Shown here: positions 1 to 59,423 of the stretch, piece after piece
Position numbering within the stretch: position 1 is the first letter of the stretch
Layout of the letters: every line of letters begins with the position of its first letter
Assembly (NCBI GenBank): GCA_029266635.1
Contig: JAQSWM010000014.1
Coordinates: 1 to 59,423, forward strand
Reading direction: 5' to 3'
Source of the DNA: Sphingobacteriaceae bacterium
GTDB taxonomy: Bacteria > Bacteroidota > Bacteroidia > Sphingobacteriales > Sphingobacteriaceae
Length of the DNA stretch: 59,423 nt
Notes under the pieces: model-generated
What the model was told of the DNA's origin: nothing
Databases searched by the model: none
The model's input: only the letters and a program-made list of their open reading frames with translations
Made by a program: the position numbers and the translations under genes

Positions 1-26
1 ATATTTGTTATATAAACCCCATGGCC

Positions 27-374
27 ATGAAAACGTTATCAACTATCATTGCATTTATTGTTGTGCTCAGTTCTTGTGGAATAAAAAGAGCCGCAACTCA
101 CGGTCCTGTTAAAACACGATTTGTACCCCAAACCGTTTATTCATTTAAGACAGATTCGACGGGTAAAATAATTAGTAAAGAAAAGAAGGTAGTATATGTC
201 CCAGAAACTCGTATTATTCGTACTGAAAGATCATCCACGCCTGATGTAAATTTGATAGATGGTGGAGCACACTCATCGGCACGAATAGATTCAATGGACC
301 GGGCGTCACGAAGTAAGCCGGAGAATAATCCCAATTATCACTATTCCGGAAGATCCGAAGGTCAATATCCCTGA
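27..374 (+). CDS. small predicted lipoprotein, function unknown
   Basis: The N-terminus has a short basic start, a hydrophobic stretch and then LSSC, which fits a lipoprotein signal peptide with the lipidated cysteine near residue 17. The rest is hydrophilic and rich in charged residues, with no domain I recognise. Two in-frame ATG codons exist at 21 and 27; I prefer 27 because MKTLSTII gives the normal lysine-containing signal start, but 21 is equally possible. The window edge hides any upstream genes. A strong terminator hairpin follows 36 bp after the stop, so this gene ends its own transcript. Function cannot be inferred. Confidence 0.6.
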   Translation: MKTLSTIIAFIVVLSSCGIKRAATHGPVKTRFVPQTVYSFKTDSTGKIISKEKKVVYVPETRIIRTERSSTPDVNLIDGGAHSSARIDSMDRASRSKPENNPNYHYSGRSEGQYP

Positions 375-409
375 GTAGTGGACTAGTATCATCTCCCGAA
401 TTATATTTC

Positions 410-438
410 AAGCTTACTTCTACAGTAAGCTTTTTTTT
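410..438 (+). terminator. intrinsic terminator after the small lipoprotein gene
   Basis: AAGCTTAC and GTAAGCTT form a perfect 8-bp stem with a 7-nt loop, followed directly by a run of T. It separates the small lipoprotein gene from the phosphoesterase gene. Confidence 0.85.
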
Positions 439-474
439 ACACTGTAGTTTTCAGGAACTGTTTATGTTTGGTCT

Positions 475-1560
475 ATGAAAAACCTCAACTTCGCTACAAA
501 GTTTAAGTTCGTTCTAATCGTTTGCGGCTTCCTGGTTTTTAGCTGCAAAACCACTTCCTATAACACCCCAGCCTCAACTGCATCCTACGGAGTCGATAAA
601 GGCGACGAGTTCTTCTCGATAGCAGTCTTGCCAGACACACAGTACTACACTGCCTTGCGCAATGGCGGCACAATGGATATGTTCGAGGATCAGATCAATT
701 GGATCCGTAACAACCGTAAATCTGAGAACATTCAATATGTGATCCATCTCGGCGATATCACCGACCATAATGCAAGCGAAGAGTGGGATAGGGCAAAGAG
801 CGTGTTATATAAGCTTGATGAAGACAACATCCCTTATGGCCTAACTGTTGGGAACCACGATGAAACGCCTAACGGAAGCCCTTCTCAGGGGAGTGATAAA
901 ACTGACTATACCAAATACTTCGGAAAGAGCCACTTCAAAGATCGCAAATGGTATGGCGGCGGTATGGGAGGAAATGACAATAGCGACAATCACTTTGACT
1001 TATTCACTGCCAACGGAATTCAGTTTATAGCCTTATACTTCGTCTTCAACGAACCTGGCAATCCGCAGCATAATCCAGCTTACGAGAAAGTGGTAATGCA
1101 ATGGGCTGATAGTGTTTTAAGTAAATATCCAGACAGAAAAGCCATCATGGTTGCGCATAGCATGTTAAATCGCGTACCTGGATCTCCGAGCGAGATTAAG
1201 CCCGGATCTCCGGATAATAAGGCTCCTAAATTTACCCGTCAAGGGCAGGTGATCTACGATATGGCTAAAAACCATTCAAACGTTTTCCTCATGCTCGGTG
1301 GCCATATTTCAGGTGAGGGGTTCAGAAAAGACACCTTTAACGGAAACACCATTAAGACTTACCTTACCGATTATCAGTTCAGGCAAAAAGCTCCGTACAG
1401 CGGCGTACAGGATCGCAACGGCGGTGGTGGATTAATGCGCTTGTTAAAATTCAACACCACCAAACAAACCATTGTGGCTACCACTTTTGCTCCACTAAGA
1501 ACAGGGCTGGTGAAAGAAGACGATGCTGACAGTCAGTTTATCGAGCCGCTGTTTAAATAG
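475..1560 (+). CDS. calcineurin-like metallophosphoesterase lipoprotein
   Basis: Residues 1-24 form a lipoprotein signal peptide ending VFSC, so the protein is probably anchored to a membrane facing the periplasm or surface. The metallophosphoesterase metal-binding motifs appear in order: D in VLPDTQYY (about residue 54), HLGDITDHN (about 95), GNHDE (about 125), AHSM (about 228) and GGH (about 270). This is the calcineurin-like phosphoesterase family, which uses a two-metal centre to cleave phosphate esters; the substrate is not predictable. A TATGTTTG box lies only 5 bp before the ATG, so either the transcript is nearly leaderless or the box is chance. The 3' end overlaps the convergent phosphopantetheinyl transferase gene by 8 bp. 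Confidence 0.85.
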   Translation: MKNLNFATKFKFVLIVCGFLVFSCKTTSYNTPASTASYGVDKGDEFFSIAVLPDTQYYTALRNGGTMDMFEDQINWIRNNRKSENIQYVIHLGDITDHNASEEWDRAKSVLYKLDEDNIPYGLTVGNHDETPNGSPSQGSDKTDYTKYFGKSHFKDRKWYGGGMGGNDNSDNHFDLFTANGIQFIALYFVFNEPGNPQHNPAYEKVVMQWADSVLSKYPDRKAIMVAHSMLNRVPGSPSEIKPGSPDNKAPKFTRQGQVIYDMAKNHSNVFLMLGGHISGEGFRKDTFNGNTIKTYLTDYQFRQKAPYSGVQDRNGGGGLMRLLKFNTTKQTIVATTFAPLRTGLVKEDDADSQFIEPLFK

Positions 1561-2263
1561 CTGCAACAGAATTCTGATTTAGCTTGCAATCGAGAACGTA
1601 TCCGGTTGCATCTGTTATCTGCTGCTTTCCGGAGGTAGTATTGCAATAAGCCAAAGCGAAGTTGTTCAATTGTACGTAATGAATGTGCAACGGGGCGGTG
1701 TTTTTTTTCTTCGATTGTTTTACTACAAAATGGTTTTTCTCAGAACCCACCTTTAAGCTTGTTGGATCAATCGAAAGCCCAACGCCTAAAGCCTTCAGGT
1801 AGGTTTCTTTAATCACCCAAATCCTGTAGAAGTAATTTTGGCGCTCTTCCGGTGCGTTTATGCCTTTAAACTCTTCCAGTTCATCCTGGTGAAAGAAGGT
1901 GCATTTTATCAGATCAAAGTCTTGTGGCCTGATGCGCTCTACGTCGACGCCGGTAAGTGGCTGATCGCTGATAATTAGTGCAGCCATGCCGGGTGTATGA
2001 GCTAAGTTGAAATAAGTTTTTTCAGACAAGCCTGTCAAGAATGGCTTGCCAAATGCATTTTCCTCGAATAGCAACGATTGAGGCGGCTGTTGTAATTCTT
2101 TAGCCAGCAAGATGCGTTTAAAGGCATGCGACTGGAGGTAGAGCTCCGCCGAGGTGCGATCTTTAAATTTGAATGCTTTCTGGCGTTCTGCTTCCGATAG
2201 AAATGCCAGCAAGTTTTCTTGTTGACTATTGGTAAGTTTTCCGGTCCGGCAGATATAAACCAT
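1553..2263 (-). CDS. 4'-phosphopantetheinyl transferase (Sfp type)
   Basis: Transfers phosphopantetheine from CoA to a carrier-protein serine, making it active. The Sfp signatures are present: FNLAHTPG in the N-terminal half, GVDVERIRP with the Mg-binding Asp and Glu, and the WVIKETYLKALG helix (W-x-KE-x-x-x-K). At 236 residues it matches the long Sfp class rather than the AcpS class. It begins 1 bp after the stop of the upstream adenylation-carrier-thioesterase gene, so the two are almost certainly co-transcribed, and that enzyme's carrier domain is its likely target. The C-terminal coding end overlaps the convergent phosphoesterase gene by 8 bp. Confidence 0.88.
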   Translation of the reverse strand: MVYICRTGKLTNSQQENLLAFLSEAERQKAFKFKDRTSAELYLQSHAFKRILLAKELQQPPQSLLFEENAFGKPFLTGLSEKTYFNLAHTPGMAALIISDQPLTGVDVERIRPQDFDLIKCTFFHQDELEEFKGINAPEERQNYFYRIWVIKETYLKALGVGLSIDPTSLKVGSEKNHFVVKQSKKKNTAPLHIHYVQLNNFALAYCNTTSGKQQITDATGYVLDCKLNQNSVAAI

Positions 2264-2264
2264 T

Positions 2265-4844
2265 TTAGGCAGCCTTCTTCATCTCCGACCCGGTAAGCAC
2301 TTTAAGAAGATGAGTCAGCTTGAATACCCATTTGCTTAATTCCGGATCAAGTAGACACATTCGGTGATTTCCTTTCGCTTCTATTACCAGCAAACCGCAT
2401 TTCACACGCTCTTTCCAGTAGGATATGTTCTGATATTTAGCTTCGTTTTTCTCGCTGGTTATAAGCACAACCAAGCCCTCATCAACCGGCTTCGGGATAT
2501 AAGCATCTTCAATTTTCTTAGCGAGCCACATGTATTCCTTTTTGAAACTACTGTGGTTCTTCACGAAGGGTGTTAGATTGAGCTTAGCATTCAGTACAGG
2601 AGCCTTTTTGGGCTCAAATCGGGATGATATGGTATCGATCTTTCTCCGAACCTTTATCATAGCCTGGGTGAGCAGTGGGAAGCGAAGGTCGGAAACAATG
2701 GCATCCACCAGGATAGCCTTATGTTTTATCTCGGCGGACTGGTTCAGCACCCTTGCAATTTCATAAGCAATTAAGCCACCGAAAGAAAATCCCATGAAAA
2801 TGGTGGTTTCATCAATGAGATTGTTTCGGTTCAGGAGATCAATTATCTCTGTAGATATGCCCTCTATGGTGGGTTTCTCGTTTAAACCTTTGTTCTTATT
2901 ATCCTGATATTTGAATGTGATGGGATATTGAACGAAATAGCAGTCGTAGGTATCTGTGAGATGGTTGGCTAGCTCATGGATCTCATAATAATCATTTGCA
3001 GCAATTATGATCTTGGTTTGCTGGTCTCCCTCGCTCAAACGATATACCTGCGGTCTGATCCGTTCCGCTTCCAGTTCAGAAATATCTTTGTTCTGCATGT
3101 CAATAATCACGTTCTGCAGGTCCTGAAGGTTAGAGGTTTTGTATATCTGGCGGAACTGAAGCTTAACATTATAGACTTGTTCCACTTTGGCGATAAACAA
3201 TGCAGCTAGCATGGAATCGCCGCCAAGATCAAAGAAATCCGCATCCAGCGACAGCTCGGACACAGGCTTCAGATAAATTTCAGAGATGATTGACAGAATG
3301 TCCACCTGTTTAGTTTCCGAATTCTTGTTCGCATCGCTTTCAAGGTTGCGGCATATCTCTTTCAGCTTTTCAATCTGCACTTTGCCCGAAATGCCCTTTG
3401 GCAACTGGTCTAAAATGTAAACCTCCTGAGGGACCAGCTTTTTTTCCAGCTTTTGATTGCAGTAGCTGATAATTTCTTCTCTGGTCACGGTTTCGCCTTT
3501 CGGCGGAACAATAGCTACAGCTAACTTTTCGCCCAATATTTCATCGGGTAAACCAAAGGCAAAGGCATCAAACACCTTTTCGTTGTACAGCACACATTCT
3601 GTTATTTCCTGTGGCTGAATGTTCATGCCTCCCGAAATAATCTCGCTCTTTATGCGGCCCACAATGGTGATATAACCGTTCTCATCCTCTATTGCCCTGT
3701 CGCCCGAGTAAAGCCAGCCTTCTTTGATTACTTCATCTGTCTTCTCCTGATTCTTCCAGTATCCACGCATGATATGGCTGCCCCGCATGCAGAGATGGCC
3801 GGACTCCCCCTGCTTTACAGGCTTGTCATCCAGATCTACGATCTTAATATCGCAGTCAACAGGTTTGCCGACAGTGTACTTCTTGTAATTATCATCCAGC
3901 GGAACGCAGAAAATGCCACCTGCTACTGTTTCCGTCAATCCGTACACATTGCTCATTTGCACATTAAAGGTGCTCTCACACGCATCCCACAGGCTTCCAG
4001 TCAGGTTTGCCGAAACAGATATAAGCAGTTTGAAGTTGGGGTTCTGGAAACAGTTCTCGTTGCCCTCGGAATTGCTCACCAGGAAATGCAGCATGGTTGG
4101 CACCGCGAAAAAGTGCGTAATGTCGTTAGCGTAGATGTATTGCAGCAATTCCCCAACTGTATCAATAGAGAAACCGAAAGGACGGTGCCAGGTACATCCG
4201 GTTACCGCCGAGAGCACAGGCCCTTGTATCAACCCATCAGCGTGCGATAATATAAGTTGATTTAAAAGCAGGCTTTCGGAATCAAGATGATATACTTTTT
4301 GAAGTGTTTGCAGGTGGGTGAAGAGGTTTTCCTGGGAGATAGCCACGCCCTTAGGCTCTGATGTGGTGCCCGAGGTAAACATGATATATGCCAACGAATC
4401 CTTGTAGTAGTTGGGCTGAATTTCAGTTCCCTCAGATTTGCTTAGCAGCTCGTTGTATGATTCTATACCCTCAACCTGCCCCTGAAGGCTCAAGATCTTG
4501 CAGTTTGTTGAGCCCTGAAGTTCCCAGTTTTGTATCAGGTTAGCATCTGCTATTATGAGTTTGGGAGAAACTATATCAATGATTGCTTTGGTGCGTGGAG
4601 TTTTGGTATCGTTATCTACCACAATTACACCGATGCCATGGTTCAAAGCGGTTAGAAAAATCACGCTGATCTCTGCTTCACTTGTAGTTGACAAGATAAT
4701 CCTGTCGTCTTTTTTGAGATTCAGAGAATTAAACAGCCCTGTGGTCTTTCTCATGTTTTCCATAAGCCAGCCATAGGTGAAGGTGTTGCGCTTGGTTGTC
4801 AGAAATATCTTTTCAGAAGGTTGGGTAAAATGTTTTGTCAACAT
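2265..4844 (-). CDS. NRPS-like adenylation-carrier-thioesterase (A-T-TE) protein
   Basis: Three modules are visible in 859 residues. The adenylation (ANL family) domain, about 1-500, has FTSGTTSEPKG (A3), YGLTE (A5), YSGD (A7), GRIKSEIISGG (A8) and PKGISGKVQ, which holds the catalytic lysine. The carrier domain, about 510-590, has LGGDSM with the phosphopantetheine serine. The alpha/beta-hydrolase thioesterase, about 620-850, has the nucleophile motif GFSFGG, a likely Asp in ILVDAI and a His in GNHR. There is no condensation domain, so it would activate one acid, load it on the carrier and release or transfer it. The region with LSHADGLIQGP resembles acyl/aryl-acid ligases more than amino-acid-activating domains, suggesting a carboxylic acid substrate (inference). 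The phosphopantetheinyl transferase gene follows 1 bp downstream. Confidence 0.85.
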   Translation of the reverse strand: MLTKHFTQPSEKIFLTTKRNTFTYGWLMENMRKTTGLFNSLNLKKDDRIILSTTSEAEISVIFLTALNHGIGVIVVDNDTKTPRTKAIIDIVSPKLIIADANLIQNWELQGSTNCKILSLQGQVEGIESYNELLSKSEGTEIQPNYYKDSLAYIMFTSGTTSEPKGVAISQENLFTHLQTLQKVYHLDSESLLLNQLILSHADGLIQGPVLSAVTGCTWHRPFGFSIDTVGELLQYIYANDITHFFAVPTMLHFLVSNSEGNENCFQNPNFKLLISVSANLTGSLWDACESTFNVQMSNVYGLTETVAGGIFCVPLDDNYKKYTVGKPVDCDIKIVDLDDKPVKQGESGHLCMRGSHIMRGYWKNQEKTDEVIKEGWLYSGDRAIEDENGYITIVGRIKSEIISGGMNIQPQEITECVLYNEKVFDAFAFGLPDEILGEKLAVAIVPPKGETVTREEIISYCNQKLEKKLVPQEVYILDQLPKGISGKVQIEKLKEICRNLESDANKNSETKQVDILSIISEIYLKPVSELSLDADFFDLGGDSMLAALFIAKVEQVYNVKLQFRQIYKTSNLQDLQNVIIDMQNKDISELEAERIRPQVYRLSEGDQQTKIIIAANDYYEIHELANHLTDTYDCYFVQYPITFKYQDNKNKGLNEKPTIEGISTEIIDLLNRNNLIDETTIFMGFSFGGLIAYEIARVLNQSAEIKHKAILVDAIVSDLRFPLLTQAMIKVRRKIDTISSRFEPKKAPVLNAKLNLTPFVKNHSSFKKEYMWLAKKIEDAYIPKPVDEGLVVLITSEKNEAKYQNISYWKERVKCGLLVIEAKGNHRMCLLDPELSKWVFKLTHLLKVLTGSEMKKAA

Positions 4845-5089
4845 AGATGTGTGTCATAAAGAGCCTTAGAGTCTATTAACCAAAAAGATGCCCGAAATGT
4901 TCAAGATTTCATGGTTTTAGAGGAGGTTCTATATAGCCTTGCTCTGGATGTCAAATTAATGTCAGAAATAAAATCGTTTCTAAAGCTAGATGTGGTGTTT
5001 GGCATCAGAAAAGCGGGTAAGGTGCGGTCGCGTGTAGGCTAATTGCTACATGTTTAGCATAATTAGTATCTTATTTAATACACGGTGTA

Positions 5090-5119
5090 TTGTTTTATGA
5101 ATACCGCTCGTTATCTTTG
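5090..5119 (+). promoter_or_regulatory. Bacteroidota promoter of the small membrane protein/beta-helix unit
   Basis: TTG at 5090-5092 and TATCTTTG at 5112-5119 are separated by 19 bp, matching the Bacteroidota primary sigma consensus TTG-N19-TAnnTTTG. The first ATG downstream (5147) is 27 bp beyond the -7 box. This sits in a 302-bp stretch (4845-5146) between divergent genes in which I see no other feature. Confidence 0.7.
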
Positions 5120-5146
5120 TTTTACATCTAAGAAACAGGGAAGGAT

Positions 5147-5269
5147 ATGAGCACATTGAAAAACACCGCGACAGCATTACCAGCTGTAAACCCATCTTTA
5201 ATTCTCGCTACACTTACAGCAAATCTGGGAGTCATATTCCTGTTTGTGCTGGTTTACGTCCTTTTCTAA
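5147..5269 (+). CDS. 40-residue single-pass membrane protein
   Basis: The protein has a polar N-terminus (MSTLKNTATALPAVNPS) followed by about 24 hydrophobic residues reaching the very C-terminus, ending FLFVLVYVLF. It is preceded by a good promoter and followed 44 bp later by the large secreted beta-helix gene, so it is the first gene of that unit. Its last 15 residues match those of the small protein at 20065-20259 at 10 positions (N-L-x-V-x-x-L-F-x-L-x-Y-V-L-F). I do not recognise the family. The promoter, the tidy reading frame and the conserved tail argue that it is real. Confidence 0.6.
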   Translation: MSTLKNTATALPAVNPSLILATLTANLGVIFLFVLVYVLF

Positions 5270-5313
5270 GTTACAGTCAATTAGTTTTTAACTGCTTTCT
5301 TTTTTAAAAAGTG

Positions 5314-8300
5314 ATGAGAGATCTGCGTTATAAGAATTTGGCTGTGAAATTGGCATTGTCTATATTTTTTGCCACCGCTTCATTGGCTATGCCCCAAAGC
5401 TTATTTGCGGCAAACTATTACTTTTCGAGTTCTACAGGTAATGATCAATATACCAGTCAGCAGGCTCGAAGCCCTCAAACTCCATGGAAGACATTGAGTA
5501 AATTGAACTCCTTTTTTGCCAATATTATGTCGGGTGACAGCATATTGTTCAAACGAGGCGAGACATTTGAAGGAACTATCACCGTCACTAAGTCTGGCGG
5601 TTTTTATGCACCAATTAATTTTGGAGCTTACGGGCAAGGTGCCAAACCGGTTCTTACCGGATTTACTACACTCTCGAACTGGAAGTTGGTGGGGAGTGGC
5701 ATTTACGAAGCTCCGTGCACATCGGATGGAACAATCCTGGTAATTAACGGCGAGCAGAAGGCAATGGGTAGGTATCCCAACTCCGGTTATCTTTCGTACG
5801 AGTCGCATGTCAATAATACCTCTATCACAGACAACCAATCGCTGGCTACAAACTGGACAGGTGGCGAGGTTGTGATTCGGAAGAATCGCTGGACTATTGA
5901 GAAAAGTGCGATCACAAGCCAGTCCGGCGGAACGCTCACCTATGCCACCGGGTCAAAAGCTACGCCAACCAATAACTACGGTTACTTTATTCAGAATCAT
6001 GCAAAAACGCTTGATCAGTTCGGCGAATGGTATTATGATGCTGCCCGTAAAGTAATGATGGTGTACTTCGGGTCAACCAGCCCGTCAACACTAAGTGTGA
6101 AAACCAGTTCTGCAGCCACCCTGATCGATATCCGTAGCGTTGGCTTTATCAACTTTGACGGACTGGCATTCACCGGTGCTGGGCTCAACGCTTTTAAAAT
6201 CAGCAACTCTAAAAACGTAACGATCAAAAACAGCTCTGTGCAGTTTGCCGGTGCTGAAGCCTTATTCGTATCCTATTCACCGGCATTTACGCTCACCAAC
6301 TCCAGCATTACCAACTCGTTTGGAGCCATAAACCTTGATGCTGGCTGTACCACCGCTACAGTCACTGGTAACACAATCAAAGATATTTCACTGATAGCCG
6401 GTTCCGGTAAAAGCGGATTAGGTATCTATTCTGCAATGCTGACCTTCGGCGATAATGCTCTGATAGAAAAAAATACGTTTGAGAATATTGGCTATAACGG
6501 CATTTATCTGGGAGGCAATTCTTCTACTGTTAAGAACAACTTCATTCAGTATTTCTGCCTGGTTGTGGATGACGGGGCCGGCGTATATGTTGGTGATTGG
6601 TCGAATACCTCTAACAAAAAGATCATTGGTAACATAATTCTTAATGGCATAGGTGCGAGCGCCGGAACAAACAGCAGCACACTATTAGCGGCAGAGGGTA
6701 TTTACATCGATGACCTGAGCAAGAGCGTAACAGTTAGCGGGAACACTGTTTCCTTGTGTGCAAACAACGGTATAAAGATTCATGACGCTGCCGATGTGAA
6801 AGTCTTTAATAATACTGTTTACAACAACGGCGTTCAGTTAAGGCTTGAGCAGGACCATTATTCTTCAACCAGCACCTACATCAGAAATCTTGACATAAGG
6901 GCAAATACGTTTTTTTCAAAAAGTGCGAATCAGCAAGTTTCGAAAATTTCTACTCATCAGGATGATGTGCCCATGTTTGGACAATTAGACAGCAACTATT
7001 ATTGCCGTCCTGTTGATGAACTTTCAAACATCACCACTTACCTGGTGAGAAATGGAGTAAACGTCAACAAGGATTATGATTTGAGCGGATGGAGAACAAT
7101 TTTTGGAAAAGATGCGGCTTCAAAGATAAGCCCTGTTGCGATCCCCGCGTATAAAGTAACTGGTGTGCTGGGTTCTAATAAGGTTGCGAATGGTGCCTTT
7201 GATAACAATATATCCGGCCTTTATGCCTATTCTACCATCAACGATTGTACACCTGTATATAGCACCGGAAGTTTAGATGGCGGTGCGCTAAAGCTTACTT
7301 TCAAGTCGGCTGCCGGAAACCATGTTGTTGTAAATGTTAGCACAGGTGCAATTTCTGCCAATAAGAATTATTTATTAAAGTTTAGCCTCCTGGGTAGCGG
7401 CAGTGGCAAGAATCTCACAACTTATCTAAGGAAAACAGGATCGCCGTATACTACTGTGAGCAATGTAAAGTTGTTCCCGATCTCAACATCAAGAACAGAG
7501 AATGAGTACCTGTTAACCAGCACCGCCGACATTGCGGACGCAAGCATCATCTTTGAATTTGATGAGCCTGTAGGCCCTGTTTATATCGACAACATTAAAT
7601 TGACCGAAGCTCAGGTGACTAAAACCAATCCGGCGGACTATATATTGTTCGAGTATAATGCCAGCAGCACGGCAAAGACGCTTACCCTTAGCAGGCCTTA
7701 TGTGGATGTAAGGAAGAATGCTTACTCCAGCAAGATCACCATTAACCCATATTCATCTGTTCTATTGATTGCTACAGATCAGGTTCCTGTAACAGCTACA
7801 GTTGTAGCCACAACACAAACTATCTCGTTTGATGGTTCCTTGCAAACCTACGGCGGTACCCCTTTAACACTTACCCCAACTGCCAGTTCCGGATTGCCCG
7901 TAACCATGCGGGTAGTGTCGGGTCCGGCTCAGGTGAGTGGCAGCACCGTGAACTTCAGTGACTACGGACCCGCGACAATAGAAGCAGTGCAGACAGGAAA
8001 TGAGAGTTTTCAGCCAGCATCAGCTCGCGTTCAGGTAGAAAATGTTCAATCTGTGGGCTCGGGCTCAAACGCCATTGTTACGCCAACGCCTCCTGCCACT
8101 AACACGCCACAGCTTCCTTCAGGCACGAGCACTCCGCAGCTTCCATCCGGCACCGGCACCAGTTCCCCACAGGTTAAAACAAGTGTAGCGTCTAACAGCA
8201 ACGATTCAGAGTTGAGGGCATACCCTAACCCGTTCACAAATAAGCTTACGGTGCAGTTCACTATTCCGGCTACGGCTAACGGAACTTTAAAACTTTACGA

Positions 8301-8469
8301 CATGCAGGGAAGGTTTATCAACCAGATATTCTCGGGAGCGATCAAAGCAAACGAGCTTCAAAGCTTCACCGTTGATGCTAATAACCTCGGCATTGTGCGT
8401 GGAATGTACATTGTAAAGCTGGAAAGCGATAAAAGCGTCCTGACACAAAAGGTGGTACTTGCCAAGTAA
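5314..8469 (+). CDS. secreted right-handed beta-helix protein with T9SS sorting domain
   Basis: A signal peptide (about residues 10-33) leads into ANYYFSS and a GDSILFKRGE motif typical of secreted beta-helix proteins. Residues about 100-520 are a run of N-rich beta-helix coils (polysaccharide lyase-like or glycan-binding). About 620-770 looks like a jelly-roll carbohydrate-binding module. About 830-910 resembles an MBG-like bacterial Ig fold, and about 930-950 is a Pro/Thr/Ser linker with a 9-residue tandem repeat. The end, from LRAYPNPF to KVVLAK (about 968-1051), is a type A Por/T9SS C-terminal sorting domain, so it is exported and probably attached to the surface. ATG 5314 is preferred over GTG 5311. 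Its place at the edge of the EPS locus suggests it binds or trims the polymer. Catalytic residues cannot be assigned. Confidence 0.82.
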   Translation: MRDLRYKNLAVKLALSIFFATASLAMPQSLFAANYYFSSSTGNDQYTSQQARSPQTPWKTLSKLNSFFANIMSGDSILFKRGETFEGTITVTKSGGFYAPINFGAYGQGAKPVLTGFTTLSNWKLVGSGIYEAPCTSDGTILVINGEQKAMGRYPNSGYLSYESHVNNTSITDNQSLATNWTGGEVVIRKNRWTIEKSAITSQSGGTLTYATGSKATPTNNYGYFIQNHAKTLDQFGEWYYDAARKVMMVYFGSTSPSTLSVKTSSAATLIDIRSVGFINFDGLAFTGAGLNAFKISNSKNVTIKNSSVQFAGAEALFVSYSPAFTLTNSSITNSFGAINLDAGCTTATVTGNTIKDISLIAGSGKSGLGIYSAMLTFGDNALIEKNTFENIGYNGIYLGGNSSTVKNNFIQYFCLVVDDGAGVYVGDWSNTSNKKIIGNIILNGIGASAGTNSSTLLAAEGIYIDDLSKSVTVSGNTVSLCANNGIKIHDAADVKVFNNTVYNNGVQLRLEQDHYSSTSTYIRNLDIRANTFFSKSANQQVSKISTHQDDVPMFGQLDSNYYCRPVDELSNITTYLVRNGVNVNKDYDLSGWRTIFGKDAASKISPVAIPAYKVTGVLGSNKVANGAFDNNISGLYAYSTINDCTPVYSTGSLDGGALKLTFKSAAGNHVVVNVSTGAISANKNYLLKFSLLGSGSGKNLTTYLRKTGSPYTTVSNVKLFPISTSRTENEYLLTSTADIADASIIFEFDEPVGPVYIDNIKLTEAQVTKTNPADYILFEYNASSTAKTLTLSRPYVDVRKNAYSSKITINPYSSVLLIATDQVPVTATVVATTQTISFDGSLQTYGGTPLTLTPTASSGLPVTMRVVSGPAQVSGSTVNFSDYGPATIEAVQTGNESFQPASARVQVENVQSVGSGSNAIVTPTPPATNTPQLPSGTSTPQLPSGTGTSSPQVKTSVASNSNDSELRAYPNPFTNKLTVQFTIPATANGTLKLYDMQGRFINQIFSGAIKANELQSFTVDANNLGIVRGMYIVKLESDKSVLTQKVVLAK
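8104..8157 (+). repeat. 27-bp tandem repeat coding the TPQLPSGT linker
   Basis: Two copies of a 27-base unit code for TPQLPSGTS and TPQLPSGTG inside the linker before the T9SS sorting domain of the beta-helix protein. The DNA differs at several third positions, so it is not a fresh slippage product. Confidence 0.75.
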
Positions 8470-9231
8470 CTAGCCTCCCAAAGCACTGTCCTTGGACGGC
8501 TGCCCGATCTTTTTTATTTTTTCTTTCAGCATCAAGCCAACGAATATTGGACCATAGTAGAGGTATCTGCGCCAAAGCCTTTTGGGTTCTTTAACGAGGC
8601 GTACAAACCACTCCAAACCGATATTAATCCAGATTTTTGCAGGGCGATCTACCGTGCCCGCAAAAAAATCGAATACCGCTCCAATGGTGCAGATTATTTT
8701 GGTGTTCAGCTCAGACTTGTGCGCAAATGCCCATTTCTCCTGTTTAGGAGCAGTCATGCCCACGAAGAGCACGTCTGGTGAGAAATTGTTTACAGCGGCA
8801 ATCATCTGACCGTTTTCGTCGCTGCTGAACTCCGGTTTGTACGGTGGAGAATAGCTTCCGACACGAACGTTGGGGAACTGTTCTGCAAGCTTACTTTTGA
8901 TAATGCTCAGCGTTTTCTCAGAAGCTCCGAGGTAAAAGCAACTTCCGCCTTTTTCATTCAGATCTTTTAAGAGAAACTCGTGAATATCAGCCCCGGCAAT
9001 TTTCTTGATCTTCTTGCCCGAGAGTAGTTTTGTCGCTGCAACCACGGCCACGCCATCAGGCAGCAACACATCTGAGCCAAGAAGTGCTTCTTTGAATCTT
9101 TGGTCTTTCTCAGCAACGCAATACGAATATTGATTGATCGTGTTTACCAGCAGGGGAGGTTTGGATGGCAACTGCGAAAGGCTATCTGCATAAACATTAT
9201 ACTCCAGAAAGTTGGCGCTCAGGGTGTTCAT
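8470..9231 (-). CDS. WecG/TagA/CpsF family glycosyltransferase
   Basis: Family motifs are present throughout its 253 residues: DVLLPDGVAVV near residue 60, VLFVGMTAPKQEKWA near 155, GAVFDFFAGTVDRPAKIW near 185, and GLEWFVRLVKEPKRLWRRY near 207. Members of this family (GT26) add a sugar, often an N-acetylmannosamine-type residue, to a lipid-linked acceptor; the exact donor is unknown. It is the last gene of the minus-strand EPS cluster, 52 bp after the GT4 gene, and abuts the convergent beta-helix gene with no spacer. Confidence 0.88.
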   Translation of the reverse strand: MNTLSANFLEYNVYADSLSQLPSKPPLLVNTINQYSYCVAEKDQRFKEALLGSDVLLPDGVAVVAATKLLSGKKIKKIAGADIHEFLLKDLNEKGGSCFYLGASEKTLSIIKSKLAEQFPNVRVGSYSPPYKPEFSSDENGQMIAAVNNFSPDVLFVGMTAPKQEKWAFAHKSELNTKIICTIGAVFDFFAGTVDRPAKIWINIGLEWFVRLVKEPKRLWRRYLYYGPIFVGLMLKEKIKKIGQPSKDSALGG

Positions 9232-9283
9232 AGCTGATGATTGTATAATCCATAAACAAAAATGGCGGTATTTGTTTGAGAGA

Positions 9284-10393
9284 TCAGTTGTTCTGTTCGA
9301 TCACCTTAAAGATGATGTCGGATATTTCTCTGCAAACAGTTTCCTTGCTGAAGAGATGAGATTTTGCAAGATTGTTTTTGTGCATGGTGTCGCGTAACTC
9401 ATGAGATTCCAGGAGCCGGGCAACTGCTTTGGCGATACTGTCGGGATTTTTAGCTTCTGCCCACAGGCAATTTTCGGGTTCAGTGAGATAATCGGTCGCA
9501 GCACGGATCGGTGTGGCCACAATGCTGATTCCCGCTGCTACCGAGTTGAAAAGAGCCATGGGGAAGCCTTCCTGGTCGTAGGTAGGGAACACGAGGATAT
9601 CGCTGTTGGAGTAATAAGGCACGACTTCCTTCTCAGGGAGCTTTCCTGTAAAGATGATGCGTCCATCCAAACCGAGGGCTGCAGCTTTTTGCTTCAAGGG
9701 CTCCAGCGCAAACCCGTCGCCAACAATCACCAGAGTAGTCTTGTATTTGTCTTGAATTGATTTATATGCTTCTAAGATGTCGAACACGCCTTTCACCTCC
9801 ACAATCCTTCCCACATACAGCAAAATCTTATGATCGCCGGGTACGCCAATTTGCTCCCTAAAACCTGCATCTTTAGAAAATTGCCAGGCTCTCACAATAT
9901 TCTTCGCGACAAACACCTTTTGTGGCTCAAAATAGTTGATCGCATCTATTTTGCTCTTCTCTTCGGATGATAGAAATAGCCATCCGGAGATATTCTTCCT
10001 CAGAAATGGCATCACTACATTCCGAATGAATTTACTCTCGCTGTTTAAGGTCCCAATTTCTGAGCCGTGCGATTTAAGGAGAATCAGAACCTTTCGTTTG
10101 TAGAGTGATCTGAACAGTTTGATGGTTATGTAGTCCCGAATGCCGGCTTTTACCTCCAGGCGGGAATTGAAATAGATTATGTCAGGATGAAATCGCTTTG
10201 AAAGCTTAACCAGTGTGAGGGCATTCTTGATAATAATGTACAAGCGGGCAAGCTTTGATTCAAAGCCGTCTTTTGCGTGGTAGGGGAACTGTTCGCAACT
10301 GTATCCAAGTTCTGTTAGCCCTTCAATCTCATCGAGACCGAGGTTGATGTGTGTTTGCGATGGTACGCTGTACAGAATTTTGGTTTGATTCAT
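9284..10393 (-). CDS. GT4-family glycosyltransferase of the EPS cluster
   Basis: A 369-residue GT-B-fold enzyme. The C-terminal half shows LLYVGRIVEVKG (about residue 190), LVIVGDGFA (about 224), IIFTGKLPEKEV (about 247) and the donor-sugar-binding E-x7-E type region FPTYDQEGFPMALFNSVAAG (about 270-290). It probably adds one sugar to the lipid-linked EPS repeat unit in the cytoplasm. It lies 15 bp downstream of the acyltransferase gene in a tight operon. Donor and acceptor cannot be read from the sequence. Confidence 0.87.
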   Translation of the reverse strand: MNQTKILYSVPSQTHINLGLDEIEGLTELGYSCEQFPYHAKDGFESKLARLYIIIKNALTLVKLSKRFHPDIIYFNSRLEVKAGIRDYITIKLFRSLYKRKVLILLKSHGSEIGTLNSESKFIRNVVMPFLRKNISGWLFLSSEEKSKIDAINYFEPQKVFVAKNIVRAWQFSKDAGFREQIGVPGDHKILLYVGRIVEVKGVFDILEAYKSIQDKYKTTLVIVGDGFALEPLKQKAAALGLDGRIIFTGKLPEKEVVPYYSNSDILVFPTYDQEGFPMALFNSVAAGISIVATPIRAATDYLTEPENCLWAEAKNPDSIAKAVARLLESHELRDTMHKNNLAKSHLFSKETVCREISDIIFKVIEQNN

Positions 10394-10408
10394 GGCTTAA
10401 TCAATGAA

Positions 10409-11458
10409 CTATAATGAACCCGAGACATATTTTCCAAGTGGTATCCTGTTAAGTACTTTTATAACGAGGCAGCTAAGAAACAGGCAGATAATAGCAGTTA
10501 ACGGAATCCCTATCCAAGGATTTATCAACTTGTAGTTCACGCCAAAATGCGACAATACTATCAGGATGATAATATGATTCAGGTAAATGCCGAAGCCGTA
10601 TTTTCCTACCGTTGAACGCACCGTAGCAAATCCATTTTGGACAACTGTTTCACCCATCCCCTTGATGAATATAAATGCCGAAACTGACATAAGAAGCACG
10701 TTTATGGATAGCCTGTTGTAAAAAATATCAGAGAATGTGCCGTCACTCGCAGTCAGCCAGTAGGTGCCATATAAGGTAATAGCAAATCCGAGAAGAAAGA
10801 CAGGCACGGCGATGAGCCGCATCCGCTGAGTGATGGTAATTCTTTCGGAAATAAAATATCCAAGCACAACATAGCCAATGTATCCGCTGAAGTAGCTGAG
10901 ATCGAACGGAGTTTTCCATTCAACAAAGCGTTGCTGATTGATTAGCAATGTGAACAGCCATATAGCAAGAAAGTAGATCAGGCCGGCCCTGCTTGCGGTT
11001 TGCGCCCAGGGCTTTATGATCGGGATGAACATGTACACGCCGATTATCATGTACACATACCAGAGATGCACTTCAGAACCCTGGAGCAATTGTTCAAAAA
11101 ACCATGGGAAGAAGTGCCTGCTTTGACTTTCCAAGCCTTCGTCTCTTACTTTGAGCGCAAAATGAAAAATCAGGTAGATGACGAACCAAAACAGAAAGGG
11201 GAGAAGGATCCGGTTAAGCCGGCGCTTCAAAAAGTCTCTCATGCCGATGGACTGGCGCAGCAGGAGGCATCCGGTTATCATCACAAAGACCGGTGTTCCA
11301 AAACGACAGAGAGAATCGTAAAAGTGAGCAATCCACCAGGCGTGGTTTCCATTTTTGTTAAATTCTGCCACCACGCCATCAGCCGCTACGTGCAATATTA
11401 TTATCGCCGTAGTAGATATAAGCTTCAAATTATCTATCCAGGTTGATGGAGCCTTCAC
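10409..11458 (-). CDS. membrane acyltransferase (acyltransferase-3 / OafA-like)
   Basis: About ten hydrophobic segments span 349 residues, with an early helix carrying a histidine (IIILHVAAD, about residue 20) and the RRLNRILLPFLFW stretch typical of acyltransferase family 3. These proteins O-acylate surface polysaccharides, usually with acetyl groups. The start is GTG at 11458, which overlaps the stop of the upstream GT2 gene by 4 bases (GTGA), so translation is probably coupled. It likely decorates the EPS subunit; the acyl donor is unknown. Confidence 0.83.
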   Translation of the reverse strand: MKAPSTWIDNLKLISTTAIIILHVAADGVVAEFNKNGNHAWWIAHFYDSLCRFGTPVFVMITGCLLLRQSIGMRDFLKRRLNRILLPFLFWFVIYLIFHFALKVRDEGLESQSRHFFPWFFEQLLQGSEVHLWYVYMIIGVYMFIPIIKPWAQTASRAGLIYFLAIWLFTLLINQQRFVEWKTPFDLSYFSGYIGYVVLGYFISERITITQRMRLIAVPVFLLGFAITLYGTYWLTASDGTFSDIFYNRLSINVLLMSVSAFIFIKGMGETVVQNGFATVRSTVGKYGFGIYLNHIIILIVLSHFGVNYKLINPWIGIPLTAIICLFLSCLVIKVLNRIPLGKYVSGSL

Positions 11459-12471
11459 GCTGCAGTTTTTTGCTGTGTCTGGTTGGTAGAGGTGCGGTGT
11501 ATCAGGTCAGCTTTCGCCACAACTCCGTAGGCATACAAGCACCACGTGTATAATTGCGGAGAGATAGAAAAAATGTTAAAAGCAATTTTGTGCTTCTTGC
11601 GCACTATGGCTGATGTTCTGATAAATGGCGCATACGCTTTGAGCCTGGCTGCCACCTGACGGTATTCGTTGGGGTAATGTTCCTTGCCGGCCAGCAAAAT
11701 GAGATTCAGCAAGGATATGTTCACCACAATATCAAAGCCTTTCGCATGCTCAATACAGCCCTGGCTTTGCTTGTTGACCAGTTTGAGAATCTTGTCTGCT
11801 ATGGCGGCGGTCTCCAGATACTTCAAATTGAAACCAGCCATACTGATCGAATTCTCCCGTATCAGGTAGTTATATTTAATCGCGTCTGCTACTACTATCT
11901 TCTCGGCTTTAAGCAATGCCCGGCAGTTGTAAAGAACGTCCTCATTCATCCGTCCCTCGAACTTTATATCACGGACTTTGCTCAATAGGTAAATTTTGTT
12001 GTTGGCACTTTCTTCAAGACTCCCTTTGAAAAACCTGCATAGTGCTTCGTCTGGGGCGAGCACTTTTATCTCCGGGCTTTCTTCCGGCTCTTCTGTTTTG
12101 TGCGGATAAATTACCCGGATGCGGCATACAGAAATGTCAGCATCATGATCTAAGGCATTCTTTAACAAAAACTGGTACATGTCGGCATCTATCGTATCGT
12201 CAGCATCAATAAAGCCAACAAACCTTCCTTTAGCCACATTTAAACCAGTGTTGCGTGCTTCCGACACTCCTTTATTTTGCTGGTTGATCACTATAACCCG
12301 ATTGTCTTTCTTTTCGAACTCGAGGCACTTTTGATAGCTGCCATCAGTCGAGCCATCATTTACCAGAATGAGCTCAAAATCCCTAAAGGTTTGGTTCAAA
12401 ATAGAGTTGACGCATTCCTCGAGGTAGCGTTCTTTATTATAAACAGGTACTATGATTGAGAGCTCTGGCAT
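11455..12471 (-). CDS. GT2-family glycosyltransferase
   Basis: A classic GT-A start: MPELSIIVPVYNKERYLEEC, then LVNDGSTDGS and FIDADDTID (the DxD-type motif) in the first 100 residues. I place the start at ATG 12471, 1 bp after the stop of the flippase gene. A longer open frame to 12549 would overlap the flippase gene by 77 bp and put unrelated residues before the conserved MPELS. The protein is then 338 residues. It probably adds a sugar to the EPS repeat unit; the C-terminal part gives no hint of specificity. Confidence 0.87.
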   Translation of the reverse strand: MPELSIIVPVYNKERYLEECVNSILNQTFRDFELILVNDGSTDGSYQKCLEFEKKDNRVIVINQQNKGVSEARNTGLNVAKGRFVGFIDADDTIDADMYQFLLKNALDHDADISVCRIRVIYPHKTEEPEESPEIKVLAPDEALCRFFKGSLEESANNKIYLLSKVRDIKFEGRMNEDVLYNCRALLKAEKIVVADAIKYNYLIRENSISMAGFNLKYLETAAIADKILKLVNKQSQGCIEHAKGFDIVVNISLLNLILLAGKEHYPNEYRQVAARLKAYAPFIRTSAIVRKKHKIAFNIFSISPQLYTWCLYAYGVVAKADLIHRTSTNQTQQKTAA

Positions 12472-12472
12472 A

Positions 12473-13960
12473 TTACTTACTAAGCGGAATTGCAGGCTCC
12501 AGTTGTTGATTATCACCCGTCCATTTACTCTGCATAGAATAAATGCCAAATGCAGCTAGTGCAACAGCCGCGGTGACGGCGAATAAGGAAATGTACGGGT
12601 TTAGGCTTTCTGCGATCAAATGGTACAACAGCACAGAACCTCCCAAAAGCACGTAAAACCCGAGGCAATAGAGCGGTGTGGTAATTTTCTTCGATATCAA
12701 AAGCATATCCTGTGCTATGTGAAAGAAAAGGAAGGATGCGAAGATTGAATAATTGATCACGGCCAAGGACTTGCTGAAAAAGTGAAGCCCGATGAAACAG
12801 CCCGCTACATTAATTGCAAAGCTCAGGAGATTGAACAGCATGTCTTTGCTTTCAAGTCCGATGGCTACGATCAGGTTTGCCTGCAACAGAACAGTGGGCA
12901 GCACCAGAAAAGTCAGGAACATCTGTTTCAGGCACAGGTCGGCACCCGGATAACCTGATCCAAATGCAAGGGGAATTACGTCTGTTGCTAAAGCATTCAC
13001 CATGAGATATGATATCAGAGCAAATAATGTATAAAGCAGAAAAACTGTTTTATAAATCTTTTTCAATGCCCGGAAATCTCCCTGATTGTAATACTTTATA
13101 AACTGTGGGAATATGGTACTGCCGGCAATAAGCGGTAAGATCCCGAAGATGGAGAACACACGATATGCTATTTCGTAGTTGGCTACGTCTGCTAAGGTGA
13201 GCATCTTGGAGATGATAATGTTGGCAATACGCCAGTAAATAATAGAAATACTGCCGATCACTATAAATTGCCAGTTCTTGATGACAATCTTCTTCAGGTC
13301 AGTGTAGTCTATTTTCGCTTTTATCAGCGATGATAGCGTGATAGTCCCTTCTGCGCCGACTTTGAGGAATAAGCTTAAGGTCACAATTCGCACTGCTATC
13401 ATAAGTGCTGACAAGACGGCGATTGAGAAGGGTATAACAAAGAGCAAACATCCAACCACCAGCTTCAGAAAGCCATCTATCACCAAAATAGTTGCTGTTT
13501 TCTTTTGCCTGAACTCGGCGATGTTCAAGCTTTTGATGGCATTTATAAAATTATCGAAAATGATGTTTGTGCCTAATATTATGCAGAGAAGCCTTATTTG
13601 CCCATCGGGATAAATTGCGTATGCCATGCCGATATTAACCAGGTAGAATAGTATCCCCAAGCCAACCTGGGTCTTCAGGAATTTGCTGGTAAGCATCAGC
13701 TTGTCTGATTCCGTATCGTACTCTCTGATGAACCACTGCCCCAGGCCCATGCTTGAAAACGCAACAACCAACTGATAAACTGTAGTGGCAATCAGGAACT
13801 CCGCAAACTCAGGCGCAGAGTATTTACGGGCAACAACAACAAAAAATAAGCTTACAAACAGAACTTGTAATACATTGGAGAATACCCCCCAAATGCTATT
13901 TGTTACAAGGGCTGACTGAAGGAACTTAAGATTTTTATGTTGTAGCCATTTCATCAACAT
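12473..13960 (-). CDS. Wzx-like polysaccharide flippase
   Basis: A 495-residue, strongly hydrophobic protein with about 12-14 predicted membrane segments and the layout of the MATE/PST polysaccharide-transport superfamily. It would flip the lipid-linked EPS repeat unit across the inner membrane. The start overlaps the end of the upstream polymerase gene by 26 bp (20 bp if ATG 13954 is used) and its stop is 1 bp before the GT2 start, so the three genes are translationally linked. Family assignment rests on topology and context rather than a sharp motif. Confidence 0.82.
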   Translation of the reverse strand: MLMKWLQHKNLKFLQSALVTNSIWGVFSNVLQVLFVSLFFVVVARKYSAPEFAEFLIATTVYQLVVAFSSMGLGQWFIREYDTESDKLMLTSKFLKTQVGLGILFYLVNIGMAYAIYPDGQIRLLCIILGTNIIFDNFINAIKSLNIAEFRQKKTATILVIDGFLKLVVGCLLFVIPFSIAVLSALMIAVRIVTLSLFLKVGAEGTITLSSLIKAKIDYTDLKKIVIKNWQFIVIGSISIIYWRIANIIISKMLTLADVANYEIAYRVFSIFGILPLIAGSTIFPQFIKYYNQGDFRALKKIYKTVFLLYTLFALISYLMVNALATDVIPLAFGSGYPGADLCLKQMFLTFLVLPTVLLQANLIVAIGLESKDMLFNLLSFAINVAGCFIGLHFFSKSLAVINYSIFASFLFFHIAQDMLLISKKITTPLYCLGFYVLLGGSVLLYHLIAESLNPYISLFAVTAAVALAAFGIYSMQSKWTGDNQQLEPAIPLSK

Positions 13961-15257
13961 ATTCTTCAGGAGGATAAGTTATCATCAGGGTAATCATGCT
14001 CACAACCATCAACAACAGCCTGTAATCATAAATGGAGTAAACGGTATTAAAAGCAACCATCCAGCTAATCATTGATGCCATAAAAAAGACAATCTGCTTG
14101 TAATGCTTGCCCCTGAAGTAATTCACAAGCCCGGACATCAGCGGGACAAAGAGAAATAGAAGAAAGATGGTAAAGCCAATGTATCCGTTCTCAACCAGGA
14201 TCTTGAGGTAGCCATTTTCAGGCTGGTCAAAATAGACCAGTTGCCCATCTTCTATTTCAATGTATTGATCCTGCACATGCCGCATGATATATCGCTGGTA
14301 ATTATTAGTGCCTATACCCAGATAGGGGTGTTTTCTCGATATCTCCAAGGCTTCAGTCCAGATGCTTTGCCTGTACAGATAATCTTCGGAAATGGCTTTT
14401 GTGCGGGAAAATACCCCGGTTGTTGGCGAAATGATGAAGTAAGCCGCAACGCCAAGTACTAATATTATACTTCCGTAAATGCGATATTGTTTGCTCGCCA
14501 TCAGCAATACCAGGAAGAGCCCTACGGCAAACCCGCCAAAGGCCGAGCGGCTGCCCGCCAGCGCAATAGCCGCCAGACAGAACGTGAAGACCCCATAGTT
14601 AAACCAAACTTTCCTGTTTGAATAACTCTCGTGCCGGTATAGAAATAAAAAGCTGCCGAGCGCCAGATATTGGCCGTGTGCCTGCGAATCATAAAATACT
14701 CCAGGATACCGAACTATGTGAAATACCGGATCGATAGTGTTCATAGCCAGCCCGGGATAGAAGGTGAAGCCCAGGCCTACTGCAAGTTGCCCAACGAGAA
14801 AGCCCAGGTCAATCAGAAAAGCAATCTTCAGTGCATTGATAGCCTTCAGGTGAAATGATGGATCATTCACACATTCCGTTATGAAGAAGCGAGCGATAAT
14901 GAAAATCGGCACAGTTTTCAGAAACGTAATCAGAAGCTTGTCAGGGAACTCTGATGCCATTTTCCCTATCATCACCACGATGATGAAGGCCACAGACATA
15001 AAGAAGTAGACGTTTTTTCGGCTTCGAAGATTTATACGTATAAAGTCTTTAATCAAAAAGAAAACGCAGTAATAACTGATCGCATCAAATACCTTAAAAC
15101 CACCATAAGCCTCTTTGGTGATTTTTAAATCCATAAATGGCAGGAAAGCCAATATGAACCACAAGCAGGATTGTACTGTGTTACCCTGTTTAAATGCGTT
15201 ATAAAAAAAGGCAAGTAGGGTTATAACCGGTAAAATGAATATCAGCTTGTCACGCAT
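13935..15257 (-). CDS. Wzy/O-antigen-ligase-like membrane protein
   Basis: A 440-residue protein with about 10-12 membrane segments and one large extracytoplasmic loop (about residues 275-350) that includes SRKHPYLGIGTNNY, typical of the O-antigen ligase/polymerase family. In a Wzx/Wzy-type cluster it would polymerise the repeat units at the outer face of the inner membrane. It is preceded by a terminator-like hairpin at the end of wzc, so its transcription may be attenuated relative to the genes upstream. A ligase role cannot be excluded. Confidence 0.83.
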   Translation of the reverse strand: MRDKLIFILPVITLLAFFYNAFKQGNTVQSCLWFILAFLPFMDLKITKEAYGGFKVFDAISYYCVFFLIKDFIRINLRSRKNVYFFMSVAFIIVVMIGKMASEFPDKLLITFLKTVPIFIIARFFITECVNDPSFHLKAINALKIAFLIDLGFLVGQLAVGLGFTFYPGLAMNTIDPVFHIVRYPGVFYDSQAHGQYLALGSFLFLYRHESYSNRKVWFNYGVFTFCLAAIALAGSRSAFGGFAVGLFLVLLMASKQYRIYGSIILVLGVAAYFIISPTTGVFSRTKAISEDYLYRQSIWTEALEISRKHPYLGIGTNNYQRYIMRHVQDQYIEIEDGQLVYFDQPENGYLKILVENGYIGFTIFLLFLFVPLMSGLVNYFRGKHYKQIVFFMASMISWMVAFNTVYSIYDYRLLLMVVSMITLMITYPPEEYVDEMATT

Positions 15258-15292
15258 TATGATACCTGGCTATACTTGATTCAGGAGAAAAA

Positions 15293-15322
15293 TTTAAGCA
15301 GGTCCATTAGAACCTGCTTAAA
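15293..15322 (-). terminator. hairpin with T-tract enclosing the wzc stop codon
   Basis: On the minus strand an 11-bp perfect stem (15293-15303 with 15312-15322) has an 8-nt loop and is followed by five T. The TAA stop of wzc (15307-15309) lies inside the loop. It probably acts as a partial terminator between the export genes and the polymerase/transferase genes, because the 49-bp gap that follows holds no obvious new promoter. Confidence 0.7.
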
Positions 15323-17664
15323 AATAACTTCAAAGATGTATTGAAGGCCGGCTTGGGCGATTGCGTATAGTAGCTGTTATCGTAAGCGTAACCATAGCCG
15401 TATTTGCCTTTTTTGATGCCGTTGAAGATGATATTCATCCTTGGCAGCTTGCCTTCGTGCTGGACTTCTGAAATAAAATCAAGTTCATCCTTTAATGTAT
15501 GGCCCTGCCGGACAATGTAAAGGGAAACGTCTGCATGGCGGGCGATAATCATAGCGTCTGTCACAAGATGCAGCGGCGGGCTATCGATAATCACATCGTC
15601 ATACCTTTCCTTCAACCCATTTATCAAATCTCCCAATCGCTCACGCTCCAACAATTCTGATGGGTTAGGTGGGATGTAGCCGCTGCCAATCACATCGAGC
15701 GTAGGCACCAAACCTGATGGCTGGATGATATCGTCCAATGGCATGTCAGAGGAAAGGAAATCGCTGATGCCGGAGTGCTCTTTATTCAAATCAAAAATGC
15801 TAAGCACCCGCGGGCGGCGCAGGTCCATCTCCAGGATCACAGTCTTCCGGTCGGTTGCTGCCAGAGAAGCTGCCAGGTTGGAGCTTACAAAGCTTTTTCC
15901 TTCCCCTGCTGTGCTGGATGTAAATAGCGTAACCCTGCCTATGTCTTTTTTGTTGTCGTGCAGATAATGCAGATTGGTCCGCAGAGATCGAAACTGCTCG
16001 CTTATGATGTGCCTTGAGTTGTCAAGTACAATGATGTTTTTGCCCAGATCTTCATAGGACAGTTCGCCGAGAAGGGGAACGTCCACTGCGTTTTCAAGGT
16101 CGCGGCGTTCGGTGATTTTGTTATTGAAAGATTGCCTGAAGAACACAATAATGAATGGCAATCCAAGGCCAATGAGCAAGGCAATTGCAAAAACCAGCAT
16201 CGGCCGAGGCCACTTGATCTCACCCACGTTAGCTTTATCTACTATGCGGGCATCCACAAATGTAGAAGCGTAGCTAAGGGCAAGTTCTTCACGTTTCTGG
16301 AGAAGGTATACGTATAGGTTCTCTTTAATAGATTGCTGCCGTTTCATGCCCACATACTGGCGTTCCTGAACAGGGATGTCTTTAATTGACGACTCAAACT
16401 TGTTGTTAAATGAATCAAGCTGACGTTTGCTACTGAGCAGTGAAGACTTAATTCCTCTGATAGTCTCGCGAATTGCAGACTTTGAAGAAGCTATTTGCCG
16501 GTCGATAGGTTCAAAGGCAGGATTGCCCTCGGGCGTAGTCGCCAGTAGTTCTTCGCGTTTAAGTTGTAGTTCAGCAAGCTTCTCAATCAGGTTGTTCAAG
16601 GCAGGGTCATTAATTCCGATAGTTGCAGGTGCATCGGATGAACCTGATGAGTTAACGTAATGCTCGATGCCGTTTATAATGTTTAATTGGACATTAACTT
16701 CGTTCAGCTTGCTATCATTATTTTGTACGTTTTCGAGATAGAACTTAGACTGTGAGTCGATGTCTGTAAGCCCCTGGCTGCTTCTATAGCCCTCAACCTG
16801 TTTTTCGGCCTTGCTAAGTTCACCGGTTAGAGAAGCCAACCGCTTGTCGATAAAGTCGATCGTACTTTTAGTGGTACGCTTTTCCTCATCGATGCTGACT
16901 TCGTTATAAGTTTTGATCAGATAATTCAGGAAGTCTTTGCCTCTTTTTGGAACGCGGTCTGTAACGAAAAGGCCAATGGTAGGCGCTGCCTTATCCAGCA
17001 GATGAGTATCGAGCTCCTTCAGGTATTCGTTCGCCACCTTTTCAGGATTATTGATGCTTACAGTTACTGTTGAGCCGATATATTGATCAAGAAAATCTGT
17101 CGGTTTTAATACCCAGCGCCCAAAGCCACTTTTAACCAGTTCATTGAACCGATGGGTTTGTTTCCCGCCAGAAAGGTTCTTGACCTCATAGGTATTTGCA
17201 TTTTTAATTGTTACTTCAAATGACTGCTTCTTCAGTAAGTTACCCTTGCCTGCCAGCATGAACCTAAAAGGAGTGGTTTCATATAAATCATCCTTTTTAA
17301 CAAGGCCATCTTTTGCAGAATAGTTAACCCACAACTGAAGGTCGTTTATCACCTTGGTAATGATGTTCTTCGACCTCAGTATCTGAATTTCAGTTTCTGC
17401 GCTTTTAGGCGTACGAGCTTCATCAATCTCCTGCAGGCCGGATTTATCAGGTGCTGCTTTCTTCTCATCTTTTACGAGTATAGTAGCACTGATTTCGTAA
17501 GCAGGATCTACTGTTTTTAAGTAGATCGCTGCTGCAGTGAAGGCAAGTATTAACCCGAGCAGGAATAAAGGCCAGTGATATAAATATTTCTTGGCTATCC
17601 TGCCCAGGTCTGTAAAATGGTTCTCTTTTTTTATGAAGGGCTTCTTTAGCTGTTCAGAGCTCAT
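15307..17664 (-). CDS. wzc: Wzc-like tyrosine-protein kinase / polysaccharide co-polymerase
   Basis: The 785 residues contain an N-terminal chain-length (Wzz-type) domain with a membrane helix at about 30-50, a long coiled-coil periplasmic part (about 240-460), a second helix near 500, and a C-terminal bacterial tyrosine kinase domain. The kinase shows Walker A TAGEGKSFVSSN, the Walker A' strand VILEMDLRRPR and Walker B DVIIDSPP. The tail has a tyrosine cluster (YGYGYAYDNSYY) for autophosphorylation. It controls EPS chain length and export together with Wza, whose gene lies 3 bp upstream. The stop codon sits in a hairpin loop. Confidence 0.93.
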   Translation of the reverse strand: MSSEQLKKPFIKKENHFTDLGRIAKKYLYHWPLFLLGLILAFTAAAIYLKTVDPAYEISATILVKDEKKAAPDKSGLQEIDEARTPKSAETEIQILRSKNIITKVINDLQLWVNYSAKDGLVKKDDLYETTPFRFMLAGKGNLLKKQSFEVTIKNANTYEVKNLSGGKQTHRFNELVKSGFGRWVLKPTDFLDQYIGSTVTVSINNPEKVANEYLKELDTHLLDKAAPTIGLFVTDRVPKRGKDFLNYLIKTYNEVSIDEEKRTTKSTIDFIDKRLASLTGELSKAEKQVEGYRSSQGLTDIDSQSKFYLENVQNNDSKLNEVNVQLNIINGIEHYVNSSGSSDAPATIGINDPALNNLIEKLAELQLKREELLATTPEGNPAFEPIDRQIASSKSAIRETIRGIKSSLLSSKRQLDSFNNKFESSIKDIPVQERQYVGMKRQQSIKENLYVYLLQKREELALSYASTFVDARIVDKANVGEIKWPRPMLVFAIALLIGLGLPFIIVFFRQSFNNKITERRDLENAVDVPLLGELSYEDLGKNIIVLDNSRHIISEQFRSLRTNLHYLHDNKKDIGRVTLFTSSTAGEGKSFVSSNLAASLAATDRKTVILEMDLRRPRVLSIFDLNKEHSGISDFLSSDMPLDDIIQPSGLVPTLDVIGSGYIPPNPSELLERERLGDLINGLKERYDDVIIDSPPLHLVTDAMIIARHADVSLYIVRQGHTLKDELDFISEVQHEGKLPRMNIIFNGIKKGKYGYGYAYDNSYYTQSPKPAFNTSLKLFLSRF

Positions 17665-17667
17665 TTT

Positions 17668-18456
17668 TTATTTCAGGATTGAATAAGTAATAGCAATCAG
17701 AGATAACGCTGAAATGAGGATGCTTGCTTTTGAGTAGCTGTTGTCTACAGTTTCAAGCTTAAGCTTGCTTGGAGTTACCACTATAAGATCATTGCTTTTG
17801 AGGTAGAAATAAGGCGACTCAAATATGTTTTTGGAAGTAAGGTCAATTGGTACATAAACCCGTTTGCCGTCACGTTCTCTAACTAACAGAACATTATCGC
17901 GATGAGCGGTGATGTTCAAATCGCCTGCAAGGGCCAAAGCTTCAGTAAGGGTTAATCTTTCGCTTGCGCTGGTGTAGATGTTAGGGCGCATTACATCACC
18001 TAAAACAGCTACTTTGAAGTTAACTATACGAACAGAAACATTTGGTTCTCTTAAGTAAGTTGTAAGCCTTTGCTGTAATTGGTCAGAAAGTTGTTTTGTT
18101 GTTAAACCGGTAACTTTCATTTTGCCAACAAGCGGAAGGGTAACTTCTCCGTTTTCGTCAACCAGATATCCGTAAGTTGGATTGTTCATGGTATTTGAGC
18201 CCGATGCTGCCAGGTTGTTGTTGAACACAGCAGACGCTTCCGGATTAAGGCTTCCAACGGTAATGGAAACCTGATCGTGCGGTTGTATGGTTAACGATGT
18301 GTAATTGTTTAGGTCGGTAGTGGTAACATTCGACCTGCTTAGATCCTGGAAGTAAGGGATCTTATCATAAGATGCACAAGATGAGAAAAGCGATACAGCT
18401 ATCCCAAGCCCGAAGGCCATTTTGGTAAGTTTGAACAGAGAGGTATTAACTTTCAT
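17668..18456 (-). CDS. wza: Wza-like polysaccharide export lipoprotein
   Basis: A lipoprotein signal (LFSSC, cysteine about residue 27) is followed by the Poly_export domain (LTIQPHDQVSITV, about 55-70, to VTLPLVGKMKVTGLT, about 105-120) and an SLBB domain (VLGDVMRPNIY to about 225). A C-terminal hydrophobic helix, SILISALSLIAITYSIL, is usual for Bacteroidota members, whereas E. coli Wza uses an amphipathic barrel helix. It forms the outer-membrane exit channel for the EPS. Its gene directly precedes wzc, giving the usual pair. Confidence 0.92.
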   Translation of the reverse strand: MKVNTSLFKLTKMAFGLGIAVSLFSSCASYDKIPYFQDLSRSNVTTTDLNNYTSLTIQPHDQVSITVGSLNPEASAVFNNNLAASGSNTMNNPTYGYLVDENGEVTLPLVGKMKVTGLTTKQLSDQLQQRLTTYLREPNVSVRIVNFKVAVLGDVMRPNIYTSASERLTLTEALALAGDLNITAHRDNVLLVRERDGKRVYVPIDLTSKNIFESPYFYLKSNDLIVVTPSKLKLETVDNSYSKASILISALSLIAITYSILK

Positions 18457-18494
18457 GGTTTGATGTTTTTAAAGTGGTACGTAAAATCTTTTCA

Positions 18495-18514
18495 CCAATA
18501 ATCAATTTTATTGG
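18495..18514 (-). terminator. weak AT-rich hairpin between the initiating transferase and wza
   Basis: CCAATAA and TTATTGG form a 7-bp stem with a 6-nt loop in the 67-bp gap. On the minus strand only a short T-run follows some bases later, so any termination would be partial. Confidence 0.3.
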
Positions 18515-18523
18515 CATTTTGTT

Positions 18524-19909
18524 TTAATAGGCGTTCTCTTCGCCTTTAAATACATTTATGATCGTATAGAACACGATTTTTATGTCAAGCATCACAGACC
18601 AATTTTCCATGTACCAGATATCATGTTCCACTCTTTTTTCCATTAAACCCTGCTCTTTGGTCTCGCCTCTAAAGCCGTTTACCTGAGCCCAGCCGCTTAT
18701 TCCTGGCTTTAAGAATTGCCTAACCATATACTTGTCTATGATTTGACGGTATTGTTCTGTATGGGCCAGCATATGTGGGCGAGGGCCGATAACACTCATG
18801 TAACCGAGCAATACATTGAAGAACTGGGGAAGTTCATCAATGCTGGTTTTACGCATAAACTTTCCTATTGGGGTAATCCTGTCGTCGTTTAAAGATGCCT
18901 GGCGCTTGTCGCTGTCGGAGTTCATGCGCATGCTCCTGAACTTGTAGCACCAAAAAGGCTTATTGTCACGCCCGCTGCGCAATTGCTTAAACAATACCGG
19001 GCCCGGGCTTTGGATTTTTATAATGATAGCGAGTAGGGGATAGAGCCAGCTGAAAATGAATACAATTACACCAAGGCTCACAATTATATCGAAGAGACGT
19101 TTTTTGAAACGGTTCTCAATATCTTCCAGTGGCTCTTTACGGGCACACAGGACCGTGAAATTGCCCATTTTGTCAAACCGGAAATTAGTTTCCAAGGCTG
19201 TAAGGTCGGGCACAAACTTTAAGCGGACACACTGCTTTTCGCCTTCTTTAATCAGGTCGGCGAGGTCATTCATTTTATCCGGGTCTACAGAAACAAATAC
19301 TTCCTCAATGCCTGATTCCGCTGCTTTTTTCAATTGCTCTGCAGGAGATTGTACAATTAGTTCGCCGTTCTTGTTAACCTGGCTACGGTCTTCTCCAAGA
19401 AAACCAACAAAATTTAAGCTGCTCTGCTGTTGAAGGTAAGAGGCAAGCTTCAGCCCACCCTGGTTCATTCCCAAAACGGCAACCGCTTTCCGGATGTCGT
19501 ACGTTTTAGTGAGTGCATGCTGGAGTGAAGTACTGGTAAGGCGGCTGAGTATAAACCCTCCTGCAAGCAGTGAGTAGAACGCAATCAGATAAGCTCTTGA
19601 AAAGTCTGTATTGTCTGTAAAGAATAGGTAAGCGATAAATATGAAGCAATGAAGTGCTATGCTTCTCCAGGTAGCCCGATATATATGTTCAAGTTTGTGA
19701 ACGGTTCCTTCTGCATATAAGGCGAAGACTCCGGTGCAAACAACCCAGATCAGGTTGCTTATCATGACATTGTTCCGGTACACATCCCGATCTATATAAA
19801 TTCCGTATTTGTTAGCTAAATAGTATCCGAGGAAAAAACAAAAGTTGAATATAATCAGGTCGCTAACGGCAAGAGCAAAACGAAGTAGGTAAAAGTAGCG
19901 TGTTTCCAT
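18524..19909 (-). CDS. polyprenyl-phosphate glycosylphosphotransferase (initiating enzyme)
   Basis: Four to five membrane helices (about 1-130), a Rossmann-like CoA-binding-type middle (about 140-250) and the C-terminal bacterial sugar transferase domain make up 461 residues. Domain motifs include FKQLRSGRDNKPFWCYKFRS, TSIDELPQFFNVL, SVIGPRPH and KPGISGWAQVNGFRGET. This WcaJ/WbaP-type enzyme loads the first sugar-1-phosphate onto undecaprenyl phosphate and so starts each EPS repeat unit. It lies at the head of the wza-wzc genes. Whether the sugar is glucose or galactose cannot be read. Confidence 0.92.
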   Translation of the reverse strand: METRYFYLLRFALAVSDLIIFNFCFFLGYYLANKYGIYIDRDVYRNNVMISNLIWVVCTGVFALYAEGTVHKLEHIYRATWRSIALHCFIFIAYLFFTDNTDFSRAYLIAFYSLLAGGFILSRLTSTSLQHALTKTYDIRKAVAVLGMNQGGLKLASYLQQQSSLNFVGFLGEDRSQVNKNGELIVQSPAEQLKKAAESGIEEVFVSVDPDKMNDLADLIKEGEKQCVRLKFVPDLTALETNFRFDKMGNFTVLCARKEPLEDIENRFKKRLFDIIVSLGVIVFIFSWLYPLLAIIIKIQSPGPVLFKQLRSGRDNKPFWCYKFRSMRMNSDSDKRQASLNDDRITPIGKFMRKTSIDELPQFFNVLLGYMSVIGPRPHMLAHTEQYRQIIDKYMVRQFLKPGISGWAQVNGFRGETKEQGLMEKRVEHDIWYMENWSVMLDIKIVFYTIINVFKGEENAY

Positions 19910-20046
19910 ATAAGTAGTTTTGAAAGAAAATACCTTTGGTGCTAATCAATCAGCGGTAGATGCTGGGTAGATAAAAAGCATTTCACAGCTGATTATTCAA
20001 CTACTATGCCAAACGGGTGTGGAAGGTATGATGATAAAGCGGGGAT

Positions 20047-20062
20047 TTCGCCCAGAGGCGAA
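20047..20062 (-). other. small GC-rich hairpin after the small membrane protein gene
   Basis: TTCGCC and GGCGAA form a perfect 6-bp stem with a 4-nt loop right after the stop codon. There is no T-tract, so it is more likely an RNA-stabilising or processing element than a terminator. The rest of the 155-bp gap before the glycosylphosphotransferase gene shows nothing I can name. Confidence 0.3.
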
Positions 20063-20064
20063 GC

Positions 20065-20259
20065 TTAAAACAGAACGTAAAGCAGAATAAACAGGGCAAG
20101 AACAAGCAAATTCCCTAAAATTAACCCTACTATATGCAAAACTCTCAGTTTTGCGCTCTCATTGACATCTATGGGATGTGCCGGTACGAGCTTTTTACGG
20201 GTAAATAGCGTAAATACGTCTTTGTTCCACTTCCGTGCAGTGTCTTTTATATTGGACAT
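20065..20259 (-). CDS. small membrane protein with conserved YVLF tail
   Basis: From ATG 20259 the protein has 64 residues: a basic cytoplasmic part (KDTARKWNKDVFTLFTRKK), then one membrane helix ending NLLVLALFILLYVLF at the C-terminus. The open frame extends to a TTG at 20358, but that TTG overlaps a possible -7 box (TATTTTTG, 20356-20363), so I prefer the ATG. The last 15 residues match the 40-residue protein at 5147 at 10 positions, and both small genes sit beside a secreted beta-helix gene. The family is not recognised; a role in assembling or anchoring the export machinery is only a guess. Confidence 0.6.
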   Translation of the reverse strand: MSNIKDTARKWNKDVFTLFTRKKLVPAHPIDVNESAKLRVLHIVGLILGNLLVLALFILLYVLF

Positions 20260-20410
20260 TCTGCCGCGAAAGGAGAACTTTGCTGATTTCCTTTTAACGG
20301 AGGCTTCTATTATGTTATTATCGCGATCCACTATAATGGCAGAAGTGTTTAACAACAAAAATAATAAATTAGTTTATTTATTCTCAGGTAAATTGGTGTA
20401 AGCCCGCTCT

Positions 20411-21730
20411 TTACCTCTGCTCAAAAGCTCCGATATCTGGCTCCTCACGTACCGGCCGCTTAATGCCTGTATAATCAAAAGGGCTATAAATTTCAGGATT
20501 CCCGCAATTCACGGCTGGGCTACGCAGTTTAAGACGGAAGTCTGCCCGAATGTTCTTCGACGGCTTTTCAAACATCGGATCCACGTTTTCTGTGCATGTT
20601 ACGTTTGTGATCGCCGTCTGTACTTTACGCCGGTTGACATTGTAGTGCAGGTTGTTCCTGTAAACCAAATCCGAATTCTTGAAATTATAGTTGATGAGCT
20701 TATCGCGATCTGTTACCAGAATGTTATTCACAATTCGGATATCACCACTTACTCCGGCCTGTATTTGGCCAACCTCCAGTTCGCGGCTCTGGGCATTGCG
20801 GTATGCAGTGTTGTTAAAAATGTCGACATGATCGCTTTGGAATGTGTGAATGCCAGTGCCGCCGTTAAACCAGCATATGTTGTTTTCAATCAAAGTCCTG
20901 CCGTGGTAAGGGCCCAGCGATGAGCCGTTCTGCTCGTTTCTGAAATCATCAATAATAATTCCGTTGCCGTCAGCAATCCTGCACAGGTCGGCCCATTTCA
21001 CAAAGTTGCGGTTATTATAGCATTTGTTGTTGCGTATGATATTGTGATACCCATTTGCCTGGTCGAAATTCCAGAATTGGTAGAATGAAATTCCGCTGGT
21101 ACCGAAAACGGTGTACCAACTGGTATTGTAAATAGTATTTCCTTCTGCCGTGATATAATCCGCCTGCGAGGCGCCAATGCCTCCTCCGCCACAATCGTGT
21201 ATAACATTGTTTAAAATTTCTATGTGGTGCGGGTGCTGGCCCTGTTTTCCTGAAATGGCTATTCCGTTGCCATTAAAAGCCGGATCATACTCGCCCTCCT
21301 TGTTGTCGCAGCTCCCTGGCTGTTTTATCGCCTTGCGCAGAGATACATTCTCGTTATTGCCGATTATCTCGAAACCTGTAATCTTAATATAGCTGATGTT
21401 TTTCGCGATGGAAAATCCGGCCCAGCCGTTAAAGCTTATAACCGGTGAATGCCCGGGATAATTTTTGTAAATAATATATGCCGACTTGGTGCCACTAACT
21501 GGTATATCTACTACATTGCATGACGAACAGTCGTTGAAGTAAGTTCCATTCATTACCAAAACCGTGTCGCCGGCCTTAGTAAGGTTGGCAGCTTCCTGGA
21601 TGGTGCGCTTAGCTTGTCCGGGGCTTTTACCACTGTTCTCAGGGCTGCCTTTTTTGGAGCTTACGTAATAGTTAGTAGCGTATAAGTTTGTACAGGCAAA
21701 CAGCGCCAGGCCGAAAAAGAGCAACCTCAT
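20411..21730 (-). CDS. secreted right-handed parallel beta-helix protein
   Basis: ATG 21730 gives a clean signal peptide (MRLLFFGLALFACTNLYA) and a 439-residue protein. The longer frame to 21790 runs upstream through the promoter and is rejected. After ATNYYVSSKKG comes the GDTVLVMNGTY motif and then repeated coils (about 130-360) such as HIEILNNVIHDCGG and NNICWFNGGTGIHTF, as in PL9/PL1-like or DUF1565 beta-helix proteins. The C-terminus (DIGAFEQR) is a common end for this class. No T9SS sorting domain is visible, so it may stay in the periplasm. It is the first gene of the EPS transcript and probably modifies or binds the polymer. Confidence 0.82.
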   Translation of the reverse strand: MRLLFFGLALFACTNLYATNYYVSSKKGSPENSGKSPGQAKRTIQEAANLTKAGDTVLVMNGTYFNDCSSCNVVDIPVSGTKSAYIIYKNYPGHSPVISFNGWAGFSIAKNISYIKITGFEIIGNNENVSLRKAIKQPGSCDNKEGEYDPAFNGNGIAISGKQGQHPHHIEILNNVIHDCGGGGIGASQADYITAEGNTIYNTSWYTVFGTSGISFYQFWNFDQANGYHNIIRNNKCYNNRNFVKWADLCRIADGNGIIIDDFRNEQNGSSLGPYHGRTLIENNICWFNGGTGIHTFQSDHVDIFNNTAYRNAQSRELEVGQIQAGVSGDIRIVNNILVTDRDKLINYNFKNSDLVYRNNLHYNVNRRKVQTAITNVTCTENVDPMFEKPSKNIRADFRLKLRSPAVNCGNPEIYSPFDYTGIKRPVREEPDIGAFEQR

Positions 21731-21747
21731 TATGCGTAGATTAGGTT

Positions 21748-21777
21748 CAAATATAGATGGTGCAGAACGCAAAACAA
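21748..21777 (-). promoter_or_regulatory. Bacteroidota promoter of the EPS operon's first gene
   Basis: On the minus strand TTG (plus-strand CAA at 21775-21777), 19 bp and TATATTTG (plus-strand CAAATATA at 21748-21755) match the consensus exactly. It lies 17 bp before ATG 21730 and so also fixes the start of the beta-helix gene. Confidence 0.78.
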
Positions 21778-21825
21778 ACAGATTAAACACTTAATGGTTC
21801 AGCTAAGAACACAGAATAGCTCTTC

Positions 21826-23364
21826 ATGGAACAAAAACAACAATTCGTAGAGGCAATACAAAGCGGCTATAATTTTAGCGGCGATAAAATGAAAATCGGC
21901 AGAGCGATGCTGGACGGTGAAGTTGCAGAAGAAGCGGATGTATTTCTGCCCTTCAAAACAATGAACCGCCACGGGCTTATCGCGGGAGCGACCGGGACAG
22001 GCAAGACAAAGACACTTCAGATGATAAGCGAAGGGCTGAGCGATGCCAGTGTACCTGTTTTGCTTCTGGATATTAAAGGCGACCTGAGCGGGATTGCCAT
22101 GCCGGGTACTACCAATCCAAAGTTAGAAGAAAGAGCTAAAATGTTGGGGATTGAGTATCAGCCTGAAAACTTTCCTGTGGAGTTATTTACGTTAAGCAAT
22201 GAAAAAGGCGTAAGGCTTAGGGCGACTGTAAGCGAGTTTGGGCCTGTTCTGCTTTCCAGAATATTAGGATTGAACGATACACAGGCGGGCGTAATGGCTA
22301 TGATCTTTAAGTACTGCGATGATAATAAACTGCCATTGCTTGATCTGAAGGATTTCATAAAAGTTCTTCAGTTTGCCGGCGAGGAAGGCAAAGCCGGTTT
22401 TGAGAAATCGTACGGGCGCATATCCACTACCACAACCGGCACTATTTTGCGGAAGGTTATAGAGCTTCAGCAACAGGGTGCTGATATGTTTTTTGGCGAG
22501 AAAAGCTTTGAGGTGGAGGATCTGATGCGGATTAATAATGAAGGAAAAGGTATGATCAATGTACTTCGGGTCACAGACCTGCAAAACCGCCCAAAACTGT
22601 TCTCAACATTTATGTTGCAACTTCTCGCAGAGCTTTATGCTGTGAGCCCGGAGGAGGGAGATATGGACAAGCCCAAACTTGTGATGTTCATTGATGAAGC
22701 GCACCTGATTTTCCAGGAAGCCAGCTCAGCTTTGTTGCAACAGATAGAAACTGTTGTAAAACTGATAAGGTCAAAAGGCATCGGCATTTTCTTCGTTACT
22801 CAGAACCCGATGGATGTGCCGGCAAGCGTGCTTGGGCAGCTTGGAATGAAAATCCAGCATGCGCTCCGGGCATTTACCGCGGTGGATAGAAAAGTTATCA
22901 AACAAACATCAGAGAATTATCCGGATACCAAGTTTTACAAAACAGATGAGCTGATCACACAACTCGGAATAGGAGAGGCGCTGATTACCATGCTGAATGA
23001 AAAAGGCATTCCAACTCCTCTTGCTCACGTCATGCTGAACCCACCGCGTACGCGAATGGATGTGCTGTCGGCGGTAGAAGTAGATTCTTTGGTTGCGGGC
23101 AGCAAACTGGCTTCCAAATACAATCAGGAAATAGATTCGCAGAGTGCATATGAGATACTGAATGCAAAACTGGAGCAGGCCGCGGAACAAACAGCCGAAG
23201 CTCAAAAAAATATCCCCGAAAGCAGCAAAGCTGAAAAGGAAGAAAGCTTTTTTGATAATCCAATTGTGAGGAGTGCGGGGAGGACTGCAGCAACCATCAT
23301 TACCAGGAGCCTCCTGGGAGCTTTAGGGCTGGGCGGGAGAAGCCGAAGAAAAAGTATCTGGTAA
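21826..23364 (+). CDS. HerA-like ATPase of the DUF853 (YjgR) family
   Basis: The 512 residues carry a Walker A motif GATGTGKTKT (about residue 53), VLLLDIKGDLSG after it, Walker B KLVMFIDEAHLIF (about 285) and an arginine-finger-like FVTQNPMDVP region. This fits the HerA/FtsK-superfamily DUF853 proteins (E. coli YjgR), P-loop ATPases of unclear role. The C-terminal about 60 residues are charged, then GRTAATIITRSLLGALGLGG, a short glycine-rich tail found in the family. It is transcribed divergently from the EPS operon and shares the 95-bp intergenic region with it. Confidence 0.88.
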   Translation: MEQKQQFVEAIQSGYNFSGDKMKIGRAMLDGEVAEEADVFLPFKTMNRHGLIAGATGTGKTKTLQMISEGLSDASVPVLLLDIKGDLSGIAMPGTTNPKLEERAKMLGIEYQPENFPVELFTLSNEKGVRLRATVSEFGPVLLSRILGLNDTQAGVMAMIFKYCDDNKLPLLDLKDFIKVLQFAGEEGKAGFEKSYGRISTTTTGTILRKVIELQQQGADMFFGEKSFEVEDLMRINNEGKGMINVLRVTDLQNRPKLFSTFMLQLLAELYAVSPEEGDMDKPKLVMFIDEAHLIFQEASSALLQQIETVVKLIRSKGIGIFFVTQNPMDVPASVLGQLGMKIQHALRAFTAVDRKVIKQTSENYPDTKFYKTDELITQLGIGEALITMLNEKGIPTPLAHVMLNPPRTRMDVLSAVEVDSLVAGSKLASKYNQEIDSQSAYEILNAKLEQAAEQTAEAQKNIPESSKAEKEESFFDNPIVRSAGRTAATIITRSLLGALGLGGRSRRKSIW

Positions 23365-23369
23365 ACTCT

Positions 23370-24203
23370 TCATAAGCCGTTGTCGTTTTCATCGCTTACA
23401 TTCCATTCAGCCTTGTTGATGAAAAGTTGTTTTGCCGGCAGGCGGGGAGAAGTAGCCCCTGGCGCTGTTTGATATGTTACGATCTTTCCGTTCCGTATGT
23501 AAACGGCATCCATGATTTTTCCAACCGTATATTTTCGATCTGCCGGGAAGCTATGGCTTTGACCGCTTCTATTTGCGAAGAACACTGCTGCAGCTGCGAT
23601 GAGCACCTTGTTTTCCGTGTCTCGGAAAGGCAGCAGCACCGTGCCCCCGCGAAACGCCGGGCCATCCAGGTCCAGTACCAGATCGTTTGCTTCCATGACT
23701 TCAAAACTGCCCAGGCTAAAGTCGACCGCAACTCCTATAATCCGGATAATCGCCAGGTTGGAATTAGGAGCGCTTCGTAAACCTTGCGGATCTACCGGAT
23801 AAATACGGATGTTGATCCTGCCTTTCGGATCAAAGCCAATTGATAGATTGAGTTTAGGCGCAACCGTAGTGAACCGGGTATAACAGTTAAGCTGGAGATC
23901 TGCCAGTAATGATAAGTTTCCCTCCGCGATACTGCGTTCCCCCGAACTGGAGCCACAGCTGCGAATTACTTCAGATAATCTTCCGGAGAGCCGGCGATGA
24001 AGCGTGCGGCTGGCATTTGGGAATATGAGGGGTGAGAGGGCGTTCCGCAGTAGTGCTGATGCCCGGTTTGCAATACCAAATTCTGTGGCAGCCTTTCGGC
24101 TCGCTTCAGACAAACGATAGGTGCCGGCGTGTGAGCCGTGGTTTTCATCCTGCTGTGGCGACGAAGAATATTGCCGGTTTCTTTTTGGCTTTTTCATTCC
24201 CAT
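23370..24203 (-). CDS. uncharacterised 277-residue protein
   Basis: I do not recognise this protein. The N-terminus is basic and polar (KKPKRNRQYSSS) with no signal peptide or membrane helix. A middle helical part (ASALLRNALSPLI to LSEVIRSCG) is followed by a beta-rich C-terminal half (LNLSIGFDPKGRINIRIYPV, then IIRIIGVAVDFSLGSF). Codon use and the length of the frame support a real gene. It converges on the DUF853 gene with 5 bp between them. Nothing shows function; the helical-then-beta layout and basic start could suit a nucleic-acid- or DNA-associated protein, but that is speculation. Confidence 0.62.
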   Translation of the reverse strand: MGMKKPKRNRQYSSSPQQDENHGSHAGTYRLSEASRKAATEFGIANRASALLRNALSPLIFPNASRTLHRRLSGRLSEVIRSCGSSSGERSIAEGNLSLLADLQLNCYTRFTTVAPKLNLSIGFDPKGRINIRIYPVDPQGLRSAPNSNLAIIRIIGVAVDFSLGSFEVMEANDLVLDLDGPAFRGGTVLLPFRDTENKVLIAAAAVFFANRSGQSHSFPADRKYTVGKIMDAVYIRNGKIVTYQTAPGATSPRLPAKQLFINKAEWNVSDENDNGL

Positions 24204-24262
24204 TTCTTAAATTCGTATATCTAAAATACGCTTTCCGGCGGTCAACATCCCCAAGTATCTTA

Positions 24263-24366
24263 TAGAATTCCGTAAAAGTGCGTCATAGGTGCGTTAAAGT
24301 CCGTGCAAAGTCCGTCTTTTTTATAGTATTCATTTAGTACTCGTCCAGTATCCGTTTAGTCCATGC
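24263..24366. repeat. phased array of AGTnCGT-like motifs, 10-11 bp apart
   Basis: In the 351-bp gap before tRNA-Gly, CGT trinucleotides, mostly as AGTnCGT or similar, recur at 24271, 24281, 24292, 24302, 24313, 24342 and 24353. Degenerate CAT versions are at 24331 and 24362. Spacings are 10, 11, 10, 11, (18), 11, 11 and 9, close to one turn of DNA, so all copies face the same side of the helix. The rest of the gap, apart from the tRNA promoter, shows nothing I can name. Confidence 0.55.
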
Positions 24367-24512
24367 CTGTGCAGTCGCCTTCCGGAGCCTTCCAAAATCG
24401 GCCTTCTACTGAGCCTGCCCCAACCAAAGTATGAAGGCTTCAGGAGCAGAACTATTTTTTGTGCCTGAATCACAGGCTGTTGTTTCGTAAGAGAACTAAT
24501 TTTAAAATTTGC

Positions 24513-24542
24513 TTGACAGAAATGCATTTCTGTCTATATTTG
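24513..24542 (+). promoter_or_regulatory. tRNA promoter with a 20-bp palindrome filling the spacer
   Basis: TTGACA (24513-24518) and TATATTTG (24535-24542) have TTG and the -7 box separated by 19 bp. The spacer is part of a perfect 20-bp palindrome, GACAGAAATG/CATTTCTGTC, at 24515-24534. The tRNA-Gly begins 12 bp after the -7 box. Confidence 0.78.
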
Positions 24543-24554
24543 CACCACCAAAAC

Positions 24555-24627
24555 GCGAAAGTAGCTCAGTTGGTAGAGCGCAACCTTGCCAAGGTTGAGG
24601 TCGCGAGTTCGAACCTCGTCTTTCGCT
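24555..24627 (+). tRNA. tRNA-Gly (GCC)
   Basis: A full cloverleaf is readable: acceptor GCGAAAG/CTTTCGC, D arm GCTC/GAGC, anticodon arm CAACC/GGTTG with loop TTGCCAA (anticodon GCC), and T arm GCGAG-TTCGAAC-CTCGT with one G-T pair. Length is 73 nt with T as discriminator; no CCA is encoded. It is driven by the promoter just upstream. Confidence 0.95.
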
Positions 24628-24628
24628 C

Positions 24629-24655
24629 TAATCCCTTCCCTCAAGGAAGGGATTA
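24629..24655 (+). terminator. hairpin between tRNA-Gly and tRNA-Leu
   Basis: TAATCCCTTCC and GGAAGGGATTA form a perfect 11-bp stem with a 5-nt loop. Only four T follow a few bases later, so this may be a processing hairpin within a two-tRNA transcript or a weak terminator. Confidence 0.5.
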
Positions 24656-24670
24656 AATGTTTTAACACCT

Positions 24671-24755
24671 GCTCAGATGGTGGAACTGGTAGACACGCAG
24701 GACTTAAAATCCTGTGACCTTAAAAGTCGTGCGGGTTCGATTCCCGCTCTGAGTA
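24671..24755 (+). tRNA. tRNA-Leu (TAA)
   Basis: A type II tRNA with a long variable arm: acceptor GCTCAGA/TCTGAGT (one G-T pair), anticodon arm CAGGA-CTTAAAA-TCCTG (anticodon TAA), T arm GCGGG-TTCGATT-CCCGC, and discriminator A. Length is 85 nt. It lies 43 bp after tRNA-Gly and probably shares its promoter. Confidence 0.95.
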
Positions 24756-24785
24756 CAAGCCCCGAATCTTTCGGGGTTTGTTGTT
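24756..24785 (+). terminator. terminator of tRNA-Leu
   Basis: CAAGCCCCGAA and TTCGGGGTTTG pair with one G-T wobble over 11 bp, followed by TTGTTTT. The same terminator design recurs after the decayed tRNA copy and after the TonB-type barrel gene. Confidence 0.8.
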
Positions 24786-24870
24786 TTAAGTGGTGTGGAA
24801 CTGGCAAGCACGTCCCGGCTTAGCCGGGATGACCTTAAAAGTCGTGCGGGTTCGATTCCCACTCTGAGTA
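24786..24870 (+). pseudogene. decayed second tRNA-Leu copy with altered anticodon arm
   Basis: This 85-nt stretch is the same length as the intact tRNA-Leu and aligns along it. The D arm is similar, and the last about 42 nt, covering the variable and T arms, differ by one base (G to A, which breaks a T-stem pair). The 5' acceptor strand no longer pairs with TCTGAGT. The anticodon arm is replaced by TCCCG-GCTTAGC-CGGGA, whose 7-nt loop would present UUA, although position 33 is C instead of the invariant U. It is most likely a tandem duplicate that has lost function. Confidence 0.75.
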
Positions 24871-24907
24871 CAAACCCTGGAACATAGTTCCGGGGTTTGT
24901 TGTTTTT
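24871..24907 (+). terminator. duplicated tRNA-Leu terminator
   Basis: CAAACCCTGGAA and TTCCGGGGTTTG pair over 12 bp with one G-T wobble and a 5-nt loop, followed by TTGTTTTT. It keeps the design of the terminator at 24756, so the duplication covered tRNA plus terminator. No gene lies between here and 25090. Confidence 0.78.
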
Positions 24908-25089
24908 ATTCGATAGTAAATTTATACATATGCCGCCCGTCACCTTACTCTCTAGTCAGAAAGATATACTTGGCGGATACAAGCATAGTGTGACATCGAA
25001 AGAAGTTCAGACAGCAAGAGGAACTGCCGTAGAATAAGTAATTTAGTCAGTTTAATATCGATTCCTTCAGGCTACGCTCCCTAACACCT

Positions 25090-27483
25090 ATGAAGATTTT
25101 TCGTCTACTGTTTATTTCCTTTTCGTTGGTTTTAGCGACAAACACTTTATCAAAAGCTCAGGGCACCATCAGTGGCATCATCACTGATAAATCCAATAAA
25201 TCTCCGCTGGAAGCTGCTACTGTTACTCTTAAATCCAGGCCTGAAAATGCTGTGGTTAAACAGCTTAGTAGCGGCGCACTGGGGAAGTTCTCGTTTTCTA
25301 ATATCCAGTTTGGCACTTACACGGTTGATGTTGCCTCAGTTGGCTTTCTGAACTATGCAAGCGGTTCTGTTACCGTTGACGAGCGACATCCGCTTGTGAC
25401 TTTATCAGTCAGCCTGACTTCCGATCAAAAGAAATTAAAGGAAGTGGTGGTAAGCGCTAAGAAACCTCTTTTTACAAATTCAATAGACCGGAAGGTGTAC
25501 AACGTAGAACAAGATGTAATGAGCAAGTCGGGAACGGCGAGCGATGTCTTGCAAAATGTTCCCCTTGTTCAGGTTGATATTGACGGGAATGTGAGCCTGC
25601 GGAATTCCAGCGTTACTATCCTGATAAATGGAAAGAAGAATCCACTTATGGGCAAGAATGCCGCTGCAGTTTTACAGCAACTGCCTGCAAACAGCATTGA
25701 GCGCATTGAGGTCATCACCAACCCTTCTGCACGTTGTAAGCCCGACGGACAGGGTGGCATAATCAACATCGTTTTAAAGAAAAATACTCGTCTCGGGTTA
25801 AATGGAAACGTTACAGCCAATGCCGGGAATGCAGGGCGCTATAATGCCAGCATGTTCCTCAACTACAATCCGAAAAAATTTAATGTTTTTGGCAGTTACA
25901 GCCTGCGACAGGATGACCGGCTTCGGCTCTCTACCAGCCTTCGCAACCAGAGCCAGCCCTCCGGCATTTTTTCAGATACGCTCACAGACCTTTCCCGCCC
26001 GTTTTCCAACATTGCAAGTGCCGGCGTAGATTTCAATCCTTCAGAAAAAACCAGTTTCGGCCTATCGGGGAATTACTATTCGAGGAGCATGCACAAGCAT
26101 GACAATACAGGCAAATTTGTGCAAAGCGCTACGGATATTGAAAATTATGACCGGAGGCTCGAAAATCATGAAACAGAAAGTGAGTCTGACGCCACAGCAT
26201 ACTTTGAGCATAACTTTAAAAAGGAAGATCATTTAATACGCCTGGAGCTTAACACCACGCATTCACCTGAGGTTGAAGATAACCGGTTTACAAACCAGTA
26301 TCATTTCCCTGTTCGGGGAGATTCTTTAGACAACACGCTGATCAGGCAGGTGCAAGACGAAAACCAGGTTATGCTCAGCTATGAGAATCCGATAAACGAT
26401 GATACACAATTAGAGCTGGGATATGAAGGCGATTTTAACAGGCAGGACCTGGATTTTTATGGCGAAGAATATAAGCCTGCAGCGGGGAGGTTTGTAACAG
26501 ATCCTGTTAAGACAAACCGCTTTATTTACGACGAAAACATTCACTCGCTTTACGGCACATTGACACACTCATTTGGAGAGTTTGGATTTGAGGGTGGTTT
26601 ACGGGCGGAGTATTCGGATATCCGGTCACGCCTGATAAACACCGGCGGCACAATACCCAGCCAGTACTTCAAAATTTATCCTACCCTCCATCTCTCGTAT
26701 GATTTAAGTAAGCTAACGCAGCTACAGTTAAACTATAGCCGCCGCGTGCGCCGCCCGGAGGGTGATGACCTGAACCCCTTCGCCGAATATCGCGACCCTA
26801 CAAACATCCGCGTGGGAAATCCCTACCTGAAGCCAGAGTTGACCCACTCAGTAGAACTGGGCTACCAGTGGAAAAAAGATAACCTTACCATTCTTCCAAG
26901 TATTTATTACCGATACAAATACAATGGCTTTACTTCTATCTCAAGGCCGTCGCCAAGCAATAGCTCAATCCTGATCACATCGCAGGAGAATTTATCAAAC
27001 GATCAGTCTGTGGGAGCAGACCTTGTTCTATCCGGAAGCATCACGAAAAAGGTTACATCAAACTTTAGCACAAATGTTTTCTACAACCAGATTGATGCTT
27101 CCAGCCTGGGTTATTCTGATAAGCGGTCAACCGTAACCTGGAGTGCAAACCTGAATTCGGTTTTCACGTTAAGCAGCAGTACCATGATGCAGGTGAATTC
27201 AAATTATCGTTCCGCCCGTTTAACCCCGCAGGGGAAAAACCTGCCAAGCTTTGTGATGAACATGGGATTGCGCCAGGAGGTTCTAAAGAAAAAAGGCTCA
27301 ATTTACTTCACCGCTTCCGACATTTTTAAATCGCAGCGGGAGGAGCAGCGCTTTGACACGCCAGCGTTGCAATTGCATTCAAAAAGGATCAGCAATTCGC
27401 GTATTTTCTTCGTGGGAATGGGCTACAGCTTTGGATATCAAAAGAAGAAAAAAGATAGTTTACAGTTTGATAACGGGCTTTAG
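25090..27483 (+). CDS. TonB-dependent-receptor-like outer-membrane barrel protein
   Basis: A signal peptide (to about residue 23) is followed by a carboxypeptidase-like regulatory domain (GTISGIITDKSNKSPLEAAT, about 25-105). Then comes a plug domain (VEQDVMSKSGTASDVLQNVP to PDGQGGIINIVLKKNTRLG, about 140-235) and an outer-membrane barrel of the OMP_b-brl_3 type to residue 797. I see no clear TonB box. Such proteins take up or secrete large ligands, or serve as general Bacteroidota outer-membrane barrels. No SusD partner is adjacent, so glycan uptake is not implied. A terminator follows at 27513. Confidence 0.88.
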   Translation: MKIFRLLFISFSLVLATNTLSKAQGTISGIITDKSNKSPLEAATVTLKSRPENAVVKQLSSGALGKFSFSNIQFGTYTVDVASVGFLNYASGSVTVDERHPLVTLSVSLTSDQKKLKEVVVSAKKPLFTNSIDRKVYNVEQDVMSKSGTASDVLQNVPLVQVDIDGNVSLRNSSVTILINGKKNPLMGKNAAAVLQQLPANSIERIEVITNPSARCKPDGQGGIINIVLKKNTRLGLNGNVTANAGNAGRYNASMFLNYNPKKFNVFGSYSLRQDDRLRLSTSLRNQSQPSGIFSDTLTDLSRPFSNIASAGVDFNPSEKTSFGLSGNYYSRSMHKHDNTGKFVQSATDIENYDRRLENHETESESDATAYFEHNFKKEDHLIRLELNTTHSPEVEDNRFTNQYHFPVRGDSLDNTLIRQVQDENQVMLSYENPINDDTQLELGYEGDFNRQDLDFYGEEYKPAAGRFVTDPVKTNRFIYDENIHSLYGTLTHSFGEFGFEGGLRAEYSDIRSRLINTGGTIPSQYFKIYPTLHLSYDLSKLTQLQLNYSRRVRRPEGDDLNPFAEYRDPTNIRVGNPYLKPELTHSVELGYQWKKDNLTILPSIYYRYKYNGFTSISRPSPSNSSILITSQENLSNDQSVGADLVLSGSITKKVTSNFSTNVFYNQIDASSLGYSDKRSTVTWSANLNSVFTLSSSTMMQVNSNYRSARLTPQGKNLPSFVMNMGLRQEVLKKKGSIYFTASDIFKSQREEQRFDTPALQLHSKRISNSRIFFVGMGYSFGYQKKKKDSLQFDNGL

Positions 27484-27512
27484 TGTTGGAAATTTGAATT
27501 TCTGGTGTACAC

Positions 27513-27545
27513 ACCCCTGGATTATGTTCGGGGGTTTGTTTTTAG
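27513..27545 (+). terminator. terminator after the barrel protein gene
   Basis: ACCCCTGGA and TTCGGGGGT pair with G-T wobbles around a 5-nt loop and lead into GTTTGTTTTT. Confidence 0.72.
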
Positions 27546-27584
27546 AGGTGCCGGAAGCATGCAAGAGGTTATCGCCCGTGATAA

Positions 27585-27734
27585 AACATCTTTGGCATCA
27601 CCTGGCTGAAGGATAAGTCGCTTGCTGATCTGGACAACCTCCCAGATCCGGATGTGCTTGCAGAGGAGATCGCCGAGAACCTGGAGAGTGCGTTATGCAG
27701 TTTCAGGGAGGTGATAGCGCAGTTGAAGAAGTAG
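27585..27734 (+). pseudogene. C-terminal remnant of a type I DNA methyltransferase (HsdM)
   Basis: An open stretch of 49 codons, preceded at once by an in-frame TAA and with no start codon of its own, reads NIFGITWLKDKSLADLDNLP and continues DPDVLAEEIAENLESAL to QLKK. I recognise this as the conserved C-terminus of HsdM-type N6-adenine methyltransferase subunits. Nothing upstream codes for the rest of the enzyme, so it is a truncated relic of a lost restriction-modification locus, left 40 bp after the terminator of the barrel gene. Confidence 0.78.
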
Positions 27735-27775
27735 GCTCCAAACTTTCTCCCGCATCTGAATGTTCGCCTCTAAAC

Positions 27776-28066
27776 ATGAAAATATTAGTTCCCGGTACAG
27801 GCGAGAGATGTTCCAAAGTAGTTAAAACAGATTTTGATAAATTCAAAATCCCCGCGCCTCCGGGCGGCTGCGAAAGCCAAAAAGATCAAACTGTTATGCT
27901 CTTTACCGACTCAGAACAGGCTGTCAAATATGCGCTGCACCTGGGCGATGTAATAGAGCGGATGTCTGCAAAGAAAGGGTATGACTGTTCAATCAAAAAA
28001 ATCAAAGTCATAATTAGCGCCATAAACGAACAGGCGGATTTCAGCTCGCTGGAGTTTCCGGAGTAG
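27776..28066 (+). CDS. 96-residue protein of unknown function
   Basis: From ATG 27776 the protein reads MKILVPGTGERCSKVVKTDF, with a CSK and a PPGGC cysteine pair, then a helix-rich end (TDSEQAVKYALHLGDVIERM). The frame stays open upstream to 27695, but that part overlaps the HsdM remnant in another frame, so the shorter start is chosen. The opening, KILVPGTG-x-x-C, loosely resembles small redox-type proteins (MTH895/thioredoxin-like, KI-x-V-x-G-x-G-C-x-x-C), though the second active-site cysteine is missing. I would not assign a function. Confidence 0.5.
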   Translation: MKILVPGTGERCSKVVKTDFDKFKIPAPPGGCESQKDQTVMLFTDSEQAVKYALHLGDVIERMSAKKGYDCSIKKIKVIISAINEQADFSSLEFPE

Positions 28067-28175
28067 GTGCGCAACCTCCCGCTCGACAGTGCGAACGTCT
28101 CTATTTGCTGGCTGGCTCGGTTGCAAAGGCTGTCATCGTCTTTTTAATTGATCTTATACATCTTTTCTCAAGCGC

Positions 28176-28702
28176 ATGGATGGACGTACTTTATGCGGCT
28201 TGGCAAACCTGACTAAAAAGCTTTGTAAATGTAATGATAGGGAAATACCTGGTCGTGAGCTGCCAATTTCGTTTTTAACGATTATTTTCGGGGGGATGAT
28301 ATTTTTCCCAACATTTCAACTGCAGGCGTGTTGCGTTTTGTACAAACGTGTTATTGAAAATGAAAATTTGCCCTGTGCTGATTTGCCTCCTGAGAGAGAA
28401 GACTACCTGAAGTACCCAACCTTATTTGATATTGTAGCCGCAATGAAAGCGGATGATTTTGAACCGAGGCTGATCGATAACCCGGCCTTAAAAGGCTTGA
28501 AAAAATGGCAAAGGCTGAGAGGGAAGAGGGTTTACCGCCCAAAGATGGCTGGCTGGATACTCTGATTTTGGAATTGGAGCAAAGAATTATAACTCGCCTG
28601 CAGGCAATCTGCAATGTATGCGGGCTTTTAAGAGTATCGATGATGTACTTAAATTGTGGGGATTATTCTATAGAGCAGTGCATCATCCCGGGAAAATTGT
28701 GA
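28176..28702 (+). pseudogene. probable frameshifted gene of unknown function
   Basis: The first frame (28176-28565) gives a plausible acidic helical stretch, LPPEREDYLKYPTLFDIVAA, up to ALKGLKK. It then turns into poor sequence and stops. The next frame takes up with KMAKAEREEGLPPKDGWLDT and continues LILELEQRIITRLQAIC to 28702. The switch falls on a run of six A (28500-28505); a seventh A would join the two frames into one protein of about 175 residues. Either a real inactivating deletion or a sequencing error in the homopolymer would explain this. The N-terminal 50 residues may not be coding. Family not recognised. Confidence 0.45.
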
Positions 28703-28742
28703 CCAGCTTAAACCATACTGAGTTCAGGTAATCTAAACCATC

Positions 28743-30188
28743 ATGCGTAAAGAATTTTCAGCTTACACACGGCTGGCCAGAACGGCGGGAATCTTATTGT
28801 TGCTATGCCTCTCGGATTTAGCACATGGAAGCTCTGTCACCGAGGCTCCGGCTGCAGGCAGCCGGCCTAATATTCTTTTTATCGTTGGCGATGACATGGG
28901 TTTTGCGGATGTTGGCTTTCACGGATGCAAGGATATCCCCACGCCAAACCTTGATGCTTTAGCAAAATCGGGAATGAAATTTACGAATGGGTATGTCACA
29001 GGCCCATATTGTTCTCCAACGCGTGCTGGCCTGCTTACAGGGCGTTATCAGCAGAAATTTGGACATGAGTTCAATGCCGACGGCCCCAATGGCTTGCCTT
29101 TAACTGAAACAACCGTTGCCCAGCGCTTGAAAACAATTGGCTATACCACAGGGCTGGTGGGAAAGTGGCATTTGGGATCATTGCCTCAATTCCATCCGCA
29201 AAAACGGGGATTCGATGATTTCTTTGGTTTCCTTGGTGGGGCTCATAGTTATTTTGACAAAAAGGGAATTTTAAGAGGTAATGAACAGGTTGCGGAGCTT
29301 GATTATACCACAGACGCCTTTGGGCGGGAGGCGGTATCGTTTATAGACAGGAACAAGGGCAAGCCATGGTTCCTGTATCTAGCGTTTAATGCTGTGCACA
29401 CTCCCATGAGTGCTACTGAAGAACGGCTGGCCAAATTTTTTAACATTACAGATAAGCGCAGACGAACGTATGCAGCTATGATGTTAGCAATGGACGAAGC
29501 GATAGGAACGGTTCGTAAAAAATTGGCGGAAAGCGGACAGGAAAAAAATACGCTTATTTTGTTTATCAGCGATAATGGCGGCCCTACAATGCCGGGTGTT
29601 ACCATCAATGGAGCCAGCAATTACCCGTTAAGAGGCTCTAAGCGCACCACTCTTGAAGGCGGAATCCATGTTCCTTTTCTTTTGTCATGGCCCGGGCATG
29701 TTAAGCCAGGAGTCTACACCAAACCCGTTATTCAACTCGATGCTACAGCTACAGCCTTGGCTTCGGCAGGGCTTGCTTTGAAACCGGAATGGAAACTCGA
29801 CGGTGTAAATCTTATTCCTTTTATCACCGGCAAAAATACACAATCGCCGCACGACGCTCTTTACTGGCGTTTCGGCAAGCAGATGGCAATCCGCATGGGG
29901 GATTACAAACTTGTTCGATATGATAGAAATGCCGACACAACTCTCACTACAAAAAAAGGGCTCGGCGCACCACCGGTAACTTCAGCAAAACTATACCACC
30001 TGTCTACGGATATTGGCGAAAAAACCGATCTTTCTTCCTCAATGCCTGCAAAAGTGAAAGAATTACAGGCAAAGTGGGATACATGGAATACCACAAACAT
30101 ACAGCCCTTGTGGGGATACGGCAGTGGCAGCGACGGTGAAAAAATTACCCCGTCGAAAGGCAAGAAAAAGCGTAGAGCTAAGTCATAA
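28743..30188 (+). CDS. secreted sulfatase (arylsulfatase family)
   Basis: A signal peptide (to about residue 30) precedes the sulfatase domain. Metal-binding Asp50-Asp51 lie in ILFIVGDDMGFADVG. The formylglycine motif CSPTRAGLLTGR starts at Cys90, of the C-x-P-x-R type that needs a sulfatase-maturating enzyme. HLGSLPQFHPQKRGF, LFISDNGG and the C-terminal LRGSKRTTLEGGIHVPF region complete the family pattern. At 481 residues the length is normal, and the tail is lysine/arginine-rich. It would remove sulfate esters from glycans or other compounds outside the cytoplasm. No maturase gene is in the window. Confidence 0.92.
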   Translation: MRKEFSAYTRLARTAGILLLLCLSDLAHGSSVTEAPAAGSRPNILFIVGDDMGFADVGFHGCKDIPTPNLDALAKSGMKFTNGYVTGPYCSPTRAGLLTGRYQQKFGHEFNADGPNGLPLTETTVAQRLKTIGYTTGLVGKWHLGSLPQFHPQKRGFDDFFGFLGGAHSYFDKKGILRGNEQVAELDYTTDAFGREAVSFIDRNKGKPWFLYLAFNAVHTPMSATEERLAKFFNITDKRRRTYAAMMLAMDEAIGTVRKKLAESGQEKNTLILFISDNGGPTMPGVTINGASNYPLRGSKRTTLEGGIHVPFLLSWPGHVKPGVYTKPVIQLDATATALASAGLALKPEWKLDGVNLIPFITGKNTQSPHDALYWRFGKQMAIRMGDYKLVRYDRNADTTLTTKKGLGAPPVTSAKLYHLSTDIGEKTDLSSSMPAKVKELQAKWDTWNTTNIQPLWGYGSGSDGEKITPSKGKKKRRAKS

Positions 30189-30467
30189 CGCCGTAGCGGA
30201 CCGATCCTTCATAAATTTTTTCTTGCCGGCGGTATCTGCAGTGGAACGCTATTGGTTTTAACGATTCGCCAGGGGCTAAAAATATTTGTGTTGCCGATAA
30301 ACAAGATAGGGCCATCTTCCTGATTCTTTTCAGTATAACCGGTGCCGGAGAATTTATTGAGTATCTTTAGAAAAATCCTACCACTTATAACCTCTGCTTA
30401 GTATTGCCTTTTCTGGTCTGGTAATTATTTGAGCCTATGCCACATCAGACCTTAAATTCTTAAAATT

Positions 30468-30602
30468 ATGAGCAAAGACAAAGGAAAGAACGAGAAGAAG
30501 CCGGTAGTTCCGGGTGCCAAAAAGGCACAGTCTGATTATCAAACCGGTAAATCATCGGTATCTAAAATTGAGCCGTTAACGAATACTAAAAGCAAGAAAT
30601 GA
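30468..30602 (+). CDS. 44-residue lysine-rich protein
   Basis: MSKDKGKNEKKPVVPGAKKA and then QSDYQTGKSSVSKIEPLTNT form a short, basic, disordered protein. Its TGA overlaps the ATG of the next gene (ATGA at 30599), so translation is probably coupled. No family recognised; the clean overlap and open frame argue that it is real. The 279-bp gap upstream, after the sulfatase, shows no clear feature. Confidence 0.55.
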   Translation: MSKDKGKNEKKPVVPGAKKAQSDYQTGKSSVSKIEPLTNTKSKK

Positions 30603-30913
30603 TGGGGTCTTTAAATATTGAACAACAAGCTAACATGTACCTGTTCGAACTTAACAGCTGTGCCAGGGAATATTGGTTTAAGCCTGATGAAGGTTGGGAA
30701 CTGAGCCTTGCTACCAATGAAGAGCGGCAGGCCATTGAACGGAAATACAAGCCAACTCATACCACCACAGGCTTGCCTGAAACTCTTTTACAGATGCATG
30801 GGATGGTTAAAGCACAGTTAGTGCAGCCCGGTTTTTACAATAATTCAGGGTTAACTGTAAATACTAAGGAACTGAAGTGCCTGATTGCGTTCAATCCTGA
30901 CAGGTTACGTTGA
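30599..30913 (+). CDS. 104-residue protein of unknown function
   Basis: A soluble protein rich in polar residues and tryptophan (EYWFKPDEGWELSLATNEER), with no signal peptide or membrane helix. Two ATG codons stand in tandem at 30599 and 30602. The first overlaps the stop of the small lysine-rich gene by 4 bases, which favours coupled translation. The 121 bp to the convergent dehydrogenase gene holds no clear terminator. I do not recognise the family. Confidence 0.6.
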   Translation: MMGSLNIEQQANMYLFELNSCAREYWFKPDEGWELSLATNEERQAIERKYKPTHTTTGLPETLLQMHGMVKAQLVQPGFYNNSGLTVNTKELKCLIAFNPDRLR

Positions 30914-31034
30914 TGAGAAAGGCCTAAACAAGGGTTGCTACCAGAAGCCTCATTGTTCAAACCGCAGAAGCCATTAAGTCCTCTGTAGGGTTACATAGTT
31001 AACAGGGTTGCGACGCGAAGGTTTTCTGCTGACC

Positions 31035-32042
31035 CTAATTCAGCAGCACTGAAGGATCCGGTTCCTGCCCAAGGCTAAGCCGATAAACACTATCCAAAGT
31101 AATTTCAGCTATCTGAGAAAGCGCCTCTTCGGTAAAAAATGCCTGATGCCCGGTAACCAGCACATTGGGGAAGCTCATCAGCCGCTGAATATTATCGTCT
31201 TGTATGATCATTTCAGACAAATCCTTGAAGAAAAGCTTATCCTCCTGCTCGTAAACGTCGATGCCTAGATTTGCTATTTTGTGGTTCTTTAGCGAGTTTA
31301 TAACATCGTGCGTCTGTACGAGCCCGCCACGGCTGGTATTGATGATTGTTACACCATCCTTCACGATTTTGAGCGTATCCTGATTGATCATGTACTTGTT
31401 CTCTGAAGTAAGCGGGCAATGCAGCGAGAGAATGTCAGACTGTTTTAAAACCTCCTCTAATGAAACGTAATGTACGCCAAGTGTTTTCACTTCGTTGTCG
31501 GGAAGTGGGTCGTAGGCCAGGAGCTTGCAGCCAAATCCAAGCATGATCCTGCAAAAAGCCTTTCCTATCTGTCCTGTGCCAATCACGCCAACCGTTTTGC
31601 CATAAAGGTTGAAGCCGAGCAATCCGGTTATGGAAAAGTTTTGCTCCCTCACCCGGTTATAAGCCTTATGTGTTTTCCTGACCAGTGTGAGAAGGATTGC
31701 TACGGCGTGTTCAGCGACGGCTTCCGGCGAATAAGCGGGTACCCGGCATATCCGGATTTGGTGTTTTCGGGCGGCTTCCACATCCACATTGTTAAAGCCG
31801 GCACATCGCAGGGCGATCACTTTCACGCCCTTAGCGGCCAGCTGTTCAATTACTTCTGCGGTAAGTTTATCATTTACAAATACACACACGGCAAAGGTGC
31901 CTTGGGCTACTGCATTGACGATGTGAGGCCCGAGGTGGGTGTCGAGAAACTCTAACTGAAGCCCATAGCCCTTGTTGTGTTTGATAAAGAATGCTTTATC
32001 ATAAGGCTTAGCTGAGAAGAATAGTAATTGGTTTGTTGCCAT
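31035..32042 (-). CDS. ldhA: D-lactate dehydrogenase-like 2-hydroxyacid dehydrogenase
   Basis: The start region NQLLFFSAKPYDKAFF is typical of LdhA-type D-lactate dehydrogenases. The NAD-binding fold has GVIGTGQIGKAFC (about residue 150). The catalytic set is visible: the Arg region NTSRGGLVQT (about 235), Glu in DVYEQEDKLFF (about 265) and His in TGHQAFFTEEAL (about 297). It reduces pyruvate to D-lactate with NADH, or acts on a related 2-keto acid. The longer frame starts at a TTG at 32066; ATG 32042 gives 335 residues, the normal family length, so I chose it. Confidence 0.9.
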   Translation of the reverse strand: MATNQLLFFSAKPYDKAFFIKHNKGYGLQLEFLDTHLGPHIVNAVAQGTFAVCVFVNDKLTAEVIEQLAAKGVKVIALRCAGFNNVDVEAARKHQIRICRVPAYSPEAVAEHAVAILLTLVRKTHKAYNRVREQNFSITGLLGFNLYGKTVGVIGTGQIGKAFCRIMLGFGCKLLAYDPLPDNEVKTLGVHYVSLEEVLKQSDILSLHCPLTSENKYMINQDTLKIVKDGVTIINTSRGGLVQTHDVINSLKNHKIANLGIDVYEQEDKLFFKDLSEMIIQDDNIQRLMSFPNVLVTGHQAFFTEEALSQIAEITLDSVYRLSLGQEPDPSVLLN

Positions 32043-32253
32043 ACTGGGTAAGGTAAAATCTCGCAAATTGTTTGCACGGTTAGATGATGACGTTAAGGGA
32101 GGCGAAGGCCTGGCCGCTTTGGCTATTGATTTGCGTGCGTACTTTATAGCGGGATCCGGAAGGACGTCTTATAACTTAAACCTGCCGATACACACAGCTA
32201 AGTAAAGTTCCCGTTTAACCGAGCGGTTTCCCGTTAACTCATTTATTTATAGT

Positions 32254-32261
32254 TACATTTG
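32254..32261 (+). promoter_or_regulatory. possible -7 box of the CheB/CheR fusion gene
   Basis: TACATTTG fits TAnnTTTG and lies 32 bp before the ATG. No TTG stands at the usual -33 position, so support is partial. Confidence 0.4.
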
Positions 32262-32293
32262 ATATAATCCCACCGGCTTCCATTACTTTCACT

Positions 32294-35200
32294 ATGGCTA
32301 AAATCAGCAGTTCGCAATATATTATAGCCATAGGTGCATCCGCAGGGGGGCTTGAGGCCATATCAGCTTTTTTCGACTATACTCCACTCGATGCGGTATC
32401 TTATATAATCATCCAGCATCTTTCTGCCGATTTCAAAAGCCACATGGCGACCATTCTGGATAAGCATACCAAGCTCCAGATCGTGGAGGCTACCAATAAT
32501 ATCCAGATAGAGCCCAACAAAGTTTATCTTATCCCAAGCTCAAATTTCATGGCCATTCAAAAGGGGCGGCTGATACTATCCGACAAAAAGGGCCAAAAGC
32601 CGCCGCATATGACCATCGACTATTTCTTTTCGTCTCTTGCGATGGAACGGGAAAATAAAGCGATCGGGGTCGTTTTATCGGGGACCGGAAGAGACGGTTC
32701 AAGCGGAATACAGGCGATAAAAAATGCGGGCGGGATAGTCCTGGTGCAGGACCCCGGCTCGGCTGCATTTAACGAAATGCCAATCGCTGCCATTGGCACC
32801 GGCTGTGCCGACACTATCCTTTCTCCCAAAGATATGCCGCAGGTAATAGAGGCTTACGTAAAGGATGGTATTTTAGAAAAACCTCGGGTTGTAGACATAC
32901 AGGATATAACGCCCGCAGAAGTTTCAACGATTGTAAGCCTCATAACAGACAGTTTGCCACTGGATTTTACCAATTATAAACAACCGACAATTTTCCGGAG
33001 GATCAAGAGGCGGATGTTACAAAATAATATTAAAAACGCAGCTGATTATCTGAGCTATCTTAAAAGCAACTCCAACGAAATCCAACTTTTAGCCAACGAC
33101 TTTTTAATCGGCGTAACTTCCTTTTTCAGAGATGCTCAAGCGTTTAAAATAATGGAAAAGATTGTTATCCCCGAACTGGTAGGGCACCGTGGGAAAGAGC
33201 TTTTGAAGATCTGGGTGGCCGGATGTTCCAGTGGTGAAGAAGCGTACTCGCTGGCAATTTTAATCAGTGAGCATGTCGAGAAGGCTGAGGGCGAATTCGA
33301 AGTTAAGATCTTCGCTACAGACATTAACCAGGCAGCACTTCGGGTTGCAGCAAAAGGTGTTTACACTGATGGTATTGAAAAGGATATTTCCAAAGAAAGG
33401 CTCAAAAACTATTTTGATAAAGAAGGCAATCTCTACAAAGTGAAGCCCAACATACGTAATATGCTCATTTTTGCGCAGCACGATCTTACGAAAAACCCGC
33501 CCTACTGCAATGTGGATTTGATATGCTGCAGGAACCTCCTTATTTACCTTGATTCAAGTTTGCAGAAGAAGGTATTCAACATGATGCATTTTGGGTTAAA
33601 AAAGGGTGGGTTTCTTTTTTTAGGCCCTAGCGAAAATGCAGCTATCCTGAAGGATGATTTTGATGAGATAAACAATAAGTGGAAAATATTTAAATCCAAA
33701 AAAGCCAGTCGCTCTTACAGATTTGATGGTTTTCCGGTACAGGTTATAGAGGGAATAAACGAAGAGAATGTAGAAACCGGGAAGGAAACCGGCGAACCTT
33801 TAATCACTGCAGCAGTAACTGATGAATTGAATTTAGCTATTTGTGAAGAATCGGGCCTGAGCGGTGTTGCGGCAGACAAGAGCTTAAAGGTTATCCATTC
33901 ATTTGGAAACCTCTCCCGATATCTGAAAAACGGGCACTTCAAACAGAACTTAGGTGATTTATTGCCTGACGAAATTGCAATGTCTTTAAAAGCTGCCGTT
34001 CATAAAGCACTTAAAACTAAAAAAAAGGTGCAGCTTGATGGCCTTTTCTTTAAAGACAAAGCAGTTACCCGTGCAGTAAACATAACGGTTAAGCCGCTTG
34101 CTGCTGTAGATGCTGAACAGTCTGTAATGATCTTATTTGCGGAAGGCCTAAAGCCCAAAATCCGGACTGCGCCGAGCGATATGCACGATCTTACAAAGCA
34201 GTACCTGTTAAACCTCGAAAAAGAGCTCACTGAAACCAGGCAGAACCTGGAGCAGGCTTATCAGCGCATTGAGTCTACAAACGAAAACCTTCAATCATTC
34301 AACGAAGAATTGCTGTCTGCAAATGAAGAACTGCAAAGCTCCAACGAAGAACTTCAGTCGGTAAACGAAGAGTTACAAACCATTAACAGAGAGCACCATA
34401 TAGCAAACGTTGCGTTAAATGAACTCAATGACGATTTAAATAATTATTTCAGGAGTAACGTAAATGGGCAGTTGTTTGTGGACCGAAACCTGATGTTAAA
34501 GAATTATTCGCCGGGCGCTGTGAAACACATAAATATCCGCGAAAGCGATATTGGCCGGCCACTCAGCAATATTACCACGAATATGAAGATGGAAACCCTG
34601 CTGGCAGATATCGAAAAGGTAATTTTTAATGATGAAACCATTGTCAGGGAAGCCGAATCGCTCGACGGGAAAACATACCAGGTCATGACCATGCCTTATA
34701 TACGTACGAGTACGGGAAATACAGACGGAGCGATTATCAGCTTCTATGATATCACCGAGTTGAAAAAGCTGATGAAGAATCTTGAGGCAACAAACAATAG
34801 CCTTTTAAGGATCAATGGCGATCTCAGCAATTTTGTTTATGGAGCATCGCATGATCTAAATGCCCCGATTTTTAATATCGAAGCAGTATTGAAATTACTT
34901 AACGGCAAAATTGACATGCACAATCCGGAGGTGCTCACACTATCAGGAATACTTGAGAAATCTCTTGTGAACGTTAAAGCCGTTATTACCGACCTTGCAA
35001 AGGTGGGCCACATCGAAGCTGATATGCTCGATGATGAGCACGTGGAATCCTTTGAAGAGAAGTTCCGGTCAATAGCCGGAATCATATCAGAAAAGATCAG
35101 AGAAAGCAAGGCTGTATTTAAAACAGATTTTCAGGTAAAAGAGGTCAGGTTTCCTAAAAAGAACCTGCGAAGTATTATTCTGAACCTGATTACTAACGCA

Positions 35201-35479
35201 ATTAAATTCCGGTCGCCGGAACGGTATCCTGAAATATTTCTCAAAACTGAATATCGGGACGGGTTTATCTTGCTGACAGTGAAAGACAACGGAATAGGGA
35301 TCACACCCGATCGTATGGATTATGTATTTAAAATGTACCAGCGGTTAAATATCGACATTGAAGGACAGGGTATCGGCCTTTACCTGGTGAGGAAAATCAT
35401 CAATGCCTCTGGCGGTAAGATAGAAGTTGAAAGCGAGATTGGTAAGGGAAGTACTTTCAAAGTCTTTTTCAAGGCCTGA
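32294..35479 (+). CDS. CheB-CheR-PAS-histidine kinase fusion protein
   Basis: Domains in order over 1061 residues. A CheB methylesterase without a receiver domain, about 8-190, keeps its triad in IGASAGG, IIQHLSAD and GTGRDGSSG. CheR methyltransferase, about 205-470, has NDFLIGVTSFFRD and the SAM-binding WVAGCSSGEEAYSLA. A coiled coil, about 640-710, is made of heptads of the form SNEELQS. A PAS domain, about 715-830, precedes the kinase part with H-box GASHDLNAP (about 853) and the ATPase boxes NLITNAIKF, DNGIGI and GQGIGLYLV. All catalytic residues appear intact. No chemoreceptors, CheA, CheW or flagellar genes are nearby, so it is more likely a stress- or signal-sensing kinase than a chemotaxis protein (inference). 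Confidence 0.93.
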   Translation: MAKISSSQYIIAIGASAGGLEAISAFFDYTPLDAVSYIIIQHLSADFKSHMATILDKHTKLQIVEATNNIQIEPNKVYLIPSSNFMAIQKGRLILSDKKGQKPPHMTIDYFFSSLAMERENKAIGVVLSGTGRDGSSGIQAIKNAGGIVLVQDPGSAAFNEMPIAAIGTGCADTILSPKDMPQVIEAYVKDGILEKPRVVDIQDITPAEVSTIVSLITDSLPLDFTNYKQPTIFRRIKRRMLQNNIKNAADYLSYLKSNSNEIQLLANDFLIGVTSFFRDAQAFKIMEKIVIPELVGHRGKELLKIWVAGCSSGEEAYSLAILISEHVEKAEGEFEVKIFATDINQAALRVAAKGVYTDGIEKDISKERLKNYFDKEGNLYKVKPNIRNMLIFAQHDLTKNPPYCNVDLICCRNLLIYLDSSLQKKVFNMMHFGLKKGGFLFLGPSENAAILKDDFDEINNKWKIFKSKKASRSYRFDGFPVQVIEGINEENVETGKETGEPLITAAVTDELNLAICEESGLSGVAADKSLKVIHSFGNLSRYLKNGHFKQNLGDLLPDEIAMSLKAAVHKALKTKKKVQLDGLFFKDKAVTRAVNITVKPLAAVDAEQSVMILFAEGLKPKIRTAPSDMHDLTKQYLLNLEKELTETRQNLEQAYQRIESTNENLQSFNEELLSANEELQSSNEELQSVNEELQTINREHHIANVALNELNDDLNNYFRSNVNGQLFVDRNLMLKNYSPGAVKHINIRESDIGRPLSNITTNMKMETLLADIEKVIFNDETIVREAESLDGKTYQVMTMPYIRTSTGNTDGAIISFYDITELKKLMKNLEATNNSLLRINGDLSNFVYGASHDLNAPIFNIEAVLKLLNGKIDMHNPEVLTLSGILEKSLVNVKAVITDLAKVGHIEADMLDDEHVESFEEKFRSIAGIISEKIRESKAVFKTDFQVKEVRFPKKNLRSIILNLITNAIKFRSPERYPEIFLKTEYRDGFILLTVKDNGIGITPDRMDYVFKMYQRLNIDIEGQGIGLYLVRKIINASGGKIEVESEIGKGSTFKVFFKA

Positions 35480-35532
35480 CAATTACAAGGCCAGTATGCA
35501 CGGCACTCCGACACTCACTCCAAACTTTTAAT

Positions 35533-35874
35533 ATGATAATCAAAGACGATCCATTTCATTACTACAAAGTGTTTAAAAATCAAACTTCGGTGACGCGTGT
35601 TTCTGCCAACGACTTTAAGCCTGGAAGTAACAATCGAAACTATCCGCCGCATACAACGTTCCACCTACCGGCAGACTCTTGTATGTATTACGGTTATGCA
35701 GATAAAACCGATGCAATGAACAACGCGAAAGCAGGCGCTCTGATCCACATTAACCGGCTTCTCGGCAAAGGAGAACTTGGGCTTAAAGAGCTGGCGCAAT
35801 ACAGGATAGATCATTACGACGATTTGAACATCACGCTGCTCAAAGGCAATATCAACAAGCGCACCGCCACATAA
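35533..35874 (+). CDS. 113-residue protein of unknown function
   Basis: A soluble protein beginning MIIKDDPFHYYKVFKNQTSV, with a polar C-terminal helix region (IHINRLLGKGELGLKELAQY). No signal peptide, membrane helix or known motif. It starts 53 bp after the CheB/CheR fusion gene and could be in the same transcript. The 115 bp before the glucan synthase gene holds a loose GAGCC/GGCTC inverted repeat but no convincing terminator. Confidence 0.6.
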   Translation: MIIKDDPFHYYKVFKNQTSVTRVSANDFKPGSNNRNYPPHTTFHLPADSCMYYGYADKTDAMNNAKAGALIHINRLLGKGELGLKELAQYRIDHYDDLNITLLKGNINKRTAT

Positions 35875-35989
35875 ATCTGCAAACAGATCAATTGAGCCGG
35901 GAATTTCTCCGGTGAATACTTTACTGGCTCTTTCTTTATAGAAATAAATTCCATTTCTTTTTCAGGCGAAGCCTTTCAATTCAATAATT

Positions 35990-38900
35990 ATGAAAGCTTC
36001 CAGCAGCTCAGTATTTGATATCCTTTCACGTTTGCGTGTTAATTTTCTGGCAGACAGCCCTACCTCTAAACTGAATTCCGAAGCCCCGCTCCGTTCAGAA
36101 CTTTTCAATTCAGATCAGATGGACAACCACGGAAAAGTGGTTGCCAGCACGCACAAGCTTCAGTCGGGGCAGCCCACAGACCGGCTGTTAAAAAGGCTTG
36201 AGGACAACGAAAAGGTGCTTCTTGAGGTGCGCAACCTATTTGTAGATAGTATCCGTGGAGGTAAAGCAATAACGCCGGGTGCAGAGTGGTTGCTTGATAA
36301 TTTCTATTTGATTGAAGAACAAGTTGTAATTGCCAGAAAACACCTGCCTAAAGGGTATAGCGAAGGCTTACCGTATCTTGAAAGCGGCAATTCTGCCGGA
36401 ATGCCGCGTGTTTATGACATAGTGCTGGAAATTATTTCGCATAGCGACGGACGGGTAGATATTAAAAGCCTGAGCAGTTTCATTGAAAGTTATCAGACGG
36501 CCAAGGTGCTTACCCTGGGGGAGCTATGGGCTATCCCGATAATGTTGCGGCTCGCAGTTATTGAAAACCTGCGCAGAGTTTCGGTACAAATTGCTATCAA
36601 TATGATAGATCGCAACCTGTCAGATTACTGGGCAGACAAGATGATGGCTGTTTTGCAGGAGCAGCCGGGCGATCTTATCCTGGTTATTGCAGATATGGCC
36701 CGCTCAAAGCCTGAGCTAAACGGTTCTTTTGTTGCCGGTTTCACCCGGAAATTACAAGGCAAAGGCCCTGCTCTAAGCATGCCGCTGAATTGGTTAGAAC
36801 AGCAATTAAGCGGCACGGGCGTAAGCAGCAGCGACCTCATCCGTGAGGAAAACCAGGTACAGGCTGCAGATCAGGTTTCAGTGCGGAACAGTATTGGAAC
36901 GTTGCGCTTTCTGGGCGCAACAGACTGGCGTGAATTTGTTGAGACCCTGAGCAGGGTAGAGCAGGTATTGCGGCAGGATGTTACCGGAGTGTATCCTCTG
37001 ATGGATTTTACCACACGCGACAGATATCGCCACACTATAGAATCTATCTCGAAAGCCAGCCTGCTCTCTGAAGCAGAGGTGGCAACCAAAGTCCTGGAAC
37101 TTACTGCCAAACACAGTAACTTCGACGGTAACCTTGAGCGTCATGAACATATTGGCTATTACTTAGTAGATAAGGGATTAAGGGAAGCCGAAAAGGCCTG
37201 CGGTATGAGGCGCACACTAGGGCAAAAGCTCGCACATGCCGCGGGAAGGATGCCTGTGTTTTTATACCTTTTTGCAATTGTAGCTGTTACAGTACTGTGT
37301 GCCGCCGGAATGTATTCCGTGGCGTATGCGTATGGCAGCCACAACACCTGGCTGCTTTTTCTTGTTGCCATCCTTTCCCTTTCGGGTGCTGCGCAGCTTG
37401 CGGTTTCTCTTGTCAATCTTGCAGCAGGCCTTTGGATCAGGCCTTCCTTCCTGCCGCGAATGGATTTTTCAAAAGGCATTCCCGCCGAGTACCGTACGCT
37501 GGTGGTTATCCCAACAATGCTGTCGGATGCTGCATACATTGAAGAACTTATTGATGCTCTTGAAGTCCGGTTTTTAGCCAACAAAGAAGCAAACCTGCAC
37601 TTTGGCCTTTTAAGCGACTTTGTTGATGCAAATGCAGAAAACTTGCCTGGAGACGCTGCGCTGGTGGAAAAGGCTGCCGCGATGATAAATACGCTGAATG
37701 AAAAATACAGCGAGCCGGACAATGAAATTTTCTATCTGTTTCATCGTCCGCGGACATGGAATGCCGGGGAGCAGAAATGGATGGGCTATGAGCGGAAGAG
37801 GGGGAAATTGTCGGCTCTTAACGCCTTGCTCCGCAGCCGCGATAAAAAAGAATTCTCTTTGGTTATAGGAAATCAGGAGCTTCTCACAAATGTTAAATAT
37901 GTAATTACCCTCGATTCAGACACTGAGCTTCCGCGAGATTCTGCGTGGAAGTTTGTAGCAACGATGGCTCACCCGTTAAATCAGGCGGTATATGATCTGA
38001 AAAAGCACAGGGTGACGGAAGGCTACGGAATATTGCAGCCGCGGGTGGGATCCGGCTTTCCAAAATCGTTCACCTCTCTGTATCTGCGCATGCAGGGGGA
38101 TGTAGCGGGCATAGACCCTTATACACGCGTGTCATCCGACGTTTACCAGGATCTTTTTGGCGAAGGGTCGTTCATCGGCAAGGGCATTTACGATGTGGAT
38201 ATTTTTGAAAAGGCGCTTAACGATGTTTTTCAGGAGAACCGTATCCTGAGCCACGATTTACTGGAGGGTTGCTATACTCGTTCGGGTCTGGTGAGCGATG
38301 TGCAATTGCACGAACAGAATCCATCAAGCTATGAGGGCGATGTACGGCGGCGCCACCGATGGATCAGGGGCGACTGGCAGATAGGTGCATGGATGCTGCC
38401 ATTGATCTCGGGCAGCGATGGCCGTTTAAAGAGCAATAAGCTTTCAGCGCTGTCGAGGTGGAAAATTTTCGATAACCTTCGCAGAAGCGTCCTTCCGGTT
38501 TCCCTCATGCTGCTTCTCTTGTCGGGCTGGACAATTTTGCCTATGCACTGGTTCTGGACGCTCGCGGTGACCATCATTATCCTTTTGCCTGTAATGGTTG
38601 CTGCGGGCTGGCAGTTGATGAATAAAGCCATCGATCTTACTTTAAAAGCCCACTTAAGTGAGGTAGGAAGATCAGTAAGAGATACACTGATCAGGTTTGT
38701 GTTTGGGATAGCTGTTTTGCCTTACGAAGCTTATCGCTTTACTCACGCCATTTTTATCACTAACTGGCGTATGGTTATAAGCCATAAGAAAATGCTTCAA
38801 TGGACACCTTCGGCATCTTCTTCCAGTACAACAAATCCGTTTTGGGCAACGTACCGGAACATGTGGATAGCGCCTGCTCTGGCAATTGCCTGTACACTCT

Positions 38901-41900
38901 TCTTCTTCCAGTATAATCCGCACGCCTTCCTGGTTGCTTCGCCCATGTTAATCTTATGGTTATTGGCACCCGCTCTGGCATGGCGGATCAGTATGCCGGA
39001 GAAGGAAGAGGATCACTTACTTGAAGAAGATCAACTGCTGTTTCTTCACAAGTCGGCCAGGAAGACGTGGTCGTTTTTCGAAGAATTTGTTACAGCCGAA
39101 GAAAACTGGCTTCCGCCGGATAATTTTCAGGAGCAGCCCGTTGCTGTAATCGCTCATCGTACTTCCCCGACTAATCTCGGCCTGTCGTTACTGGCTAACT
39201 TAAGCGCTTACGACTTTGGATACATCCCTATGGGACAGTTTTTAGACAGGACCAAATCTGCTTTGGAAACTATGTTGCAAATGGAGCGGTACCGCGGGCA
39301 TTTTTATAACTGGTATGACACTATCACTTTGTTGCCATTGCACCCAAGATATGTTTCTACTGTAGATAGCGGCAATCTGGTAGGACATTTGCTCACCCTG
39401 AAACAAGGCCTCCTCGGGCTTTCACATCAGCCGGTATTCAACCACGAGGCATATCAGGGCTTGTATGCAACGGCTGCTATCGCGATAGATGAATCAAAAA
39501 ACGATCATGCGGAGCTTCGGGAAATTCAGGGGATACTGCAAGCTGCAATAGCTGACAACAGCATTTCTTTACTGGCAACCAAACAAAACCTTGAACGGCT
39601 AACGGCAATAGCAACCGGGGCGATAGAGAGAGAGCGAGATGCCCAAAGCGACTTAAACAGATGGTTAAACAAGTTACGGCTGCAGCTAACCGCAATACTC
39701 GATGATTTAAATAAGCAGATTCCATGGCTGGTGCTACTACCGGTACCGGAACGTTTTGCCAGGCTCGCGGCAGTTGACCACATCCCCTCTGTTTCTTCAA
39801 TGCAACAACTGCCTGATATTTTTAGTCAATCTTTAACAGAATATGATACGCAGGAGAATACCGACGGCGGCAGAGAATGGCTCTTTAACGTACGGGCTGC
39901 CCTGGCTCAGGGAAGCGAGCTTGCCCGGAGGGTTTCAGAGTTGAATGAGAACCTTGCTGATCAATGCGAAGAACTCAGCAATGTAGAATACGGATTCCTG
40001 TTTAATAAGTCCACCAGTTTGCTGAGAATCGGGTACAACGTTGACGACCAAAGGGCAGACGAGAGTTATTATGATTTACTCGCATCTGAGGCCAGGCTGG
40101 GGATTTTTGTGGGCATTGCTCAGGGCAAGGTGCCTCAGGAAAGCTGGTTTGCTTTGGGGAGGCTACTCACCAACTCGGGCGGAGACCCGATATTGCTCTC
40201 CTGGAGCGGATCTATGTTCGAGTATCTCATGCCGCAACTGGTCATGCCCACGTATGAAAATACGCTGCTTTATCAAACTAACAAAGCCACTGTTAAACGG
40301 CAAATTGAATATGCCTCAAAACGGGGAGTGCCATGGGGCATTTCTGAATCGGGATATAACATGGTTGATGCCAGTTTAAACTATCAGTATCGTGCATTTG
40401 GAGTGCCGGGCCTCGGGCTAAAGCGTGGGCTTGAGGAAGATTTAGTTATTGCCCCTTATGCCTCTATGATGGCGCTGATGGTGGCCCCTGGTAAGGCATG
40501 TGCAAATCTGCAGTTATTATCAGCCGAAGGTTTTGAGGGACACTATGGGTATTATGAAGCTATTGATTATACCCCGAGCAGGCTGCCCAGAGGTAAAACA
40601 AACAACATCATACAATCATACATGGTACACCATCAGGGCATGGGTTTTTTATCCCTTGCTTACCTTTTGCTCAATAAGCCTATGCAGCGAAGGTTTGTAT
40701 CCGAACTTCGTTTTCAGGCAACGCTGTTGCTGCTACAGGAAAGAATACCAAGAACGACGCTTTTCTATGCGCACACGGCAGATCTAGTGGAAATTAATAA
40801 CAACCGCCCGGATGTACAGGTAAGGCAAATTAATACCGCCAATACGGCGATGCCGGAGATACAATTGCTAAGCAACGGCCGGTACCAGGTAATGATCAGC
40901 AATTCCGGCGGGGGCTACAGCCGCTGGAAAGATTTAGCTGTAACCCGGTGGAGAGAAGATGGCACCAAAGACAATACAGGAATATTTTGCTATATAAAAG
41001 ATATCGGCAGCGGCGAATTCTGGTCTAACACTTACCAGCCTACGCTAAAGGCCGGAAAAGAATATGAAGCTATATTTTCTCAGGGCCATGTAGAATTTCG
41101 AAGAAATGATTTCGGCATAGAAACTAAAACTGAAATTGTTATTTCGCCCGAGGACGATACCGAGATGAGGCGGCTGAAGATTTGTAACAAAACCTCAGCC
41201 CTTAAAGTATTGGAAATTACCAGTTATGCGGAAGTTGTAATGGCTAGCCATGCATCAGACGAGGCACATCCTGCCTTCAGCAACCTTTTCGTTCAAACCG
41301 AGATAAAGGCTGAATATAACGCGGTGTTTTCTACCCGCCGTCCGCGTTCAGAACATGAAACTCCTCCATGGATGTTCCATCTGATGGAAGTAACCGGCGC
41401 TGCGGCCGAAGCCGTATCGTACGAGACAGACCGGATGCAGTTTATCGGACGGGGACGGACCCTGGTAAATCCTCTGGCTATGGAGTCCGAAACCCTTTCG
41501 GGAAAGGATGGAGCAGTACTGGACCCTATTATGTCTATTCGATACCGCGTTGTGCTGAAGCCTAACCAAACCGCAACCATTGACCTTATTTATGGCATAA
41601 CCGACAACGTGGAAAGTTGTGAGGCTTTGATGCAAAAATACCGCGACAGGAACTTGAAAAAGCGGGCATTTGAGCTTTCGTGGACACACAGCCAGGTTTT
41701 GTTAAGGCAGATTAATGCCACTGAAGCCGACGCTCAGTTGTATGGGCGGTTAGCCGCCTCCGTTATTTTTAGTAACCCCAGGCTTAGAGCCGATCCGTTT
41801 GTTATCAGCAGCAATTTACGTGGCCAATCTTCCCTTTGGAGCCATTCCGTATCGGGCGACCTTCCGATAGTATTACTTCACATTTACGAGCCTGAAAATA

Positions 41901-44683
41901 TTCAGATTGTAAAAGAGATGATGCAAGCTCACGCGTATTGGCGTTTAAAGGGCCTGGCTGTTGATCTGGTTATATGGAATGAGGATCATGGATCATACCG
42001 GCAGGTTCTACAGGAGCAAATTCTGGGCCTCATCAGCGTTGACGTTAGCCACGGGATGTCTTACAGTAAGCCCGGCAATATTTTTGTCAGGTCGGCTGAC
42101 CAGATTTCTACAGAAGACCGAATACTTTTTGAAAGTATTGCCCGCGTAATTATCTCCGACAATAAGGGCACACTCGCAGAACAGATAAACAGCCATGTTT
42201 CAGAGAAAGCTTCGCCTGCGCTTTTAGAGCCAAAGTCTGTCGATCTCAAGCAGTATGAAATACCGCCGGCTGTTCCCGCTGATCTGGTATTTTATAATGG
42301 GACAGGCGGTTTTAGCCCCGATGGCAGAGAGTACAAGATAATAACCGGCATTGGCCACACAACCCCGGCACCATGGGCCAATGTACTTGCCAATCCCAAT
42401 TTTGGTACTGTTATATCAGAAAGCGGATCTGCATACACCTGGGCACTGAATGCCCATGAGTATCGGCTTACCCCCTGGAGCAACGATCCGGTGAGCGACG
42501 CAGGCGGAGAAGCCTTTTACCTGCGTGATGAAGAAACAGGCTCTTTCTGGTCGCCATCTCCGTTTCCGGCAATGAGTGCAAATCAGTATGTGACCACCCA
42601 CGGCTTCGGTTACTCCACTTTTAAACATTCAGTATTTGGCATCAAATCTACAATGTCAGTTTTTGTTGACCTTAACCTGCCGGTGAAATTCATCGTCATA
42701 AAACTCAGGAACATTTCCGGCAGGCCACGTAAAATTTCTGCAACCGGCTTTATGGACATCATATTAGGAGATGTCCGTTCTAAAACCAATATGCATATTG
42801 TTTCAGAACAGGATGAAGGCACCGGGGCGCTTCTGCTAAGGAATAGTTACAATACCGCCTTTGCCGACCGTGTTGCGTTTTTTAAAGTTTCTGGCGGAAC
42901 AAATTACAGTTATACCACAGACCGTACAGAATTCATTGGGCGTAACGGTAACTTGCAAAACCCCAGGGCTTTGTACCGAAAGAAACTTTCAGGCAGAAGC
43001 GGGGCCGGAATGGATCCGTGTGCAGCATTGCAGGTTAATTTCGATTTGCTTGACGGGCAGGAGAAGGAAATTGTTTTTATCCTCGGGAATGAAGAGAATG
43101 CTGTGGCGGCTATTGAACTGGCTCGGAGAGTGACAGAAGCCAACGCGGTGAATGAGTCTTTAGCATCTGTAAAAGCATATTGGGAGGAAGTGTTGGGCAC
43201 GGTCCAGGTAAGTACGCCCGATCCTGCTTTAGATATCCTCACGAATGGCTGGCTTATTTATCAGACGATAGCGAGCAGGATATTTGCCCGAAGCGGGTTT
43301 TATCAGTCCGGAGGAGCTTTTGGCTTCCGGGATCAGCTTCAGGATGTAATTGCGTTACTACCGGTGCGCCCCGCTATGGCCAGAGAGCAAATACTGCTTA
43401 ATGCCTCACGGCAGTTTATAGAAGGCGATGTGCAGCACTGGTGGCATCCGCCAGAAGGCCGTGGCGTCCGTACCAACTGCTCAGACGACCTTCTCTGGCT
43501 TCCCTTCGCAGTCTCCAGATACGTTTCAGCGACGGGCGACCGGGATATTTTAACCACTGAAATAACCTTCCTGGAAAGCCGGATGCTTCATGACGGCGAA
43601 GATTCGCTGTACGACCTTTTTTTAAACAGCAATCAAACAAGCTCTTTGTATGATCATTGTAAACGTGCCATAGCGTACAGCCAGAAGTACGGAGTACACA
43701 ATCTGCCTTTAATCGGCGCCGGCGATTGGAACGACGGCATGGACCTGGTGGGCCATAAAGGCAGAGGCGAAAGCGTATGGCTGGCATTCTTCCTCTACGA
43801 TGTATTGATGCGTTTTGCGGATGTTGCTTCGGTATTCAACGATGAGGCGTTTTCTGAACAATGCAGGGCTGATGCCGCCGTGCTACAGGAGAATATTGAA
43901 GCCGCGGCATGGGATGGCGAATGGTATAAACGTGCCTGGTTTGACGATGGAACTGCGCTCGGCTCCAAGGATAATGCGGAATGCCGCATAGATGCAATCG
44001 CACAAAGCTGGTCGATACTGTCTTCTGCTGCTTCGGGAGAGCGGAGGCTCACAGCATTAGCATCGCTCGACAAACTACTGGTAAACCGCGAACTAAAGCT
44101 GATCCAGCTCCTTGATCCGCCGTTTGATAAAGACGGCCCTAACCCTGGCTATATAAAAGGTTATGTGCCCGGAGTTCGTGAAAATGGCGGGCAATATTCG
44201 CACGCCGCAATTTGGGCACTGATGGCTTTTGCCAAAATGGGGCAGCGGGAAAAGTTATGGGAATTGTTTTCAATGGTACAGCCTCTCAGCCATGCTTCTG
44301 ATCCGGCCGAGGTACAGGTCTATAAAGTGGAACCGTACGTAATGGCGGCAGACGTGTATGCAAATGAGTCTCATAAGGGCCGGGGCGGCTGGACATGGTA
44401 TACAGGTTCGGCAGGGTGGATGTATCAGTTTGTACTAGGATCCTTGTTGGGGATGGAAGTAGCAGACGGACATCTGATATTCAAGCCGTGTTTTCCTGTC
44501 GAATGGCCATCCGTTAAGATTAACTACAGGCACCGCAATTCGGTTTATAATCTAACTGTCTTTCAACTAAAAGGCAGCGAAGCATACTGGCAAGAGGGAA
44601 ATATACGGAGTGAAGGCAATGTTATAGAATTGACTGAGGGAACCCACGTACGGAATATTAGTGTATTTGTAGGCACGGGCTAG
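35990..44683 (+). CDS. ndvB: cyclic beta-1,2-glucan synthase-type protein (NdvB/Cgs-like)
   Basis: A 2897-residue membrane enzyme. The glycosyltransferase (GT84-like) part at about 500-800 has DSDTELPRD and RRRHRWIRGDWQIGAW. Membrane helices lie at about 415-480 and 835-1000. A glycoamylase-like domain (PF10091 type, about 1340-1540) includes GVPWGISESGYNMVD and RGLEEDLVIAPYASMM. Two GH94-type beta-sandwich regions (about 1630-1885 and 2095-2395) precede the GH94 catalytic barrel (about 2400-2840) with GAGDWNDGMD holding the likely catalytic Asp. In rhizobia and Brucella, NdvB/Cgs starts, extends, cyclises and trims beta-1,2-glucan, and this architecture matches. The product in this organism is an inference. 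A fused ABC transporter gene follows 145 bp later. Confidence 0.9.
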   Translation: MKASSSSVFDILSRLRVNFLADSPTSKLNSEAPLRSELFNSDQMDNHGKVVASTHKLQSGQPTDRLLKRLEDNEKVLLEVRNLFVDSIRGGKAITPGAEWLLDNFYLIEEQVVIARKHLPKGYSEGLPYLESGNSAGMPRVYDIVLEIISHSDGRVDIKSLSSFIESYQTAKVLTLGELWAIPIMLRLAVIENLRRVSVQIAINMIDRNLSDYWADKMMAVLQEQPGDLILVIADMARSKPELNGSFVAGFTRKLQGKGPALSMPLNWLEQQLSGTGVSSSDLIREENQVQAADQVSVRNSIGTLRFLGATDWREFVETLSRVEQVLRQDVTGVYPLMDFTTRDRYRHTIESISKASLLSEAEVATKVLELTAKHSNFDGNLERHEHIGYYLVDKGLREAEKACGMRRTLGQKLAHAAGRMPVFLYLFAIVAVTVLCAAGMYSVAYAYGSHNTWLLFLVAILSLSGAAQLAVSLVNLAAGLWIRPSFLPRMDFSKGIPAEYRTLVVIPTMLSDAAYIEELIDALEVRFLANKEANLHFGLLSDFVDANAENLPGDAALVEKAAAMINTLNEKYSEPDNEIFYLFHRPRTWNAGEQKWMGYERKRGKLSALNALLRSRDKKEFSLVIGNQELLTNVKYVITLDSDTELPRDSAWKFVATMAHPLNQAVYDLKKHRVTEGYGILQPRVGSGFPKSFTSLYLRMQGDVAGIDPYTRVSSDVYQDLFGEGSFIGKGIYDVDIFEKALNDVFQENRILSHDLLEGCYTRSGLVSDVQLHEQNPSSYEGDVRRRHRWIRGDWQIGAWMLPLISGSDGRLKSNKLSALSRWKIFDNLRRSVLPVSLMLLLLSGWTILPMHWFWTLAVTIIILLPVMVAAGWQLMNKAIDLTLKAHLSEVGRSVRDTLIRFVFGIAVLPYEAYRFTHAIFITNWRMVISHKKMLQWTPSASSSSTTNPFWATYRNMWIAPALAIACTLFFFQYNPHAFLVASPMLILWLLAPALAWRISMPEKEEDHLLEEDQLLFLHKSARKTWSFFEEFVTAEENWLPPDNFQEQPVAVIAHRTSPTNLGLSLLANLSAYDFGYIPMGQFLDRTKSALETMLQMERYRGHFYNWYDTITLLPLHPRYVSTVDSGNLVGHLLTLKQGLLGLSHQPVFNHEAYQGLYATAAIAIDESKNDHAELREIQGILQAAIADNSISLLATKQNLERLTAIATGAIERERDAQSDLNRWLNKLRLQLTAILDDLNKQIPWLVLLPVPERFARLAAVDHIPSVSSMQQLPDIFSQSLTEYDTQENTDGGREWLFNVRAALAQGSELARRVSELNENLADQCEELSNVEYGFLFNKSTSLLRIGYNVDDQRADESYYDLLASEARLGIFVGIAQGKVPQESWFALGRLLTNSGGDPILLSWSGSMFEYLMPQLVMPTYENTLLYQTNKATVKRQIEYASKRGVPWGISESGYNMVDASLNYQYRAFGVPGLGLKRGLEEDLVIAPYASMMALMVAPGKACANLQLLSAEGFEGHYGYYEAIDYTPSRLPRGKTNNIIQSYMVHHQGMGFLSLAYLLLNKPMQRRFVSELRFQATLLLLQERIPRTTLFYAHTADLVEINNNRPDVQVRQINTANTAMPEIQLLSNGRYQVMISNSGGGYSRWKDLAVTRWREDGTKDNTGIFCYIKDIGSGEFWSNTYQPTLKAGKEYEAIFSQGHVEFRRNDFGIETKTEIVISPEDDTEMRRLKICNKTSALKVLEITSYAEVVMASHASDEAHPAFSNLFVQTEIKAEYNAVFSTRRPRSEHETPPWMFHLMEVTGAAAEAVSYETDRMQFIGRGRTLVNPLAMESETLSGKDGAVLDPIMSIRYRVVLKPNQTATIDLIYGITDNVESCEALMQKYRDRNLKKRAFELSWTHSQVLLRQINATEADAQLYGRLAASVIFSNPRLRADPFVISSNLRGQSSLWSHSVSGDLPIVLLHIYEPENIQIVKEMMQAHAYWRLKGLAVDLVIWNEDHGSYRQVLQEQILGLISVDVSHGMSYSKPGNIFVRSADQISTEDRILFESIARVIISDNKGTLAEQINSHVSEKASPALLEPKSVDLKQYEIPPAVPADLVFYNGTGGFSPDGREYKIITGIGHTTPAPWANVLANPNFGTVISESGSAYTWALNAHEYRLTPWSNDPVSDAGGEAFYLRDEETGSFWSPSPFPAMSANQYVTTHGFGYSTFKHSVFGIKSTMSVFVDLNLPVKFIVIKLRNISGRPRKISATGFMDIILGDVRSKTNMHIVSEQDEGTGALLLRNSYNTAFADRVAFFKVSGGTNYSYTTDRTEFIGRNGNLQNPRALYRKKLSGRSGAGMDPCAALQVNFDLLDGQEKEIVFILGNEENAVAAIELARRVTEANAVNESLASVKAYWEEVLGTVQVSTPDPALDILTNGWLIYQTIASRIFARSGFYQSGGAFGFRDQLQDVIALLPVRPAMAREQILLNASRQFIEGDVQHWWHPPEGRGVRTNCSDDLLWLPFAVSRYVSATGDRDILTTEITFLESRMLHDGEDSLYDLFLNSNQTSSLYDHCKRAIAYSQKYGVHNLPLIGAGDWNDGMDLVGHKGRGESVWLAFFLYDVLMRFADVASVFNDEAFSEQCRADAAVLQENIEAAAWDGEWYKRAWFDDGTALGSKDNAECRIDAIAQSWSILSSAASGERRLTALASLDKLLVNRELKLIQLLDPPFDKDGPNPGYIKGYVPGVRENGGQYSHAAIWALMAFAKMGQREKLWELFSMVQPLSHASDPAEVQVYKVEPYVMAADVYANESHKGRGGWTWYTGSAGWMYQFVLGSLLGMEVADGHLIFKPCFPVEWPSVKINYRHRNSVYNLTVFQLKGSEAYWQEGNIRSEGNVIELTEGTHVRNISVFVGTG

Positions 44684-44828
44684 TACGTCGGCTGCTGGAA
44701 AGTTTCGTTGCTTTCTATTGTTTCGTCTTCCATAATAATATTCAATTCGATAGCACCGCCCATCGCAGCTTTTGTTCCTTTGATACATACGGCTTGTGAT
44801 ACATGCCTTGAATAGCTATTTTGCACCG

Positions 44829-46685
44829 ATGAGCAAAACCCGCCATTTCAGTAAAAAACCTGTAAACACCATTGATCCGGAAACGCTCACCTTCAAAGAC
44901 CGGTTTAGAGCCCTGTCGAATCTCCCAGCGTTTTTAAAATTAGTTTGGCAAACAGATGCGAAAATGGCGACGGGAAGCGCCATTTTGCGTGTCCTTCGCT
45001 CGGCCGTGCCCGTTAGCATGCTTTATGTAGGAAAACTGATCATAGATCATGTGGTTGCTGCTACCCACGATGGCGCTGATCTTTCCCATGAAATTTTGTG
45101 GAAGCTGGTTCTTTTAGAATTTGCGCTCGCGATTGTAGCCGATGTGTTGAGCCGCGGCATCGCCTTGCTGGATAGCCTTCTCGGCGATCTATTCTCCAAC
45201 CACTCCTCCATCAAAATCCTTGAGCACGCAGCTACGCTCGATCTGGATCAGTTTGAAGATTCTGAGTTTTACGATAAACTGGAGCGTGCCCGGCAGCAGA
45301 CCATCGGCCGCACAATCCTGCTTTCGCAGGTGATGAGCCAGATTCAGGATTTGATCACGGTGGGATTTCTTGCCGTCGGGCTCTTGGCCTTCAATCCCTG
45401 GCTCATCCTATTGTTGCTGGTGGCGGTAATTCCTTCGTTCCTCGGCGAATCCCACTTTAACAACAAGACCTACATGCTTACCCGCGGGCAAACGCCTGAG
45501 CGCAGGGAGTTGGATTACGTGCGCTACATGGGCGCAAGTGATGAAACGGCAAAAGAGATTAAGATATTTAACCTTTCGGGATTTTTTACTGAGAGGTTCC
45601 GTGCGTTATCCACTAAGTTTTACCTCGACAACAAGAAGCTCGTTATCCGCAGAGCTTCCTGGGGAAGCTTCTTTTCCATGCTCGGGAGCCTTGGGTATTA
45701 CATCGCTTACGTCATTATCATATTCCAAACGCTTAACGGAAAATTATCAATCGGTACACTTACGTTTCTGGCGGGATCATTCCGGCAGATGAAAGGCTAT
45801 CTGGAGGGGATTCTTTCCCGTTTCACAGCGGTTTCGCAGGGTGCCATTTACCTTACTGACTTTTTTGAATTCTTCGAAATACAGCCAAGGATTGTTCAAA
45901 GCAAAGATGTGCTCCCTTTTCCGAAGCCTATCAGGTATGGTATAACCTTCGAGAACGTTGGATTCAAATATCATAAATCAGAGAGGTGGGCAAACCGGAA
46001 TCTGAATTTCACGCTTCATCCCGGAGAGAAGCTGGCTTTGGTAGGGGAGAACGGTGCAGGAAAAACTACCCTGGTGAAGCTTTTGGCTAGGCTTTACGAT
46101 CCAACTGAAGGGCGGATATTGCTGGACAATGTTGATCTGCGGAATTACGATCTCGCAGACTTGCGCCTGAACATGGGCATCATCTTCCAGGATTTTCTCC
46201 GGTATCAGATGACTTTAGCGCAAAATATCGCCGCGGGGAATATTGATGAACAGCATAACAGAGAGCTGATTGTTGCTTCCGCGAAAGCGAGCCTTGCTGA
46301 TGCGCTGGCAGGGAGGCTGCCGGGTGAATATGACCAGATGCTAGGGAAGCGATTTGCGGGAGGGGTGGACCTTTCGGGCGGGGAGTGGCAAAAGGTTGCG
46401 CTGGCACGTGCGTACATGAAAGATGCACAATTGCTGATCCTCGACGAACCAACTGCAGCGCTGGATGCACGGGCTGAGTATGAGGTGTTCCAACGCTTTT
46501 CGGAACTAACTTCCGGAAAGTCGGCTGTATTGATCTCCCACCGCTTTTCCACCGTGCGTATGGCCGACAGGATCCTTGTGTTGGAGAAAGGGGAGCTGAT
46601 TGAAATCGGCAGCCACCAGAGACTGCTTGAGAAAAAAGGCAGATATGCTGAGTTGTTTGAGCTGCAGGCGAAGGGGTATAAGTAG
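44829..46685 (+). CDS. ABC exporter, fused permease and ATPase
   Basis: The N-terminal half has about six membrane helices (about 50-330). The ATPase half shows Walker A GENGAGKTTLVKLL (about 408), signature LSGGEWQKVALARA (about 515), Walker B QLLILDEPTAALD and the H-loop LISHRFSTVRMAD. A GTG at 44796 would add 11 residues; I use ATG 44829, giving 618 residues. Its place after the beta-glucan synthase gene parallels the NdvA/ChvA exporters of rhizobia, but the sequence alone does not prove that substrate. The last about 158 bp of the gene recur in decayed form at 52187-52342. Confidence 0.88.
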   Translation: MSKTRHFSKKPVNTIDPETLTFKDRFRALSNLPAFLKLVWQTDAKMATGSAILRVLRSAVPVSMLYVGKLIIDHVVAATHDGADLSHEILWKLVLLEFALAIVADVLSRGIALLDSLLGDLFSNHSSIKILEHAATLDLDQFEDSEFYDKLERARQQTIGRTILLSQVMSQIQDLITVGFLAVGLLAFNPWLILLLLVAVIPSFLGESHFNNKTYMLTRGQTPERRELDYVRYMGASDETAKEIKIFNLSGFFTERFRALSTKFYLDNKKLVIRRASWGSFFSMLGSLGYYIAYVIIIFQTLNGKLSIGTLTFLAGSFRQMKGYLEGILSRFTAVSQGAIYLTDFFEFFEIQPRIVQSKDVLPFPKPIRYGITFENVGFKYHKSERWANRNLNFTLHPGEKLALVGENGAGKTTLVKLLARLYDPTEGRILLDNVDLRNYDLADLRLNMGIIFQDFLRYQMTLAQNIAAGNIDEQHNRELIVASAKASLADALAGRLPGEYDQMLGKRFAGGVDLSGGEWQKVALARAYMKDAQLLILDEPTAALDARAEYEVFQRFSELTSGKSAVLISHRFSTVRMADRILVLEKGELIEIGSHQRLLEKKGRYAELFELQAKGYK

Positions 46686-46955
46686 AGGCATCCACCGCTG
46701 AAGATGGTTTCAAGCCTTATGTCTTGCGGATTCTTGCGCTATTTTTCCACATTCCAGCATTTTTCCTGAAAAATTAATTCTATTGATAAATAGTCCTTAA
46801 CTTACCTCACGATATTGTTACTGTCGAAATGGTTGACAGAATTTGCAAGCTTATTCAGCAACAAGTCAGGATGCAATGCCATCTTTTGCAGCTTTAATCA
46901 GCCTATATGAGTTACTAAAAACCAATAATTATAAACTAAATCCAAAAACTAGATT

Positions 46956-49900
46956 ATGAGAAAACCTATACTATTTAGTTGGGTCATGTCTTTATGTCTT
47001 TGCATGATCACGAGCTCTCTGATGGCTCAGAGGGTTCCTATTAATGGGACTGTACTTTCAAAAGGAGGTGAACCGCTTCCGGGGGTATCAGTCAAGGCAT
47101 CTAACCCGGTTCGGGCAACTGTAACGAATGTACAGGGTAAATTCACAATTTCAGCAAGTCCGGGAGAGACGCTGGAATTTAGCTATGTTGGTTCTGTTAC
47201 CCAAAGCCAGAAAGCCGTAGATGATATGAAAGTTTATTTATCAGAATCATCTATAGAGTTAGAAGGTGTGGTGGTTACTGCCCTCGGCATCAAAAAAGAA
47301 CGAAAGGCATTGGGCTATTCAGTTACTGAGTTAAACGCTGAGGAGCTGATGAAAAATAAGAACACGAACATCGTGAATTCTCTTGCCGGTAAAGTTCCTG
47401 GTGTAAATATTACTCAGTTTGGAGGTTCGGCAGGTGCGGGGGCTTCTATCACTATTCGTGGTGGAAATTCAACTTCAGAAGGCCGCCAGAATCAACCACT
47501 ATTTGTCGTAGACGGTATCATTTACGACAACTCAACTACGGTAACCGGCAACTCTGGAACAGATGGTTTAACTCGCAGTAATACCACTTATTCTAACCGT
47601 GTTATGGATATCAACCCGGAAGATATCGAAAGCTTATCAGTTTTGAAGGGTGCCGCTGCTGCTGCCTTGTATGGCTCGCGGGCTGCTGACGGTGTGGTAA
47701 TTATAACTACCAAAAAAGGGAGTGAAGGGGTTACCAAGGTGAATTTTAGCAGCAGGTTAAGTACATCGTGGGCAAATAAGCTACCTGAAGTTCAAACCGT
47801 ATTTGGCACAGGTTCTTATGCAACCAATGGTGTTTTCAGTGACCTGAATTCGTACAGTTCCTGGGGACAAAAGCTTACATCAGCTAATACAACGTATGAT
47901 AATATTGGAAGTTTCTTTGAAAACGGCTCTATATACGATAATACCGTCAACGTGTCCGGTGGTTCAAAAAACGGTTCGTTCTATTTATCAGCCTCTAATT
48001 TTGATCAGTCGGGTATTGTTCCCGGCACTGGTTATGACAAAACTACATTCCGTTTTAATGGCCAGCAGAAATACGGGAATTTAACAGTAGATGCAAATGC
48101 AGCGTATTCGATTGCTAACATCGACAGAACATTGACAACTGCCGGTTTATACGGGAGTGGAGTGGGAAGCATGCAGGCACTATACAGTTGGCCAACAGTG
48201 TTGGATATTAAGAATTATGTGAATGGTGATGGAACGCAATTTCGTCCGTATTCCGGGACACTTAATTTGGAGAGCGATATTGACAACCCCTACTGGATTA
48301 TCAATAAGGACGATTTGACATCCAAAACCAACCGTATTACAGGTGGTGTTAGTGGTAACTATAAAATAGCTAACTGGTGGGATTTTACTGCCCGTTTAGG
48401 TTATGATCAATATGCCACGAACGACTATACCTATATCGCTCCGGGCTCGGCTCTTGTTCCCTTATATCAGAATGGACGCCTAAGTAAAGACTTGGTTGAC
48501 TATACCTTTCTTACCAGTACCCTGATGAGCAACTTCCATAAAACGTTCAAAGACTTTGATGCCCACCTGATGTTGGGCGCTACTTCTGAAAGCACTGAAA
48601 CAACAGGTCAGAACCATTGGGGGTATAATTTTATCACTGCAGGTACCATCAGTTTAGCCAACATTGGGACTACCAACAAGTTTTTTACTGATAGAACTAC
48701 AAAAAGACGCTTAATGGGTGCTTATGGAGAGGCCGGAGTCTCCTATAAAAGTATGGCTTATCTAACAGTCACCGGGCGCAATGACTGGTCATCCACACTG
48801 CCGATAGAAAACAGGTCTTATTTTTATCCTTCTGTAAGTGGTTCTTTTGTTTTCACAGAACTGTTGCCTGAAAACAATATACTTTCTTTCGGAAAAGTCA
48901 GGGCAAGCTGGGCACAGGTAGGAAAAGACGCCAATGCTTATGCGACACTTACGTATGTTAATCCTCCGTACACCATAGGCTCTTATACTGCTGTAGGTAA
49001 TCAATATTCTGCGGGAAACCCCATTTTAAAACCTGAAATTCAGGATTCCTGGGAAGTCGGCGGAGAGTTCAAATTTCTAAAAGGGCGTATTGGTTTAGAT
49101 TATACCTACTATCATAGCCAGACAAAGAATCAAATTGCGCAACCACGTTTAGCACAATCCGGCGGATTTATCTTCAGTTCACTTAACACCGGTTCTGTAG
49201 TTAACAAGGGTATGGAAATAGCACTTACAGGTAAACCTATACTAAAGAAGAACTTCTCATGGGATGTAATGCTTAACTTCTCCTACAACAGAGGCAGGTT
49301 GGGCGAATTCCTTCCGGGAGTTGCCTACTTTTACCCGACAGATGCCCAGTTTGGAACTGTTAAAGCCGCATCCATACCTAACGGGGGATATTTTTTAGGA
49401 ATGACCGGTCAACCGTACCTGCGTGAAGTGGATGCAAAAGGAGTTGAAATTGAAAACGGCCGCTATCAGGTTGACCCAACCACGGGTTTATATAAATTAA
49501 ACACTACCAACCCGGTAGTAGGTAATCGTGAACCGGATTTTATTGGTGGTTTTAATAACACGTTCCGGTACAAAAAACTTTCACTTGCGTTCCTGTTGGA
49601 TATCCGTAAAGGCGGTGATGTATTTAACGGTACAGAATATGCCTTGGTTTCCAATGGGTTAAGTAACAGAACGTTACTAAATGACAGGCAATCTGTCACC
49701 GTAAGTGGAGTTAACAGCAGCACAGGTGCAGATTTTACGCAAACCTATGAGGCCGGTAAAAATTATACCATTGGAAGTACAACTGTTGCAGGTACAGCCA
49801 TGATTCAGCGTTATTGGTCTAACTATGCAGCTAATTCATATAACTTCATCACTTCAGTGAATTGGTTAAAATTACGTTCTGTGTCATTGACCTACGATTT

Positions 49901-50108
49901 TGATGGTTTAGTGAAGAACGTAAAGGCTATTAAAGGCTTGTCGGCTACGGTAGTAGGTACCAACCTCTTAACATGGACTAATTATAAAGGAATGGATCCT
50001 GAAGTAAGTGCAGCGGGGGGAACAGGAGGGTCAGGCTCTACTGGGATAGATTACCTTGGAGTACCTGCAGTGAGCAGTGTTGCCTTCGGACTAAATCTTA
50101 CGTTTTAA
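46956..50108 (+). CDS. SusC/RagA-family TonB-linked outer-membrane receptor
   Basis: A signal peptide (to about residue 25) is followed by a CarboxypepD-like domain (NGTVLSKGGEPLPGVSVKAS, about 30-100), the SusC plug with ALGIKKERKALGYSVTELNA, ITIRGGNS and LKGAAAAALYGSRAADGVV (about 105-255), and a long TonB receptor barrel to the final GLNLTF. At 1050 residues it matches SusC proteins. Together with the SusD-like lipoprotein 16 bp downstream it would import a glycan, peptide or other oligomer across the outer membrane. No glycoside hydrolase, sigma/anti-sigma pair or regulator is adjacent, so the ligand is unknown. The 270-bp upstream gap shows no exact consensus promoter. Confidence 0.95.
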   Translation: MRKPILFSWVMSLCLCMITSSLMAQRVPINGTVLSKGGEPLPGVSVKASNPVRATVTNVQGKFTISASPGETLEFSYVGSVTQSQKAVDDMKVYLSESSIELEGVVVTALGIKKERKALGYSVTELNAEELMKNKNTNIVNSLAGKVPGVNITQFGGSAGAGASITIRGGNSTSEGRQNQPLFVVDGIIYDNSTTVTGNSGTDGLTRSNTTYSNRVMDINPEDIESLSVLKGAAAAALYGSRAADGVVIITTKKGSEGVTKVNFSSRLSTSWANKLPEVQTVFGTGSYATNGVFSDLNSYSSWGQKLTSANTTYDNIGSFFENGSIYDNTVNVSGGSKNGSFYLSASNFDQSGIVPGTGYDKTTFRFNGQQKYGNLTVDANAAYSIANIDRTLTTAGLYGSGVGSMQALYSWPTVLDIKNYVNGDGTQFRPYSGTLNLESDIDNPYWIINKDDLTSKTNRITGGVSGNYKIANWWDFTARLGYDQYATNDYTYIAPGSALVPLYQNGRLSKDLVDYTFLTSTLMSNFHKTFKDFDAHLMLGATSESTETTGQNHWGYNFITAGTISLANIGTTNKFFTDRTTKRRLMGAYGEAGVSYKSMAYLTVTGRNDWSSTLPIENRSYFYPSVSGSFVFTELLPENNILSFGKVRASWAQVGKDANAYATLTYVNPPYTIGSYTAVGNQYSAGNPILKPEIQDSWEVGGEFKFLKGRIGLDYTYYHSQTKNQIAQPRLAQSGGFIFSSLNTGSVVNKGMEIALTGKPILKKNFSWDVMLNFSYNRGRLGEFLPGVAYFYPTDAQFGTVKAASIPNGGYFLGMTGQPYLREVDAKGVEIENGRYQVDPTTGLYKLNTTNPVVGNREPDFIGGFNNTFRYKKLSLAFLLDIRKGGDVFNGTEYALVSNGLSNRTLLNDRQSVTVSGVNSSTGADFTQTYEAGKNYTIGSTTVAGTAMIQRYWSNYAANSYNFITSVNWLKLRSVSLTYDFDGLVKNVKAIKGLSATVVGTNLLTWTNYKGMDPEVSAAGGTGGSGSTGIDYLGVPAVSSVAFGLNLTF

Positions 50109-50124
50109 TTAATTGAAAATTATT

Positions 50125-52116
50125 ATGAAAAAAATAAAATATATTCTACTAGGCTGCATAGCAATGGCAGCTTTCACATCCTGTAAAAAATGGCTGGATG
50201 TTAACGTAGATCAGGATAATCCGAACAACCAGAGCGTGTTGATTGAGAATAGGTTGCCTTGGATCGAACATTTTTATATGTATTCGGCAGGAGTTACCAA
50301 CTATCGTGCAGCATGTCAGGCGGGGGTATATTACTCTTTAGCGGCTGCCCAAAATACGTTTTCTACAACATGGCAGTGTTCGAATTCCAATTCGACCACT
50401 CCTTACCAAACCTGGTTCGTGGCTACCTCTTCGAATGTAGTGGATATGTATAATACAGCCAAGAAGCAGGGAGCTTACCATTATATGGCTGCGGCCAATG
50501 TTTTTCATGCATTAGGTTACATGCAAATGCTTGATTTGTATGGTGAAATGCCTTACACAGAGGCTGGAACCGGAAATCCTAGCCCTAAGCCGGATAATGG
50601 AAAAACCATTTACTACGGATGTATGTCAAAATTGAATGAAGCCATTAGCTTGTTCAGCAAAACCCAGCAAGCTGGGGCACCTGCGCTTGCAGCCGGTGAT
50701 ATGATAAATAAAGGCAATGTAGATAAATGGATAAAATTGTGCTGGGGATTAAAAGCTCGTTACATGCTGAAATTGTCAAAAAAAGCAGATTTATATAACG
50801 CAGATTCGATTCTCTACTGTTTGTCAAAAGGTCCTCAGTCCAATGCAGATAACGTCGTTGAACAAAGCTTTAACAACAGTACTGTAACCGATTATTTGCT
50901 TGGAGATCCTATAGTGACAAACGGAAACTGGAATTATGCCGGCTACGGCAGCAATCAGCGTATTTCTCAGTTCCATTACAATTTATTAACAAACATGCGT
51001 AGTGCAGGTGTGACTGATCCGCGGATGACTAAGATTGTTCCCGCTTCGATGTCTAATGTTAAACTGGTAAATGGCAAGGTTCAATCTTTTAACTGGAACC
51101 GTTCGATAGGTGTGGACTCTTACAACTCGGCAGCGAGGCTATTGAAAGCAGGCAGTCCTACTTCTATAGTTACACCGACATATACGACTACTGATAAGAG
51201 CATAAAGTATACTATTTCTAATGCGACAGACCGAGCTGATTTTATCGCTTCTCTAGCCGCTAAAGGAAAAACCTATACGGTGAGCGGTAATGATGTTACT
51301 GTTTTATATCCGGCCGGTTCGATGTATATAAACAGTACCAATTATGTATTTGCGGGAGATACTGTTTATGTAAACTTACGCAGTAACTCTATTGCTACTT
51401 CAGGAATAGCAGATCAGCCAGAAACAGATGTGAATTGGTACGTTAATAAGGATGCTTATGCCGCCGGCGTGGTTGGTTCTACCGGTTCATTCCAAATTCA
51501 CCCGGTTTCTGATTTCGAAATTTTAACCTACCACGAAATGTGCTTCATTAAGGCTGAAGTATATATGAGAAAAGGAGATAAGGGAAGTGCTTATACAGCC
51601 TACAAAGCAGGTATTCAGGCACATTTGGATATGATGCAGGCAAAATTGATCGAATGGCAGAACACTTACGGAAAAACCAATCCGGATATGAGGCCGATGA
51701 GTTCATCCGATATTGCTGCCTATCTTTCAAGTAATGCGGTTGCTCAAAATGGAGGTGTTTTAACCATGCAAGACATCATGTTGCAAAAATATATTGCAAT
51801 GGGGTGTAGTATCGAAAACTGGAATGATATGCGCCGTTTGAACTATAGTGCAGGTAACATAGGAAGCTTTGGAGTGGTTTATCACGGATATGACAGGGGA
51901 CCTTTATTTACGGGCACCGCACAATTAACCGGAAGCAGTAAAACCGATCCAAGATATTGGATGCGCCGCTGGATGCTGCCGCCAACTTATGAGATCAATT
52001 ACAACTCTATAAATACACTGGCATTAAATCCACATGCCGGCGACCCTAATATCTGGTCTATGCCTGTATGGTGGGATTGTGCTACGGATGAGGAGTATCA
52101 AAATTATCTTAAGTAG
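50125..52116 (+). CDS. SusD/RagB-like (SusD-like_2) surface lipoprotein
   Basis: The lipoprotein signal MKKIKYILLGCIAMAAFTSC ends at Cys20, and KKWLDVNVDQDNPNNQS after it is typical of the SusD-like_2 family. TPR-like helices (YMAAANVFHALGYMQMLDLY, about 115-140; LTYHEMCFIKAEVYMRKG, about 470) and the C-terminal IENWNDMRR and WWDC fit the fold. ATG 50125 is used; the TTG at 50113 would put four residues before the signal. At 663 residues it is longer than usual. The extra part is probably about 345-450, a beta-rich insertion around TKTY-type repeats and a GDTVYVNLRSN stretch. It is the ligand-binding lid of the SusC partner and ends at a strong terminator. Confidence 0.92.
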   Translation: MKKIKYILLGCIAMAAFTSCKKWLDVNVDQDNPNNQSVLIENRLPWIEHFYMYSAGVTNYRAACQAGVYYSLAAAQNTFSTTWQCSNSNSTTPYQTWFVATSSNVVDMYNTAKKQGAYHYMAAANVFHALGYMQMLDLYGEMPYTEAGTGNPSPKPDNGKTIYYGCMSKLNEAISLFSKTQQAGAPALAAGDMINKGNVDKWIKLCWGLKARYMLKLSKKADLYNADSILYCLSKGPQSNADNVVEQSFNNSTVTDYLLGDPIVTNGNWNYAGYGSNQRISQFHYNLLTNMRSAGVTDPRMTKIVPASMSNVKLVNGKVQSFNWNRSIGVDSYNSAARLLKAGSPTSIVTPTYTTTDKSIKYTISNATDRADFIASLAAKGKTYTVSGNDVTVLYPAGSMYINSTNYVFAGDTVYVNLRSNSIATSGIADQPETDVNWYVNKDAYAAGVVGSTGSFQIHPVSDFEILTYHEMCFIKAEVYMRKGDKGSAYTAYKAGIQAHLDMMQAKLIEWQNTYGKTNPDMRPMSSSDIAAYLSSNAVAQNGGVLTMQDIMLQKYIAMGCSIENWNDMRRLNYSAGNIGSFGVVYHGYDRGPLFTGTAQLTGSSKTDPRYWMRRWMLPPTYEINYNSINTLALNPHAGDPNIWSMPVWWDCATDEEYQNYLK

Positions 52117-52134
52117 AAGATATTGAAGTGATAA

Positions 52135-52172
52135 AAAAGGGAACCAAATTAATTTGGTTCCCTTTTGTGTTT
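52135..52172 (+). terminator. strong terminator of the SusC/SusD operon
   Basis: AAAAGGGAACCAAATT and AATTTGGTTCCCTTTT form a perfect 32-bp palindrome at 52135-52166, followed by GTGTTTT. The flanking A and T runs suggest it works on both strands. Confidence 0.88.
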
Positions 52173-52186
52173 TATAATCTTCAATT

Positions 52187-52342
52187 GTATTGATTTCCCA
52201 CCGATTCTATCGTGCGCATGGTCGACGGGATCCTTGCGCTGGAGAAAGGACAGTTAATCGAAATCGGCAGCCACCAGGACTCCTGGAGAAAAAGGGAAGA
52301 TATGCGGAGTTGTTTGAGCTGCAGGCGAAGGGGTATAAATAG
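52187..52342 (+). pseudogene. decayed copy of the ABC exporter 3' end
   Basis: This stretch aligns with 46528-46685, the end of the ABC exporter gene. It has about 80-85% identity by eye, several single-base indels that break the frame, and shared runs such as GAAATCGGCAGCCACCAG and TTGTTTGAGCTGCAGGCGAA up to the stop codon. It codes only the H-loop to C-terminus region, so it is a truncated relic. Together with the intact gene it brackets the SusC/SusD pair as a direct repeat. Confidence 0.88.
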
Positions 52343-52366
52343 TGAGGTTCGGTAGTCCAATTGGGT

Positions 52367-52628
52367 CTATACTAAAGGTTCGATCGGGATCAATGTTTCG
52401 AGCTTCCTCGCTCTTTCCCAATTATCCATCAATTCATTTTTGTGCAGGGCTGCCCACTCAATAACAAGTCTTAAAACTCGTGGCGGAAGGCTGCCACTCC
52501 ATAACTCCAATCTCTGGATGTCGATCAATGCTTCGTGTTCTGCATACGCCGCGTGAAAATTGCGGCGGGTTGTGGTCACGATAGAACATTCGGATAATGA
52601 TGCCTAAAAACGGACTTATCTGTGGCAT
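52367..52628 (-). pseudogene. frameshifted DUF4160-family protein
   Basis: The gene begins ATG 52628 and reads MPQISPFLGIIIRMFYRDHN, then PPQ. It loses the family motif because of one extra base in the AAAATT run at about 52556-52561. Removing one base restores PPHFHAAYAEHEALIDIQRL and the C-terminal LPPRVLRLVIEWAALHKNEL that I recognise as DUF4160. The open part left over would be 70 residues with a chance N-terminus. It starts 1 bp after the DUF2442 stop. DUF4160 and DUF2442 genes often sit together; a toxin-antitoxin role has been suggested but is not proven. It may be an assembly error. Confidence 0.75.
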
Positions 52629-52629
52629 C

Positions 52630-52887
52630 TTACGCCGATTTTAGAATCTCTTCAGGATTTCGATTGAGCAATTCCGCATAGATTGTCAATGCGTCAATCT
52701 CAAGCTCATCGTTCCAAGCTATCGAGTAGCCAGTTGTATAAACATTAGCAAATTTAGTTGTGTCCTTCAACTCCCGAAAGATGCCTTGTTCTACCAATTG
52801 TGAAAGATCAGTTTCTCCCTTTGTTCCATCCTCAAATGAAATGGCAATTTTATAGTCGGAAAGCGCCTTGACTTCTATAGCTTTCAT
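52630..52887 (-). CDS. DUF2442-family protein
   Basis: An 85-residue protein with the DUF2442 pattern: MKAIEVKALSDYKIAISFED, then GTKGETDLSQLV, a FREL segment, and a C-terminal GYSIAWNDELEIDALTIYAE. It is the upstream partner of the frameshifted DUF4160 gene, 1 bp apart. DUF2442 proteins are small and cytosolic, with no confirmed activity; pairing with DUF4160 has led to the idea of a toxin-antitoxin-like unit, in which DUF2442 would be left without its partner here. Confidence 0.82.
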   Translation of the reverse strand: MKAIEVKALSDYKIAISFEDGTKGETDLSQLVEQGIFRELKDTTKFANVYTTGYSIAWNDELEIDALTIYAELLNRNPEEILKSA

Positions 52888-52951
52888 AATCAGCTTTTAT
52901 CAAAGTTAGGAATTGTTTGGTTAGCTATTCTTAGGATTATGGGAACTCAAA

Positions 52952-54172
52952 TCACTTAAACGCATTCAGCCCCGTCACATCCATTCCCGTTATCAGCAAA
53001 TGAACATCATGCGTGCCCTCGTAGGTAACTACAGATTCCAGGTTCATCATGTGCCGCATAATCGGGAACTCCCCGGTGATGCCCATGCCACCTAACATCT
53101 GCCGGGCTTCGCGGGCGATGTTTAAAGCCGTTTCCACGCTATTGCGTTTTGCCATCGAGATTTGCTCAGGCGTTGCACGATTCTCATTCTTCAAAGTGCC
53201 CAAACGCCACACCACCAGTTGTCCCTTTGTTATTTCGGTAATCATTTCAGCTAACTTCTTTTGCTGCAACTGGAATCCGCCTATTGGCCGTCCAAACTGC
53301 ACCCGCTCTTTCGAATAGCGCAAAGCGGTATCGTAACAGTCCATCGCTGCGCCCAAAGCTCCCCAGGCAATGCCGTACCGTGCCTGGTTGAGGCAGCTCA
53401 ACGGTCCTTTCATGCCCTTAACTCCCGGGAGAATATTTGCTTTCGGCACTTTAACATTGTCAAAGACGAGCTCGCCAGTGGCGGAAGCACGTAAACTCCA
53501 TTTACCATGTGTCTCAGGAGTAGAGAAGCCTTCCATTCCACGTTCTACTATCAGCCCGTGCACAATGCCTTCCTCGTTCTTTGCCCAAACCACAGCAATA
53601 TCCGCAAAGGGCGAATTCGATATCCACATCTTGGCTCCGTTTAGGATCACGTCATCGCCTGCATCTTTGAAATTAGAAACCATCCCGGCAGGATTGGAGC
53701 CGAAATCAGGTTCTGTCAGTCCAAAGCATCCCATCATCTCGCCTGTGGCGAGTTTCGGGAGATATTTTTGTTTCTGTTCTTCAGAGCCAAAAGCGAAGAT
53801 CGGGTACATTACCAGAGATCCCTGCACAGAAGCCGTTGAGCGGATTCCCGAATCTCCACGCTCAATCTCCTGCATGATAATCCCGTAAGAAATGTAGTCC
53901 AAACCCGCACCGCCATACTCCTGAGGGATTGTCGGTCCGAACGCCCCAATTTCCGCAAGCCCGGGCAACAAATGCTTTGGAAACTCTGCCCGCTGTGCAA
54001 AATCTTCAATCACAGGGCTCACTTCTTTCTTCACCCATTCGCGTACGGTGCTCCGCACAAGCTTGTGCTCTTCCGTAAGGAGTTCATCCAGCAAATAATA
54101 GTCAGGTGATTCGTACAGGTCTTTTTTCTGCGATCTATGTATCTGATCTTCGGTGTTTTGATGGCTCGACAT
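52952..54172 (-). CDS. acyl-CoA dehydrogenase, glutaryl-CoA dehydrogenase-like
   Basis: A 406-residue flavoenzyme of the acyl-CoA dehydrogenase family. Landmarks are the substrate-binding Arg in GIRSTASVQGSLVMYPI (about residue 108-124, the Arg typical of glutaryl-CoA dehydrogenases), GCFGLTEPDFGSNP (FAD/substrate loop, about 148-161), the flavin region ARYGIAWGALGAAMDCYDTA (about 265-285) and the catalytic Glu in VTYEGTHDVHLL (about 385-396). It would oxidise and decarboxylate glutaryl-CoA to crotonyl-CoA in lysine/tryptophan breakdown, or act on a related acyl-CoA. A possible -7 box lies just upstream. Confidence 0.9.
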   Translation of the reverse strand: MSSHQNTEDQIHRSQKKDLYESPDYYLLDELLTEEHKLVRSTVREWVKKEVSPVIEDFAQRAEFPKHLLPGLAEIGAFGPTIPQEYGGAGLDYISYGIIMQEIERGDSGIRSTASVQGSLVMYPIFAFGSEEQKQKYLPKLATGEMMGCFGLTEPDFGSNPAGMVSNFKDAGDDVILNGAKMWISNSPFADIAVVWAKNEEGIVHGLIVERGMEGFSTPETHGKWSLRASATGELVFDNVKVPKANILPGVKGMKGPLSCLNQARYGIAWGALGAAMDCYDTALRYSKERVQFGRPIGGFQLQQKKLAEMITEITKGQLVVWRLGTLKNENRATPEQISMAKRNSVETALNIAREARQMLGGMGITGEFPIMRHMMNLESVVTYEGTHDVHLLITGMDVTGLNAFK

Positions 54173-54194
54173 AAGTTCTCGGTAGGGGTTTTCT

Positions 54195-54202
54195 CAAAAG
54201 TA
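54195..54202 (-). promoter_or_regulatory. possible -7 box of the acyl-CoA dehydrogenase gene
   Basis: On the minus strand TACTTTTG fits TAnnTTTG, 22 bp before the ATG. No TTG is seen at -33, so support is partial. Confidence 0.4.
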
Positions 54203-54257
54203 GAAATAAATGCTTCACACTTTTAAACTATGATACATTTTGGGCATTTTTGCCGGT

Positions 54258-54623
54258 ATGGGAACAATACGCAGGAAAGTGGCAATTCAGGAAGCTCGTT
54301 TTTTTGCTTTCCACGGCTACTATCCGGAAGAGCAAATTGTGGGCAGCGAATTCATGATTGATCTCGAAGTCGAATTTCTGGTAAGTGGAAGCGGCGGGGA
54401 TGACATTGGTTCAACTGTGAATTATGAGCAACTATTCTTTATCGCCGCAAGGCAGATGAGGGAGCCAAAAAAGCTCCTGGAAACGGTGGCGCATGCAATT
54501 CTGGAAGATGTCCTAAGGGATTATCCGTCACTTTTAGCCATCCGCGTTGCTCTCGCCAAACTAAATCCTCCGCTGCAGGGCGAGGTGAAAAAATCCATAG
54601 TTGAATTAACATATAACGCTTAA
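54258..54623 (+). CDS. folB: dihydroneopterin aldolase
   Basis: From ATG 54258 the protein has 121 residues, normal for FolB. The family pattern is clear: QEARFFAFHGYYPEEQIVG near the N-terminus, DDIGSTVNYEQLF (about 58-70), LLETVAHAILEDVL (about 80-93) with the conserved Glu and Ala-His, and VALAKLNPPL near 108. It converts dihydroneopterin to 6-hydroxymethyl-dihydropterin and glycolaldehyde in folate synthesis. An in-frame TTG at 54240 would add six residues and is less likely. Its stop overlaps the next ATG by one base (TAATG). Confidence 0.92.
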   Translation: MGTIRRKVAIQEARFFAFHGYYPEEQIVGSEFMIDLEVEFLVSGSGGDDIGSTVNYEQLFFIAARQMREPKKLLETVAHAILEDVLRDYPSLLAIRVALAKLNPPLQGEVKKSIVELTYNA

Positions 54624-56023
54624 TGACACGCTTTAACCATATATCAGAAGAAGTTCTAATCCAATTAAAGGCTGTCGTCGGCGATGATTACCTGTTGCTT
54701 GAAAGTGAAGATTTTGAACGTTATACACATGATGAAACAGAAGACCTTCACTACCTTCCGGATGTTGTAGTGAAGCCCCGAACGGCTCAGCAAATTTCTG
54801 AACTGCTGAGGCTTTGTAACAAACATCTAATTCCGGTAACGCCCCGCGGCGGAGGCACAGGTTTGAGCGGCGCAGCTTTGCCGGTGCATGGCGGACTGCT
54901 CATCTCCATGGAAAACCTCAACAAGATCATTGATATTGACGAGCGAAACCTGCAGGCTACTGTTGAACCGGGCGTGATTACAGAAGTTTTCATGAACACC
55001 ATCGCTGAGAAAAACCTGCTATACCCAATAGATCCTTCAAGCAAGGGGAGTTGTTTTATAGGCGGCAATATGGCTCATGGCTCAGGCGGGCCGAGGGTAG
55101 TGAAGTATGGCACTATCCGCGAATATGTGCTGAATATGGAAGTGGTTCTGCCTTCCGGCGAGATCATCTGGACAGGTGCAAACACGCTCAAGTATGCGTC
55201 TGGCTATAATTTAACTCAGTTGATGATTGGCTCAGAAGGAACTTTGGGCATCATTACCAAGATAGTTGTGAAGCTGATCCCACGCCCAACGCAGGATGTG
55301 CTGATGCTAGCCTCCTTCGCCACCAACGAAGAAGCCTGCGCCGCTGTTTCCGCCATTTTCAGGGCGGGAGTGGTGCCATCGGCTTTGGAATTTATGGAGC
55401 GCAGGGGAGTTGAGTGGGTAATAGAATACGACCACATCCAGTTTGATCTGAAAGATGGCATTGAAGCTTTCCTGATGATAGAAGTGGATGGAACCGATAT
55501 GGACGTGCTGCTGAACGAGTGCGAAAAGATCAACGAAGTACTTGAGGCAAACGGCTGTACTGAAGTGCTTTTTGCTGATACTGCCGCCCAAAAAGAGTCC
55601 ATCTGGAAAATGCGTCGCACCATGCCGGTATCCGTAAAGTCAAACTCTATTTACAAGGAGGAAGATACCGTGGTGCCCCGGGCAGAGCTCCCGCAGCTTA
55701 TCAAGGGGATCAAAACCATTGGTGCTAAATACGGTTTTGAATCGGTATGCTACGGCCACGCCGGAGATGGTAATTTGCACGTAAACATCATTAAAGCTAA
55801 TATGAGCGACGATGATTGGGCAAATAAGTTAAGAGAAGGCATCCGGGAAATATTTGAGTTGACGGTTGCGCTGGGCGGAACAATCTCGGGCGAGCATGGC
55901 ATTGGGTTGGTGCAGAAGGAATTTATGCAGATCAAATATTCAGATATTCACCTCAACCTGATGCGTGGCATCAAGAGCGTTTTTGATCCAAAAGGCATAT
56001 TGAATCCAGGAAAGATATTCTAA
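54623..56023 (+). CDS. GlcD-type FAD-linked oxidase
   Basis: A 466-residue FAD-binding type 4 (VAO-fold) oxidase. The FAD site is seen in TPRGGGTGLSGAALPVHGG (about 74-92), PSSKGSCFIGGNMAHGSGG (about 137-155) and GSEGTLGIITK. The C-terminal domain has CYGHAGDGNLHVNI and ends with ISGEHGIGLVQKEFM. The family includes glycolate oxidase GlcD and D-lactate dehydrogenases (D-2-hydroxyacid oxidation). A D-lactate role would link to the D-lactate dehydrogenase at 31 kb only by pathway, not by neighbourhood. Overlap with folB (TAATG) suggests one transcript. Confidence 0.9.
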   Translation: MTRFNHISEEVLIQLKAVVGDDYLLLESEDFERYTHDETEDLHYLPDVVVKPRTAQQISELLRLCNKHLIPVTPRGGGTGLSGAALPVHGGLLISMENLNKIIDIDERNLQATVEPGVITEVFMNTIAEKNLLYPIDPSSKGSCFIGGNMAHGSGGPRVVKYGTIREYVLNMEVVLPSGEIIWTGANTLKYASGYNLTQLMIGSEGTLGIITKIVVKLIPRPTQDVLMLASFATNEEACAAVSAIFRAGVVPSALEFMERRGVEWVIEYDHIQFDLKDGIEAFLMIEVDGTDMDVLLNECEKINEVLEANGCTEVLFADTAAQKESIWKMRRTMPVSVKSNSIYKEEDTVVPRAELPQLIKGIKTIGAKYGFESVCYGHAGDGNLHVNIIKANMSDDDWANKLREGIREIFELTVALGGTISGEHGIGLVQKEFMQIKYSDIHLNLMRGIKSVFDPKGILNPGKIF

Positions 56024-56026
56024 GAG

Positions 56027-56665
56027 ATGGCCGAATACCTCAACACCGATGATCTGCTGAAGCTGTTGCTCTCCATTGTTTGCGGCGGAGCAATCGGCTT
56101 TGAGCGTGAGTACAAAAATAAGTCGGCAGGCTTTCGCACCATCATCCTCATTTGCATGGGTTCTACTGTTTTCAGTTTGATCTCCCATCATACTAATGAT
56201 GACCGCATAGCATCCACGGTAGTAACAGGTATTGGTTTTATTGGTGCAGGGGTGATCTTTAAGGATGAGCTGTGGCTGAAGGGCCTTACCACGTCGGCCG
56301 TTATCTGGGTTTCGGCGGCTATTGGCATGCTGATCGGGATGGGGCACAACCTCATGGGCGTTATCACAACGATTTGCGCTCTCATTGTGCTCTCCATATT
56401 CAACTACGGAGAAAAACTCATAGACAGAGTCCACCACCGCAAGCAGTTCAGTATCCTGTTTGTCGGCAATGATTTGCAAAACCTGCATGAACTTGAGCAG
56501 TATATGAAAATGCGGGGGCTCAGCTCCAAGCGCATGCATGTATCCAAACGGGAAGCAGGTGCTTTTGTAGTGATCGATGTTTTTGGCAATAAGAACTCTA
56601 TCCTCAACCTTAATGAGTATATGGTAGGCCTGCCGCAGATTGCCTCTTTCCAGGTTGCCTATTAA
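56027..56665 (+). CDS. MgtC/SapB-family membrane protein
   Basis: The first 125 or so residues hold about four to five membrane helices with the MgtC signatures GGAIGFEREYKNKSAGFRT, GIGFIGAGVIFKD and GLTTSAVIWVSAAIGMLIGM. Residues about 130-212 form a soluble tail (ACT-like in length). MgtC proteins help survival at low magnesium or in hosts, partly by acting on the F-type ATPase; the exact role here is unknown. It starts 3 bp after the GlcD gene and faces the thioesterase gene with a 2-bp gap. Confidence 0.9.
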   Translation: MAEYLNTDDLLKLLLSIVCGGAIGFEREYKNKSAGFRTIILICMGSTVFSLISHHTNDDRIASTVVTGIGFIGAGVIFKDELWLKGLTTSAVIWVSAAIGMLIGMGHNLMGVITTICALIVLSIFNYGEKLIDRVHHRKQFSILFVGNDLQNLHELEQYMKMRGLSSKRMHVSKREAGAFVVIDVFGNKNSILNLNEYMVGLPQIASFQVAY

Positions 56666-56667
56666 TA

Positions 56668-57126
56668 CTAAGCTGCTGAAGCGTCGTGCGAATTCGCCAG
56701 CATCTCAAACTTAGTCATCTTCTCAAGCTGGTAAAAAGGGATAGGTTCCGGATGCTTTTCCTGAAAATTATACGCAATGCAAACAGTGCGTCCGGTAGTG
56801 CATACAATCTCACCATCCAGTGTCTTAATCGCAAGCACATAATCCAGGTCAAAGCTGCTGTTACCGGTCCGTGAAGTACGTACGTAGGCGTTCAGCTCAT
56901 CGCCGTTCTGAATAGGTTTTATATAGTTGATTTCCGACTTTCCGATCATCACGCCTATGCTTTCCCAATCCCACTTAACTACCTCTTTCAGGTATTTAGA
57001 TCGTGCTATTTCAAAATATGTTAGATAAACGGCATCGTACACCTTTCCAAAAGAATCCAGATCTGCAAACCTAACCGGAATAGTAGTTCTGAAATTAAAT
57101 GTCGATAAATCAGGCAGTTGTGTCAT
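56668..57126 (-). CDS. acyl-CoA thioesterase, 4-hydroxybenzoyl-CoA thioesterase-like hotdog fold
   Basis: A 152-residue hotdog protein. The motif PVRFADLDSFGKVYDAVYLT (about 16-35) carries the Asp and Tyr of the 4HBT family (D-x-x-G-x-V-x-x-x-x-Y). Then come YFEIARSKYL and GDELNAYVRTSRTGNSSFDL. It hydrolyses acyl-CoA esters in the cytoplasm; the chain is not specified. Stop is 2 bp from the convergent MgtC gene, so the two transcripts overlap at their ends. Confidence 0.87.
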   Translation of the reverse strand: MTQLPDLSTFNFRTTIPVRFADLDSFGKVYDAVYLTYFEIARSKYLKEVVKWDWESIGVMIGKSEINYIKPIQNGDELNAYVRTSRTGNSSFDLDYVLAIKTLDGEIVCTTGRTVCIAYNFQEKHPEPIPFYQLEKMTKFEMLANSHDASAA

Positions 57127-57238
57127 TTTGTCGTATTAAAATAGGTTTAAGTGTCATGTTGACTTTAGCCATATTGCACAAACCATACCAATTATCGACT
57201 GGCATACGCCTTGAGGTAAATTGTTTAAAAAAATATTT

Positions 57239-57244
57239 AGGAGG
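57239..57244 (+). promoter_or_regulatory. perfect Shine-Dalgarno site of the Hsp20 gene
   Basis: AGGAGG stands 8 bases before ATG 57253. Other starts in this window lack such a site, as is usual in Bacteroidota, so this gene stands out as one expected to be translated strongly. Confidence 0.65.
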
Positions 57245-57252
57245 ATAAGAAA

Positions 57253-57693
57253 ATGACACTAGTAAAATTCGCCAATCCGGCACAGAGAAACGGCTTAAGC
57301 CCTTTGTTTTCAGATGTTTTCGAATCAGTGTTTAACGATTCATTTGTATCAGACCGGCTGGTTTCTAAAATTCCGGCTGTGAATATTGCTGAAAGCGAAG
57401 ACGAGTACCACATTGAGCTTGCTGCTCCAGGCTTGAAGAAGGAAGACTTCAAAGTTAACCTGGACAAAAATGTAATCAGTATTTCTGTTGAGAGATCTTC
57501 AGAAAACACCGAAGACGCTAAAAAATATAACAGGCGTGAATACAGCTACACTTCATTTGTACGCTCATTCACCTTGCCGGAAGCTGCAGATCAGAACAAT
57601 ATCTCTGCAGAATACACCGACGGCGTGTTAAAGATCAACGTCGGCAAACGCGAGGAAGCTAAAAATGTAACCCGCGAAATTTCTATAAAGTAA
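57253..57693 (+). CDS. Hsp20/alpha-crystallin small heat-shock protein
   Basis: A 146-residue protein with the alpha-crystallin domain (about 35-140): VNIAESEDEYHIELAAPGLK, then DFKVNLDKNVISISVER, RSFTLPEAADQNNISAEYTD and GVLKINVGKR, followed by the IS-K C-terminal anchor motif. It forms oligomers that hold unfolded proteins under stress. It is preceded by an unusual perfect AGGAGG site and followed by a strong terminator, so it is a single-gene, highly expressed unit. Confidence 0.95.
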   Translation: MTLVKFANPAQRNGLSPLFSDVFESVFNDSFVSDRLVSKIPAVNIAESEDEYHIELAAPGLKKEDFKVNLDKNVISISVERSSENTEDAKKYNRREYSYTSFVRSFTLPEAADQNNISAEYTDGVLKINVGKREEAKNVTREISIK

Positions 57694-57721
57694 TTGGTGA
57701 TTAAGTTAGGTTGAGTAGAGA

Positions 57722-57748
57722 GGGCGCCCCGCAAAGGCGCCTTTTCTT
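57722..57748 (+). terminator. terminator of the Hsp20 gene
   Basis: GGCGCC and GGCGCC pair as a perfect 6-bp GC stem with a 7-nt loop, followed by TTTTCTTTT. Confidence 0.88.
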
Positions 57749-57785
57749 TTGTCCCTATGCCGATGCTTTTTGTAAATTGGCCAAC

Positions 57786-59096
57786 ATGGCCAGAGAAATC
57801 CTTGAAACAAAACGGAAAGCTTTAAAGATAAACCTTGATCCCGCCATCTACGGTACCTTCGCCGAAATCGGGGCGGGGCAGGAGGTTGCACGCAACTTCT
57901 TCACAGCCGGTGCGGCATCGGGCACTGTGGCCAAGACCATGTCGGCTTATGATATGGTTTTCAGCAATTCCATTTATGGCGAAGAGAGCTCGGGCAGGTA
58001 TGTAAGCAAGTCGAGGCTCAATAAAATGCTTGACCATGAATTTGAGCTTCTCTCAGAACGGCTTACTGGTTCCGAGTACACAGGCCGTACGTTTTTCGCT
58101 TTCGCGGATACTGTAACCACCCTAAACTTCAGCAAGACAAACGATCCGCATGGCTGGCTCGGAATACGTTTCCAGATAAGCCCGGGTGGCGAGCCAAATG
58201 ATATTGTGTTCCATGTGCGCCTCCTGGACAGCGACTCAGGCCTGCAACAGAATGTACTGGGAATATTAGGTGTAAACCTGGTTTACGCTGCCTTCTATCA
58301 CAATAAGGATATGCAAACGATGATCGAATCGCTGGTAGATAATCTATCAGTTGGGTCGGTGGAGATTGATTTAATCAGTGTAAGTGGAGCGATTTTCGGC
58401 GATGTAAACGACCGGCTTGTAAATTTATATCTCATCGCCAAAGGCTTTTCGGGCGCAGCCATTTTCGATAAAGAAGCCAACGCACGCCAGGCAAAGGATG
58501 TTTTATACAAGAAAGACATCATGATCTTGCGTACCAAGTACAAGCAGAAATCAGCACCTAACTTTGATCTGTTCAACAAGGCCGTAGAACAGTTTAAGCG
58601 CACGCAGGGAGTCAGGGACGAAAACTTGATTGTGCTGATTGAAGTCTTAATGGCTAACCTGCTGGATGAGGATGCGGAGATCCACAGCGAGGACCTTGAG
58701 AGTTTTGCCCGCCGGGCGGAGGAGCTTTGCGCAACAGGAAACCACGTAATCGTGTCGGATTTCACCCGGAATAACAAGCTCGCAAATTATCTATCGCGAT
58801 GCAAGCCTAACAGCGTGGGTATTTCCACCAATATTGCTAATTTGAAACGCATCTTTGATTCAAAAAGCTTCAGCGGGAATTATACAGACGAACTGCTCGC
58901 CTACATCAGCGATCTTTTCAGCAAGAATGTAAAGCTGTACGCATATCCATATCTCGACAAAAAGAATAATCAGATCATTACCACCCGAAACATGCCAGTT
59001 TCTGAAGAGGCAAAGCCGCTTTTCGACTTCCTGATCCGCAACGGCTACATCGCTGATATTGAAGATTACGATACGAAAGATGTGAAGACGGTGTAG
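57786..59096 (+). CDS. conserved Bacteroidota protein of unknown function
   Basis: From ATG 57786 the protein has 436 residues and begins MAREILETKRKALKINLDPA, followed by IYGTFAEIGAGQEVARNFF and a GAASGTVAKTMSAYDM stretch that I recognise as a widely conserved Bacteroidota start. It is soluble, with no signal peptide or barrel, so any TonB-receptor label would be wrong. Late motifs include LIVLIEVLMANLLDEDAEIH and VSDFTRNNKLANYLSRC. The open frame extends to 57711 but would run over the Hsp20 terminator. Function unknown; the high conservation suggests a housekeeping role. Confidence 0.8.
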   Translation: MAREILETKRKALKINLDPAIYGTFAEIGAGQEVARNFFTAGAASGTVAKTMSAYDMVFSNSIYGEESSGRYVSKSRLNKMLDHEFELLSERLTGSEYTGRTFFAFADTVTTLNFSKTNDPHGWLGIRFQISPGGEPNDIVFHVRLLDSDSGLQQNVLGILGVNLVYAAFYHNKDMQTMIESLVDNLSVGSVEIDLISVSGAIFGDVNDRLVNLYLIAKGFSGAAIFDKEANARQAKDVLYKKDIMILRTKYKQKSAPNFDLFNKAVEQFKRTQGVRDENLIVLIEVLMANLLDEDAEIHSEDLESFARRAEELCATGNHVIVSDFTRNNKLANYLSRCKPNSVGISTNIANLKRIFDSKSFSGNYTDELLAYISDLFSKNVKLYAYPYLDKKNNQIITTRNMPVSEEAKPLFDFLIRNGYIADIEDYDTKDVKTV

Positions 59097-59181
59097 GTTC
59101 GTAGCAGAACGGAAGAAAGGTGCGGGTTCAGCACACGGTGCTGAGTATGTTTAATTTAGGAGAGTGGGTCGTAGATTACGC

Positions 59182-59315
59182 ATCGCCCTCGTTTGTGGCG
59201 CTGGCTGCAGATGGGAACGATGATGCTGCGAGCAGCGATTGTATCGCATGGAAGCTAATTAGGTGGTGCGACTGAGTCTCGTCTCTCCGGCATCCTCGTT
59301 ACAAACGAGGACGAT
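59182..59315. repeat. REP-like inverted repeat element
   Basis: ATCGCCCTCGTTTGT (59182-59196) and ACAAACGAGGACGAT (59301-59315) are inverted copies matching at 14 of 15 positions. Between them lies a hairpin GCTGC-GA-GCAGC (59225-59236), and the right arm also forms its own hairpin CCTCGTT-ACA-AACGAGG (59294-59310). The layout resembles REP elements tied to RAYT transposases, but no transposase is present here. It occupies most of the 327-bp gene-free end of the window. Confidence 0.5.
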
Positions 59316-59423
59316 AATGGGGCAGCTAACGTTGAGTGTTTATATTGTGCCCGATTAAAAGCACTTCCGTGTCGAGCTGCACTAATGTAATTAAAAGCAG
59401 AAAACTTCGAGAACCATGTCACC

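Follow-up and report, generated by a model that had tools for sequence, protein, structure and literature searches.

On undecaprenyl phosphate, WcaJ-type enzymes initiate the repeat units of polysaccharides. One such enzyme, WbaP of S. enterica, consists of a helix bundle, a PF13727 domain and a catalytic core (PMC10942596). In the available part of that account, WbaP is described as a dimer and a small partner is unmentioned; a nucleotide-sensing role is assigned to the WbaP DUF, not to the helix bundle (PMC10942596). According to the introduction of the same paper, it is still unclear what the accessory N-terminal domains do in large phosphoglycosyl transferases, and such domains are also common to PglF-like dehydratases (PMC10942596). 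Among the titles and abstracts covered, we found no description of a small partner of WcaJ or of phosphoglycosyl transferases, and none of an Alg14 fusion.

Small membrane subunits of bacteria, such as BcsF, are single-helix accessories of larger membrane complexes, including those of cellulose synthesis. Another small protein, RmpD of Klebsiella pneumoniae, acts on capsule synthesis and, in the part of the report available, is variable in sequence and conserved in architecture (PMC10294653).

We analyzed a stretch of 59,423 nucleotides (the window) from a Sphingobacteriaceae bacterium. It contains an exopolysaccharide (EPS) locus with the following features:

5090..5119, + strand: TTG-N19-TAnnTTTG match before sm40, with its -7 box 35 bp ahead of the sm40 ATG
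5147..5269, + strand: sm40, 40 aa, of the small C-terminal-helix family and the first gene ahead of bh1; found again by profiles A4, A6 and A7, all of which contain sm40
5314..8469, + strand: bh1, 1051-aa secreted beta-helix protein that begins 44 bp past sm40 and carries a T9SS sorting tail (Pfam Beta_helix 1.6e-19, Por_Secre_tail 1.2e-9)
8470..9231, - strand: WecG/TagA-type glycosyltransferase (Pfam 5.9e-52)
13935..15257, - strand: Wzy/O-antigen-ligase-like polymerase (Pfam Wzy_C 8.2e-19)
15307..17664, - strand: Wzc (Pfam Wzz, GNVR, AAA_31)
17668..18456, - strand: Wza (Pfam Poly_export 1.4e-19, SLBB)
18524..19909, - strand: wcaJ, large monotopic phosphoglycosyl transferase, the proposed partner (Pfam CoA_binding_3 1.7e-9, Bac_transf 2.4e-64)
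20065..20259, - strand: sm64, 64 aa from ATG, on the same strand as wcaJ and 155 bp ahead of it; found again by profiles in which sm64 is included
20411..21730, - strand: bh2, secreted beta-helix protein upstream of sm64 (Pfam Beta_helix 3.7e-7, NCBIfam choice-of-anchor Q 4.1e-8)
21748..21777, - strand: TTG-N19-TAnnTTTG sequence match before bh2

The window wcaJ has the layout of the large phosphoglycosyl transferases WcaJ and WbaP (N-terminal helix bundle, PF13727 and Bac_transf PF02397), and matches the domain layout given in the available part of the WbaP report (PMC10942596). Four hydrophobic segments lie within residues 6-121; we took residues 1-152 as the WcaJ N-terminal membrane domain (WcaJ-N). 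The bh2 ORF is open from a GTG at 21790, and its likely start is the ATG at 21730. A preliminary description of this DNA had proposed that twin cassettes of a small membrane protein and a beta-helix protein bracket the locus. The 40- and 64-residue ORFs are indeed present at its edges, but the order is sm40 then bh1 at one edge and bh2, sm64, wcaJ at the other, so the two edges are not arranged alike. Both cassettes had also been said to start at exact promoters. The two matches exist, and the TTG-N19-TAnnTTTG pattern occurs four times in the window against 1.12 expected (four or more in 2 of 100 shuffles). However, the 21777-21748 site lies directly ahead of bh2 and thus opens the "cassette", not the small gene; the 200 bp upstream of sm64 contain only a TATTTTTG, at 104 bp.

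The reported resemblance of the two small proteins was confirmed. Their last 15 residues are identical at 10 positions (NLGVIFLFVLVYVLF in sm40, NLLVLALFILLYVLF in sm64), an agreement reached in 4 of 200,000 trials in which one tail was shuffled. Global alignment of the whole proteins gave a z of 6.7, equaled by 0 of 5000 shuffles, and local alignment was matched by 5 of 5000. The proteins also have a common N-terminal MSx[IL]K[DN]TA, and an in-frame TTG start would extend sm64 to 97 aa. Counting against the likeness, plain BLASTP of sm40 against sm64 returned only a 5-residue match (E 0.33). Among window ORFs of 20-130 aa that start with ATG and do not mostly overlap an ORF of at least 250 aa, sm40 and sm64 alone have strongly hydrophobic last 18 residues. 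When either protein was used as a single query against 150 genomes, the matches listed outside the source genome were at chance level.

Profile searches, which covered 301-399 related genomes, together with searches around wcaJ, yielded 14 core members in 11 genomes. These are proteins of 34-73 aa with one C-terminal hydrophobic helix that runs to the protein end, a [GAS]-N-[LM] core, and a variable, usually basic N-terminal part that is predicted to be cytoplasmic. In all 14, the C-terminal helix carries [GAS]-N-[LIVM] with 15-16 residues from the N to the end. This motif fits 19 distinct ORFs among 14,661 of 30-110 aa (a set redundant in DNA and enriched in hits), and 14 of the 19 are core members; the enrichment arises partly by construction, because the profile selects for the motif. 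A third paralog in the source genome, sm63, lies within a 98-aa ORF. BLASTP of sm64 against this ORF gave no alignment, and sm40 compared with sm63 alone does not reach significance (438 of 5000 shuffles did equally well). Several members scored below unrelated matches: G033 (0.0057) in one profile round, G424 (0.0136), G453:C5 (0.0236) and G274 (0.10) in a later round, and G244 (0.024) in another. Since unrelated matches outscored them, genomic position helped in accepting these members.

The claim that the small proteins are undescribed was borne out as regards Pfam and NCBIfam, where sm40, sm64, the 98-aa ORF of sm63 and 10 relatives had no match above a curated cutoff; the best matches below cutoff (0.0014 in NCBIfam, 0.0041 in Pfam) were to unrelated families. 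Both sm40 and sm64 belong to an apparently undescribed family of predicted single-pass membrane proteins. Related copies show purifying selection, with pS/pN of 0.76/0.12 (Paradesertivirga mongoliensis versus ES-bin-166) and 0.62/0.34 (G331 versus G274). These codon statistics, which come from related copies as sm40 and sm64 themselves have no close relative for comparison, support translation of the family.

Relatives had been expected beside EPS genes, and there they were found. Twelve of the 14 core members lie 8-433 bp from a gene encoding a WcaJ/WbaP N-terminal membrane domain, and relatives of sm64 occupy the equivalent place upstream of wcaJ in other genomes. The small gene is upstream of the WcaJ-N gene on the same strand in the window (sm64), G011, G033, G453 (twice), G331 and G274, and convergent and downstream in G424, G244, G047 and G020. 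In G430 it has a divergent WcaJ-N gene on one side, at 119 bp, and wcaJ on the other, at 650 bp. The two exceptions, sm40 and sm63, are both from the source genome, where WcaJ-N has just one match at E<=1e-10; sm64 adjoins this wcaJ, and sm40 is at the opposite edge of the locus. By comparison, 1.5-kb flanks contained WcaJ-N at 0 of 54 loci of weak single-sequence matches and 0 of 32 loci of exosortase XrtY. On a WcaJ-N tree, the small-protein trait needs 8 changes versus 13.2 when shuffled, with 3 of 500 shuffles as low. Counting against the linkage, most wcaJ loci examined lack a recognizable member, which was present at 9 of 33 (4 of the 9 being proteins of genus g18, below). G024 and G084, the closest relatives of the whole EPS locus, have no family member. 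The wcaJ start positions, examined for N-terminal ends, gave no long extension that would suggest fusion with the small protein.

In G331, G274 and G430, the nearest WcaJ-N gene carries Alg14 in place of the catalytic domain. The G331 and G274 chimeras are 34% identical to WcaJ residues 1-152 (E 2e-24 and 2e-28), and that of G430 is 30% identical (E 3e-16 by tblastn; Alg14 1.4e-9). All three have the small-protein trait on the WcaJ-N tree. A point against is that the first 150 residues contain 2 (G331) or 3 (G430) hydrophobic segments over threshold versus 4 in WcaJ. In genus g18, a 49-aa [GA]-N-[IV] protein convergent with wcaJ is a probable counterpart of the small family; g18 proteins are not recognized by the family profile at E<=1, and pS/pN of 0.60/0.14 (G191 versus G181) indicates purifying selection among the candidates. 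In three g18 genomes (G181, G186 and G196), the window's wza, wzc and wzy have no match in the 12.8-18.5 kb examined at wcaJ.

The data thus establish a family of small proteins, selection on protein sequence in its related copies, and linkage to WcaJ-N that holds across gene orders and catalytic domains. Since the relatives lie mostly beside the gene for a sugar-priming enzyme, they are probably small helper subunits of the WcaJ-type enzyme. On balance, and judging from sequence and gene position, we favor the view that proteins of the sm64/sm40 family serve the WcaJ membrane domain as small accessory subunits. The partner would be the N-terminal membrane domain of WcaJ-type enzymes and that of the Alg14 protein with a related membrane domain. 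The small protein would most likely pack its Asn-bearing helix directly against WcaJ-N and tune how stable or active the enzyme is or how it assembles; in the source genome, sm40 is an extra copy that precedes bh1 at the opposite edge of the locus. Such a subunit would resemble BcsF-like proteins as a single-helix accessory. Through it, bacteria could control polysaccharide synthesis at the priming step. It also exemplifies a family missing from Pfam and NCBIfam, with members of only 34-73 residues.

A broader and more tentative idea treats the WcaJ helix bundle as a portable module of the membrane that brings along a tiny, detachable subunit of its own, the pair possibly being reused to seat different lipid-linked sugar enzymes. 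These would be a phosphoglycosyl transferase in one genome and an Alg14/Alg13-type glycosyltransferase in another. In that case the small helix would be an unrecognized accessory, tuning exopolysaccharide synthesis at its first committed step. A small protein that tracks the helix bundle across gene orders, off export operons and onto an Alg14 fusion would offer a handle on the role of the bundle.

Alternatively, the target of the small proteins could be another EPS component, chiefly the co-polymerase Wzc, in the manner of Klebsiella RmpD; their place near wcaJ would then reflect only the position of wcaJ at the head of the wza-wzc operon. RmpD (49-58 aa, inner membrane) interacts with Wzc and, in the available part of the report, gave no convincing two-hybrid signal with WcaJ (PMC10294653). 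Both RmpD and the family are small single-pass membrane proteins of similar size; the RmpD helix is N-terminal with a charged cytoplasmic C-terminus (PMC10294653), whereas that of the family is C-terminal in 14 of 14, and the family is linked to WcaJ-N. The order wcaJ then wza/wzc occurs in the window, G011, G033 and G430, and G331 has a wzc-like gene by eye. However, the g18 candidates of G181, G186 and G196 are beside wcaJ with no wza/wzc match over the lengths given above, the core members of G020 and G047 have none in the 19 and 16 kb read, and wcaJ separates the small gene from wza-wzc in G424 and G244. We consider action on Wzc unlikely.

Less likely still is the two-gene unit of the preliminary description, in which the small protein exports, anchors or regulates a beta-helix partner. 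Both sm40 and sm64 adjoin beta-helix genes, and sm40 stands between a promoter match and bh1. At least 4 of the 12 wcaJ-linked members (the window, G244, G424 and G047) have a gene of beta-helix type no more than about 2 kb away, which indicates some co-occurrence; the G244 gene is 60% identical to bh2 with Pfam Beta_helix below cutoff, and that of G424 is likewise below the Pfam cutoff. Against this, profile searches of all ORFs in the flanks examined found no member at any of 17 places, 11 with bh1 homologs and 6 with bh2 homologs outside the source genome, and small ORFs of this kind are absent from the equivalent gaps in the two loci of closest synteny. For the remaining 8 wcaJ-linked members, no beta-helix gene was recognized, mostly by eye, out to about 2 kb, and a Pfam scan of the neighbors of the G274, G020 and RYN_308 34-aa members gave no beta-helix match. 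The constant neighbor of the wcaJ-linked members is the WcaJ-N gene, not the beta-helix gene. Of the earlier suggestion that the small proteins act on a beta-helix partner or the EPS machinery, the tie to polysaccharide synthesis, with a part in regulating the EPS machinery, is supported and the beta-helix unit is not.

Control of wcaJ expression by a leader peptide or an antisense transcript, with no functional protein involved, would suit the short same-strand ORF upstream of wcaJ in most core cases and the close convergent position in others. It is very improbable given the synonymous excess in related copies, the conserved C-terminal protein sequence, and the occurrence of same-strand, convergent and divergent positions with gaps of 8 to 433 bp.

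XrtY was followed up because its gene in the source genome (NF046083, 205.9 bits, cutoff 160) is about 4.6 kb from sm63. Exosortase substrates have a C-terminal tripartite signal of motif, helix and basic cluster. A generic small hydrophobic protein (e.g., a type I toxin) or an XrtY substrate, suggested by size, hydrophobicity and this proximity, is scarcely credible, as the helix is at the very C-terminus with no basic cluster behind it in sm40, sm64 or sm63, the family profile has no member at 32 other XrtY loci (covered for as much as 10 kb on either side, less where a contig ended), where small hydrophobic ORFs are unlike the family, and the linkage is to wcaJ.

Ten of the 28 non-member loci of the first profile search were read and dropped, as were the later profile matches L209, L212, L213, L220, L224, L225, L228, L246-L248, L250, L254, L255, L257 and L262; other collected loci of profile matches were checked for WcaJ-N only. 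L254 is a 38-aa ORF that follows an apparent symporter.

Both small membrane ORFs flanking the EPS locus, sm40 (40 residues) and sm64 (64 residues), are present where they were first described, and their last 15 residues are identical at 10 positions, a match equalled in 4 of 200,000 shuffles. Global alignment of the whole proteins gave z 6.7 (0 of 5000 shuffles as good) and local alignment was equalled by 5 of 5000; BLASTP of sm64 against sm40 alone returned just a five-residue match (E 0.33). The two proteins have a common N-terminus, MSx[IL]K[DN]TA, which makes sm40 look like a truncated version of a sm64 relative. The TTG-N19-TAnnTTTG promoter matches assigned to the two cassettes both exist (4 matches in the window, 1.12 expected), the second preceding the beta-helix gene bh2. 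A search of the window's own genome with sm64 yielded a weak match (E 0.051) that reads as a third small protein:

G000:C8:157456-157647, minus strand, sm63, 63 aa if read from an internal ATG of a 98-aa ORF

Compared with sm64, sm63 was equalled by 0 of 5000 shuffles in local and 2 of 5000 in global alignment; its similarity to sm40 was not significant (438 of 5000), and BLASTP of sm64 against the 98-aa ORF gave no alignment. A polysaccharide deacetylase gene lies 66 bp downstream of sm63 and an exosortase Y gene about 4.6 kb away. The latter (G000:C8:162268-162870; L093 6268-6870, minus strand; NF046083, 205.9 bits) is close to another polysaccharide cluster, in which wza- and wzc-like genes were recognized by eye.

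The preliminary description had paired each small gene with a beta-helix gene. Homologs of bh1 and bh2 occur in related genomes, and a family-profile search of all ORFs in the loci collected by then, 17 such places among them, found no family member beside these homologs; on this search the partnership is rejected. In G024 and G084 most EPS-locus genes are recognizable (about 47-68% identity), with the window's EPS gene order, less wcaJ, in G024 and with bh1 relocated next to bh2 in G084; in neither genome does the gap before bh1 or the one after bh2 contain a small membrane ORF like sm40 or sm64. As a separate observation, several of these EPS loci encode a beta-helix-type protein next to wcaJ, whether or not the small gene is there; by eye, L195-L197 also have one and lack the small gene. 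Coordinates of examples:

L236 6359-7729, beta-helix-type protein
L307 6409-7728, beta-helix-type protein
L299 8335-9897, beta-helix-type protein
Window 20411-21730, beta-helix-type protein

Relatives of the tail were found beside wcaJ. A profile of sm40, sm64 and sm63 (A4), run on 301 genomes, gave one convincing new ORF, 73 aa in G033, immediately 5' of wcaJ-wza-wzc and in the same place as sm64; at E 0.0057 it was not the best-scoring new match and was accepted by its tail, GNLIVCLLFLLIYLVML, and its place. The successive profiles A6 and A7, each run on 399 genomes, added six members, all adjoining a gene for the N-terminal membrane domain of WcaJ (residues 1-152; WcaJ-N): G331 (E 6e-4), G430 (2e-4), G424 (0.0136), G453:C5 (0.0236), G244 (0.024) and G274 (0.10; 47% identical to G331). 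Unrelated matches outscored the last four; G453:C5, a second copy in Mucilaginibacter sp. RYN_308, was later recognized at 8.7e-8 among ORFs of the collected loci by a model not containing it. WcaJ-N occurred in 1 of 29 A4 loci, 6 of 30 A6 loci (including 3 places already in the profile) and 6 of 26 A7 loci (including 4), every one with a family member; it was found in none of 54 loci from weak single-sequence matches and in none of 32 exosortase Y loci.

Searches were also started from wcaJ. When GTDB genomes were scanned with three wcaJ proteins (N-terminal 284 columns), 14 loci were returned. Three of them have a small protein of the sm64 kind 5' of wcaJ:

Paradesertivirga mongoliensis, 72 aa
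Sphingobacteriaceae ES-bin-166, 73 aa, taken as the same place as G033
Mucilaginibacter sp. RYN_308, 34 aa, C-terminal end GNLLVAVVLSLVYFLF

Among the other 11, the contig of L192 breaks off just past wcaJ; for L199-L203, whose genes are distantly related to wcaJ, the view covered the same-strand upstream side only. A search of 149 genomes with WcaJ residues 1-152 gave 56 matching places in 41 of them; 33 of these places were examined (29 of 30 stored loci, L289 being cut, plus L296, L297, L298 and G084:C215). Nine had a small protein: the window, G011, G033, G047 (profile E 6e-5), G020 (0.0075) and four genomes of the genus g18; none was recognized at the other 24. The g18 proteins lack a profile match (E above 1), have 21 residues from N to the end (15-16 in core members), and are family candidates by position and a [GA]-N-[IV] core only.

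The arrangement relative to the WcaJ-N gene varies:

Upstream, same strand: window 155 bp; G011 257; G033 214; RYN_308 411 and 433; G331 186; G274 175
Convergent, downstream: G424 42 bp; G244 119; G047 15; G020 8
G430: between a divergent WcaJ-N gene (119 bp) and wcaJ (650 bp)

All four g18 genomes examined have a convergent 49-aa membrane protein by wcaJ. In G181, G186 and G196 wcaJ keeps this neighbour while lying amid apparent housekeeping genes, the window's wza, wzc and wzy having no match in 18.5, 12.8 and 15.0 kb, respectively; for G191, 3.7 kb was covered. No EPS export genes are recognizable near wcaJ in the g18 loci L301, L302 and L303.

The small gene's neighbour in G331 and G274 encodes something other than a phosphoglycosyl transferase: residues 1-152 of the product match WcaJ (34%; E 2e-24 and 2e-28), the C-terminal portion is Alg14 (3.7e-10 and 1.6e-9), and an Alg13/PssE-like glycosyltransferase gene follows (Glyco_tran_28_C, 3.3e-16, in G331; by eye in G274). 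G430 has a third such gene. Fusions of this type lie at:

L234 10248-11111, WcaJ-N/Alg14 fusion, adjoined by the Alg13/PssE-like gene
L235 7192-8055, WcaJ-N/Alg14 fusion, likewise adjoined
L306 9788-10657, WcaJ-N/Alg14 fusion

The fusion is a domain swap, the anchor of a priming enzyme becoming that of a different sugar transferase, and the membrane domain is the constant element beside the small protein when the catalytic domain differs, although its hydrophobic segments passing threshold are fewer in the fusions: 2 in G331 and 3 in G430, against 4 in WcaJ.

As expected of translated genes, synonymous differences exceed nonsynonymous ones between related copies of the small gene: pS/pN was 0.76/0.12 for P. 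mongoliensis/ES-bin-166 (36 of 56 changes at third positions), 0.62/0.34 for G331/G274 and 0.13/0.03 to 0.63/0.29 for five pairs of g18 candidates; the test covers related copies, and for sm40, sm64 and sm63 there is no near relative to compare. In all 14 core members a single hydrophobic helix forms the C-terminus; it carries [GAS]-N-[LM], and the stretch from its N to the protein end is 15-16 residues long. Asn residues inside membrane helices are known to promote contacts between helices. Net charge ahead of the helix is +1 to +6 in 12 of 14 and -1 in two, and, basic flanks of membrane helices lying on the cytoplasmic side (positive-inside rule), the part before the helix is predicted to be cytoplasmic.

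We lean slightly towards the small proteins serving the WcaJ-type membrane domain as accessory subunits. They would work like single-helix accessory proteins; the pathway resembles that of Klebsiella RmpD, whereas layout and neighbour differ. In WbaP, the helix bundles of the dimer leave a large central void, presumed to contain lipid (PMC10942596); by analogy, and as speculation, an extra helix could sit in such a void. The accessory-subunit reading leaves without explanation the two extra copies away from this genome's one recognized wcaJ, sm63 and sm40, the latter preceding bh1 at the opposite edge of the wcaJ locus. On a WcaJ-N tree of 45 rows (43 different), the small gene requires 8 gains or losses, against 13.2 when labels were shuffled (3 of 500 shuffles reached so low a number), with cut-contig L192 scored as "none", duplicate or near-copy rows included and G430 on a long branch; the small gene is present in each of the three chimeras and in all four rows from g18. 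Repeated loss of an old partner and repeated pairing would both fit this tree.

Beside the EPS locus, window 2265-4844 (minus strand) encodes an 859-aa, one-module NRPS-like protein with AMP-binding and carrier domains and a thioesterase just below cutoff. Genes for tRNA-Gly and tRNA-Leu lie at 24555-24756 (plus strand); short ORFs near them on both strands are probably spurious.
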